Shown: positions 1 through 64,000 of the stretch, piece after piece
How positions within the stretch are numbered: position 1 is the stretch's first letter
How the letters are laid out: each line of letters opens with the position of its first letter
NCBI RefSeq assembly: GCF_020520425.1
Contig: NC_079490.1
Coordinates: 248,001-312,000, forward strand
Direction: 5' to 3'
Origin: Spinacia oleracea
Taxonomy: Eukaryota > Streptophyta > Magnoliopsida > Caryophyllales > Amaranthaceae
Length of the DNA: 64,000 nucleotides
Translations under genes and position numbers: made by a program
Notes under the pieces: generated by a model
The model's input: the letters and a program-made list of their open reading frames with translations, nothing else
What the model was told of the DNA's origin: nothing
Database searches by the model: none

Positions 1-153
1 ATTGCAGGTTATTGTTTTCTGCCCACATGTCTGAGAATTTTTCCTCATATTATCTTTTATTTTGCACTGAAGCTCATGAAGCTAATTGTAGTATAGTAGG
101 TCACATTTGTTACCTTGGATACTTTAGGTGATAATTAATTCTTAACAATGCAG

Positions 154-1009
154 ATTAGAGAGGTAGATAATCACAAGCTCGTTCAGATTCGCAATCCATG
201 GGCAAATGAGGTTGAGTGGAATGGACCGTGGTCGGATTCATCGCCAGAGTGGACGGATAGAATGAAGCATAAGCTCAAGCATGTTCCACAGGTTTTTACG
301 CTTCTGTTATGTGTGGTTATTTTACTTAATACTCATTAGAGTTTAGGGCTTCTTTTGTTACTTTCCTGAGCTTCTAAATTTGAACAGGCCAAAGAAGGTA
401 TATTCTGGATGTCTTGGCAAGACTTTCAGATACATTTTCGGTCTATATATGTCTGCCGCGTTTACCCTCCAGAAATGCGCTATTCTCTCCATGGACAATG
501 GCGAGGATACACTGCTGGTGGTTGTCAAGATTATGATTCGTGGCATCAAAATCCCCAGTTCCGCTTGAGGGCGGTTGGAGCAGATGCTTCAGTTCCAATA
601 CACGTCTTTATCACTCTAACTCAGGTATGGAGAACAATTTACTTTTCCTGAGAAAAAGTGCATTATAAAAGTCTGACAATGTTTTTGTTGTTGTTATTGT
701 CAGGGTGTGAGTTTCTCTCGTACCGCCACTGGTTTTAGGAATTATCAATCCAGTCATAATTCAACAATGTTTTATACAGGAATGAGAATTCTGAAAACTC
801 GTGGGCGACGGGCAGCTTATAATATATACTTGCATGAATCCGTTGGTGGGACTGATTATGTAAATTCCCGAGAGATATCATGTGAAATGGTTTTGGAAGC
901 AGATCCAAAAGGTTATACTATAGTGCCTACGACCATTGCCCCTGGAGAAGAAGCACCATTTGTTCTCTCTGTTTTTACGAAAGCATCAATAGTGCTTGAA
1001 CCTTTATAG
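154..1009 (+). CDS. DEK1: DEK1 phytocalpain, C-terminal three coding exons (5' part lies outside the window)
   Basis: This is the 3' end of the plant calpain DEFECTIVE KERNEL 1, a large plasma-membrane protein with a cytosolic cysteine protease that controls epidermal cell fate and growth orientation. Coding exons are 154-291, 388-624 and 704-1009, all in phase 0 with GT-AG introns; the stop is at 1007-1009. They give 226 residues. The first exon has the calpain IRNPW motif, whose Asn (codon 193-195) is the third member of the Cys-His-Asn catalytic triad; the Cys and His lie upstream of the window. The remainder is the C2-like calpain domain III (motifs [41 protein letters not shown]), ending in SIVLEPL, which matches the usual DEK1 C-terminus in position. 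Bases 1-153 are the preceding intron. No frameshift or missing residue is visible, so this looks like a working copy. Confidence 0.95.
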
Positions 1010-1742
1010 CATCTTATCAAATGGTTTTGTGCTGCCATGTTTATCCATGGTTGGCCTCTGAGCTTCTAGCTGAGCTGTGACAAAGGTGACCCTGGCCCAG
1101 GAACGCTGAGCGGGCTGGGCTTGGCTGGGCTGTTCAATTGAATTGGCAAGGCAGTGAGGATACACATGGTATTGCTGCTTGTGACCTTTTACTCTGATCA
1201 TATGCACCCTGTAATTGTCTATTGTCTCTGAGCTGAATAACGTCTTTCCATTGACAAATCCAGGATAAGTCATTGTGCTTCGCATCGACATGTTATTCTG
1301 CTTCTATCAGCTAATTAAGATGTCTAATTTGGATAAGAAGGTAAATGATCAGCCAATGCCAAGATGTCTGTGGCTTGTTCATACTTCCAAGTTGCTGCTG
1401 TGGGCTGTAGCTAGCACAGCACAGGGGTCGTTGTTGGAGAAATTCTATGTACATTATTTCTTGTAAATGAAGCTGAGTTTAAGAGTAAATAGAAAGGCTA
1501 GTGTAATTGTAAGTAGATGTAGTCTGTCAATTCATTGTTCATACGGAGTAGTCAATAGTCAGCTACAATCCTTAATGCTAATTTGTTGTCCATACCCAAT
1601 GTACAAATTTCATTCTTTTATGGTTAATATAATCTCATTTTGCTGAGTGTGAGCCCTTTCTATGTTTGTAGGTGGTCATTAATTATTTACTTTATAATTT
1701 TGGCATGATTGCCTCCAGTGGTCATTTACTCTGTTTTGGGTA
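1010..1742 (+). other. DEK1 3' UTR and downstream flank
   Basis: This stretch follows the DEK1 stop and has no further coding exon. The first several hundred bases are probably 3' UTR. A short G-rich run built from GGGCTGGGCTTGGCTGGGCTG sits near 1110-1133. The poly(A) site cannot be placed from sequence alone. Small open frames here (for example 1004-1291 on the minus strand) show no family resemblance. Confidence 0.5.
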
Positions 1743-1885
1743 TATCGCCAATTCAATTAGCGGTTTTATCTGGGTAAATTGCGAACTTAATTGGCGATTT
1801 TGCCTCCCAACGTTTCCAACTCAATTGCCGGATTTTGCCTGGCAACATCTCCGGTTCAATTGGTGATTTTGCAAGGCAACACAAC
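1743..1885. repeat. degenerate short tandem repeat, about 34-37 bp unit
   Basis: Four diverged copies of a unit around CAATTGGCGATTTTGCC begin near 1751, 1788, 1821 and 1855. They alternate a CAATT-containing half with a TTTTGCC(T)GGCAAC half. The sequence is non-coding and lies in the spacer between the convergent DEK1 and APR-like genes. Confidence 0.5.
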
Positions 1886-2473
1886 CAAATTAAATTCAAC
1901 TTTGTTCGTCCAATACTATTATTTTAAGCCTATTTTCAAGATACTAATTACTAAAAATTTCGGCAATATTTCCCTTAAATATGGACATCCTAAACTATTA
2001 TTTAGGAAATTACGTCAAATATTTTTAACCTGTTTCAATTTAGCCAAAACAATAGCTAATAACCTGCAAATACATTCACCAACATACACAACTTCATCAA
2101 CAACCAAATGACCCAAAAACAGTCTTTGCTTCCCCATTTCCAGCTTGTATGTTCAACTATGTAAGGCAAGTCCCTAGTAATAATAGAGATAAATCAGAGG
2201 ATTGCTAAACTAAGGAGCTCTATCTATGGCCAATGGCTCGACAGCGAACAGTAAAAAAAACTAATTTACAAAACCCCCAGATAAAATAAAAATAAAAAGA
2301 AAAGGGCAAAAGGGTAATTGAGAAATGTATAAACTATACAAGATCAGTTTAACTATAATCGATAGAATATCAGCCTCCAACTATTATAGCTTCGGCCATG
2401 ACTTCAGAAACTATGGAAGAACAGCCAACAACAAGTAAACACACTTCGGAGCATCCAAGGCCCGCAGAACAAT
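1886..2473. other. intergenic spacer and probable 3' UTR of the minus-strand APR-like gene
   Basis: This AT-rich spacer separates the convergent DEK1 (+) and APR-like (-) genes. The right part, next to the APR-like stop at 2474, is probably its 3' UTR. I see no other gene or recognisable repeat. Confidence 0.45.
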
Positions 2474-5400
2474 TTAAGTCTCAATTGACGATGATTGCAT
2501 CGATGATTCACCCAAGGAAACAGAAGCCAAAGAAGAGGCCCAAACACGCGCACTTCTGGCCCCTTTCTGAAAATTTCTAATCTTACATAGTTTCAGCTTA
2601 CTCCATGCTCTCTTAACATCCATTACGTGAGAAGCACGGTCCAACAACGGGTTCGAATCTCCCAAAATCCTCAAATTTAATTGGTGCTTGCACAATACCC
2701 ATAAAGCTGTAACACGAGGCCAGATTTCCGGAGAAATATAGAGGAACCCCCGCAACACCAGGAATAGAATTGCGAAAACCAAATATGGTTCTTTCACCAT
2801 CATCTCTCTCCATGATAACCAATACCATGGTTCAGATAATATCTCACCATTGATTATGTCAGAGGCATCATTATGGGCATGGTACTCTGAAGGGTCAACT
2901 CCTAATCACATAGAAGAAAAGTCAAGAAACAGTTAAGACATGAAGTGAGCGACAAAGCTCAAAGAAGAAGGTTTCACAAATTGTAGGAAAATAGATACCC
3001 AATAAGTAAATGGAGGCCAACCCAACAAAAGGAAAAGGAAAAGGAAATCTGGACACAACCACAAAATACAAAACCACTTACACCTCCAGAAAGACTCTAA
3101 AACTACTAACACAGAGACAAGAAAATAAATTTATCAAACAAGAGCGTACTACTAAGCACCAGATATTTCCTAGTTTTTTTTATACAAAGGCTGCAAAGAT
3201 ATTACAATTTGGTGAAGCTAGTCACAAAAGTATAAACATATAAATGAACACTATTGCTTGGTCTCTCAGATATGGAAAAAGCTAGCAGAATTAAGTTTTA
3301 GCATACTTGGTTTGATTCAAAATCAGTATCGTTTTAGATTTTCAGTGCAAAAGTTGGAATGCTACTTCCAATCACCCATACGCCTTAACTAAACACCATT
3401 AAATGGGTGCAAAATCAGTATCACTTTAGATTTAATTGTGTTTAGTTAGGGCGTATGGGTGATTGGAAGTAGCATTCCAAATTTAGATACTTTCTTAAAA
3501 TGTGTGTGCAGTTCCAACAATTCTCATTTTGGATCATGAAGGCAATACACAGATCATAAGCTTGCAGTATGCCAGTACCAGTATTTCTCTTGTAAAAGTG
3601 TGCCAGGGAATGAAGCTCTTTCGGGCCATAATAGCGTATCCGTGCAGCTTGGTTCACAATGAAGAGTGCAGGTAAACCGTGGACCCCAAATCTTGAGTAT
3701 AAGCTGAAAATTTCAGACATATAGCAAATAAGCATATTTTGCATGCACATGGGAAAATATAGTGTATGTTAAAGAAACCAGCTCTTCTTTCCCAAGCTGT
3801 TTAACTTAAAGATTGGCCTGATTCAGCAGAGAGGAGACCACCAACAAATATGAAAACAAGATAACTACTCAAAATTAAAAAACAAGGATCAGTCATGTGA
3901 AGCAAAGTCTCACCTTGGCATGACCATTGATTGTTCAACTGCTATGTGGCCAACTTGTGGGAACATGGAACTCAGAATATCAAATTTAGATCTCATGCTA
4001 CTTGAAAACGGAGACCTAGAGTCGTAAAAGAGAACAGCGGTATATACATCCTTATGTATAGATCTTAAAACTTGTTCGAGGAATTCGCCATCCACCTGCA
4101 AAAAATGTGGGGAATCAGGTAAAGTCTAGTATTTCCATCTGAAACCAACATGCGAATACAGAAATAGAGATCCGAACAGGAGGGAGGTTTAACTTATATA
4201 TTAATGAGTTTGGACAGAAAAAAGTTTCAGGTTCTGGTACTATACATTGTTGTAAAATCAGGATTCCCACCTCCCACCTCCCCCCTCACCCCACCCACAC
4301 ACATAATCTGTACTTTTTTTGCACACTTTCACCTAGAAAGCAATGTGTTGAACATCGAAATTTGGATTCACAGGTGAATCACAACAGCAGAGGTGCAACC
4401 AATATCTTGAAAAACTAACATGTTAATTAGGGCATTGAGGCACTTTACTGATGAGTTGCATTTGATATTATTGTTTAATCACAAGAATGTTACAGTATGC
4501 GTGTTGGTGGATCCCTTGTTCTGCCTCGACAGAGGGACAGAGGTCATCCAGTGTCTTGAAGCAGATATAAAGAGAAAAGTAACAGAGGTTTATGGTTCAA
4601 CTGTTGTCCTATATAATGTTTGACTTCAACAAACTAAATGAGTGTCCTGCAATGAAATATCAGGAATAGAAGCTAGAGCTACATGCAACTGACAATAGGT
4701 GGTGAAGCTGGATGCTTGTTGTTATCCCACCATCTGTGGAAGCTAGGACCATGAACTCGATAAGGCAAGCTATCGGGCAATTTCTTTCCAAATTCCTTGG
4801 TTAAGGAACAAATTGATGCTCCTACTATTTCTCCATGGTATACTACTATACCATCATAAATCTATCACTAACTTTCATGTGTTTAATTTGAGCACTTCAA
4901 GCTCAAAACTTCTTTGTGAAACTAAGGGAGCTTCATGGGCCAGCATAGAAAAGTTTTAATGCTAATGTTCGTGTATCGTATACTCCGTACAACAAAAGCA
5001 TGACCAATCCATTAAAATCATATTTTAATGTTCGTGTATCGTATAGCTGCACGATTCGCTTCACGGTACACTTTACGAAGCTTTCAATTGGCAGAAGAGG
5101 GTAGAATCTTGCGATTGAACGGAGAACGGAGACAGAAAGTGAGTGAAGCGTAGTCCAGCTGAATTTGCAATGTCTAGTGTTACAAGATTAGAACAAAACT
5201 TGATGCACCCCACACAAGAAGGTGGTGATAAACACAAGCAGGTGGTGATGAAATAAAGCTAATAAGATTTGAGTGTGCAATCACCAAAAAGAGGGGATTA
5301 TCACAATGATGAATTAATGATTGATGAATCACTTCCCCTCTCCTTGACAGTTCCACACATGAATGATTTAGCTTAACCCCATATTGATAATTGCAATTAC

Positions 5401-5761
5401 TCATTAATTGAATCCCTTGATTCTAAGCATGAAACTAATTCTCCCAAAAACAATCGCAAACAACATTACAAAAAACAATAAAACAAGCTGAATTTGTAGA
5501 AAGAACTTAAGGACATGAAAAGTGGAGTAATTGATGAGCTATGAGTTAAATTAAAAGGCGTAAAGCATAAATTAAAGAGAAAAAAGGAGAAACCTGGATA
5601 GAGGTGGACGATGGGATCTGGGGAGGACAACGACGGTGAAGATGGTGGAGGAAGGTATTTGGTGGAGGATTACATGTCAACGGCAAAGAAGAGGTCAAGG
5701 AAGGCATCACCAAACAGAACAGCAGCAGCATCATCATCATGAGAATCGTGGTCGTCATCAT
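2474..5761 (-). CDS. APRL: 5'-adenylylsulfate reductase-like (APRL) membrane thioredoxin-fold protein
   Basis: This is a complete gene encoding a secretory-pathway protein of the plant APR-like family, whose function is poorly known. Read 5' to 3' on the minus strand, the exons are 5761-5594, 4095-3914, 3703-3579 and 2901-2474; phases join cleanly and give 300 residues. The ATG at 5761 was chosen because a hydrophobic signal peptide follows (Met/Leu-rich, residues about 5-25); the second codon is also ATG. A thioredoxin-like domain spans about 57-157 (VDGEFLEQVL, then VHGLPALFIVN with the cis-Pro region). The usual CxxC site is absent: the equivalent stretch reads YDSRSPFSSSMRSKF. A single membrane segment lies at about 198-215 (YLVFAILFLVLRGFLYIS), followed by a basic tail (KLKLCKIRNFQKGAR). 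Intron 1 is long (about 1.5 kb) and intron 3 holds a foldback element. It diverges from the EF-P gene and is closest to APRL5/APRL7-type proteins. Confidence 0.88.
3354..3480. mobile_element. small foldback (MITE-like) element in APRL intron 3
   Basis: The arms 3354-3396 and 3438-3480 are 43-bp inverted repeats with a single mismatch, separated by a 41-bp spacer. Both outer ends read TTGGAATGCTACTTCCAATC when read inward, and that end sequence is itself partly palindromic. Direct repeats of the form AAATCAGTATC..TTTAGATTT lie just outside arm 1 (about 3320) and inside the spacer (about 3412). The long near-perfect terminal inverted repeats, small size and intronic position suit a non-autonomous DNA transposon. 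I could not assign a superfamily or a convincing target-site duplication. Confidence 0.7.
4266..4296 (-). other. potential G-quadruplex in APRL intron 1
   Basis: The plus strand is a run of C-tracts. On the minus strand, which is the transcribed sense for APRL, this gives five G-tracts of at least three G (GGG, GGGG, GGGGGG, GGG, GGG) with loops of 1-4 bases. It meets the usual G3+N1-7 rule for DNA or intronic RNA quadruplexes. Confidence 0.5.
4963..5045. repeat. 20-bp direct repeat in APRL intron 1
   Basis: TAATGTTCGTGTATCGTATA occurs near 4963-4982 and again near 5026-5045, about 63 bp apart. The DNA between includes TACTCCGTAC. It may be a small local duplication or the footprint of an excised element; no other function is evident. 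Confidence 0.5.
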
Positions 5762-6137
5762 CAATAAGATATAATCAACAAGAGTCTGGTGTTCGAGGAT
5801 TGAGGATTGAGGATTAAGGATTGAGGATTGAGGAGCACTGCTTCTGTCGGTTTCCTTCCTCCCCCCAAACCACCAACAAAACGCCGTAGAATGACACCGG
5901 TGACAGCCTGACTAAAATACCCAATATTAATATGGATTCTTCTAAACCGTGGGAATTTTGCTTTTATATTTTCTGAAGGGACAAAAATACCCCCGACCAA
6001 ATTGCAATAGATAAAAAAGAAAGAAATGAGAAATGGTGGTGCGCGGAAGTCGGCGACAACGACAACCCTGAGTCGGCGGTGGGAAAAGCCTAAAACAGAC
6101 AGAAAAGCTTAGAGAGAAGTAAGAGGAGATCAGAAAT
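5762..6137. promoter_or_regulatory. shared upstream region of the divergent APRL and EF-P genes
   Basis: Only 376 bp separate the two start codons, so both 5' UTRs and core promoters must lie here. A TATAAAA-like box for APRL can be read on the minus strand at about 5962-5968, roughly 200 bp before its ATG. No obvious TATA box faces EF-P. The APRL-proximal part contains a 7-bp tandem repeat (5795-5834). Assignment as a bidirectional promoter rests on spacing alone. Confidence 0.5.
5795..5834. repeat. GAGGATT short tandem repeat
   Basis: About five and a half copies of the 7-bp unit GAGGATT, one with a single-base change (GGATTAAG). It lies in the probable APRL 5' UTR or promoter, 34 bp from the start codon. 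Confidence 0.75.
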
Positions 6138-6392
6138 ATGGGGTTTTTGAGACTGAGAAGCCTGCTTCACCCTTGTAATTGCATCATCAATAACATGGTT
6201 GCTGCTAATAAATTTACAATCTTTAAACGAACCCTAATTACAACTACACCATTTGTCAATTCATCATTTGCCACTTCGCCCCCTTGGTCCCTATCACAGC
6301 GTCGTGGTGTCAAAGTTCTCGGCTCTGAGGTTCCTTTCTTCTTCTTACTGCAATTGTATTGGGGGGTGCCATTTTAGCTTATGATTCACCCT

Positions 6393-6451
<59 letters not shown>

Positions 6452-9195
6452 AAATGTTAATGTTGGGTGCAGGTCAGAACTGGGCAGATTGTCCAAAGAA
6501 AGGGCCGCATTTATCAGGTTCTAAAAGCACAACACACTCAACATGGAAGGGGAGGAGCATCAATTCAGGTTTGTTTTCCATTCTCAATACCAACTTTCTC
6601 CATTTTTCTCAAAAGTTATTAACTTCACTTATATATGTATCAGATCGAGCTTCGAGATGTTGATAGTGGAAACAAAGTCACTGAAAGATTTCGTACGGAT
6701 GAAGCTATTGAAAGTAAGCTTCTCAACTCTCAAATTTGCTTAATTCAATCTACTAGCAGCTGGCCTGTAGTAGCTCTTTTCTCAAACAAACCATCTACAT
6801 TTTTTCCTGTAAAAGTTGTATTCTTGGATTGAAACTTCTTGTTTACATTTGTTGATATTGCCATTTATTTATGAGATGCTTCTTTGGAAAAAAACCTAGG
6901 ACAAGATGTTAATTTCTCACTCTATTTATCATTTAAATCTATGTAGCAACTGAGTCCCAAGTTCCCAACATATATTCTTATGCTGAAACCAAGCATGGTT
7001 GAGAATTGAGACTTCTTTGTACCCAAAACTCTTTTCTTGCAACCCTGTTTTTTCGTAGCTGTGCGTCACATGCCTACAATTCTTATTCACTCTTGTTGAT
7101 CTTATTTTTCTTTCATTCTTTTTATAATATCGTTATGTGTTCGGTTTATTTTTGCAAATTTAGGATTTAGTGTATCTCTTTAGCTAGAAAACAGTTATAA
7201 ATTGCGTCTTCTGCAGGGGTATATGTTGAAGAGAAGACTTTCCAATACTTATATGCAGAAGGAGATATGGTAGTGTTAACAGAGTGAGTCATTTTCTTTT
7301 TGGGGCTTTATGGTTACACCTAACAGTTATTGTACATGTAACTGTTTTACTATAAAAAAAATTGAATGTCCCTAACCTTGGTCTGTCGTATTTTATCAGC
7401 CCTGAAACATTTGAACAGTTAGAAGTGCCAAAAGAATTGTTTGGAAAATCTGCTGTCTACCTAAAAGGTTTTTCTCCATCTGATTTCTTTTATCTTGAGC
7501 ATTCCTTCTCATTGCTTGTTGAATTTTTTGATAGCATTTGCAATGGTGACTTATTTCGAATTAGCAAACTTGTAGCAAACAAAATTAGTGAACTATGATA
7601 ACTTGTGTGCATATGCTAAAATGAGCTCTCCCTGGCATCTGTTTTAGATATGTTAAGAAGTTATACTTTCAGATCCCACTAAAAGTATCTGAATTCTGAA
7701 ACAAATCTAGGGCCATAAGCTTCACCAGTTACTCCATCCTCTTCAGATTTAGCCTGTAGAGATGGATAACTATCTAGTAATCAAGTGCTAGAGAGCAGAG
7801 ACAAAAGGAGTTCGTGCAACAGAAATAAGGAAAACCTAGATCGTTATTGTCTAGTGGAAGTGTTTAAAGTTATGTGCTCTGTCCCAGAATTACCAGACAT
7901 TTTGTTTTTATGATTTCAATCTTAAAAAAAAGATAGTGGTGGACGGACAGAGGAAGATATTTAGTGACCTTGGGAAAGTAAGAGGGCTTTATGTAAGCAT
8001 GAGGAGTAGGCATCTGATACTAGCTATATGCTGATTTTGGAGGAAGAATATTATGGTAGATGTTACCTCTCTCGTCTGTAATGATTCTAATCTCCAAATA
8101 AAATCTCTCACGTCAACTGTAAAAGAACATAACTCATTATTTTAATATCATAACTGGACTGCAAAGCGAGCCATTATTCCACTAATCCATGACATATTCC
8201 AATGCTGATGCAGATGATATGACTGTTAAAGTGCAGTATTATGATGGGAGACCAATGTCTACAACAGTACCTTATCGTGTTACCTGCACTGTTGTTGAAG
8301 CACAAGCTCCCATGAAGGGCCTCTCCGTGAATCCTCAGTATGCTTCTACTGATCTTGACATCTTTTTTCTGTGCTTCCCAAAAAGTTTTATGCTCATTTT
8401 TTGCCTTGTTTCTTTTGTTTTACATCAAGACTTTTGTAATTCATGTTCGTCTGTTTGATTAATTTGCATAGAGGGTATAAAATTTTCAAGAAAGAAGTTG
8501 ACTTTGTTTTTTTCCCCTCTGCTTTTCTCCTTGTGCAATTATAGGTTGACATTTATATTCTAGAGTTATGAGGTTGATGCAGTGTTTACCTTTTCTGTAG
8601 ATGATTTCTTACAAGAGATGGGTGTTGGTCAGTTGGTGCTTTAATTTTGATATTCTGAAATTCTGCATTTGATGATGAGTTGCAACTGTGGGGAAATTGT
8701 TGCTGCGTGTTTATCTTTCTAGTATAGTACACTCTAGTGCATAGATCACGGCTCAATAATTGTATTTCAATGATAGTAGAGGGTATGTTTTTTAATGTTC
8801 TGTATATGTTGCTTCCAAAAGTTCAAAAACCTTTCAGATACTCTTTGTAGACTCAACCGTTCTTCCTTCTTGGGTTGCTCTTTTGCAGGTATAAAAAGGT
8901 TTTGCTGGATAATGGGCTGACAGTTCTTGTGAGTAACTAAATATTTTTTATCTTCTTAGATTAGGCTTATGCTGTAGTTCAAGTGACTTTTTTGTGGCCA
9001 CTTTTGGGTGCTTGTGTTACCACTTGATCACAGTTTCATATAGGCTTGCATCTGATGCACATTTTACTTTCTCTCTTTAAACTAAATGTTGAAGGAACTA
9101 TTTCTGTGATTTTGTGAATCCAGGCACCTCCATTCATTGTAACTGGTGATGAAATTGTCGTCAGTACAGCAGATGATTCATATCTCACAAGGTGA
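6138..9195 (+). CDS. elongation factor P family protein, organelle-targeted (mitochondrial type)
   Basis: EF-P binds the ribosome between the P and E sites and relieves stalling at difficult peptide bonds such as polyproline. Exons are 6138-6329, 6473-6568, 6644-6713, 7217-7283, 7400-7467, 8214-8337, 8889-8928 and 9124-9195; frames join exactly and give 242 residues. Residues 1 to about 58 form a basic, Ser/Thr-rich leader (FKRTLITTTPF..SLSQRRG) with no acidic residue, as in mitochondrial presequences. The three EF-P domains follow: the KOW-like N domain (VRTGQIVQRKGRIYQVLKA), the middle OB domain (DPETFEQLEVPKELFG, VQYYDGRP) and the C-terminal OB domain ending GDEIVVSTADDSYLTR. The tip of the domain I loop reads QHGRGGA, with Arg (about residue 90) where bacterial EF-P carries its modified Lys or Arg. 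Closest recalled relative: the Arabidopsis mitochondrial-type EF-P. It diverges from APRL; the satellite array starts 0.9 kb downstream. Confidence 0.92.
6392..6450. repeat. (TTG)n microsatellite in EF-P intron 1
   Basis: About 19 uninterrupted TTG units lie 22 bp upstream of the exon 2 acceptor, so they form part of a pyrimidine-rich 3' intron end. Length variation is expected between individuals. Confidence 0.95.
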
Positions 9196-9304
9196 CATAT
9201 CATTATCACTTGCCTCAATTTTTCCTTTGCATTCATAGATCATGCCATTTCATTTGCCATGCTTATCTAAAGAGATGGTATTTTTAGGTGCTAGGTTCTT
9301 GTTG

Positions 9305-9523
9305 TTCTCCCTCTGTCCTAGACATGTTGTAAACGTTGAATTGACAAAGGCTTGTATTCTAAATTAAAATATATGTCCATACGGTGATACGGGTATAAAA
9401 TTCTCTTACGCGCACTGTAGGTAAAATGGTAGAGAAATTATACATTAAGTGATCAAACTTATATGTAAAAGATTTAGTTGATCTCAAATTAGAAACATCA
9501 TATACATAGGCCACAGAGAGTAT
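9305..9523. mobile_element. degenerate Stowaway-like MITE
   Basis: The left end reads CTCCCTCTGTCCTAGACAT and the right end, read inward on the minus strand, TACTCTCTGTGGCCTATG. Both resemble the CTCCCTCYGT ends of plant Stowaway (Tc1/mariner) MITEs. The size (about 220 bp) and AT-rich, non-coding interior also fit. It sits about 110 bp past the EF-P stop codon. The ends are diverged, so the family call is tentative. Confidence 0.5.
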
Positions 9524-10078
9524 TATCTGACTATTCCATCGCAGTTGCTTTGCTTATCGCTATTCAAATCTGAGAGCAATATAGCTGCAAGATTCTTTGT
9601 GTACTTTATATGTCGGCACTATTGCTGTGCTCATATGGATCCGAGTGTTGTTTTCTTTTTAGTGGCAGACTCCTTGTTTATTTGTTTGACATAAATGCAA
9701 TGAGTTCTACTTTCTAAGAAATATGGAAGTAGATCTTCTTACAGTCAGCCAAAGAGTTTGGGCACTTCCCAAGAACAGCAACTTTCTGAAAGTGCAATTT
9801 TTACCAGATAGTTCTCAACAGCTTTCAACTTTCTACATCCTATTGAATGACCACTAGTTTTTAGGAGGGGCTTGTCATTGAAACCTAGACAACTTATTAA
9901 GAGAAGAAAGAAACGCCGTAGTTACTTGCTGCCGTACTTGCTGTTGTGGAATAAGTGTGCCTCTGTGTATTAGAACTTTAGGAGGCACTATTTAATCAAT
10001 AGGCCTTAGTTGTTGTGTGCATAATCAGTTGATTCATATCTGCACCACTTGACTGCTGAAATTGTGCACCTTTGAAAT
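9524..10078. other. spacer between the EF-P gene and the satellite array
   Basis: A single-copy-looking AT-rich spacer with no reading frame, RNA gene or repeat that I can recognise. The array starts abruptly near 10079 with GGGAAACGGGAAACG. Confidence 0.5.
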
Positions 10079-11662
10079 GGGAAACGGGAAACGTTAGAGG
10101 TCTAGGCGCTTCCCACATACCCCATGGGTCCCAGAGGGTTTCATATTGGGTGCTTAGAAACATCTCCTAGACCTCCTAAATGACATTTAAAGGGACTTTT
10201 GAACAAACGCGCGTTGCGGAATAAATGGCATTCCGGGCCTTAAGGGAATAAGTTGGTTTTTTTTCCGACCAAACCTTGTTATTTGACCATATTAAACATT
10301 CCCCAAAATTTGAGGAGATCCAAAAAGAACCCACCAAGTGGGTCAAATTTGGTCAAAAAATGTGCATTAGATGGGGGATTTTGGCAAATTTTTACATTTT
10401 AGGAAACGGGAAACGTTAGAGGTGCGGGAACTTCCCACATACTCCATGGGTCCCTGACTCCCCGAGGGTCATATTGGGTGCTTAGAAGCATCTCCTAGGC
10501 CTCCTAAATGGCATTTAAAGGGACTTTTGAAAAAACGCGCGTTGCGGAATAAATGGCATTCCGGGGCCTTAAGGGATCAATAAGTTGGTTTTTTTTCCGA
10601 CTAAACCTTGTTATATGACCATATTAAACATTCCCCAAAATTTGAGGAGATCCAAAAAAAATCCACCAAATGGGTCAAATTTGGTCAAAAAGTGTGCATT
10701 AGGTGGGGGATTTTGGCAAATTTTTACATTTTAGGAAACGGGAAACGTTAGAGGTCCAGGCGCTTCCCAGTTCCCACATACCCCATGGGTCCCCGGGGGT
10801 CTTATTGGGTGCTTAGAAGCATCTCCTAGGCCTCCTAAATGGCATTTAAAGGGACTTTTGAAAAACCGCCGTTGCAGAATAAGTGGCATTTCGGGGCCTT
10901 AAAGGACCAATAAGTTGGTTTTTTTTTCGACCAAACCTTGTTATATGGCCATATTAAACATTCCCCAAAATTTGAGGAGATCCAAAAAAAATCCACCAAG
11001 TGGGTCAAATTTGGTCAAAAAGTGTGCACTATGTGGGGGATTTTGGCAAATTTTTACATTTTAGGAAACGGGAAACTTAGAGGTCCGGGCGCTTCCCACA
11101 TACCCCGGGGGTCATATCTGGTGCTTAGAAGCATCTCCTAGGCCTCCTAAACGGCATTTAAAGGGACTTTTGATAAAACGCGCGTTGCGGAATAAATGGC
11201 ATTCCGGGGCCTTAAGGGATCAATAAGTTGGTTTTTTTTCCGACTAAACCTTGTTATATGACCATATTAAACATTCCCCAAAATTTGAGGAGATCCAAAA
11301 AAAATCCACCAAATGGGTCAAATTTGGTCAAAAAGTGTGCATTAGGTGGGTGATTTTGGCAAATTTTTACATTTTAGGAAACGGGAAACGTTAGAGGTCC
11401 AGGCGCTTCCCAGTTCCCACATACCCCATGGGTCCCCGGGGGTCTTATTGGGTGCTTAGAAGCATCTCCTAGGCCTCCTAAATGGCATTTAAAGGGACTT
11501 TTGAAAAACCGTCGTTGCAATAAGTGGCATTTCGGGGCCTTAAAGGACCAATAAGTTGGTTTTTTTTTCGACCAAACCTTGTTATATGGCCATATTAAAC
11601 ATTCCCCAAAATTTGAGGAGATCCAAAAAAAATCCACCAAGTGGGTCAAATTTGGTCAAAAA
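10079..11662. repeat. satellite subfamily A, left edge of the array, with a two-monomer higher-order unit
   Basis: The first five monomers differ from the core. They have GGGAAACGTTAGAGG, AAGCATCTCCTAGGCC, GGGACTTTTGA, GGCATTCCGG (no EcoRI site) and GAGATCCAAA (no BglII site). The monomers at 10748 and 11391 are almost identical to each other (both contain CAGTTCCCACATACC and GTGGCATTTCGG) and alternate with the pair at 10416 and 11077, giving a dimeric repeat of about 645-660 bp. The switch to subfamily B happens inside one monomer near 11663, where GGTCAAAAAGTG passes into TATAGGTGGGCG. Confidence 0.85.
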
Positions 11663-12059
11663 GTGTGCATTATAGGTGGGCGATTTTGACTAATTTTTAC
11701 ATTTTAAGAAACTTGAAACGTTAGAGGTTCGGGCGCTTCCCACATACCCTTTGGGTCCCCAGGGGTCATATTGGGTGCTTAGTAGCATCTCCCCGGCCTC
11801 CTAAATGGCATTTAAAGGGAATTCGAAAAAACGCGCGTTGTGAAATAAATGGAATTCCGGGGCCTTAAGGGACCAATTAGTTGATTTTTTTCCGACCAAA
11901 CCTTATTATATGACCATATTATACATTCCCCAAAATTTGAGGAGATCTAAAAAAAACCCACAAAACGGGTCAAATTTGGTCGAAAAGTGTGCATTATAGG
12001 TGGGCGATTTTGGCTAATTTTTACATTTTAAGAAACTTGAAATGTTAGAGGTCCGGGCG

Positions 12060-15000
12060 CTTCCCACATACCCTTTGGGTCCCCAGGGGTCATATTGGGA
12101 TGCTTAGCAGCATCTCCCCAGCCTCCTAAATGGCATTTAAAGGGACTTCGAAAAAACGCGCGTTGTGAAATAAATGGAATTCCGGGACCTTAAGGGACCA
12201 ATTAGTTGGTTTTTTTTCCGACCAAACCTTATTATATGACCATATTATACATTCCCCAAAATTTGAGGAGATCTAAAAAAAAAATCACAAAACGGGTCAA
12301 ATTTGGTCGAAAAGTGTGCATTATAGGTGGGTGATTTTGGCTAATTTTTAAATTTTAAGAAACTTGAAACTTTAGAGGTCCGGGCACTTCCCACATACCC
12401 TATGGGTCCTAGGGGTCATATTGGGTGCTTAGCAACATTTCCCCGGCCTCCTAAATGGCATTTAAAGGGACTTCGAAAAAACGCGCGTCGTGAAATAAAT
12501 GGAATTCCGGGACCTTAAGGGTCCAATAAGTTGGTTTTTTTCCGACCAAACCTTATTATATGACCATATTATACATTCCCCAAAATTTGAGGAGATCTAA
12601 AAAAAAACCACAAAACGGGTCAAATTTGGTCGAAAAGTGTGCATTATAGGTGGGCGATTTTGGCTAATTTTTACATTTTAAGAAGCTTGAAATGTTAGAG
12701 GTCCGGGCGCTTCCCACATACCCTTTGGGTCCCCAGGGGTCATATTGGGTGCTTAGCAGCATCTCCCCAGCCTCCTAAATGGCATTTAAAGGGACTTCGA
12801 AAAAACGCGCGTTGTGAAATAAATGGAATTCCGGGACCTTAAGGGACCAATTAGTTGGTTTTTTTTTCCGACCAAACCTTATTATATGACCATATTATAC
12901 ATTCCCCAAAATTTGAGGAGATCTAAAAAAAACCACAAAACGGGTCAAATTTGGTCGAAAAGTGTGCATTATAGGTGGGTGATTTTGGCTAATTTTTAAA
13001 TTTTAAGAAACTTGAAACTTTAGAGGTCCGGGCACTTCCCACATACCCTATGGGTCCTAGGGGTCATATTGGGTGCTTAGCAACATTTCCCCGGCCTCCT
13101 AAATGGCATTTGAAGGGACTTCGAAAAAACGCGCGTTGTGAAATAAATGGAATTCCGGGACCTTAAGGGTCCAATAAGTTGGTTTTTTCCGACCAAACCT
13201 TTTTATATGACCATATTATACAATCCCCAAAATTTGAGGAGATCTAAAAAAAACCATAAAACGGGTCAAATTTGGTCGAAAAGTGTGCATTATAGGTGGG
13301 CGATTTTGGCTAATTTTTACATTTTAAGAAACTTGAATCGTTAGAGGTTCGGGCGCTTCCCACATACCCTTTGGGTCCCCAGGGGTCATATTGGGTGCTT
13401 AGCAGCATCTCCCCGGCCTCCTAAATGGCATTTAAAGGGACTTCGAAAAAACGCGCGTTGTGAAATAAATGGAATTCCGGGGCCTTAAGGGACGAATAAG
13501 TTGGTTTTTTCCCGACCAAACCTTATTATATGACCATATTATACATTATCCAAAATTTGAGAAGATCTAAAAAAAAACCACAAAACGGGTCAAATTTGGT
13601 CGAAAATGGTGCATTATAGGTGGGCGATTTTGGCTAATTTTTACATTTTAAGAAACTTGAAACGTTAGAGGTCCGGGCGCTTCCCACATACCCTTTGGGT
13701 CCCCAGGGGTCATATTGGGTGCTTAGCAACATCTCCCCGGCCTCCTAAATGGCATTTAAAGGGAATTCGAAAAAACGCGCGTTGTGAAATAAATGGAATT
13801 CCGGGGTCTTAAGGGACCAATTAGTTGGTTTTTTTCTGACCAAACCTTATTATATGACCATATTATACATTCTCCAAAATTCGAGGAGATCTAAAAAAAA
13901 CCACAAAACGGGTCAAATTTGGTCGAAAAGTGTGCATTATTGGTGGGTGATTTTGGCTAATTTTTAAATTTTAAGAAACTTAAAACGTTAGAGGTCCGGG
14001 CACTTCCCACATACCCTATGGGTCCCAGGGGTCATATTGGGTGCTTAGCAACATTTCCCCGGCCTCCTAAATGGCATTTAAAGGGACTTCGAAAAAACGC
14101 GCGTTGTGAAATAAATGGAATTCCGGGACCTTAAGGGTCCAATAAGTTGGTTTTTTCCCGACCAAACCTTTTTATATGACCATATTATACATTCCCCAAA
14201 ATTTGAGGAAATCTAAAAAAAACCCATAAAACGGGTCAAATTTGGTCGAAAAGTGTGCATTATAGGTGGGCGATTTTTGCTAATTTTTACATTTTAAGAA
14301 ACTTGAAACGTTAGAGGTTCGGGCGCTTCCCACATACCCTTTGGGTCCCCAAGGGTCATATTGGGTGCTTAGCAGCATCTCCCCGGGCTCCTAAATGGCA
14401 TTTAAAGGGACTTCGAAAAAACGCGCGTTGTGAAATAAATGGAATTCCGGGGCCTTAAGGGACCAATAAGTTGGTTTTTTCCCGACCAAACCTTATTATA
14501 TGACCATATTATACATTATCCAAAATTTGAGAAGATCTAAAAAAAAACCACAAAACGGGTCAAATTTGCTCGAAAAGTGTGCATTATAGGTGGGCGATTT
14601 TGGCTAATTTTTACATTTTAAGAAACTTGAAACGTTAGAGGTCCGGGCGCTTCCCACATACCCTTTGGGTCCCCAGGGGTCATATTGGGTGCTTAGCAGC
14701 ATCTCCCCGGCCTCCTAAATGTCATTTAAAGGGACTTCGAAAAAACGCGCGTTGTGAAATAAATGGAATTCCGGGGCCTTAAGGGACCAATTAGTTGGTT
14801 TTTTTCTGACCAAACCTTATTATATGACCATATTATACATTCTCCAAAATTTGAGGAGATCTAAAAAAAAACCACAAAACGGGTCAAATTTGGTCGAAAA
14901 GTGTGCATAGGTGGGCGATTTTTGCTAATTTTTACATTTTAAGAAACTTGAAACGTTAGAGGTTCGGGCGCTTCCCACATACCCTTTGGGTCCCCAGGGG

Positions 15001-17362
15001 TCATATTGGGTGCTTAGCAGCATCTCCCCAGCCTCCTAAATGGCATTTAAAGGGACTTCGAAAAAACGCGCGTTGTGAAATAAATGGAATTCCGGGACCT
15101 TAAGGGACCAGTTAGTTGGTTTTTTTTCCGACCAAACCTTATTATATGACCATATTATACATTTCCCAAAATTTGAGGAGATCTAAAAAAAACCCACAAA
15201 ACGGGTCAAATTTGGTCGAAAAGTGTGCATTATAGGTGGGCGATTTTGGCTAATTTTTACATTTTAAGAAACTTGAAATGTTAGAGGTCCGGGCGCTTCC
15301 CACATACCCTTTCGGTCCCCAGGGGTCATATTGGGTGCTTAGCAGCATCTCCCCAGCCTCCTAAATGGCATTTAAAGGGACTTCGAAAAAACGCGCGTTG
15401 TGAAATAAATGGAATTCCGGGACTTTAAGGGACCAATTAGTTGGTTTTTTTTCCGACCAAACCTTATTATATGACCATATTATACATTCCCCAAAATTTG
15501 AGGAGATCTAAAAAAAACCACAAAACGGGTCAAATTTGGTCGAAAAGTGTGCATTATAGGTGGGTGATTTTGGCTAATTTTTAAATTTTAAGAAACTTGA
15601 AACTTTAGAGGTCCGGGCACTTCCCACATACCCTATGGGTCCTAGGGGTCATATTGGGTGCTTAACAACATTTCCCCGGCCTCCTAAATGGCATTTAAAG
15701 GGACTTCGAAAAAACGCGCGTTGTGAAATAAATGGAATTCCGGGGCCTTAAGGACCAATAAGTTTATTTTTTCCCGACCAAACCTTATTATATGACCATA
15801 TTATACATTCCCCAAAATTTTATGAGATCTAAAAAAAAAAATCACAAAACGGGTCAAATTTGGTCGAAAAGTGTTCATTATAGGTGGGCGATTTTGGCTA
15901 ATTTTTAAGTTTTAAGAAACTTGAAACGTTAGAGGTTCGGGCGCTTCCCTCATACCCTTTGGGTCCCCAGGGGTCATATTGGGTGCTTAGCAGCATCTCC
16001 CCAGCCTCCTAAATGTCATTTAAATGGACTTCGGAAAAACGCGCGTTGTGAAATAAATGGAATTCCGGGGCATTAAGGGACCAATTAGTTGGTTTTTTTC
16101 TGACCAAACCTTATTATATGACCATATTATACATTCTCCAAAATTTGAGGAGATCTAAAAAAAAACCACAAAACGGGTCAAATTTGGTCGAAAAGTGTGC
16201 ATTATAGGTGGGTGATTTTGGCTAAATTTTAAATTTTAAGAAACTTGAAACGTTAGAGGTCCGGGCACTTCCCACATACCCTTTGGGTCCCCAGGGGTCA
16301 TATTGGGATGCTTAGCAGCATCTCCCCAGCCTCCTAAATGGCATTTAAAGGGACTTCGAAAAAACGCGCGTTGTGAAATAAATGGAATTCCGGGACCTTA
16401 AGGGACCAATTAGTTGGTTTTTTTTCCGACCAAACCTTATTATATGACCATATTATACATTCCCCAAAATTTGAGGAGATCTAAAAAAAAAATCACAAAA
16501 CGGGTCAAATTTGGTCGAAAAGTGTGCATTATAGGTGGGTGATTTTGGCTAATTTTTAAATTTTAAGAAACTTGAAACTTTAGAGGTCCGGGCACTTCCC
16601 ACATACCCTATGGTTCCTAGGGGTCATATTGGGTGCTTAGCAACATTTCCCCGGCCTCCTAAATGGCATTTAAAGGGACTTCGAAAAAACGCGCGTCGTG
16701 AAATAAATGGAATTCCGGGACCTTAAGGGTCCAATAAGTTGGTTTTTTTCCGACCAAACCTTATTATATGACCATATTATACATTCCCCAAAATTTGAGG
16801 AGATCTAAAAAAAAACCACAAAACGGGTCAAATTTGGTCAAAAAGTTGCATTATAGGTGGGCGATTTTGGCTAATTTTTACATTTTAAGAAACTTGAAAT
16901 GTTAGAGGTCCGGGCGCTTCCCACATACCCTTTCGGTCCCCAGGGGTCATATTGGGTGCTTAGCAACATCTCCCCAGCCTCCTAAATGGCATTTAAAGGG
17001 ACTTCGAAAAAACGCGCGTTGTGAAATAAATGGAATTCCGGGACTTTAAGGGACCAATTAGTTGGTTTTTTTTTCCGACCAAACCTTATTATATGACCAT
17101 ATTATACATTCCCCAAAATTTGAGGAGATCTAAAAAAAACCACAAAACGGGTCAAATTTGGTCGAAAAGTGTGCATTATAGGTGGGTGATTTTGGCTAAT
17201 TTTTAAATTTTAAGAAACTTGAAACTTTAGAGGTCCGGGCACTTCCCACATACCCTATGGGTCCTAGGGGTCATATTGGGTGCTTAGCAACATTTCCCCG
17301 GCCTCCTAAATGGCATTTAAAGGGACTTCGAAAAAACGCGCGTTGTGAAATAAATGGAATTC
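12060..17362. repeat. 13-monomer duplication within the satellite
   Basis: Monomers starting 12045, 12372, 12695 and 13020 match those at 16253, 16580, 16902 and 17227. Offsets are 4207-4208 bp. Both copies share the rare TTGGGATGCTTAG insertion (12091 and 16299) and the order of the ACTTTAGAGG variants. Matching tracts are about 12060-13155 and 16268-17362. Confidence 0.75.
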
Positions 17363-19845
17363 CGGGGCCTTAAGGGACCAATAAGTTTATTTTTTCCCGA
17401 CCAAACCTTATTATATGACCATATTATACATTCCCCAAAATTTTATGAGATCTAAAAAAAAAATCACAAAACGGGTCAAATTTGGTCGAAAAGTGTTCAT
17501 TATAGGTGGGCGATTTTGGCTAATTTTTAAGTTTTAAGAAACTTGAAACGTTAGAGGTTCGGGCGCTTCCCTCATACCCTTTGGGTCCCCAGGGGTCATA
17601 TTGGGTGCTTAGCAGCATCTCCCCAGCCTCCTAAATGTCATTTAAATGGACTTCGGAAAAACGCGCGTTGTGAAATAAATGGAATTCCGGGGCATTAAGG
17701 GACCAATTAGTTGGTTTTTTTCTGACCAAACCTTATTATATGACCATATTATACATTCTCCAAAATTTGAGGAGATCTAAAAAAAAACCACAAAACGGGT
17801 CAAATTTGGTCGAAAAGTGTGCATTATAGGTGGGTGATTTTGGCTAATTTTTAAATTTTAAGAAACTTGAAACGTTAGAGGTCCGGGCACTTCCCACATA
17901 CCCTATTGGTCTCAGGGGTCATATGGGTGCTTAGCAACATTTCTCCGGCCTCCTAAATGGCATTTAAAGGGACTTCGAAAAAACGCGCGTTGTGAAATAA
18001 ATGGAATTCCGGGACCTTAAGGGTCCAATAAGTTGGTTTTTTCCCGACCAAACCTTTTTATATGACCATATTATACAATCCCCAAAATTTGAGGAAATCT
18101 AAAAAAAACCATAAAACGGGTCAAATTTGGTCGAAAAGTGTGCATTATAGGTGGGCGATTTTGGCTAATTTTTACATTTTAAGAAACTTGAATCGTTAGA
18201 GGTTCGGGCGCTTCCCACATACCCTTTGGGTCCCCAGGGGTCATATTGGGTGCTTATCAGCATCTCCCCGGCCTCCTAAATGGCATTTAAAGGGACTTCG
18301 AAAAAACGCGCGTTGTGAAATAAATGGAATTCCGGGGCCTTAAAGGACGAATAAGTTGGTTTTTTCCCGACCAAACCTTATTATATGACTATATTATACA
18401 TTATCCAAAATTTGAGAAGATCTAAAAAAAACCACAAAACGGGTCAAATTTGGTCGAAAAGGGTGCATTATAGGTGGGCGATTTTGGCTAATTTTTACAT
18501 TTTAAGAAACTTGAAACGTTAGAGGTCCGGGCGCTTCCCATATACCCTTTGGGTCCCCAGGGGTCATATTGGGTGCTTAGCAACATCTCCCCGGCCTCCT
18601 AAATGGCATTTAAAGGGAATTCGAAAAAACGCGCGTTGTGAAATAAATGGAATTCTGGGGCTTTAAGGGACCAATTAGTTGGTTTTTTCTGACCAAACCT
18701 TATTATATGACCATATTATACATTCTCCAAAATTCGAGGAGATCTAAAAAAAACCACAAAACGGGTCAAATTTGGTCGAAAAGTGTGCATTATTGGTGGG
18801 TGATTTTGGCTAATTTTTAAATTTTAAGAAACTTAAAACGTTAGAGGTACGGGCACTTCCCACATACCATATGGGTCCCAGGGGTCATATTGGTTGCTTA
18901 GCAACATTTCCCCGGCCTCCTAAATGGCATTTAAAGGGACTTCGAAAAAACGCGCGTTGTGAAATAAATGGAATTCTGGGACCTTAAGGGTCCAATAAGT
19001 TGATTTTTTCCCGACCAAACCTTTTTATATGACCATATTATACATTCCCCAAAATTTGAGGAAATCTAAAAAAAACCCATAAAATGGGTCAAATTTGGTC
19101 GAAAAGTGTGCATTATAGGTGGGCGATTTTTGCTAATTTTTACATTTTAAGAAACTTGAAACGTTAGAGGTTCGGGCGCTTCCCACATACCCTTTGGGTC
19201 CTCAAGGGTCATATTGGGTGCTTAGCAGCATCTCCCCGGGCTCCTAAATGGCATTTAAAGGGACTTCGAAAAAACGCGCGTTGTGAAATAAATGGAATTC
19301 CGGGGCCTTAAGGGACCAATAAGTTGGTTTTTTCCCGACCAAACCTTATTATATGACCATATTATACATTATCCAAAATTTGAGAAGATCTAAAAAAAAA
19401 CCACAAAACGGGTCAAATTTGCTCGAAAAGTGTGCATTATAGGTGGGCGATTTTGGCTAATTTTTACATTTTAAGAAACTTGAAACGTTAGAGGTCCGGG
19501 CGCTTCCCACATACCCTTTGGGTCCCCAGGGGTCATATTGGGTGCTTAGCAGCATCTCCCCGGCCTCCTAAATGTCATTTAAAGGGACTTCGAAAAAACG
19601 CGCGTTGTGAAATAAATGGAATTCCGGGGCCTTAAGGGACCAATTAGTTGGTTTTTTTCTGACCAAACCTTATTATATGACCATATTATACATTCTCCAA
19701 AATTTGAGGAGATCTAAAAAAAAACCACAAAACGGGTCAAATTTGGTCGAAAAGTGTGCATTATAGGTGGGCGATTTTTGCTAATTTTTACATTTTAAGA
19801 AACTTGAAACGTTAGAGGTTCGGGCGCTTCCCACATACCCTTTGG
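13150..19845. repeat. 15-monomer duplication within the satellite
   Basis: Monomers at 13341, 13665, 13988, 14311 and 14635 match those at 18196, 18519, 18841, 19164 and 19488, with offsets of 4853-4855 bp. Shared rare states include AATCGTTAGAGG, ATTATACAATCCCC, CATTCTCCAAAATTCGAGG and CAAATTTGCTCGAAAAG. The match ends near 14990 and 19845. Confidence 0.75.
15281..17890. repeat. 5-monomer duplication within the satellite
   Basis: Tracts of about 15281-16270 and 16902-17890 match at an offset of 1621-1622 bp. Shared rare states are CCCTTTCGGTCCCC, AATAAGTTTATTTTTTCCCG, AAAAGTGTTCATTATAG, TTTTTAAGTTTTAAG and CGCTTCCCTCATACCC. It is nested inside the spans of the 13- and 15-monomer duplications, which shows repeated rounds of exchange. 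Confidence 0.75.
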
Positions 19846-20899
19846 GTCCCCAGGGTCATATTGGGTGCTTAGCAGGATCTCCCCGGCCTCCTAAATGGCA
19901 TTTAAAGGGACTTCGAAAAAAAGCGCGTTGTGAATTAAATGGAATTCCGGGGCCTTAAGGGACCAATAAGTTGGTTTTTTCCCGACCAAACCTTATTATA
20001 TGACCATATTATACATTATCCAAAATTTGAGAAGATTTAAAAAAAAACCACAAAACGGGTCAAAGTTGGTCGAAAAGTGTGCATTATAGGTGAGCGATTT
20101 TGGTTAATTTTTATATTTTAAGAAACTTGAAACGTTAGAGGTCCGGGCGCTTCCCACATTTCCTTTCGGTCCCCAGGGGTCATATTGGGTGCTTAGCAGC
20201 ATCTCCCCGGCCTCCTAAATGGCATTTAAAGGGACTTCGAAACAACGCGCGTTGTGGAATAAATGGAATTCCGGGGCCTTAAGGGACCAATTAGTTGTTT
20301 TTTTCCCGACCAAGCTTTATTATATGATCATATTAAACATTCCCCAAAATTTCATGAGATCTAAAAAAAAAACCACAAAACGGGTCAAATTTGGTCGAAA
20401 AGTGTGCATTAGGTGGACGATTTTGGCTAATTTTTATATTTTAAGAAACTTGAAATGTTAGAGGTCCGGGCGCTTCCTACATACCCTTTGGGTCCCCAGG
20501 GGTCATATTGGGTGTTTAGCAGCATCTCCCCGGCCTCCTAAATGGCATTTAAAGGGACTTCGAAAAAACGCGCGTTGTAGAATAAATGGAATTCCGGGGC
20601 CTTAAGGGACCAATAAGTTGGTTTTTTCCCGACCAAACCTTATTATATGACCATATTATACATTCCCCAAAATTTTATGAGATCTAAAAAAAAAAAATCA
20701 CAAAACAGGTCAAATTTGGTCGAAAAGTGTGCATTATAGGTGCGCGATTTTGGCTAATTTTTGAATTTTAAGAAACTCGAAACGTTAGAGGTTCAGGCGC
20801 TTCCCACATACCCTTTGGGTCCCCAGGGGTCATATTGGGTGCTTAGCCGCATCTCCCCAGCCTCCTAAATGGCATTTAAAGGGACTTCGAAACAACGCG

Positions 20900-23800
20900 C
20901 GTTGTGAAATAAATGGAATTCCGGGGCCTTAAGGGACCAATTAGCTGGTTTTTTTCTGACCAAACCTTATTATATGACCATATTATACATTCTCTAAAAT
21001 TTGAGAAGATCTAAAAAAAAACCACAAAACGGGTCAAATTTGGTCGAAAAGTGTGCATTATAGGTGGGTGATTTTGGCTAATTTTTAAATTTTAAGAAAC
21101 TTGAAACGTTAGAGGTCCGGATGCTTCCCACATACCCTTTGGGTCCCCAGGGGTCATATTGGGTGCTTAGCAGCATCTCCCCGGCCTCCTAAATGGCATT
21201 TAAAGGGACTTCGAAAAAACGCGCGTTGTGAAATAAATGGAATTCCGGGGCCTTAAGGGACCAATAGGTTGATTTTTTTTTTCCTACCAAACCTTATTAT
21301 ATGACCATATTAAATATTCCCCAAAATTTGAGGAGATCTAAAAAAAACCACAAAACGGGTCAAATTTGGTCGAATAGTGTGCATTATAGGTGGGCGATTT
21401 TGGCTAATTTTAAAATTTTAAGAAACTTGAAACGTTAGAGGTCCGGGTACTTCCCACATACCCTATGGGTCCCAGGGGTCATATTGGGTGCTTAGCAGCA
21501 TCTCCCCGGCCTCCTAAATGGCATTTAAAGGGACTTCGAAAAAACGCGCGTTGTGAAATAAATGGAATTCCGGGACATAAAGGGTCCAATTAGTTGGTTT
21601 TTTCCCGACCAAACCTTTTTATATGACCATATTATACATTCCCCAAAATTTGAGGAGATCTAAAAAAAAACCATAAAACGGGTCAAATTTGGTCGAAAAG
21701 TGTGCATTATAGGTGGGCGATTTTGGCTAATTTTTACATTTTAAGAAACTTGAAACGTTAGATGTCCTGGAACTTCCCACATACCCTATGGGTCCCCAGG
21801 GGTCATATTGGGTGCTTAGCAGCATCTCCCCGGCCTCCTAAATGGCATTTAAAGGGACTTCGAAAAAACGCGCGTTGTGAAATAAATGGAATTCCGGGAC
21901 CTTAAGGGTCCAATTAGTTGGTTTTTTCCCGACTAAACCTTTTTATATGACCATATTATAATTCCCCAAAATTTGAGGAGATCTAATAAAAAATCATAAA
22001 ACGGGTCAAATTTGGTCGAAAAATGTGCATTATAGGTGGGCGATTTTGGCTAATTTTTACATTTTAAGAAACTTGAAACGTTAGATGTCCTGGAACTTCC
22101 CACATACCCTATGGGTCCCCAGGGGTCATATTGGGTGCTTAGCAGCATCTCCCCGGCCTCCTATATGGCATTTAAAGGGACTTCGAAAAAACGCGCGTTG
22201 TGAAATAGATGGAATTCCGGGGCCTTAAGGGACCAATAGGTTGGTTTTTTTTTCCTACCAAACCTTATTATATGACCATATTAAATATTCCCCAAAATTT
22301 GAGGAGATCTAAAAAAAACCACAAAACGGGTAAAATTTGGTCGAAAAATGTGCATTATAGGTGGGTGATTTTGGCTAATTTTTAAATTTTAAGAAACTTA
22401 AAACGTTAGAGGTCCGGGCACTTCCCACATACCCTATGGGTCCCAGGGGTCATATTGGGTGCTTAGCAACATTTCCCCGGCCTCCTAAATGGCATTAAAA
22501 GGGACTTCGAAAAAACGCGCGTTGTGAAATAAATGGAATTCCGGGACCTTAAGGGTCCAATAAGTTGGTTTTTTCCTGACCAAACTTTTTTATATGACCA
22601 TATTATACATTCCCCAAAATTTGAGGAGATCTAAAAAAAACCCATAAAACGGGTCAAATTTGGTCAAATAGGTGGGCGATTTTGGCTAATTTTTACATTT
22701 TAAGAAACTTGAAACGTTAGAGGTTCGGGCGCTTCCCACATACCCTTTGGGTCCCCAGGGGTCATATTGGGTGCTTAACAGCATCTCCCCGGCCTCCTAA
22801 ATGGCATTTAAAGGGATTTCGAAAAAACGCGCGTTGTGAAATAAACGGAATTCCGGGGCCTTAAGGGACCAATAAGTTGGTTTTTTCCCGACCAAACCTT
22901 TTTATATGACCATATTATACATTCCCCAAAATTTGAGGAGATCTAAAAAAAACCCGTAAAACGGGTCAAATTTGGTCGAAAAGTGTGCATTATAGGTGGG
23001 CGATTTTGGCTAATTTTTACATTTTAAGAAACTTGAAACGTTAGAGGTCCGGGCGCTTCCCACATACCCTTTGGGATCCCAGGGGTCATATTGGGTGCTT
23101 AGCAACATCTCCCCGGCCTCCTAAATGGCATTTAAAGGGATTTCGAAAAAACGCGCGTTGTGAAATAAATGGAATTCCGGGGCCTTAAGGGACCAATTAG
23201 TTGGTTTTTTTCTGACCAAACCTTATTATATGACCATATTATACATTCTCCAAAATTCGAGGAGATCTAAAAAAAACCCACAAAACGGGTCAAATTTGGT
23301 CGAAAAGTGTGCATTATATAGGTGGGTGATTTTGGCTAATTTTTAAATTTTAAGAAACTTAAAACGTTAGAGGGCCGGGCACTTTCCACATACCCTATGG
23401 GTCCCAGGGGTCATATTGGGTGCTTAGCAACATTTCCCCGGCCTCCTAAATGGCATTTAAAGGGACTTCGAAAAAACGCGCGTTGTGAAATAAATGGAAT
23501 TCCGGGACCTTAAGGGTCCAATAAGTTGGTTTTTTCCCGACCAAACTTTTTTATATGACCATATTATACATTCCCCAAAATTTGAGGAGATCTAAAAAAA
23601 ACCCATAAAACGGGTCAAATTTGGTCGAAAAGTGTGCATTATAGGTGGGCGATTTTGGCTAATTTTTACATTTTAAGAAACTTGAAACAATAGAGGTTTG
23701 GGCGCTTCCCACATACCCTTTGGGTCCCCAGGGGTCATATTGGGTGCTTAGCAGCATCTCCCCGGCCTCCTAAATGGCATTTAAAGGGATTTCGAAAAAA

Positions 23801-26800
23801 ACGCGCGTTGTGAAATAAACGGAATTCCGGGGCCTTAAGGGACCAATAAGTTGGTTTTTTCCCGACCAAACCTTATTATATGACCATATTATACATTATC
23901 CAAAATTTGAGAAGATCTAAAAAAAACCACAAAACGGGTCAAATTTGGTCGAAAAGTGTGCATTATAGGTGGCCGATTTTGGCTAATTTTTACATTTTAA
24001 GAAACTTGAAACGTTAGAGGTCCGGGCGCTTCCCACATACCCTTTGGGTCCCCAGGGGTCATATTGGGTGCTTAGCAGCATCTCCCCGGCCTCCTAAATG
24101 TCATTTAAAGGGACTTCGAAAAAACGCGCGTTGTGAAATAAATGGAATTCCGGGGCCTTAAGGGACCAATAATTTGGTTTTTTTCTGACCAAACCTTATT
24201 ATATGACCATATTATACATTCTCCAAAATTTTAGGAGATCTAAAAAAAAACCACAAAACGGGTCAAATTTAGTCGAAAAGTGTGCATTATAGGTGGGCGA
24301 TTTTGGCTAATTTTTAAATTTTAAGAAACTTGAAACGTTAGATGTTCGGGAACTTCCCACATACCCTATGGGTCCCCAGGGGTCATATTGGGTGCTTAGC
24401 AGCATCTCCCCGGCCTCCTAAATGGCATTTAAAGGGACTTCGAAAAAACGTGCGTTGTAGAATAAATGACATTCTGGGGCCTTAAGGTACCATTAAGTTG
24501 GTTTTTTCCCGACCAAGCTTTATTATATGACCATATTAAACATTCCCCAAAATTTGATGAGATCCAAAAAAAATCCACAAAGTCGGTCAAATTTGGTCAA
24601 AAAGTGTGCATGGTGGGCGATTTTGGCTAATTTTTAAATTTTAAGAAACTTGAAACGTTAGAGGTTCGGGCGCTTCCCACATACCCTTTGGGTCCCCAGG
24701 GGTCATATTAGGTGCTTAGCAGCATCTCCCCAGCCTCCTAAATGGCATTTAAATGGACTTCGGAAAAACGCGCGTTGTGAAATAAATGGAATTCCGGGGC
24801 CTTAAGGGACCAATTAGCTGGTTTTTTTCTGACCAAACCTTATTATATGACCATATTATACATTCTCTAAAATTTGAGAAGATCTAAAAAAAAACCACAA
24901 AACGGGTCAAATTTGGTCGAAAAGTGTGCATTATAGGTGGGTGATTTTGGCTAATTTTTAAATTTTAAGAAACTTGAAACGTTAGAGGTCCGGATGCTTC
25001 CCACATACCCTTTGGGTCCCCAGGGGTCATATTGGGTGCTTAGCAGCATCTCCCCGGCCTCCTAAATGGCATTTAAAGGGACTTCGAAAAAACGCGCGTT
25101 GTGAAATAGATGGAATTCCGGGGCCTTAAGGGACCAATAGGTTGATTTTTTTTTTCCTACCAAACCTTATTATATGACCATATTAAATATTCCCCAAAAT
25201 TTGAGGAGATCTAAAAAAAACCACAAAACGGGTCAAATTTGGTCGAATAGTGTGCATTATAGGTGGGCGATTTTGGCTAATTTTAAAATTTTAAGAAACT
25301 TGAAACGTTAGAGGTCCGGGTACTTCCCACATACCCTATGGGTCCCAGGGGTCATATTGGGTGCTTAGCAGCATCTCCCCGGCCTCCTAAATGGCATTTA
25401 AAGGGACTTCGAAAAAACGCGCGTTGTGAAATAAATGGAATTCCGGGACATAAAGGGTCCAATTAGTTGGTTTTTTCCCGACCAAACCTTTTTATATGAC
25501 CATATTATACATTCCCCAAAATTTGAGGAGATCTAAAAAAAAACCATAAAACGGGTCAAATTTGGTCGAAAAGTGTGCATTATAGGTGGGCGATTTTGGC
25601 TAATTTTTACATTTTAAGAAACTTGAAACGTTAGATGTCCTGGAACTTCCCACATACCCTATGGGTCCCCAGGGGTCATATTGGGTGCTTAGCAGCATCT
25701 CCCCGGCCTCCTAAATGGCATTTAAAGGGACTTCGAAAAAACGCGCGTTGTGAAATAAATGGAATTCCGGGACCTTAAGGGTCCAATTAGTTGGTTTTTT
25801 CCCGACTAAACCTTTTTATATGACCATATTATACATTCCCCAAAATTTGAGGAGATCTAATAAAAAATCATAAAACGGGTCAAATTTGGTCGAAAAATGT
25901 GCATTATAGGTGGGCGATTTTGGCTAATTTTTACATTTTAAGAAACTTGAAACGTTAGATGTCCTGGAACTTCCCACATACCCTATGGGTCCCCAGGGGT
26001 CATATTGGGTGCTTAGCAGCATCTCCCCGGCCTCCTATATGGCATTTAAAGGGACTTCGAAAAAACGCGCGTTGTGAAATAGATGGAATTCCGGGGCCTT
26101 AAGGGACCAATAGGTTGGTTTTTTTTTCCTACCAAACCTTATTATATGACCATATTAAATATTCCCCAAAATTTGAGGAGATCTAAAAAAAACCACAAAA
26201 CGGGTCAAATTTGGTCGAAAAATGTGCATTATAGGTGGGTGATTTTGGCTAATTTTTAAATTTTAAGAAACTTAAAACGTTAGAGGTCCGGGCACTTCCC
26301 ACATACCCTATGGGTCCCAGGGGTCATATTGGGTGCTTAGCAACATTTCCCCGGCCTCCTAAATGGCATTAAAAGGGACTTCGAAAAAACGCGCGTTGTG
26401 AAATAAATGGAATTCCGGGACCTTAAGGGTCCAATAAGTTGGTTTTTTCCTGACCAAACTTTTTTATATGACCATATTATACAATCCCCAAAATTTGAGG
26501 AGATCTAAAAAAAACCCATAAAACGGGTCAAATTTGGTCAAATAGGTGGGCGATTTTGGCTAATTTTTACATTTTAAGAAACTTGAAACGTTAGAGGTTC
26601 GGGCGCTTCCCACATACCCTTTGGGTCCCCAGGGGTCATATTGGGTGCTTAACAGCATCTCCCCGGCCTCCTAAATGGCATTTAAAGGGATTTCGAAAAA
26701 ACGCGCGTTGTGAAATAAACGGAATTCCGGGGCCTTAAGGGACCAATAAGTTGGTTTTTTCCCGACCAAACCTTTTTATATGACCATATTATACATTCCC

Positions 26801-28640
26801 CAAAATTTGAGGAGATCTAAAAAAAAACCGTAAAACGGGTCAAATTTGGTCGAAAAGTGTGCATTATAGGTGGGCGATTTTGGCTAATTTTTACATTTTA
26901 AGAAACTTGAAACGTTAGAGGTCCGGGCGCTTCCCACATACCCTTTGGGATCCCAGGGGTCATATTGGGTGCTTAGCAACATCTCCCCGGCCTCCTAAAT
27001 GGCATTTAAAGGGATTTCGAAAAAACGCGCGTTGTGAAATAAATGGAATTCCGGGGCCTTAAGGGACCAATTAGTTGGTTTTTTTCTGACCAAACCTTAT
27101 TATATGACCATATTATACATTCTCCAAAATTCGAGGAGATCTAAAAAAAACCCACAAAACGGGTCAAATTTGGTCGAAAAGTGTGCATTATAGGTGGGTG
27201 ATTTTGGCTAATTTTTAAATTTTAAGAAACTTAAAACGTTAGAGGTCCGGGCACTTTCCACATACCCTATGGGTCCCAGGGGTCATATTGGGTGCTTAGC
27301 AACATTTCCCCGGCCTCCTAAATGGCATTTAAAGGGACTTCGAAAAAACGCGCGTTGTGAAATAAATGGAATTCCGGGACCTTAAGGGTCCAATAAGTTG
27401 GTTTTTTCCCGACCAAACTTTTTTATATGACCATATTATACATTCCCCAAAATTTGAGGAGATCTAAAAAAAACCCATAAAACGGGTCAAATTTGGTCGA
27501 AAAGTGTGCATTATAGGTGGGCGATTTTGGCTAATTTTTACATTTTAAGAAACTTGAAACGTTAGAGGTTTGGGCGCTTCCCACATACCCTTTGGGTCCC
27601 CAGGGGTCATATTGGGTGCTTAGCAGCATCTCCCCGGCCTCCTAAATGGCATTTAAAGGGATTTCGAAAAAACGCGCGTTGTGAAATAAACGGAATTCCG
27701 GGGCCTTAAGGGACCAATAAGTTGGTTTTTTCCCGACCAAACCTTATTATATGACCATATTATACATTATCCAAAATTTGAGAAGATCTAAAAAAAACCA
27801 CAAAACGGGTCAAATTTGGTCGAAAAGTGTGCATTATAGGTGGCCGATTTTGGCTAATTTTTACATTTTAAGAAACTTGAAACGTTAGAGGTCCGGGCGC
27901 TTCCCACATACCCTTTGGGTCCCCAGGGGTCATATTGGGTGCTTAGCAGCATCTCCCCGGCCTCCTAAATGTCATTTAAAGGGACTTCGAAAAAACGCGC
28001 GTTGTGAAATAAATGGAATTCCGGGGCCTTAAGGGACCAATAATTTGGTTTTTTTCTGACCAAACCTTATTATATGACCATATTATACATTCTCCAAAAT
28101 TTTAGGAGATCTAAAAAAAAACCACAAAACGGGTCAAATTTAGTCGAAAAGTGTGCATTATAGGTGGGCGATTTTGGCTAATTTTTAAATTTTAAGAAAC
28201 TTGAAACGTTAGATGTTCGGGAACTTCCCACATACCCTATGGGTCCCCAGGGGTCATATTGGGTGCTTAGCAGCATCTCCCCGGCCTCCTAAATGGCATT
28301 TAAAGGGACTTCGAAAAAACGTGCGTTGTAGAATAAATGACATTCTGGGGCCTTAAGGTACCATTAAGTTGGTTTTTTCCCGACCAAGCTTTATTATATG
28401 ACCATATTAAACATTCCCCAAAATTTGATGAGATCCAAAAAAAATCCACAAAGTCGGTCAAATTTGGTCAAAAAGTGTGCATGGTGGGCGATTTTGGCTA
28501 ATTTTTAAATTTTAAGAAACTTGAAACGTTAGAGGTTCGGGCGCTTCCCACATACCCTTTGGGTCCCCAGGGGTCATATTAGGTGCTTAGCAGCATCTCC
28601 CCAGCCTCCTAAATGGCATTTAAATGGACTTCGGAAAAAC
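20900..28640. repeat. 12-monomer (about 3.87 kb) higher-order unit duplicated in tandem
   Basis: Twelve successive monomers (21109 to 24658) match the next twelve (24982 to 28529) in order at an offset of 3871-3874 bp. Shared markers include CCGGATGCTTCCC, CTATATGGCATTT with GAAATAGATGG, the short 311-bp monomers (GGTCAAATAGGTGGGCG), TTTGGGATCCCAGG and GTGGCCGATTTTGG. Only occasional single-base and indel differences separate them. The similarity begins near 20900/24770 and ends near 28640. This is the largest and cleanest higher-order duplication I found. Confidence 0.85.
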
Positions 28641-30379
28641 GTGCGTTGTGAAATAAATGGAATTCCGGGGCCTTAAGGGACCAATAAGTTGGTTTTTTCT
28701 GACCAAACCTTATTATATGACCATATTATACATTCTCCAAAATTTTAGGAGATCTAAAAAAAAACCACAAAACGGGTCAAATTTGGTCGAAAAGTGTGCA
28801 TTATAGGTGGGCGATTTTGGCTAATTTTTAAATTTTAAGAAACTTGAAACGTTAGATGTCCGGGAACTTCCCACATACCCTATGGGTCCCCAGGGGTCAT
28901 ATTGGGTGCTTAGCAGCATCTTCCCGGCCTCCTAAATGGCATTTAAAGGGACTTCGAAAAAACGTGCGTTGTAGAATAAATGACATTCTGGGGCCTTAAG
29001 GTACCATTAAGTTGGTTTTTTTCCCGACCAAGCTTTATTATATGACCATATTAAACATTCCCCAAAATTTGATGAGATCCAAAAAAAATCCACAAAGTCG
29101 GTCAAATTTGGTCAAAAAGTGTGCATTATATAGGTGGGCGATTTTGGCTAATTTTTAAATTTTAAGAAACTTGAAACGTTAGAGGTTCGGGCGCTTCCCA
29201 CATACCCTTTGGGTCCCCAGGGGTCATATTGGGTGTTTAGCAGCATCTCCCCAGCCTCCTAAATGGCATTTAAATGGACTTCGGAAAAACGCGCGTTGTG
29301 AAATAAATGGAATTCCGGGGCCTTAAGGGGCCAATAAGTTGGTTTTTTTCTGACCAAACCTTATTATATGACCATATTATACATTCTCCAAAATTTTAGG
29401 AGATCTAAAAAAAAACCACAAAACGGGTCAAATTTGGTCGAAAAGTGTGCATTATAGGTGGACGATTTTGGCTAATTTTTAAATTTTAAAAAACTTGAAA
29501 CGTTAGATGTCCGGGAACTTCCCACATACCCTATGGGTCCCCAGGGGTCATATTGGGTGCTTAGCAGCATCTCCCCGGCCTCCTAAATGGCATTTAAAGG
29601 GACTTCAAAAAAACGCGCGTTGTGAAATAAATGGAATTCCGGGGCCTTAAGGGACCAATAAGTTGGTTTTTTCCCGACAAAACCTTATTATATGACCATA
29701 TTATACATTCCCCAAAATTTTAGGAGATCTAAAAAAAAACCACAAAACGGGTCAAATTTTGTCGAAAAGTGTGCATTATAGGTGGGCGATTTTGGCTAAT
29801 TTTTAAATTTTAAGAAACTTGAAACGTTAGAGGTTCGGGCGCTTCCCACATACCCTTTGGGTCCCCAGGGGTCATATTGGGTGCTTAGCAGCATCTCCCC
29901 AGCCTCCTAAATGGCATTTAAATGGACTTCGGAAAAACGCGCGTTGTGAAATAAATGGAATTCCGGGGCCTTAAGGGACCAATAAGTTGGTTTTTTTCTG
30001 ACCAAACCTTATTATATGACCATATTATACATTCTCCAAAATTTTAGGAGATCTAAAAAAAAACCACAAAACGCGTCAAATTTGGTCGAAAAGTGTGCAT
30101 TTGAGGTGGGCGATTTTGGCTAATTTTTAAATTTTAAGAAACTTGAAACGTTAGATGTCCGGGAACTTCCCACATACCCTATGGGTCTCCAGGGGTCATA
30201 TTGGGTGCTTAGCAGCATCTTCCCGGCCTCCTAAATGGCATTTAAAGGGACTTCGAAAAAACGTGAGTTGTAGAATAAATGACATTCTGGGGCCTTAAGG
30301 TACCATTAAGTTGGTTTTTTTCCCGACCAAGCTTTATTATATGACCATATTAAACATTCCCCAAAATTTGATGAGATCC

Positions 30380-33300
30380 AAAAAAAATCCACAAAGTCGG
30401 TCAAATTTGGTCAAAAAGTGTGCATTATAGGTGGGCGATTTTGGCTAATTTTTAAATTTTAAGAAACTTGAAACGTTAGAGATTCGGGCGCTTCCAACAT
30501 ACCCTTTGGGTCCCCAGGGTCATATTGGGTTCTTAGCAGCATCTCCCCAGCCTCCTAAATGGCATTTAAATGGACTTCGGAAAAACGCGCGTTGTGAAAT
30601 AAATGGAATTCCGGGGCCTTAAGGGACCAATAAGTTGGTTTTTTCTGACCAAACCTTATTATATAACCATATTATCATTCTCCAAAATTTTAGGAGATCT
30701 AAAAAAAACCCACAAAACGGGTCAAATTTGGTCGAAAAGTGTGCATTATAGGTGGGCGATTTTGGCTAATTTTTAAATTTTAAGAAACTTGAAACGTTAG
30801 ATGTCCGGGAACTTCCCACATACCCTATGGGTCCCCAGGGGTCATATTGGGTGCTTAGCAGCATCTCCCCGGCCTCCTAAATGGCATTTAAATGGACTTC
30901 GGAAAAACGCGCGTTGTGAAATAAATGGAATTCCGGGGCCTTAAGGGACCAATTAGTTGGTTTTTTTCTGACCAAACCTTATTATATGACAATATTATAC
31001 ATTCTCCAAAATTTGAGGAGATCTAAAAAAAAACCACAAAACGGGTCAAATTTGGTCGAAAAGTGTGCATTATAGGTGGGTGATTTTGGCTAATTTTTAA
31101 ATTTTAAGAAACTTAAAACGTTAGAGGTCCGGGCACTTCCCACATACCCTTTGGGTCCCCAGGGGTCATATTGGGTGCTTAGCAGCATCTCCCCGGCCTC
31201 CAAATGGCATTTAAAGGGACTTCGAAAAAACGCTCGTTGTGAAATAAATGGAATTCCGGGACCTTAAGGGTCCAATAAGTTGGTTTTTTCCCGACCAAAC
31301 CTTTTTATATGACCATATTATACATTCCCCAAAATTTGAGGAGATCTAAAAAAAAACCATAAAACGGGTGAAATTTGGTCGAAAAGTGTGCATTATAGGT
31401 GGGCGATTTTGGCTAATTTTTACATTTTAAGAAACTTGAAACGTTAGAGGTTCGGGCGCTTCCCACATACCCTTTGGGTCCCCAGGGGTCATATTGGGTG
31501 CTTAGCAGCATCTCCCCGGCGTCCTAAATGGCATTTAAAGGGACTTCGAAAAAACGCGCGTTGTGAATTAACTGGAATTCCGGGGCCTTAAGGGACCAAT
31601 TAGTTGGTTGTTTTCTGACCAAACCTTATTATATGACCATATTATACATTCTCCAAAATTCGAGAAGATCTAAAAAAAAACCACAAAACGGGTCAAATTT
31701 GGTCGAAAAGTGTGCATTATAGGTGGGTGATTTTGGCTCATTTTTAAATTTTAAGAAACTTGAAACGTTAGAGGTCCGGGAACTTCCCACATACCCTTTG
31801 GGTCCCCAGGGGTCATATTGGGTGCTTAGCAGCATCTCCCCGGCCTCCTAAATGGCATTTAAAGGGACTTCGAAAAAACGCGCGTTGTGAAATAAATGGA
31901 ATTCCGGGGCCTTAAGGGACCAATTAGTTGGTTTTTTTTCTGACCAAACCTTATTATATGACCATATTATACATTCTCCAAAATTTGAGGAGATCTAAAA
32001 AAAAACCACAAAACGGGTCAAATTTGGTCGAAAAGTGTGCATTATAGGTGGGTGATTTTGGCTAATTTTTAAATTTTAAGAAACTTAAAACGTTAGAGGT
32101 CCGGGCACTTCCCACATACCCTTTGGGTCCCCAGGGGTCATATTGGGTGCTTAGCAGCATCTCCCCGGCCTCCAAATGGCATTTAAAGGGACTTCGAAAA
32201 AACGCGCGTTGTGAAATAAATGGAATTCCGGGACCTTAAGGGTCCAATAAGTTGGTTTTTTCCCGACCAAACCTTTTTATATGACCATATTATACATTCC
32301 CCAAAATTTGAGGAGATCTAAAAAAAACCATAAAACGGGTCAAATTTGGTCGAAAAGTGTGCATTATAGGTGGGCGATTTTGGCTAATTTTTACATTTTA
32401 AGAAACTTGAAACGTTAGAGGTTCGGGCGCTTCCCACATACCCTTTGGGTCCCCAGGGGTCATATTGGGTGCTTAGCAGCATCTCCCCGGCGTCCTAAAT
32501 GGCATTTAAAGGGACTTCGAAAAAACGCGCGTTGTGAAATAACTGGAATTCCGGGGCCTTAAGGGACCAATTAGTTGGTTTTTTTCTGACCAAACCTTAT
32601 TATATGACCATATTATACATTCTCCAAAATTCGAGAAGATCTAAAAAAAAACCACAAAACGGGTCAAATTTGGTCGAAAAGTGTGCATTATAGGTGGGTG
32701 ATTTTGGCTAATTTTTAAATTTTAAGAAACTTAAAACGTTAGAGGTCCGGGCACTTCCCACATACCCTATGGGTCCCAGGGCTCATATTGGGTGCTTAGC
32801 AACATTTCCCCGGCCTCCTAAATGGCATTTAAAGAGACTTCGAAAAAACGCGCGTTGTGAAATAAATGGAATTCCGGGACCTTAAGGGTCCAATAAGTTG
32901 GTTTTTTCCCGACCAAACCTTTTTATATGACCATATTATACATTCCCCAAAATTTGAGGAGATCTAAAAAAAAACCATAAAACGGGTCAAATTTGGTCGA
33001 AAAGTGTGCATTATAGGTGGGCGTTTTTGGCTAATTTTTACATTTTAAGAAACTTGAAACGTTAGAGGTTCGGGCGCTTCCCACATACCCTTTGGGTCCC
33101 CAGGGGTCATATTGGATGCTTAGCAGCATCTCCCTGGCCTCCTAAATGGCATTTAAAGGGATTTCGAAAAAACGCGCGTTGTGAAATAAATGGAATTCCG
33201 GGACCTTAAGGGTCCAATAAGTTGGTTTTTTCCCGACAAAACCTTTTTATATGACCATATTATACATTCCCCAAAATTTGAGGAGATCTAAAAAAAAACC

Positions 33301-33870
33301 ATAAAACGGGTCAAATTTGGTCGAAAAGTGTGCATTATAGGTGGGTGATTTTGGCTAATTTTTACATTTTAAGAAACTTGAAACGTTAGAGGTTCGGGCG
33401 CTTCCCACATACCCTTTGGGTCCCAGGGGTCATATTGGGTGCTTAGCAACATTTCCCCGGCCTCCTAAATGGCATTTAAAGGGACTTCGAAAAAACGCGC
33501 GTTGTGAAATAAATGGAATTCCGGGACCTTAAGGGTCCAATAAGTTGGTTTTTTCCAGACCAAACTTTTTTATATGACCATATTATACATTCCCCAAAAT
33601 TTGAGGAGATCTAAAAAAAATCCACAAAGTCGGTCAAATTTGGTCAAAAAGTGTGCATTATAGGTGGGCGATTTTGGCTAATTTTTAAATTTTAAGAAAC
33701 TTGAAACGTTAGAGATTCGGGCGCTTCCAACATACCCTTTGGGTCCCCAGGGTCATATTGGGTTCTTAGCAGCATCTCCCCAGCCTCCTAAATGGCATTT
33801 AAATGGACTTCGGAAAAACGCGCGTTGTGAAATAAATGGAATTCCGGGGCCTTAAGGGACCAATTAGTTG
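30380..33870. repeat. 10-monomer-spaced copy of a rare variant
   Basis: The monomer at 30476 and the one at 33709, 3233 bp apart, share the rare combination AGAGATTCGGGCGCTTCC, AACATACCC and TTGGGTTCTTAGCAGC. The matched tract is short (about 250 bp), which suits gene conversion or an old, mostly overwritten duplication. Confidence 0.6.
31121..32740. repeat. 3-monomer duplication within the satellite
   Basis: The monomers at 31121 and 31444 match those at 32093 and 32415 at offsets of 971-972 bp. They share the one-base-shortened GGCCTCCAAATGGC and the CCCCGGCGTCCTAAATGG variant. Confidence 0.65.
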
Positions 33871-35850
33871 GTTTTTTTCTGACCAAACCTTATTATATGA
33901 CCATATTATACATTCTCCAAAATTTGAGGAGATCTAAAAAAAAACCACAAAACGGGTCAAATTTGGTCGAAAAGTGTAGGTGGGTGATTTTGGCTCATTT
34001 TTAAATTTTAAGAAACTTGAAACGTTAGAGGTCCGGACGCTTCCCACATACCCTTTGGGTCCCCAGGGGTCATATTGGGTGCTTAGCAGCATCTCCCCGG
34101 CGTCCTAAATGGCATTTAAAGGGACTTCGAAAAAACGCGCGTTGTGAAATAAATGGAATTCCGGGGCCTTAAGGGACCAATTAGTTGATTTTTTTCTGAC
34201 CAAACCTTATTATATGACCATATTATACATTCTCCAAAATTTTAGGAGATCTAAAAAAAAACCACAAAACGGGTCAAATTTGGTCGAAAAGTGTGCATTA
34301 TAGGTGGGTGATTTTGGCTAATTTTTAAATTTTAAGAAACTTAAAACGTTAGAGGTCCGGGCACTTCCCACATACCCTTTGGGTCCCCGGGGGTCATATT
34401 GGGTGCTTAGCAGCATCTCCCCGGCCTCCAAATGGCATTTAAAGGGACTTCGAAAAAACGCGCGTTGTGAAATAAATGGAATTCCGGGACCTTAAGGGTC
34501 CAATAAGTTGGTTTTTTCCCGACCAAACCTTTTTATATGACCATATTATACATTCCCCAAATTTTGAGGAGATCTAAAAAAACCATAAAACGGGTCAAAT
34601 TTGGTCGAAAAGTGTGCATTATAGGTGGGCGATTTTGGCTAATTTTTACATTTTAAGAAACTTGAAACGTTAGAGGTTCGGGCGCTTCCCACATACCCTT
34701 TGGGTCCCCAGGGGTCATATTGGGTGCTTAGCAGCATCTCCCCGGCGTCCTAAATGGCATTTAAAGGGACTTCGAAAAAACGCGCGTTGTGAAATAACTG
34801 GAATTACGGGGCCTTAAGGGACCAATTAGTTGGTTTTTTTCTGACCAAACCTTATTATATGACCATATTATACATTCTCCAAAATTCGAGAAGATCTAAA
34901 AAAAAACCACAAAACGGGTCAAATTTGGTCGAAAAGTGTGCATTATAGGTGGGTGATTTTGGCTAATTTTTAAATTTTAAGAAACTTAAAACGTTAGAGG
35001 TCCGGGCACTTCCCACATACCCTATGGGTCCCAGGGGTCATATTGGGTGCTTAGCAACATTTCCCCGGCCTCCTAAATGGCATTTAAAGGGACTTCGAAA
35101 AAACGCGCGTTGTGAAATAAATGGAATTCCGGGACCTTAAGGGTCCAATAAGTTGGTTTTTTCCCGACCAAACCTTTTTATATGACCATATTATACATTC
35201 CCCAAAATTTGAGGAGATCTAAAAAAAAACCATAAAACGGGTCAAAATTGGTCGAAAAGTGTGCATTATAGGTGGGCGTTTTTGGCTAATTTTTACATTT
35301 TAAGAAACTTGAAACGTTAGAGGTTCGGGCGCTTCCCACATACCCTTTGGGTCCCCAGGGGTCATATTGGGTGCTTAGCAGCATCTCCCTGGCCTCCTAA
35401 ATGGCATTTAAAGGGATTTCGAAAAAACGCGCGTTGTGAAATAAATGGAATTCCGGGACCTTAAGGGTCCAATAAGTTGGTTTTTTCCCGACAAAACCTT
35501 TTTATATGACCATATTATACATTCCCCAAAATTTGAGGAGATCTAAAAAAAACCATAAAACGGGTCAAATTTGGTCGAAAAGTGTGCATTATAGGTGGGT
35601 GATTTTGGCTAATTTTTACATTTTAAGAAACTTGAAACGTTAGAGGTTCGGGCGCTTCCCACATACCCTTTGGGTCCCAGGGGTCATATTGGGTGCTTAG
35701 CAACATTTCCCCGGCCTCCTAAATGGCATTTAAAGGGACTTCGAAAAAACGCGCGTTGTGAAATAAATGGAATTCCGGGACCTTAAGGGTCCAATAAGTT
35801 GGTTTTTTCCCGACCAAACTTTTTTATATGACGATATTATACATTCCCCA
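32093..35850. repeat. 7-monomer duplication within the satellite
   Basis: Five monomers (32093, 32415, 32739, 33062, 33386) match 34349, 34670, 34994, 35317 and 35640 at 2254-2256 bp offset. Shared states include GGCCTCCAAATGGC, GGCGTCCTAAATGG, GAAATAACTGGAATT, GTGGGCGTTTTTGG and CATCTCCCTGGCC. Confidence 0.7.
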
Positions 35851-38000
35851 AAATTTGAGGAGATCTAAAAAAAACCCATAAAACGGGTCAAATTTGGTCG
35901 AAAAGTGTGCATTATAGGTGGGCGATTTTGGCTAATTTTTACATTTTAAGAAACTTGAAACGTTAGAGGTTTGGGCGCTTCCCACATACCCTTTGGGTCC
36001 CCAGGGGTCATATTGGGTGCTTAGCAGCATCTCCCCGGCCTCCTAAATGGCATTTAAAGGGATTTCGAAAAAACGCGCGTTGTGAAATAAACGGAATTCC
36101 GGGGCCTTAAGGGACCAATAAGTTGGTTTTTTCCCGACCAAACCTTATTATATGACCATATTATACATTATCCAAAATTTGAGAAGATCTAAAAAAAACC
36201 ACAAAACGGGTCAAATTTGGTCGAAAAGTGTGCATTATAGGTGGCCGATTTTGGCTAATTTTTACATTTTAAGAAACTTGAAACGTTAGAGGTCCGGGCG
36301 CTTCCCACATACCCTTTGGGTCCCCAGGGGTCATATTGGGTGCTTAGCAGCATCTCCCCGGCCTCCTAAATGGCATTTAAAGGGATTTCGAAAAAACGCG
36401 CGTTGTGAAATAAATGGAATTCCGGGGCCTTAAGGGACCAATTAGTTGGTTTTTTTCTGACCAAACCTTTTTATATGACCATATTATACATTCCCCAAAA
36501 TTTGAGGAGATCTAAAAAAAAACCACAAAACGGGTCAAATTTGGTCGAAAAGTGTGCATTATAGGTGGGTGATTTTGGCTAATTTTTAAATTTTAAGAAA
36601 CTTAAAACGTTAGAGGTCCGGGCACTTCCCACATACCCTATGGGTCCCAGGGGTCATATTGGGTGCTTAGCAACATTTCCCCCGCCTCCTAAATGGCATT
36701 TAAAGGGACTTCGAAAAAACGCGCGTTGTGAAATAAATGAAATTCCGGGACGTTAAGAGTCCAATAAGTTGGTTTTTTCCCGACCAAACCTTTTTATATG
36801 ACCATATTATACATTCCCCAAAATTTGAGGAGATCTAAAAAAAAACCATAAAACGGGTCAAATTTGGTCGAAAAGTGTGCATTATAGGTGGGCGTTTTTG
36901 GCTAATTTTTACATTTTAAGAAACTTGAAACGTTAGAGGTTCGGGCGCTTCCCACATACCCTTTGGGTCCCCAGGGGTCATATTGGGTGCTTAGCAGCAT
37001 CTCCCTGGCCTCCTAAATGGCATTTAAAGGGATTTCGAAAAAACGCGCGTTGTGAAATAAATGGAATTCCGGGACCTTAAGGGTCTAATAAGTTGGTTTT
37101 TTCCCGACCAAACCTTTTTATATGACCATATTATACATTCCCCAAAATTTGAGGAGATCTAAAAAAAAACCATAAAACGGGTCAAATTTGGTCGAAAAGT
37201 GTGCATTATAGGTGGGTGATTTTGGCTAATATTTACATTTTAAGAAACTTGAAACGTTAGAGGTTCGGGCGCTTCCCACATACCCTTTGGGTCCCAGGGG
37301 TCATATTGGGTGCTTAGCAACATTTCCCCGGCCTCCTAAATGGCATTTAAAGGGACTTCGAAAAAACGCGCGTTGTGAAATAAATGGAATTCCGGGACCT
37401 TAAGGGTCCAATAAGTTGGTTTTTTTCCCGACCAAACTTTTTTATATGACCATATTATACATTCCCCAAAATTTGAGGAGATCTAAAAAAAATCCATAAA
37501 ACGGGTCAAATTTGGTCGAAAAGTGTGCATTATAGGTGGGCGATTTTGGCTAATTTTTACATTTTAAGAAACTTGAAACGTTAGAGGTTTGGGCGCTTCC
37601 CACATACCCTTTGGGTCCCCAGGGGTCATATTGGGTGCTTAGCAGCATCTCCCCGGCCTCCTAAATGGCATTTAAAGGGATTTCGAAAAAAACGCGCGTT
37701 GTGAAATAAACGGAATTCCGGGGCCTTAAGGGACCAATAAGTTGGTTTTTTCCCGACCAAACCTTATTATATGACCATATTATACATTATCCAAAATTTG
37801 AGAAGATCTAAAAAAAACCACAAAACGGGTCAAATTTGGTCGAAAAGTGTGCATTATAGGTGGCCGATTTTGGCTAATTTTTACATTTTAAGAAACTTGA
37901 AACGTTAGAGGTCCGGGCGCTTCCCACATACCCTTTGGGTCCCCAGGGGTCATATTGGGTGCTTAGCAGCATCTCCCCGGCCTCCTAAATGGCATTTAAA
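34994..38000. repeat. 5-monomer duplication in the central array
   Basis: Monomers at 34994, 35317, 35640, 35963 and 36286 match 36610, 36933, 37257, 37581 and 37905 at 1616-1619 bp. They share GTGGGCGTTTTTGG, GAGGTTTGGGCGCTTCC and GTGGCCGATTTTGG. The last two markers also occur in the 12-monomer unit at 23690 and 27562, linking distant parts of the array. Confidence 0.7.
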
Positions 38001-41000
38001 GGGATTTAGAAAAAACGCGCGTTGTGAAATAAACGGAATTCCGGGGCCTTAAGGGACCAATAAGTTGGTTTTTTCCCGACCAAACCTTTTTATATGACCA
38101 TATTATACATTCCCCAAAATTTGAGGAGATCTAAAAAAAAACCATAAAACGGGTCAAATTTGGTCGAAAAGTGTGCATTATAGGTGGGCGATTTTGGCTA
38201 ATTTTTACATTTTAAGAAACTTGAAACGTTAGAGGTCCGGGCGCTTCCCACATACCCTTTGGGTCCCCAGGGGTCATATTGGGTGCTTAGCAACATCTCC
38301 CCGGCCTCCTAAATGGCATTTAAAGGGATTTCGAAAAAACGCGCGTTGTGAAATAAATGGAATTCCGGGGCCTTAAGGGACCAATTAGTTGGTTTTTTTC
38401 TGACCAAACCTTATTATATGACCATATTATACATTCTCCAAAATTCGAGGAGATCTAAAAAAAACCCCACAAAACGGGTCAAATTTGGTCGAAAAGTGGG
38501 TGGGTGATTTTGGCTAATTTTTAAATTTTAAGAAACTTGAAACGTTAGAGGTTCGGGCGCTTCCCACATACCCTTTGGGTCCCCAGGGGTCATATTGGGT
38601 GCTTAACAGCATCTCCCCGGCCTCCTAAATGGCATTTAAAGGGATTTCGAAAAAACGCGCGTTGTGAAATAAATGGAATTCCGGGGCCTTAAGGGACGAA
38701 TAACTTGGTTTTTTCCCGACCAAACCTTATTATATGACCATATTATACTTTATCCAAAATTTGAGAAGATCTAAAAAAAAACCACAAAACGGGTCAAATT
38801 TGGTCGAAAAGGGTGCATTATAGGTGGGCGATTTTGGCTAATTTTTACATTTTAAGAAACTTGAAACGTTAGAGGTCCGGGCGCTTCCCACATACCCTTT
38901 GGGTCCCCATGGGTCATATTGGGTGCTTAGCAACATCTCCCCGGCCTCCTAAATGGCATTTAAAGGGACTTCGAAAAAACGCGCGTTGTGAAATAAATGA
39001 AATTCCGGGACGTTAAGAGTCCAATAAGTTGGTTTTTTCCCGACCAAACCTTTTTATATGACCATATTATACATTCCCCAAAATTTGAGGAGATCTAAAA
39101 AAAAACCATAAAACGGGTCAAATTTGGTCGAAAAGTGTGCATTATAGGTGGGTGTTTTTGGCTAATTTTTACATTTTAAGAAACTTGAAACGTTAGAGGT
39201 TCGGGCGCTTCCCACATACCCTTTGGGTCCCCAGGGGTCATATTGGGTGCTTAGCAGCATCTCCCTGGCCTCCTAAATGGCATTTAAAGGGATTTCGAAA
39301 AAACGCGCGTTGTGAAATAAATGGAATTCCGGGACCTTAAGGGTCCAATAAGTTGGTTTTTTCCCGACCAAACCTTTTTATATGACCATATTATACATTC
39401 CCCAAAATTTGAGGAGATCTAAAAAAAAACCATAAAACGGGTCAAATTTGGTCGAAAAGTGTGCATTATAGGTGGGCGATTTTGGCTAATTTTTACATTT
39501 TAAGAAACTTGAAACGTTAGAGGTTCGGGCGCTTCCCACATACCCTTTGGGTCCCCAGGGGTCATATTGGGTGCTTAGCAGCATCTCCCTGGCCTCCTAA
39601 ATGGCATTTAAAGGGACTTCGAAAAAACGCGCGTTGTGAAATAAATGGAATTCCGGGACCTTAAGGGTCCAATAAGTTGGTTTTTTCCCGACCAAACCTT
39701 TTTATATGACCATATTATACATTCCCCAAAATTTGAGGAGATCTAAAAAAAAACCATAAAACTCGTCAAATTTGGTCGAAAAGTGTGCATTATAGGTGGG
39801 CGATTTTGGCTAATTTTTACATTTTAAGAAACTTGAAACGTTAGAGGTTCGGGCGCTTCCCACATACCCTTTGGGTCCCCAGGGGTCATATTGGGTGCTT
39901 AGCAGCATCTCCCTGGCCTCCTAAATGGCATTTAAAGGGACTTCGAAAAAACGCGCGTTGTGAAATAAATGGAATTCCGGGGCCTTAAGGGACCAATAAG
40001 TTGGTTTTTTCCCGACCAAACCTTATTATATGATCATATTATACTTTATCCAAAATTTGAGAAGATCTAAAAAAAAACCACAAAACGGGTCAAATTTGGT
40101 CGAAAAGGGTGCATTATAGGTGGGCGATTTTGGCTAATTTTTACATTTTAAGAAACTTGAAACGTTAGAGGTTCGGGCGCTTCCCACATACCCTTTGGGT
40201 CCCCAGGGGTCATATTGGGTGCTTAGCAGCATCTCCCCGGCCTCCTAAATGGCATTTAAAGGGACTTCGAAAAAACGCGCGTTGTGAAATAAATGGAATT
40301 CCGGGGCCTTAAGGGACCAATTAGTTGGTTTTTTTCTGACCAAACCTTATTATATGACCATATTATACATTCTCCAAAATTCGAGGAGATCTAAAAAAAA
40401 ACCACAAAACGGGTCAAATTTGGTCGAAAAGTGTGCATTATAGGTGGGTGATTTTGGCTAATTTTTAAATTTTAAGAAACTTAAAACGTTAGAGGTCCGG
40501 GCACTTCCCACATACCCTATGGGTCCCAGGGGTCATATTGGGTGCTTAGCAACATTTCCCCGGCCTCCTAAATGGCATTTAAAGGGACTTCGAAAAAACG
40601 CGCGTTGTGAAATAAATGGAATTCCGGGACCTTAAGGGTCCAATAAGTTGGTTTTTTCCCGACCAAACCTTTTTATATGACCATATTATACATTCCCCAA
40701 AATTTGAGGAGATCTAAAAAAAACCCATAAAACGGGTCAAATTTGGTCGAAAAGTGTGCATTATAGGTGGGCGATTTTGGCTAATTTTTACATTTTATGA
40801 AACTTGAAACGTTAGAGGTTCGGGCGCTTCCCACATACCCTTTGGGTCCCAAGGGGTCATATTGGGTGCTTAGCAGCATCTCCCCGGCCTCCTAAATGGC
40901 ATTTAAAGGGATTTCGAACAAACGCGCGTTGTGAAATAAATGGAATTCCGGGGCCTTAAGGTACCAATAAGTTGGTTTTTTCCTGACCAAACCTTATTAT

Positions 41001-42189
41001 ATGACCATATTATACATTATCAAAAATTTGAGAAGATCTAAAAAAAAACCACAAAACGGGTCAAATTTGGTCGAAAAGTGTGCATTATAGGTGGGTGATT
41101 TTGGCTAATTTTTACATTTTAAGAAACTTGAAACGTTAGAGGTCCGGGCGCTTCCCACATACCCTTTGGGTCCCCAGGGGTCATATTGGGTGCTTAGCAG
41201 CATCTCACCGGCCTCCTAAATGTCATTTAAAGGGACTTCGAAAAAACGCGCGTTGTGAAATAAATGGAATTCCGGGGCCTTAAGGGACCAATTAGTTGGT
41301 TTTTTTCTGACCAAACCTTATTATATGACCATATTATACATTCTCCAAAATTTGAGGAGATCTAAAAAAAAACCACAAAACGGGTCAAATTTGGTCGAAA
41401 AGTGTGCATTATAGGTGGGCGATTTTGGCTAATTTTTACATTTTAAGAAACTTGAAACGTTAGAGGTTCGGGCGCTTCCCACATACCCTTTGGGTCCCCA
41501 GGGGTCATATTGGGTGCTTAGCAGCATCTCCCCGGCCTCCTAAATGGCATTTAAAGGGACTTCGAAAAAACGCGCGTTGTGAAATAAATGGAATTCCGGG
41601 GCCTTAAGGGACCAATTAGTTGGTTTTTTTCTGACAAACCTTATTATATGACCATATTATACATTCTCCAAAATTTGAGGAGATCTAAAAAAAAACCACA
41701 AAACGGGTCAAATTTGGTCGAAAAGTGTGCATTATAGGTGGGTGATTTTGGCTAATTTTTAAATTTTAAGAAACTTGAAACGTTAGAGATCCGGGCACTT
41801 CCCACATTCCCTATGGGTCTCAGGGGTCATATTGGGTGCTTAGCAACATTTCCCCGGCCTCCTAAATGGCAATTAAAGGGACTTCGAAAAAACACGCGTT
41901 GTGAAATAAATGGAATTCCGGGACCTTAAGGGTCCAATAAGTTGGTTTTTTCCCGACCAAACCTTATTATATGACCATATTATACATTCCCCAAAATTTG
42001 AGGAGATCTAAAAAAAAACCATAAAACGGGTCAAATTTGGTCGAAAAGTGTGCATTATAGGTGGGCGATTTTGGCTAATTTTTGCATTTTAAGAAACTTG
42101 AAACGTTAGAGGTTCGGGCGCTTCCCTCATACCCTTTGGGTCCCCAGGGGTCATATTGGGTGCTTAGCAGCATCTCCCCGGCCTCATAA

Positions 42190-45100
42190 ATGGCATTTAA
42201 AGGGACTTCGAAAAAACGCGCGTTGTGAAATAAATGGAATTCCGGGGCCTTAAGGGACCAATAAGTTGGTTTTTTCCCGACCAAACCTTATTATATGACC
42301 ATATTATACATTATCCAAAATTTGAGAAGATCTAAAAAAAAACCACAAAACGGGTCAAAGTTGGTCGAAAAGTGTGCATTATAGGGGAGCGATTTTGGTT
42401 AATTTTTATATTTTAAGAAACTTGAAACGTTAGAGGTCCGGGCGCTTTCCACATACCTTTTCGGTCCCCAGGGGTCATATTGGGTGCTTAGCAGCATCTC
42501 CCCGGCCTCCTAAATGGCATTTAAAGGGACTTCGAAAAAACGCGTGTTGTAGATTAAATGACATTCTGGGGCCTTAAGGGGCCAATTAGTTGTTTTTTTC
42601 CCGACAAAGCTTTATTATATGATCATATTAAACATTCCCCAAAATTTCATGAGATCTAAAAAAAAAAAACCACAAAACGGGTCAAATTTGGTCGAAAAGT
42701 GTGCATTATAGGTGGACGATTTTGGCTAATTTTTACATTTTAAGAAACTTGAAATGTTAGAGGTCCGGGCGCTTCCTACATACCCTTTGGGTCCCCAGGG
42801 GTCATATTGGGTGCTTAGCAGCATCTCCCCGGCCTCCTAAATGGCATTTAAAGGGATTTCGAAAAAACGCGCGTTGTAGAATAAATGGAATTCCGGGACC
42901 TTAAGGGACCAATAAGTTGGTTTTTTCCCGACCAAACCTTATTATATAACCATATTATACATTCCCCAAAATTTTATGAGATCTAAAAAAAAAAAATCAC
43001 AAAACGGGTCAAATTTGGTCGAAAAGTGTGCATTATAGGTGGGCGATTTTGGCTAATTTTTAAATTTTAAGAAACTCGAAACGTTAGAGGTTCAGGCGCT
43101 TCCCACATACCCTTCGGGTCCCCAGGGGTCATATTGGGTGCTTAGCAACATCTCCCCGGCCTCCTAAATGGCATTTAAAGGGACTTCGAAAAAACGCGCG
43201 TTGTGAAATAAATGGAATTCCAGGGACCAATAAGTTGGTTTTTTCCCGACCAAACCTTATTATATGACCATATTATACATTATCCAAAATTTGAGAAGAT
43301 CTAAAAAAAAACCACAAAACGGGTCAAATTTGGTCGAAAAGGGTACATTATAGGTGGGCGATTTTGGCTAATTTTTACATTTTAAGAAACTTGAAACGTT
43401 AGAGGTCCGGGCGCTTCCCACATACCCTTTGGGTCCCCAGGGGTCATATTGGGTGCTTAGCAGCATCTCCCCGGCCTCCTAAATGGCATTTAAAGGGACT
43501 TCGAAAAAACGCGCGTTGTGAAATAAATGGAATTCCGGGGCCTTAAGGGACCAATTAGTTGGTTTTTTTCTGACCAAACCTTATTATATGACCATATTAT
43601 ACATTCTCCAAAATTCGAGAAGATCTAAAAAAAACCACAAAACGGGTCAAATTTGGTCGAAAAGTGTTCATTATAGGTGGGTGATTTTGGCTAATTATTA
43701 AATTTTAAGAAACTTAAAACGTTAGAGGTCCGGGCACTTCCCACATACCCTATGGGTCCCAGGGGTCATATTGGGTGCTTAGCAACATTTCCCCGACCTC
43801 CTAAATGGCATTTATAGGGACTTCGAAAAAACGCGCGTTGTGAAATAAATGGAATTCCGGGACCTTAAGGGTCCAATAAGTTGGTTTTTTCCCGACCAAA
43901 CCTTTTTATATGACCATATTATACATTCCCCAAAATTTGAGGAGATCTAAAAAAAAACCATAAAACGGGTCAAATTTGGTCGAAAAGTGTGCATTATAGG
44001 TGGCCCGATTTTGGCTAATTTTTACATTTTAAGAAACTTGAAACGTTAGAGGTTCGGGCGCTTCCCACATACCCTTTGGGTCCCCAGGGGTCATATTGGG
44101 TGCTTAGCAGCATCTCCCCGGCCTCCTAAATGGCATTTAAAGGAACTTCGAAAAAACGCGCGTTGTGAAATAAATGGAATTCCGGGGCCTTAAGGGACCA
44201 ATAAGTTGGTTTTTTCCCGACCAAACCTTATTATATGACCATATTATACATTATCCAAAATTTGAGAAGATCTAAAAAAAACCCACAAAACGGGTCAAAT
44301 TTGGTCGAAAAGTGTGCATTATAGTAGGTGGGCGATTTTGGCTAATTTTTACATTTTAAGAAACTTGAAACGTTAGAGGTTCGGGCGCTTCCCACATACC
44401 CTTTGGGTCCCTAGGGGTCATATTGGGTGCTTAGCAGCATCTCCCCGGCCTCCTAAATGGCATTTAAAGGGACTTCGAAAAAACGCGCGTTGTGAAATAA
44501 ATGGAATTCCGGGGCCTTAAGGAACCAATAAGTTGGTTTTTTCCCGACCAAACCTTATTATATGACCATATTATACATTATCCAAAATTTGAGAAGATCT
44601 AAAAAAAAACCACAAAACGGGTCAAATTTGGTCGAAAAGTGTGCATTATAGGTGGGCGATTTTGGCTAATTTTTACATTTTAAGAAACTTGAAACGTTAG
44701 AGGTTCGGGCGCTTCCCACATACCCTTTGGGTCCCCAGGGGTCATATTGGGTGCTTAGCAGCATCTCCCCGGCCTCCTAAATGGCATTTAAAGGGACTTC
44801 GAAAAAACGCGCGTTGTGAAATAAATGGAATTCCGGGGCCTTAAGGGACCAATAAGTTGGTTTTTTCCCGACCAAACCTTATTATATGACCATATTATAC
44901 ATTATCCAAAATTTGAGAAGATCTAAAAAAAAACCATAAAACGGGTCAAATTTGGTCGAAAAGTGTGCATTATAGGTGGGCGATTTTGGCTAATTTTTAC
45001 ATTTTAAGAAATTTGAAACGTTAGAGGTTCGGGCGCTTCCCACATACCCTTTGGGTCCCCAGGGGTCATATTGGGTGCTTAGCAGCATCTCCCCGGCCTC

Positions 45101-47340
45101 CTAAATGGCATTTAAAGGGACTTCGAAAAAACGCGCGTTGTGAAATAAATGGAATTCCGGGGCCTTAAGGGACCAATAAGTTGGTTTTTTCCCGACCAAA
45201 CCTTATTATATGACCATATTATACATTATCCAAAATTTGAGAAGATCTAAAAAAAAACCACAAAACGGGTCAAATTTGGTCGAAAAGTGTGCATTATAGG
45301 TGGGCGATTTTGGCTAATTTTTATATTTTAAGAAACTTGAAATGTTAGAGGTCCGGGCGCTTCCTACATACCCTTTGGGTCCCCAGGGGTCATATTGGGT
45401 GCTTAGCAGCATCTCCCCGGCCTCCTAAATGGCATTTAAAGGGACTTCGAAAAAACGCGCGTTGTGAAATAAATGGAATTCCGGGGCCTTAAGGGACCAA
45501 TAAGTTGGTTTTTTCCCGACCAAACCTTATTATATGACCATATTATACATTATCCAAAATTTGAGAAGATCTAAAAAAAAACCATAAAACGGGTCAAATT
45601 TGGTCGAAAAGTGTGCATTATAGGTGGGCGATTTTGGCTAATTTTTACATTTTAAGAAACTTGAAACGTTAGAGGTTCGGGCGCTTCCCACATACCCTTT
45701 GGGTCCCCAGGGGTCATATTGGGTGCTTAGCAGCATCTCCCCGGCCTCCTAAATGGCATTTAAAGGGACTTCGAAAAAACGCGCGTTGTGAAATAAATGG
45801 AATTCCGGGGCCTTAAGGGACCAATAAGTTGGTTTTTTCCCGACCAAACCTTATTATATGACCATATTATACATTATCCAAAATTTGAGAAGATCTAAAA
45901 AAAAACCATAAAACGGGTCAAATTTGGTCGAAAAGTGTGCATTATAGGTGGGCGATTTTGGCTAATTTTTACATTTTAAGAAATTTGAAACGTTAGAGGT
46001 TCGGGCGCTTCCCACATACCCTTTGGGTCCCCAGGGGTCATATTGGGTGCTTAGCAGCATCTCCCCGGCCTCCTAAATGGCATTTAAAGGGACTTCGAAA
46101 AAACGCGCGTTGTGAAATAAATGGAATTCCGGGGCCTTAAGGGACCAATAAGTTGGTTTTTTCCCGACCAAACCTTATTATATGACCATATTATACATTA
46201 TCCAAAATTTGAGAAGATCTAAAAAAAAACCACAAAACGGGTCAAATTTGGTCGAAAAGTGTGCATTATAGGTGGGCGATTTTGGCTAATTTTTACATTT
46301 TAAGAAACTTGAAACGTTATAGGTCCGGGCGCTTCCCACATACCCTTTGGGTCCCCAGGGGTCATATTGGGTGCTTAGCAGCATCTCCCCGGCCTCCTAA
46401 ATGTCATTTAAAGGGACTTCGAAAAAACGCGCGTTGTGAAATAAATGGAATTCCGGGGCCTTAAGGGACCAATAAGTTGGTTTTTTCCCGACCAAACCTT
46501 ATTATATGACCATATTATACATTATCCAAAATTTGAGAAGATCTAAAAAAAAACCACAAAACGGGTCAAAGTTGGTCGAAAAGTGTGCATTATAGGTGAG
46601 CGATTTTGGCTAATTTTTATATTTTAAGAAACTTGAAACGTTAGAGGTCCGGGCGCTTCCCACATACCCTTTCAGTCCCCAGGGGTCATATTGGGTGCTT
46701 AGCAGCATCTCCCCGGCCTCCTAAATGGCATTTAAAGGGACTTCGAAAAAACGCGTGTTGTAGATTAAATGACATTCTGGGGCCTTAAGGGGCCAATTAG
46801 TTGTTTTTTTCCCGACCAAGCTTTATTATATGATCATATTAAACATTCCCCAAAATTTCATGAGATCTAAAAAAAAAACCACAAAACGGGTCAAATTTGG
46901 TCGAAAAGTGTGCATTATAGGTGGACGATTTTGGCTAATTTTTACATTTTAAGAAACTTGAAATGTTAGAGGTCCGGGCGCTTCCTACATACCCTTTGGG
47001 TCCCCAGGGGTCATATTGGGTGCTTAGCAGCATCTCCCCGGCCTCCTAAATGGCATTTAAAGGGACTTCGAAAAAACGCGCGTTGTAGAATAAATGGAAT
47101 TCCGGGGCCTTAAGGGACCAATAAGTTGGTTTTTTCCCGACCAAACCTTATTATATAACCATATTATACATTCCCCAAAATTTTATGAGATCTAAAAAAA
47201 AAAAATCACAAAACGGGTCAAATTTGGTCGAAAAGTGTGCATTATAGGTGGGCGATTTTGGCTAATTTTTAAATTTTAAGAAACTCGAAACGTTAGAGGT
47301 TCAGGCGCTTCCCACATACCCTATGGGTCCCCAGAGATCA
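42190..47340. repeat. 13-monomer duplication in the right part of the array
   Basis: Monomers at 42430, 42757 and 43084 match 46641, 46966 and 47293 at 4209-4211 bp. Shared rare states are GTCAAAGTTGGTCG, CGCGTGTTGTAGATTAAATG, AAGGGGCCAATTAG, GCGCTTCCTACATACCC and AACTCGAAACGTTAGAGG. Confidence 0.7.
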
Positions 47341-49130
47341 TATTGGGTGCTTAGCAGCATCTCCCCGGCCTCCTAAATGGCATTTAAAGGGACTTCGAAA
47401 AAACGCGCGTTGTGAAATAAATGGAATTCCGGGGCCTTAAGGGACCAATTAGTTGGTTTTTTTCTGACCAAACCTTATTATATGACCATATTATACATTC
47501 TCCAAAATTCGAGAAGATCTAAAAAAAACCACAAAACGGGTCAAATTTGGTCGAAAAGTGTGTATTATAGGTGGGTGATTTTGGCTAATTTTTAAATTTT
47601 AAGAAACTTAAAACGTTAGAGGTCCGGGCACTTCCCACATACCCTATGGGTCCCAGGGGTCATATTGGGTGCTTAGCAACATTTCCCCGACCTCCTAAAT
47701 GGCATTTAAAGGGACTTCGAAAAAACGCGTGTTGTAGAATAAATGACATTCTGGGGCCTTAAGGTACCATTAAGTTGATTTTTTTCCCCACCAAGCTTTA
47801 TTATATGATTATATTAAACATTATCCAAAATTTGAGAAGATCTAAAAAAAAACCACAAAACGGGTCAAATTTGGTCGAAAAGGGTGCATTATAGGTGGGC
47901 GATTTTGGCTAATTTTTACATTTTAAGAAACTTGAAACGTTAGAGGTCCGGGCGCTTCCCACATACCCTTTGGGTCCCCAGGGGTCATATTGGGTGCTTA
48001 GCAGCATCTCCCCGGCCTCCTAAATGGCATTTAAAGGGACTTCGAAAAAACGCGCGTTGTGAAATAAATGGAATTCCGGGGCCTTAAGGGACCAATTAGT
48101 TGGTTTTTTTCTGACCAAACCTTATTATATTACCATATTATACATTCTCCAAAATTCGAAAAGTTCTAAAAAAAACCACAAAACGGGTCAAATTTGGTCG
48201 AAAAGTGTGCATTATAATTGGGTGATTTTGGCTAATTTTTAAATTTTAAGAAACTTAAAACGTTAGAGGTCCGGGCACTTCCCACATACCCTATGGGTCC
48301 CAGGGGTCATATTGGGTGCTTAGCAACATTTCCCCGACCTCCTAAATGGCATTTAAAGGGACTTCGAAAAAACGCGCGTTGTGAAATAAATGGAATTCCG
48401 GGACCTTAAGGGTCCAATAAGTTGGTTTTTTCCCGACCAAACCTTTTTATATGACCATATTATACATTCCCAAAAATTTGAGGAGATCTAAAAAAAACCA
48501 TAAAACGGGTCAAATTTGGTCGAAAAGTGTGCATTATAGATGGGCGATTTTGGCTAATTTTTACATTTTAAGAAACTTGAAACGTTAGAGGTTCGGGCGC
48601 TTCCCACATACCCTTTGGGTCCACAGGGGTCATATTGGGTGCTTAGCAGCATCTCCCCGGCCTCCTAAATGGCATTTAAAGGGACTTCGAAAAAACGCGC
48701 GTTGTGAAATAAATGGAATTCCGGGGCCTTAAGGGACCAATAAGTTGGTTTTTTCCCGACCAAACCTTATTATATGACCATATTATACATTATCCAAAAT
48801 TTGAGAAGATCTAAAAAAAAACCACAAAACGGGTCAAATTTGGTCGAAAAGTGTGCATTATAGGTGGGCGATTTTGGCTAATTTTTACATTTTAAGAAAC
48901 TTGAAACGTTATAGGTCCGGGCGCTTCCCACATACCCTTTGGGTCCCCAGGGGTCATATTGGGTGCTTAGCAGCATCTCCCCGGCCTCCTAAATGTCATT
49001 TAAAGGGACTTCGAAAAAACGCGCGTTGTGAAATAAATGGAATTCCGGGGCCTTAAGGGACCAATAAGTTGGTTTTTTCCCGACCAAACCTTATTATATG
49101 ACCATATTATACATTATCCAAAATTTTAGA
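46100..49130. repeat. 8-monomer duplication with an identical 204-bp core
   Basis: The stretches 46261-46464 and 48853-49056 encode the same 67-codon open frame without a difference, 2592 bp apart, and share the rare GAAACGTTATAGGTCC state. The frame is a by-product of the repeat, not a gene. The flanking few hundred bases also agree. Confidence 0.75.
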
Positions 49131-49740
49131 AGATCTAAAAAAAAAACCACAAAACGGGTCAAATTTGGTCGAAAAGTGTTCATTATAGGTGAGCGATTTT
49201 GGTTAATTTTTAAATTTTAAGAAACTCGAAACGTTAGAGGTTCAGGCGCTTCCCACATACCCTATGGGTCCCCAGGGGTCATATTGGGTGCTTAGCAGCA
49301 TCTCCCCGGCCTCCTAAATGGCATTTAAAGGGACTTAGAAAAAACGCGCGTTGTGAAATAAATGGAATTCCGGGGCCTTAAGGGACCAATTAGTTGGTTT
49401 TTTTCTGACCAAACCTTATTATATGACCATATTATACATTCTCCAAAATTCGAGAAGATCTAAAAAAACCCACAAAACGGGTCAAATTTGGTCGAAAAGT
49501 GTGTATTATAGGTGGGTGATTTTGGCTAATTTTTAAATTTTAAGAAACTTAAAACGTTAGAGGTCCGGGCACTTCCCACATACCCTATGGGTCCCAGGGG
49601 TCATATTGGGTGCTTAGCAACATTTCCCCGACCTCCTAAATGGCATTTAAAGGGACTTCGAAAAAACGCGTGTTGTAGAATAAATGACATTCTGGGGCCT
49701 TAAGGTACCATTAAGTTGATTTTTTTCCCCACCAAGCTTT
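47230..49740. repeat. 6-monomer duplication near the right edge
   Basis: Monomers at 47293 and 47616 match 49234 and 49557 at 1941 bp. Both pairs run AACTCGAAACGTTAGAGG, then the CTTAAAACG form, then a mosaic monomer with GTTGTAGAATAAATGACATT and TTTTTCCCCACCAAGC. Confidence 0.65.
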
Positions 49741-49779
49741 ATTATATGATCATATTAAACATTCCCAAAATTTGATGAG

Positions 49780-51660
49780 ATCCAAAAAAAATCCACAAAG
49801 TCGGCCAAATTTGGTCAAAAAGTGTGCATAAGGTGGCCGATTTTGCTAATTTTTACATTTTAGGAAATGGGAAATGTTAGGGGTCCGGGCGCTTCCCACA
49901 TACTTCATGGGTTCTCGGAGGGTCATATTGGGTGCGTAGAAGCATCTCCTCGGCCTCCTAAATGGAATTTAAAGGGATTTTTGAAAAAACACGTGTTGCA
50001 GAATATATTGAATTCCGAGGCCTTAAGGGACCAATAAGTTGGTTTTTTCCCGACCAAACCTTATTATATGACCATATTAAACATTCCCCAAAATTTTAGG
50101 AGATCTAAAAAAAAACCACAAAACGATCAAATTTGGTCGAAAAGTGTGCATTATACGATTTTGGCTAATTTTTAAATTTTAAGAAACTTGATACGTTAGA
50201 TGTACGGGAACTTCCCACATACCCTATGGGTCCCCAGGGGTCATATTGGGTGCTTAGCAGCATCTCCCCGGCCTCCTAAATGGTATTTAAAGGGACTTCG
50301 AAAAAACGCGCGTTGTGAAATAAATGGAATTCCGGGGCCTTAAGGGACCAATAAGTTGGTTTTTTCCCGACCAAACCTTATTATATGACCATATTATACA
50401 TTCCCCAAAATTTGAGGAGATCTAAAAAAAAAACCACAAAACGGGTCAAATTTGGTCGAAAAGTGTGCATTATAGGTGGGCGATTTTGGCTAATTTTTAC
50501 ATTTTAAGAAACTTGAAACGTTAGAGGTCCGGGCGCTTCCCACATACCCTTTGGGTCCCCAGGGGTCATATTGGGTGCTTAGCAGCATCTCCCCAGCCTC
50601 CTAAATGGCATTTAAAAGGACTTCGAAAAAACGCGCGTTATGAAATAAATGGAATTCCGGGACCTTAAGGGACCAATTAGTTGGTTTTTTTCCGACCAAA
50701 CCTTATTAAATGACCAAATTATACATTCCCCAAAATTTGAGGAGATCTAAAAAAAAACCACAAAACGGGTCAAATTTGGTCGAAAAGTGTGCATTATAGG
50801 TGGGTGATTTTGGCTAATTTTTAAATTTTAAGAAACTTGAAACGTTAGAGGTCCGGGCACTTCCCACATACCCTATGGGTCCTAGGGGTCATATTGGGTG
50901 CTTAGCAACATTTCCCCGGCCTCCTAAATGGCATTTAAAGGGACTTCGAAAAAACGCGCGTTGTGAAATAAATGGAATTCCGGGGCCTTAAGAGACCAAT
51001 AAGTTTATTTTTTCCCGACCAAACCTTATTATATGACCATATTATACATTCCCCAAAATTTTATGAGATCTAAAAAAAAAAACCCACAAAACGGGTCAAA
51101 TTTGGTCGAAAAGTGTGCATTATAGGTGGGCGATTTTGGCTAATTTTTACATTTTAAGAAACTTGAAACGTTAGAGGTCCGGGCGCTTCCCACATACCCT
51201 TTCGGTCCCCAAGGGTCATATTGGGTGCTTAGCAGCATCTCCCCGGCCTCCTAAATGGCATTTAAAGGGACTTCTAAAAAACGCGCGTTGTAGAATAAAT
51301 GACATTCTGGGGCCTTAAGGTACCATTAAGTTGGTTTTTTCCCGACCAAGCTTTATTATATGATCATATTAAACATTCCCCAAAATTTGATGAGATCCAA
51401 AAAAAATCCACAAAGTCGGTCAAATTTGGTCAAAAAGTGTGCATAAGGCGGGCGATTTTGCTAATTTTTACATTTTAGGAAATGGGAAATGTTAGGGGTC
51501 CGGGCGCTTCCCACATACTTCATGGGCTCGGGGGGTCATATTGGGTGCTTAGAAGCATCTCCTCGGCCTCCTAAATGGAATTTAAAGGGATTTTTGAAAA
51601 AACACGTGTTGCATAATATATGGAATTCCGGGGCCTTAAGGGACCAATAAGTTGGTTTTT
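49780..51660. repeat. A/B mosaic monomers near the right edge, duplicated at 5-monomer spacing
   Basis: The tracts near 49780-50040 and 51395-51660 match at about 1615 bp. They share GAAATGTTAGGGGTCC, CATACTTCATGGG, AAACACGTGTTGC and AATGGAATTTAAAGGG. They combine A-type features (AAGCATCTCCTCGG, GATCCAAAAA) with B-type ones, so they look like intermediates or recombinants between the subfamilies. Confidence 0.6.
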
Positions 51661-51756
51661 TCCCGACCAAACCTTATTATATGAATATATTAAACATTCC
51701 CAAAAATTTGAGGAGATCTAAAAAAAACCCACAAAACGGGTCAAATTTGGTCGAAA

Positions 51757-52858
51757 AGTGTGCACTATGTGGGGGATTTTGGCAAATTTTTACATTTTAG
51801 GAAACGGGAAACTTAGAGGTCCGGGCGCTTCCCACATACCCCGGGGGTCATATCTGGTGCTTAGAAGCATCTCCTAGGCCTCCTAAACGGCATTTAAAGG
51901 GACTTTTGATAAAACGCGCGTTGCGGATTAAATGACATTCTAGGGCCTTAAGGGACCAATAAGTTGGTTTTTTTTCATACCAAACCTTGTTATATGACCA
52001 TATTAAACATTCCCCAAAATTTGAGGAGATCCAAAAAAAAATCCACCAAATGGGTCAAATTTGGTCAAAAAGTGTGCATTAGGTGGGGGATTTTGGCAAA
52101 TTTTTACATTTTAGGAAACGCGAAACGTTAGAGGTCCAGGCGCTTCCTAGTTCCCACATACCCCATGGGTCCTCGGGGGTCTTATTGGGTGCTTAGAAGC
52201 ATCTCCTAGGCCTCCTAAATGGCATTTAAAGGGACTTTTGAAAAAACGAGCGTTGCAGAATAAATGGCATTTCGGGGCCTTAAGGGACCAATAAGTGGGT
52301 TTTTTTCCGACCAAACTTTTTTATATGACCATATTAAACATTCCCCAAATTTGAGGAGATCCAAAACAAATCTACCAAGTAGGTCAAATTTGGTCAAAAA
52401 GTGCATTAGGTAGGGGATTTTGGCAAATTTTTACATTTTAGGAAACGGGAAACTTAGAGGTCCGGGCCCTTCCCAAATACCCCATGGGTCCCCGTGGGTC
52501 ATATCTGGTACTTAGAAGCATCTACTAGGCCTCCTAAATGGCATTTAAAGGGAATTTTGAAAAAACGGGCGTTGCGGATTAAATGGCATTCCGGGACCTT
52601 AAGGGACCAATAAGTTGGTTTTTTTTTCCGACCAAACCTTGTTATATGACCACATTAAGCATTCCCCAAAATTTGAGGAGATCCAAAAAAAAAATTCACC
52701 AAAGTGTGTCAAATTTGGTCAAAAAGTGTGCATTAGGTGGGAGATTTTGGCAAATTTTTACATTTTATGAAACGGGAAACGTTAGAGGTCCGGGCGCTTC
52801 CCACATACCACATGGGTCCCCGGGGGTCTTATTGGGTGCTTAAAAGCTTCTTCTTGGC
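51757..52858. repeat. satellite subfamily A, right edge of the array
   Basis: From 51757 the monomers return to the A form seen at the left edge. Bases 51757-51926 are identical to 11021-11190 (170 bp), including the odd CCCCGGGGGTCATATCTGG and CTAAACGGCATTT. The monomer at 52128 is of the same type as those at 10748 and 11391, and the one at 52454 resembles 51813, so the A dimer is present here too. The last copy breaks off near 52858 after GCTTAAAAGC. Confidence 0.85.
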
Positions 52859-53819
52859 CGCGGTTTATGGTTAAAGAGGCAAGTGCATTACTGCTTCTGA
52901 TTTGGGTGGTGTGGATTTCTTGTTCTGATGTCTTGATCTTACCAAGATCAATTTTGTTTACCCAGCCTATATAACAGTGTCTGTGTGTGGGACTGTTCAT
53001 GCATGTGTGAACTCTTGTTGGTGTTTTTATTATGAAAAGGAATTCAACATGTAGAGGAGACTTGTAATTTGGACATCAAATTGATGGAATAGAAGTTTTT
53101 CGTTTCGTATTGACATTTTTTTTGAGGGTGGCTAATTGCTGCTTATCCTCTGCAGGGCAAAGTAGGAAATTGTACAGCCTGAAATTCGGCATACAAAGTT
53201 TTCCCATGAAGAGTTCGCTGTGAAGGTTTTGTAGGAATGTATAATTGTGACAGTATTCAACATGATATAGGATGAACTTAGATACTCCAATAAACATACT
53301 TTCATGCTATTCTACAATTTTGATTTTTCTCTTGGAAGGTTGTCTGTTTTCCTTTTGCTTGGAAGGATCTAGCTGCAATCAGCATTTGTAGTGGCTTCTT
53401 GTTTCCAAATGATTTGTTAGTTACCTGTATAAACCTATCTTTCATCTCGAGTTGCATCGTATTTTCAGCAGAATTTACAGGTTCCTTGTTTACGGATATT
53501 TGCATTTTGGTATTACACTTTAGCAGAAGCAGTGTACAGTTACATGGAGAAGTGTTTTGTCGACCAACATACATATGTGAATTGTAGATTAGTGAACACA
53601 AAGGTAAAAGGGACCAGAAAGTCTGGTAAACTTGAAGGTGTCAGAATCATTGTTACAGGAAGCATGGTGCATGATGAGCCTATGATTAAAATTTAAGCAA
53701 AACACTAAACTCTAAAGTGTTTATAGAGAGATACTTCAGGAATCCAATTATTTATGATACTATTAAGTTTCCTTTGGCAATTTGCATCTGTGAAGCTCCT
53801 TGTTCACACCAAACTTGTT
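52859..53819. other. spacer between the array and the DTC gene
   Basis: Single-copy-looking, T-rich DNA. The part next to 53819 is probably DTC 3' UTR. Open frames here (for example 53302-53601 on the minus strand) have no recognisable motif. The composition of about 52860-53700 on the plus strand resembles a plant 3' UTR, but I find no coding exon for it. Confidence 0.45.
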
Positions 53820-55577
53820 TTATAATCCCACAGAACCCTCAAACTTCTGGATTTGATGGAGGAAAATCAATGTCAACTGCATAAAAGTGAACAGAGAAAC
53901 TGTCAATTTATTCACAGCAAAAAAGAACATCACTTTATCAGAAGCATTTGATTAGCTATAAGCAAACATCATCTCCATTAATTCTAACTAACCAACTAAC
54001 ATCTGCAATGGAGTTTGAAAGCATAGTAATGTGATGGAAGAGGTGAGTTACTGACCATAGCGTGGGGTGCAATTCTAACACAATAGACGGGAAATCCAGT
54101 ATAGAATTTGAATGGCCCTCCGGATTTCAAGGTCTTCATTGCACAATCTAATGAACTTGTATAGGGGTACTTTCCCTCTGCATCTGGCTGCATTTTTTGT
54201 ATTTGTGTTTTAACATAATCAAATGGCAAACTGCAGGCTGAAGCAAAGAAACCAGACACTGCACTGGCTCCTGAATCCAATACCAGTACAAGTTAGAAAT
54301 CACTGCATGCATTAAACCAGACACTGCACTGGGAATTGAGTAATGATTTACCTAACACTGTGGGAGTTTCTTGGAAACCGAGAGAATCCCGGAAAAATTC
54401 GACACTTTGATCATAGGAGGCAAGCATACCCATGTTAAGTGCCATGGCTCTGACAATAGTAGGAGCAGCTCCTTTCCAGAGTGACAAAACACCTTCATCA
54501 GCAGCAATACGAATGAGTGCATGAAACGCGTTTTTGTAGTGACGTCTTTGTGCGAGTGGTAAGGTTGCATCGGCTTGCATACGAATAAGAGCTAAGTCTG
54601 CTGGACTACCAATACATGCTCCAATTGCTCCAGCACTCAAACCACACAAAGCCTTTTGATATAGAGGTACAGGCTTCCCCTCATTAGCAGCAACTGCTTT
54701 ATTTGTCAGAATCCTATTTTTAAACACAAACAACTCTAAATGAAGCTAACTAGCTTATACTTAATTGGTTTCCAGAGCAGAGGGACCACTTCAGAAAATC
54801 AGGAAACAGAACACTGCTCTGCTGGAAAACAGAACTGACTTCAGAAAATCAGGAAACAGAACACTGCTCTGCTGGAAAACAGAACTGACCTGAAAGTTCC
54901 AAGACGGGCGGTTGTATAAGTGGCTTGCCTCAGCAAACCTGCGGACAGACCCTAAACAGCATGCATGACAGCAGCTTAATTAAGGTATAAACACTAAACA
55001 GCAACTTAATTAAGCTATAAACAGTTAAACACTAAACAGCATGCATGACAGCAACATAATTAAGCTATAAACACTAAACAGCATGCATGACAGCAACTTA
55101 ATTAAGCTATAAACACTAAACAGCATGCATGACAGCAAACTTAATTAAGCTATAAACACTAAACAGCATGATAATGTCCCTAAGATCGAGTACTAGATAT
55201 AATTACACGTACACGTATGCGATTCATGCTTGACATTTCAAGAAACATTATTAATTTAAGGGAAGAAATAAAAGAACCTTGTAGAAAGCAGAAAGGCCCT
55301 CATCACGAAGCATGTTCTTAGTGATATGGACTGCAGAACCTTGTCCCAATTGTATTCTCACCTGTTTAGTTTTTTGCATAAATCAATCAATTAGGAAAAC
55401 ATATATTCAGTCACTCGGGAAATTAATTGAATGAGTAAACAAAATGAAGGTAGAGTACCTTACCTTAACCATATCAATGGGTTGAACGACACAAGTAGCA
55501 AGCATACCAGAGGCACCTCCATTTACAAAAGGCTTGATTGTCTTCCATACTGACACTGCTTTTTTCTCCTCCTCCAT
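53820..55577 (-). CDS. DTC: mitochondrial dicarboxylate/tricarboxylate carrier
   Basis: This inner-membrane carrier of the mitochondrial carrier family (SLC25-like) exchanges dicarboxylates such as malate and 2-oxoglutarate for tricarboxylates such as citrate, supporting nitrogen assimilation and redox export. Exons on the minus strand are 55577-55464, 55361-55278, 54951-54890, 54713-54352, 54270-54056 and 53876-53820. Phases join cleanly and give 297 residues, the normal length. Three carrier repeats are visible, each with a P-x-[DE] signature: PIDMVK (33-38), PADLALIR (124-131) and PFDYVK (223-228). The start MEEEKKAVSVWKTIKPFVNG and the end QIQKFEGSVGL agree with plant DTCs. Introns 2 and 3 contain tandem duplications that reach the splice sites of exon 3, and a 19-bp piece of exon 5 recurs in intron 4. 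No coding defect is seen. Confidence 0.95.
54314..54332. repeat. 19-bp copy of DTC exon 5 sequence within intron 4
   Basis: AAACCAGACACTGCACTGG at 54314-54332 repeats exon 5 bases 54249-54267 exactly, 65 bp away. It lies inside the 81-bp intron 4, between the exon 4 donor and the exon 5 acceptor. Confidence 0.8.
54791..54890. repeat. two 50-bp tandem copies ending at the exon 3 donor of DTC
   Basis: The copies 54791-54840 and 54841-54890 differ only at the last base. The junction end of the second copy is the exon 3 splice donor (minus strand CAG then GTCAGT), so the first copy carries a second GTCAGTTCTG 50 bp downstream in the transcript. Confidence 0.9.
54952..55170. repeat. 42-bp tandem repeat in DTC intron 2, abutting the exon 3 acceptor
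   Basis: The unit contains CTAAACAGCATGCATGACAG followed by AACTTAATTAAGCTATAAAC. Copies begin near 54951, 54993, 55031, 55073, 55115 and 55158 (spacings 42, 38, 42, 42, 43), the second lacking ATGCATGAC and the last truncated. In the transcript sense each unit includes GCTGTTTAG, the same sequence as the true exon 3 acceptor, and a GCATGCATG-type palindrome. Confidence 0.9.
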
Positions 55578-57190
55578 ACTTCTCCTGTTTTTAAAAATGA
55601 ACTTTAATTAAAATTTAAATGGGGTTTTTTCAGATTTTCAGAAACAGGTAGAGAAGAGATATACTGTAGTAGATGCCAAAAGAAAGAGATAAAACAAGGT
55701 GAGGCCCAAGTTTTAAGAAACTACACCCAACAATATTATCACACTTGACTACTCAACACCTCAACCTTAATTTTAACATTTTATTTCAATAAATTAAAGG
55801 AACAATACCCTCCCTTTTCTCATGCTCCCACACTTGGCAATCCATCACATCATCATCTATATATAATTCTATTATCTATGTATATATAATTATATATGTA
55901 TATACATAATACATGTATATGTATGTGGTTATTTGGATTGCTAAGGGTAATGATATATAGAGCAGACGAGATTAAATTTCGGGTCATTTAATCAATTAAG
56001 CAAGTAGTAATCATATACAAGTATGAGTTTACACTTCCTCTATAATATATTAATATGCTTAGTCTTTTATTTTTCTATTGGGTGGATAATAACATGTCTA
56101 TGTCAATGGTAACATAGTTTGATCATTTGTCAATATTAGACTAGAAAGTATGTCATTGGTATATGTATGAACTATGATTGTATTATTTGTATATATGTAA
56201 ACTACTTACATTTATCTCATTCACAAACTCCTTTGAGATATTTGAACAGTTGAGCATAAAAGATAGATTTGCGAATTAGAATTAAAGAATGCACGTTGTA
56301 TAAGAAAATAATTAAAATAGTAGTAGTAATAACTAACAACTAAAAATATCAACAACTAAAAAGGTGCAGTGTTATGTCATTTATCTAATTATGCTCGATC
56401 ATAACAACACTCATAATTCCGTCCTACTTCAGCGGTAGTTATTGGCAGAAGTAGTATTTTGTTTTCACTATGTAAAAACAATCTGATTTTATAAGTTAAT
56501 ATAATCTCCGTAGTTTGTGTTAAAAAAATAACAACACTCATAATCAAGTGCAACTTTTTTTAATTTAAAAAAATAAAAAGTCCAAGTTGATATACTTTGC
56601 AACGGTCAGTCGGTGAGTGCCAAGAATGCCAAGTGATGTAAGCTGTAAAACACCAAATCCACATGCCTAAGATGTACTCCATATCATATTATTAGCCACT
56701 AATAATCAGTAATCAGCATGTAATATATACTAATCATAATCCTTAATTACCTAATCAAGTAACTACGCACGTGCATGGGAGTATAACCCACCCTTTTACT
56801 CTTTAAGTGGATATCATGTTATCATTTTATTTTATTTTATTTTATTATATTGTTGAGAGAATATGGAGTAGCATCTTCTAGTGTTGTATCCACTCTGGTT
56901 GGATCATTTTTATGTTTATATGCTAAATATATCTCCTATCTTTAATTTGTCAAATAATATGCTATTTTAAATAAACTTTAAATCAGATCTAGACTACTAT
57001 AACTCATACGTAGTACTTATGAAATGTTTCTCCGATTTCTATTTAGTTGACACATTTTTATAGTTTTGATTATTAACAAGAAAGTGAGGTTTGAATTTCT
57101 ATTTATTTATTTATTTATCAGAATAAGAAAGTGAGGTTTGTATATTTATTTAGTTATTTATTTATTGGGGTTTGTATATTTCCCTCTTTA
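55578..57190. other. DTC upstream region and AT-rich intergenic DNA
   Basis: The first few hundred bases contain the DTC 5' UTR and promoter. A TATATA-rich stretch lies at about 55856-55925. A (TTTTA)n run is near 56826-56846 and ATTT-repeats lie near 57100-57170, where AAGAAAGTGAGGTTTG occurs twice about 46 bp apart. No coding sequence is recognisable. Confidence 0.5.
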
Positions 57191-57194
57191 GATT

Positions 57195-57838
57195 CTTGAG
57201 TGGGGCGGGTTTCACGGGAGACCCCCCGCATCCGCCCTAAGTAGGCGGCGATGGAGGTAGGTTTGGCGGTGATGGGTATAAAAATCGTACCCGTCATGGG
57301 TGATGGGGCGGGTGTTGATTTTGTGTTGAACCCGCCCCATCCCTGCCCGCCCCACCCCATCCCATCCCCACCCGCCCCGCTTCATACCCGCCATGAGTGA
57401 TGGGGTAAGTTTGAATTTATTTGCATCTTTAGGTGATAATATGAATTTAGGTGAGATTTTAAAGTTTTTTGTTTGGATTTTTTTGTTATGACGGGTATTA
57501 TTTTCGATTATATATGTTACTTTAATCATAAGGTATTATTTTCAATAGTTAACTTTCATTACTCGTATATATGGCAAATGTTTGCTAAATAAGAAAAATT
57601 AGGCGGATATTAACGCGGGTATGAAGCGGGGATAAGATGGGAATGGATACCCAGTTGGGTGGTGGGGCGGGGATGAATTTTAGCTTACACTCGTTGGGGC
57701 GGGGATAGGGATGAATTTTGTACCCGTCATGAATGATGGGGCGGGGGTGAAGATAAAAAATTTAAATGGAGATGAGGATGGAGGGACCTACATCCGCATC
57801 CGCCCCGCCCCACTCCGCTCCATTGACATCCCTACTCT
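57195..57838 (-). mobile_element. GC-rich hAT-like non-autonomous element, left end incomplete
   Basis: The region is built of repeated GGGGCGGG / CCCGCCCC and GGTACCCGTCAT-like words, in sharp contrast to the AT-rich flanks. Read from the right end on the minus strand it begins TAGGGATGTCAATGGAGCGG, typical of the TAGGGRTGTCAA ends of a common plant hAT-like MITE type. The left end has GGGGCGGG words but no matching GATGTCAA terminus, so it is truncated or diverged. Minus-strand open frames here (57154-57360, 57212-57529) are compositional and not genes. Confidence 0.6.
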
Positions 57839-58457
57839 TGACTCTTGAGTCTTGGGTAATCACTGGCTCACTGAAGTAAAGATCAAATTAAAGTTCCTTT
57901 TTGTTGAAAGCTACAATGGGTTGGGCTTATTCTAATAGATTAATTTCTTAGCTGCTGCTGTGGGCCCATTTATCGCTGGCGCCAAATGGCGGGCGGGTCC
58001 CCCTTTTTTATGTTTGGTTGTCTCTTCACAACAAAGCTAAGTTTTAATAAATGTCCTACAACGGGATTTTTAGTTTGCACAATTGAAAAACAGATATGGA
58101 GGTAATTAATGTAATGCTTTTATTCTGAATTATTTAAGATTCTTTTTCTTACGATTTATACAACTTATTTTGACGGAAATAATTGCAAATAAGGTGAACA
58201 AAACAATCTCTTACATTTCCATTATATTTTAGTTCTTTGAAAAAGCCAAAACGTAACACGAAAGAATACATCTATTTAAATACTATTCACGGTGTGAGAG
58301 TATAATCAGAATACCGTAATAATATAATTTGTAAATGATGATTAATAATGTTAATGAAAGTGAATTTGTAAAGAAACTCAAAGTTCATTCTCATGGCAAT
58401 GTTAGTTCACCAAAATTATCTCTTTATTCTTTATAATTTTCATTGCCATCCATTACC
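57839..58457. other. AT-rich intergenic DNA
   Basis: No gene or RNA is recognisable. It contains GTGGGCCCATTTATCGCTGG and a GGCGCCAAATGGCGGGCGGG stretch near 57980, then low-complexity AT-rich sequence. Confidence 0.4.
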
Positions 58458-58657
58458 AATTTGTGATAATGTTTTTTTTTTTTTTTGTTAGCATCCGGTT
58501 TACCCTTAGGGCTAATCCGGATTCGGGGCGAGTTCTGGGTGGTTAGGTTCCAGTCCCCTCCCGATTGTTGTTGCGGGGGATCGAACACGGGTTCTCCCTA
58601 CCAAGTTCCGTCCCAATCACCACTGAACAAACAAGCAATTGGTAATTTGTGATAATG
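58458..58657 (-). mobile_element. SINE retrotransposon with target-site duplication
   Basis: The flanks 58458-58471 and 58644-58657 are the same 14 bp, AATTTGTGATAATG. Between them, on the minus strand, is a body of about 157 bp that starts near 58643, holds a tRNA-like B box (GTGTTCGATCCCC) and an A-box-like GTGGTGATTGGG, and ends in a 15-A tail (T run at 58472-58486). Pol III boxes, a short body, a 3' A-tail and a perfect duplication together make this a tRNA-derived SINE insertion. The clean duplication suggests a fairly recent insertion. It lies about 440 bp upstream of the alpha-tubulin start codon. Confidence 0.88.
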
Positions 58658-59097
58658 TTGAGTGGATATGCATTTAGTGAAGATAAACACAAATGCAGGA
58701 AGGAGATTGTATCACCCTAAATATTAATTATTGATAATTTCCATACAAAATTACACTTAATCTCATTGTCGTTATTTATTTATTACTGGCTACCAAATAT
58801 AAAGTTAAAATAAACAAAAAAAAAAAAAAAAGGAATACTCAAAATAGGAGAAATATAAAAATAAAAAATGTAACCTTCCGTCGGTTGGGGGCTGGGACAA
58901 TATTTAATGGAAAAAGAAAGGACTCGTAAGGACTAAGGAGTAAGTGAGTGTGAGTTGTTTTATCATTTCGCACTAAAATATCTGGAGAACGAAGCTCACT
59001 AAGGGATCTTGACTGTTCTTCATTGTTCTTCTGAATTCAGATATAATTTAGGTTTTTTTTTTGTGTTAATTTAATTTGTAAGAAAAGTTAAAGAGAG
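58658..59097 (+). promoter_or_regulatory. alpha-tubulin upstream region and 5' UTR
   Basis: A poly(A) run is at about 58816-58831. A TATAAAA-like word occurs at 58854-58860, about 240 bp before the ATG. Transcription start and UTR length cannot be fixed; the TATA assignment is tentative. Confidence 0.35.
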
Positions 59098-59373
59098 ATG
59101 AGAGAGATTATAAGCATACACATTGGTCAAGCTGGAATTCAAGTCGGAAATTCCTGCTGGGAGCTCTATTGTCTTGAACATGGCATTCAACCTGATGGTT
59201 TGATGCCCAGGTACTTCTTTTTCCTTTTATCATTCTCTAATTTCGCTTTCTTTTGCTTCTAGTTCAATTAAAGATGAATGCTTGATTACTGCCATAGATT
59301 CACTTCCCCCAATTTTACAGATTGTTTCCCTAAATTTTGAATTTTGAATTGTTGTTGGAAATCAGTTAGATCC

Positions 59374-59425
<52 letters not shown>

Positions 59426-61027
59426 GGTTGGGTATTCATTGTGGATTACTTTGAAAAATTGCAGTGACAGTACAATTGGTGTTGGGCATGATGCTTTCAA
59501 CACATTCTTTAGCGAGACTAGTGCTGGAAAGCATGTCCCTCGCGCCATCTTTGTCGATCTTGAGCCCACTGTGATTGACGAGGTTAGAACTGGTACTTAT
59601 CGCCAGCTTTTTCATCCTGAACAGCTTATTTCTGGGAAGGAAGATGCTGCTAATAACTTTGCCAGGGGACATTACACTGGTAACTACTGCTAACCCTTCT
59701 TAGTTCTTTCTTTCTTTCTTCATTATACTGTACTAAATCCTTGTCATTTATAAATTCTACATTGCAGTTGGCAAAGAAATTGTGGACCTTTGTCTTGACC
59801 GAATCCGGAAACTAGCTGACAACTGCACTGGTTTACAAGGATTCTTGGTCTTTAATGCTGTGGGTGGTGGTACTGGTTCTGGTTTGGGTTCTTTGTTGTT
59901 GGAACGATTATCAGTCGATTATGGAAAGAAGTCTAAGCTCGGCTTCACCATATACCCTTCACCTCAGGTACTTGTAGCCGCCTACTGCAGATTCGTATTT
60001 GTTAACTCTCTTGTTTCTTAGAAATTGTTCAATCTGAAATCCTGTTTCTAGTGTTTAACATTAGGTTAATCTGCTACTTTTATCTAATTTGTCTTTGATT
60101 GCAGGTATCCACAGCAGTTGTTGAACCTTATAACAGTGTCCTCTCCACCCATGCCTTGCTTGAACACACTGACGTTTCAGTGCTTTTGGATAATGAAGCT
60201 ATTTATGACATCTGTCGTAAATCATTGGATATTGAGAGGCCATCCTATACCAACTTGAACCGTCTAATATCTCAGATCATATCATCATTGACAACTTCTT
60301 TGAGGTTTGACGGAGCCATCAATGTGGACATCACTGAATTTCAGACCAATTTGGTGCCATACCCACGGATTCACTTCATGCTTTCATCTTATGCCCCTGT
60401 TATCTCAGCTGAGAAAGCATATCATGAACAGCTTTCTATCCCTGAGATTACCAATGCAGTTTTTGAACCCTCAAGCATGATGGCAAAGTGTGACCCAAGG
60501 CATGGCAAATACATGGCTTGTTGCCTTATGTACAGGGGAGATGTTGTGCCAAAGGATGTTAATGCCGCTGTTGCTACCATCAAAACCAAAAGGACGGTTC
60601 AGTTTGTTGACTGGTAAAGGCTTAACTTTGTTTACTTTACTTTGTTCAAGAATGGACAGTTTTGGAGGGTTACAAATTTACAATACATTCCTTTTTGTTC
60701 CCCTTTGTTTGTAGGTGTCCAACTGGGTTCAAATGTGGTATCAACTATCAGCCACCAACAGTTGTACCAGGAGGTGATCTTGCCAAGGTGCAGAGAGCTG
60801 TGTGTATGATCAGTAACAACACTGCTGTAGCAGAAGTTTTCTCACGGATTGACCACAAATTTGATCTCATGTATGCCAAGAGAGCATTTGTACACTGGTA
60901 TGTTGGTGAAGGCATGGAAGAGGGAGAGTTTTCTGAAGCCCGTGAAGATCTGGCTGCTCTTGAGAAAGATTATGAAGAAGTTGGTGCTGAAGGAGTGGAT
61001 GACGAGGAAGAAGAGGAAGAATACTAA
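59098..61027 (+). CDS. TUA: alpha-tubulin (TUA1-like clade)
   Basis: Alpha-tubulin pairs with beta-tubulin to form microtubules. Exons are 59098-59210, 59465-59679, 59768-59967, 60105-60613 and 60715-61027; phases join exactly and give 449 residues, the standard length. Visible hallmarks are the GTP-binding signature [10 protein letters not shown], the catalytic Glu region of alpha-tubulin ([12 protein letters not shown]), the acidic tail ending EEEEEEY, and the terminal Tyr used in detyrosination. The N-terminus is [13 protein letters not shown] rather than the MREC of most alpha-tubulins, and residue 40 is Ser (MPSDSTIG), so the acetylation site Lys40 is missing. Both states recall the Arabidopsis TUA1 type, which is mainly expressed in pollen; that expression is an inference. 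The gene is convergent with the ERF gene downstream. Confidence 0.96.
59377..59423. repeat. (ATT)n microsatellite in alpha-tubulin intron 1
   Basis: About fifteen uninterrupted ATT units lie about 40 bp upstream of the exon 2 acceptor. Likely polymorphic in length. Confidence 0.95.
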
Positions 61028-61707
61028 GGTGCATTCGTTCTCATGCTAATCATGGACAGAATGTGTTTAATACCCTAGTCGTTCTGTTAACTTTAAAATT
61101 CTTGAAAGTGTTGATCTTTTCGTGCTTAATGCATTGAAATTGTAGAATATTGTCCCTTGTAGAGGTAAGTATCTTGTTGAATTGATTGATTTTGCTGCAA
61201 TATAGCATCTGTTACAGGAATCATCTTTATATTCTTTAGTACTAGTGTTACGTTATCCTGCACGTAAGCTTTCATCTGATGGGACCGGTAAATGGTACTT
61301 GGTATTCTGGTAGCCTGACAAAGTTGATCTAGGGCACTAATGAACCCCTGTTTGGTAAGGTAAGGGTAGCCAAACATGTTTCAGACAAGAGATAGCTAAT
61401 ATATGACTATGTTTGCTAACACAAAGATTGCCATTTTTCTTTCCTATGTACCTTCTGTTTCTTTTGATAATGTTGTGTAACCATAAAATAGGAAAAGTTT
61501 AAAACCAGAACAGAACAGAAAAAATGCACAACCCAGATAGATTAATTACTTGAAGGAAACAAACAGGCTATGAATGAATCTGATTTCAGATAAAGAACAT
61601 GCTTGTTGTCATATTTAGGGAGACACTGACTTCCTGTGTTTCCCAGTGGCTATACATATGCAACAGGCAAAAAAAATACATTGTAAGAAGCAAAAATGGT
61701 AAGAAAA
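61028..61707. other. 3' flanks of the convergent alpha-tubulin and ERF genes
   Basis: This spacer should contain the 3' UTRs of both genes. Open frames inside it (for example 61126-61377 on the minus strand) lack any recognisable domain, and no RNA gene or repeat is evident. Confidence 0.45.
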
Positions 61708-62547
61708 TCAACCAAGGCAAAAATTATGATAGAGCATGGGAGGTTCCCAGGTAGGGTCGTTTGAGTCGCATGCATTGAAAACACACTGCAGGTAATCGTT
61801 AACTCCGTTCATTGCATAGAGTGATGCTGATATTTGCCTCTCTACCTTCATGCGCTCGAATTCTAGCATTGCTACCTCATTAGCATTGTTCATCATCATC
61901 CCTGTATCAGCCATTGTTGTTGTGAAACTCAGGTGTTTTCTGAACATTTCCAAATCATCATTAGGAATTGGAGGAGGAAACTGCTGAGGAAATGCCCATG
62001 AGCAATCAAACTGTCCACTCAAATCCGGCCTATATGCATTTTCACCTGCAAAAGTTACAGCTTGGTTGAGAACCAAGCTAGTATTTGCTGCATCATTATT
62101 ATCATCAGTTGTTTTGATGGTGGTTGATGTGGTGGTTGTTGGAGGAGCTGGAGGTGGTTGGGTGTTGTTGTTTCTGATCAAGCTCTTTTTCTGGTTGACA
62201 AGGTTTCTGATTCTGCGAGAGAGAGCAGAGTTGGTGTTGTCAGAGGACGGAGTAGTAACAAAATTGGTCCGTGTGTTGGAACCACGAAGGAGACAAGCGG
62301 CTTCATCATAAGCACGAGCAGCTTCTTCGGCTGTGTCGAAGGTGCCTAACCAAATCCTGATCTTCTGAGTTGTGTTTTTTATTTCTGCAACCCATTTTCC
62401 TGAAGGTCTCTGCCTCACCCCTACAAACTTGTTCTTGGTCGTGCCGGTTTTGATACCGCTCTTTACTACCTTGTTGTTGTTGTTGTTGTTACATGTCTGT
62501 TTAGGTTTGTTCTCTTTGTGTTGTAGCTGCTGGAATTGGAATTCCAT
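61708..62547 (-). CDS. AP2/ERF-domain transcription factor, RAP2.11/ERN-like
   Basis: An intronless nuclear DNA-binding protein of 279 residues. The start is the ATG at 62547, the first ATG in the frame (an upstream in-frame GTG at 62553 is not a credible start). A single AP2 domain spans about 40-97 ([48 protein letters not shown]). The sequence [11 protein letters not shown], with Val and Asn at the positions usually Ala and Asp in classical ERFs, and the RGSNTRTNF end resemble RAP2.11 and the ERN factors. An Asn run at about residues 20-25 comes from a GTT/AAC repeat; Pro- and Thr-rich stretches follow the domain. In Arabidopsis RAP2.11 acts in the low-potassium response and in legumes ERN1 in nodulation; which role applies here is unknown. 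Confidence 0.9.
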
Positions 62548-63000
62548 TTGCACAAAAAGAACAAACTCAAAATGAAAAGTGCAAATAGGAGTAAGATTTA
62601 ATAGTTAGAAAAGACAAGTTTGAAGGTTTAAATACAGGATGATAATGTTAGTGGGCGTCTCGTCTTTAGCATTTAGCATTCTTTGTTGTTAATTTGTAAG
62701 TAAGTTTAGAGATTTGTTAAGAGTCAAAGGGAATGAGTAAACAAATGATAAATGTCACTCTCTTTGGAACAAAAACATACCACTTCGTGCTCTCCCTCTT
62801 TCTTTTGAACTCGTTATCATTTTATTATCATCCAAAAGACATTCCCTCTTTGACTGTTTCACGTTTGTTGATACAACTACTTGAATACTTGATATGTAGT
62901 AGCCTTCATTCGTGTAACCAAGTACCACTACATGCGATGATCTTTTGTGCGTGGTGTGCACCTAAGGACCATTTCTTGATTAGGTTTCCCATTAGAGTTT
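62548..63000 (-). promoter_or_regulatory. ERF upstream region
   Basis: 5' flank of the intronless ERF gene. A TATTTAAA-type TATA candidate is on the minus strand at 62627-62634, about 80 bp before the ATG. Open frames on either strand (62733-63023, 62755-62961) have no recognisable motif. Confidence 0.4.
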
Positions 63001-63180
63001 CTATTAGGGGTAGACCTGATTAAAAGGCGGGTCGGGCCGGGTTCGAGCTGGGCCACGGCAAAAAAAGTATGGCCATTAGCTCATGCGGCCGGGCTAGGCT
63101 TTGGGCCGAAACTTTCTACCAACACCCATTATTCTGGGCCAAAATAGCGGGTTTTTCGGGTCATTTAACACGTTCCGGAA
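63001..63180 (+). mobile_element. GGGCC-rich repeat fragment
   Basis: After TATTAGGGGTAGACCTG comes a run of GGGTCGGGCCGGG, GCCGGGCTAGGC, TTTGGGCCGAAA and TCTGGGCCAAAA words. This is the word pattern of a widespread family of plant hAT-like MITEs. Only one end is visible, so it is a fragment or diverged copy. The 90-codon open frame at 63069-63341 crosses this fragment and is not a credible gene. Confidence 0.4.
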
Positions 63181-64000
63181 TTGAAAAATTTGAAAAGTAC
63201 CTTGTGAAGCATTTCACGTCTGATGGGACTCAATACTGCTATAAATTCCCAGTTTCAACTAGGGACTTGATTCTACATTTTATTGGGACTTGGCATCGAT
63301 TGTCTAATGACATTTGCTGGTTTGAATTGAAAACTTGGTAATGTAATTAGCAGTTTGTTTTTAATTTTATCAGTCCATTCTATAATAGATGATTAGATAG
63401 TACGTCGGTACATGGACAATTAGTCCAATTGATCCTACATGCATTATTAAAAATATAATATTGTGAAAAGAAAAAGAAAGAAATCTCAATTAATCTGCTG
63501 CCAGAAGAGCAAAAGGAGTAAGCATCATATATTCATTACTACTACTAATCTACTATATATGAATCATATGATCATCTTTTGAAAGGTGACAGCGCAAAAA
63601 GGCTTCCGTTAGGTCACAAGAATCATGATATGATATCGTTTTTTAGGAACAATTTTCTTTATCCTTTTTATTTAATTTTTTGGAAATAAGATGGGAGATA
63701 GATGAAAATAAACGGGAAGCATCAATGCTAACATTGGGCGGTGGAGTAAGGACCCACTAAGAAAGTACGACAACTGTGTCAACCCAACCTTGCAAATATT
63801 GTCGTGCAACTTGTGCTACATTATTATGTTTTGATTGAATTGTTATTATAAATAAATAAATCAGGTTAAAGAAAGGAATCAATAAACCCAGGTTTTCTAA
63901 TTGGATTCCTTCTCAAATAATGACTAATGAATAAAACCCATGACAAACACAAAAGTGTTTGTTAAACAAAGAAGACACCAATTAATTCAAACTTCACTTT
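63181..64000. other. AT-rich sequence with no recognised feature
   Basis: I see no coding exon, RNA gene or clear repeat in this stretch. Its right end runs out of the window. Confidence 0.4.

Follow-up and report, generated by a model that had tools for sequence, protein, structure and literature searches.

We consider it likely, taking all of the evidence together, that a subterminal satellite expanded within the last intron of the spinach gene for elongation factor P (EF-P) and subsequently spread together with the 3' end of that gene. The window, by which we mean the whole 64,000-nucleotide stretch of DNA that was analysed, corresponds to C4:248001-312000, and the array lies about 0.25 Mb from the start of the 189-Mb C4. 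The relevant features of the window are as follows.

6138..9191, plus strand: EF-P exons 1-8, an open frame with GT-AG introns (6138-6329, 6473-6568, 6644-6713, 7217-7283, 7400-7467, 8214-8337, 8889-8928 and 9124-9191)
9192..53155, plus strand: proposed last EF-P intron, 43,964 bp and about 97% satellite, with donor AAG/GTGACA and acceptor GCTTATCCTCTGCAG/G
10080..52858, plus strand: array of the 324-bp satellite (132 complete units and a partial one), with a right edge that is uncertain by a few bases
10080..11706, plus strand: left edge of the array, five A-type units (m1-m5) whose b/a/b alternation in the diagnostic columns is clean in m3-m5 and mixed in m1 and m2
11707..51799, plus strand: core of the array, made up of B-type units m6-m129, among which are a few A/B hybrids (clearest in m123-124 and m128-129)
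51800..52858, plus strand: right edge of the array, A-type units m130-m132 and the partial m133
52848..52859, plus strand: terminal-monomer variant TTCTTCTTGGCC, with a single occurrence in the window array, on the exon-9 side
53156..53165, plus strand: proposed coding part of EF-P exon 9, which completes an Arg codon and adds Ala-Lys-stop
53289..53294, plus strand: AATAAA, candidate EF-P poly(A) signal
53141..53974, no strand assigned: stretch with inverted copies at C4:461583-462437 and C4:432380-433234, beside the arrays of a second satellite block (block 2)
53820..55577, minus strand: DTC (mitochondrial carrier) gene, six coding exons with a 297-aa open frame, convergent with EF-P

The array itself is readily delimited. 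TRF places it at 10081-52842 with a period of 324, 132.2 copies, 92% matches and a score of 71210, and an anchor scan finds 133 unit starts at a spacing of 311-332 bp, which leaves no room for an inserted element. The original prediction of about 133 copies at 10079..52858, on one strand and without an insert, was therefore right to within a few bases, and a diagnostic 34-mer (at most two mismatches) matches the plus strand of the window 88 times and the minus strand not once. Cutting the array gives 132 full units and a 91-nt last piece, with a consensus of 324 nt to which the aligned units are on average 94.7% identical, a mean that includes the last piece with a score of 0.24 owing to its shortness. 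The longest stop-free stretch in a tripled satellite consensus is 47 codons. The core has a ratio of observed to expected CpG of 0.89 and the left A-type units one of 0.64, compared with 0.44 and 0.49 to the left and right of the array and 0.41 and 0.39 in the adjoining intron flanks. Changes from C to T in the array are somewhat more frequent at CpG (7.6%) than at other C positions (5.0%). This absence of CpG depletion from the core neither proves nor excludes heterochromatin, so far as base composition can speak to it.

The EF-P frame is intact through exon 8, where it ends in ..DDSYLT plus AG, and its product matches Pfam EFP_N, EFP and Elong-fact-P_C and NCBIfam NF001810 above cut-off, with TIGR00038 falling just below (184.8 vs 185.8 bits). 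This is a nuclear gene for a bacterial-type EF-P, probably with an organellar product, given that 62 residues precede the EF-P domain. If exon 8 is left unspliced, an AGG codon is followed by TGA (9193-9195) and the protein ends in ..YLTR-stop. The array had been placed between genes, with EF-P ending 0.9 kb to its left, and on this point the earlier view should be revised. The last EF-P coding exon most likely lies to the right of the array, which would make the array very probably intronic rather than intergenic.

We strongly infer a splice from 9191 to 53156 from the properties of the acceptor and the peptide that it yields. A weight matrix trained on the other 18 introns in the window gives the acceptor at 53155 a score of 9.66 bits, more than 15 of the 18 real acceptors when each is left out in turn. 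Of the 1834 AG sites between 9250 and 53800, only one scores higher than this acceptor, and that one is within the array, so that 53155 leads all of the sites outside it. Among ten listed outside-array acceptors, only 53155 yields Ala-Lys-stop. This ending is comparable with those of two alphaproteobacterial EF-Ps, from Rhizobium (..NSYVERAKD) and Sphingomonas (..TYVRRAD), and NF001810 (187 positions) aligns through its last position at residue 244, which is the Lys. The same residue is reached by nine of the 10 best plasmid matches to EF-P (from 67 records) and by five of 12 matched EF-P-type structures, another five of which align to residue 243 and two to residue 242 (Arg). In the flanks 9192-10080 and 52858-53822, AATAAA occurs only at 53289, which is 133 bp beyond the proposed acceptor. 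Transcription of EF-P would thus extend across the array. On the far side, the convergent DTC gene gives a Pfam Mito_carr match in a hand-joined 293-aa version.

An array-free arrangement of the same flanks is found elsewhere in the genome (894,210,420 bases in 242 contigs were searched, with C1-C6 at 115-189 Mb and C7 at 0.6 Mb). On the minus strand of C6:104852000-104860000, homologues of 9970-10076 and 52863-53322 lie on either side of 162 bp of different sequence, some of the 3' region of DTC is present too, and that stretch gives no satellite match. In the genome search, the left flank (9192-10080) had no match other than itself and C6, and the K2P distance between the C6 copy and the EF-P locus is 0.16-0.20. 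With both flanks only 162 bp apart there, the flanks of the array were once contiguous. By itself, the C6 copy does not prove that the flanks form an intron, and the array could have been lost there. An origin of the array from the 162-bp stretch was considered and set aside, as no convincing similarity was found. A search of the genome for an EF-P mRNA retrocopy found none, turning up exon-9 fragments instead, and a pattern scan of the genome contigs for EF-P gave 51 pattern matches, none of which was confirmed.

The internal anatomy of the array preserves traces of its growth. At 21 columns the edge units (m1-m5 and m130-m132) are in one state and the core is in another. The left and right edges resemble each other (m4/m130, 96.8%; m3/m131, 93.1%) more than either resembles the core (84%), and the units m6-m122 of the core have a mean pairwise identity of 93.6%. 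Thirteen further columns divide the edge units into a- and b-types: m3, m5 and m131 have the b state in all 13, m4 and m130 have the a state in all 13 and m132 has it in 12, and m1, m2 and the partial m133 are mixed. If the core is omitted, the alternation of m3 (b), m4 (a), m5 (b), m130 (a), m131 (b) and m132 (a) is unbroken. The switch from A-type to core-type falls within the last part of m5, and on the right side the hybrids m123-124 and m128-129 repeat at a lag of five. No edge state at all is seen in 85 of 117 core units, and only six of 117 carry four or more. The original prediction of a pure, one-orientation island beside ordinary genes stands, and signs of unequal exchange are evident in an 11-unit run at a lag of 12 (m35-45 = m47-57, at least 98.5% identity throughout), which from its sequence is apparently a recent duplication; the longest run in 200 shuffles was three units. 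Edge likeness, alternation across the core and the 11-unit run are what unequal exchange inside an older, smaller array would leave. A higher-order repeat running through the core was rejected, since among lags 1-59 only lag 12 passes a z of 4 (z 8.4) and this signal is due to one duplicated block. Decay of the edges by drift alone is disfavoured, because the left and right edges share their states.

The satellite family had not been recognised, and its location beside genes had been thought unusual. The purity of the array and its proximity to genes both stand, yet both the length of the unit and the place of the array on the map agree with a named family, and the locus is subterminal. From these two properties, the array is probably SpSat04-324 (MN918727), a Spinacia satellite with a 324-bp unit that has been employed as a FISH marker, according to the available portion of its description (PMC7840529). 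The TRF period agrees with that unit, and 189 placed matches of the 234 genome-wide matches to the core 34-mer lie at C4:0.258-0.526 Mb, near one end of a chromosome that is called a sex chromosome of spinach in the accessible part of another report, where the sex-associated region is placed at 92-103 Mb (PMC8668906), far from the array. As is described for the SpSat04-324 chromosome end, SpSat01-21 is found at the start of C4: a 21-bp unit, CTAGTTGGCGGGTGCCGATAG, occurs at C4:1-10000 and a like unit at 20001-25000, and, compared by eye, CTAGTTGGCGGGTGCCGATAG is a rotation of the reverse complement of the SpSat01-21 21-mer as printed in the text available (PMC7840529). At 30.0-31.0 kb, C4 carries repeats of 158 bp together with degenerate repeats that resemble telomeres. 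Elsewhere, arrays of about 179 bp (C6:452-5382; 42 and 74 kb on C3; 114.71 Mb on C2) share model positions 2-160 of the 324-bp unit, and are probably SpSat03-179, a family named in the accessible text of the same source (PMC7840529). A centromeric satellite was rejected for this place, which lies 0.25 Mb from the start of a 189-Mb chromosome. The present array differs from SpSat04-324 as described in that the word 'intron' appears nowhere in the part of the SpSat04-324 text available (PMC7840529).

The close copies of the satellite that could be placed all lie in a small part of C4. Genome-wide, the core 34-mer (at most two mismatches) gave 88 matches on the plus strand and 146 on the minus strand, and a control gave none. 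All 88 plus-strand matches, about 38% of the total (88/234), fall in the window array, and the 101 of the other 146 that could be placed are all at C4:434-526 kb, inverted relative to the window array. With one mismatch allowed there were 102 and 59 matches; 59 is the window's own number, and all 100 listed of the 102 lie at C4:433,774-526,289. The satellite is present up to 528.5 kb on C4 and absent from the sampled stretches at 504-509, 510-511 and 535-536 kb, and satellite-free stretches in between imply that block 2 is interrupted. In two BLAST searches, which scored only the best candidates, C4 alone yielded copies with at least 83% identity across the entire unit, and the EF-P intron and block 2 hold all of those found. 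Diverged relatives (66-89% identity, mostly partial) are present elsewhere among the best BLAST candidates, many near chromosome ends and some in interior positions.

Block 2 also carries pieces of the gene. The copied stretch, 53141-53974, comprises exon 9, the 3'UTR, the spacer, the last exon of DTC and part of its last intron. The two fragments in block 2 are mutually identical over 855 bp and differ from the EF-P locus by 4.2% outside a replaced 38-bp stretch (7.0% K2P with that stretch included). At a substitution rate near 7e-9 per site and year, a divergence of 4.2% would correspond, as a rough guide, to about 3 My. An array end lies about 20-30 bp from each fragment, and its terminal unit bears the motif TTCTTCTTGGCC; in a search of the window array and 15 block-2 stretches, this motif was confined to these two ends and the exon-9 end of the window array. 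Between the array and exon 9, 283 bp of intron are present in the EF-P locus and C6 and missing from block 2; about 18 bp before exon 9 are common to block 2 and C6 and lacking in the EF-P locus. These shared and missing stretches, together with the TTCTTCTTGGCC array ends, suggest that an earlier form of the locus gave block 2 an array end along with the 3' end of the gene. Fragments of exon 8 and of the left flank were sought in block 2 and not found. At least six edge states occur in 28 of the 117 block-2 units that were typed; these 28 units stand in pairs through block 2 and at its exon-9 ends.

Although we favour an intronic array, other readings of the locus must be weighed. It is quite improbable, in our judgement, that the array is an ordinary subterminal block between convergent genes, with EF-P stopping at the TGA at 9193-9195 (..YLTR-stop) and the Ala-Lys-stop acceptor arising by chance. 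That in-frame stop codon overlaps a donor of low strength (1.11 bits, above four of 18 real donors), and one AG within the array outscores the proposed acceptor. A second EF-P gene at C5:28.23 Mb runs straight to ..QYSSRS-stop without a final intron and so lends no support to one. An acceptor at 9807 would give Arg-stop and hence the same protein as no splicing, and some bacterial EF-Ps end nearby, as in the two of 12 structures that reach the Arg only. However, a high-ranked acceptor, the usual EF-P C-terminus and an AATAAA 133 bp further on would then all have to be coincidences. The left flank (9192-10080) lacks AATAAA and has only weaker variants (ATTAAA at 9363; AAGAAA at 9716, 9904 and 9908); a further weaker variant lies to the right of the array at 53685.

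Even if the array is intronic, the direction of its spread might be questioned, and a reading compatible with the intron model would make the inverted block at C4:434-528 kb the source, with the intron core derived from it by gene conversion or insertion and the exon-9 fragments arriving separately. This deserves consideration, given that the core and block 2 have one consensus with no fixed difference (117 core units and 75 block units compared) and that the intron array retains A-type units at its two edges, but we regard it as unlikely. The block-2 arrays end beside exon 9 in the terminal-monomer variant of the EF-P array, so at least that block-2 array end should have come from the gene, and the nearest relative lies within the same block for 105 of 117 core units (shuffle mean 76.8, maximum 90) and 65 of 75 block-2 units. 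We hold it very improbable that mis-assembly of a long-read draft produced the array, or its length, or put the array in the wrong place. The 92% consensus match, the near identity of the 11-unit run and the identity of the two block-2 gene fragments over 855 bp are all features that an artefact might produce. Nevertheless, the edge units are diverged and specific, the left flank is unique or almost unique, as is the right one over most of its length, the C6 copy indicates that the flanks belong together, and FISH places SpSat04-324 in a matching region according to the accessible text (PMC7840529). The array (42.8 kb) exceeds the 20-kb library described in the available part of the report on the presumed source assembly (PMC8668906), so its copy number may be wrong.

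The anatomy of the array, the gene frame, the copies and the array-free copy are observed directly, and from them we propose the following history for an intron-borne satellite. A small A-type array of the Spinacia subterminal repeat would first have settled in an ordinary intron, replacing about 162 bp, and a B-type variant would then have grown in its middle by unequal exchange. Later, part of the locus, from the array end through exon 9 and the 3'UTR to the DTC end, would have been copied in inverted orientation about 130 kb away. The array might be a passenger that is tolerated because of where the intron lies, which is within the third-last codon. Since the TGA overlaps the donor, RNA that is unspliced or ends early should still read ..YLT-Arg-stop and lose only Ala-Lys. 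The array contains 119 sense AATAAA motifs (about 2.8 per kb vs 0.9 per kb in the rest of the window, as a motif count only), and early poly(A) addition at any of them would cost only two residues. A cryptic acceptor is weaker in core units (TTTTAAG, median 0.16 bits) than in A-type units (TTTTAG, 5.71 bits), a difference that would aid correct splicing and that may be due to chance. Full-length EF-P mRNA would require the polymerase to cross 43 kb of repeat, and by likeness to Arabidopsis IBM1 an IBM2/EDM2/AIPP1-like system might permit read-through of intronic heterochromatin. We infer only, from the data above, the order of these events, the tolerance, the heterochromatin and the read-through.

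Satellite-filled introns are already known, as the accessible portions of several reports indicate. The introns of the Y-linked kl-3 and kl-5 genes of Drosophila are mostly satellite DNA (PMC6508621), and there, as in the predicted gene model here, satellite makes up most of an intron in a protein-coding gene. Those introns comprise megabases of simple repeats in spermatogenesis genes that are served by a dedicated programme, to follow the text available (PMC6508621), whereas the proposed spinach intron, in a housekeeping gene close to the end of a plant chromosome, would hold 43 kb built from a 324-bp unit; the short-period, Y-linked, megabase character is thus absent from this 42.8-kb array. 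Arabidopsis IBM1 carries a heterochromatic repeat within an intron, and IBM2, EDM2 and AIPP1 favour production of the full-length transcript of that gene (PMC11265718, available text). The resemblance lies in repeats within the intron of a gene that must be transcribed through, and proximal poly(A) signals in the intron are a common trait, which in spinach is a matter of motif count only. In contrast, introns of the IBM1 kind contain simple and transposon repeats, and their dependence on IBM2 and EDM2 has been demonstrated in Arabidopsis (PMC11265718, same portion), while the predicted spinach intron would contain a 43-kb satellite. Short pieces are found in Tribolium, where 29 of 68 TCAST satellite-like elements are in introns and the satellite-type arrays reach tetramers at most, compared with 132 units in spinach (PMC3411249, accessible text). 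Within the open-licence literature, we found no plant case by title among reports on satellites inside introns, and no report of a satellite array in an EF-P intron.

Given that every close copy found is located either in the EF-P intron or in a block with exon-9 copies, we see about an even chance that a genus-specific satellite which can be seen cytologically arose as a tandem array in the intron of a housekeeping gene, and that the splitting of the third-last codon allowed its growth. If true, a satellite that marks the sex-chromosome karyotype would largely be a housekeeping-gene intron plus a block derived with it. The origins of satellites are usually lost, and here the birth of one would be traceable through an array-free copy, edge units, an expanded core and an inverted daughter block. 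The locus would also provide a natural test of plant transcription and splicing through 43 kb of satellite with more than 100 AATAAA motifs, and of whether the position of an intron decides which genes can host satellites.

Within the region C4:1-31000, the chromosome-scale contig C4 opens not with telomere repeats but with a 21-bp GC-rich satellite, and repeats resembling telomere sequence are present near 30.7 kb, adjoining 158-bp repeats. Further along this contig, block 2, the second large array of the 324-bp satellite, is broken at a matching position in each of two units by roughly 3.3 kb of sequence that contains TTTGCGTCGC-type repeats:

C4:453.86-457.14 kb, interrupting stretch
C4:494.06-497.35 kb, interrupting stretch

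Because these stretches occupy corresponding places, the insertion is probably older than the duplication of the two units.

Alike GC-rich repeats of 18 bp, 45 bp and 21 bp were found at three sites close to satellite arrays or to relatives, and perhaps belong to one transposon family:

C4:504000-509000
C6:5738-7996
C6:2803886-2806143

An inverted repeat at window 3350-3484 (55-bp arms, 95% complementary, 25 bp apart) resembles a small non-autonomous DNA transposon. The introns of DTC, the mitochondrial carrier gene, contain minisatellites of 50 bp (54788-54889) and 42 bp (54952-55170), and at 57215-57830, between DTC and a predicted tubulin-like gene, GC-rich degenerate repeats (GGGGCGGG, ACCCGCCCC) flank a 51-bp direct repeat.

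On C3, pieces of the 324-bp unit occur in both orientations inside tandem repeats roughly 700 and 1275 bp in size (C3:768000-789650). Positions 2-160 of the 324-bp unit are common to arrays with units of about 179 bp:

C6:452-5382
C3:42000-42900
C3:74000-74900
C2:114709000-114710000

One module thus seems to be common to two named satellites of spinach, probably SpSat03-179 and SpSat04-324.
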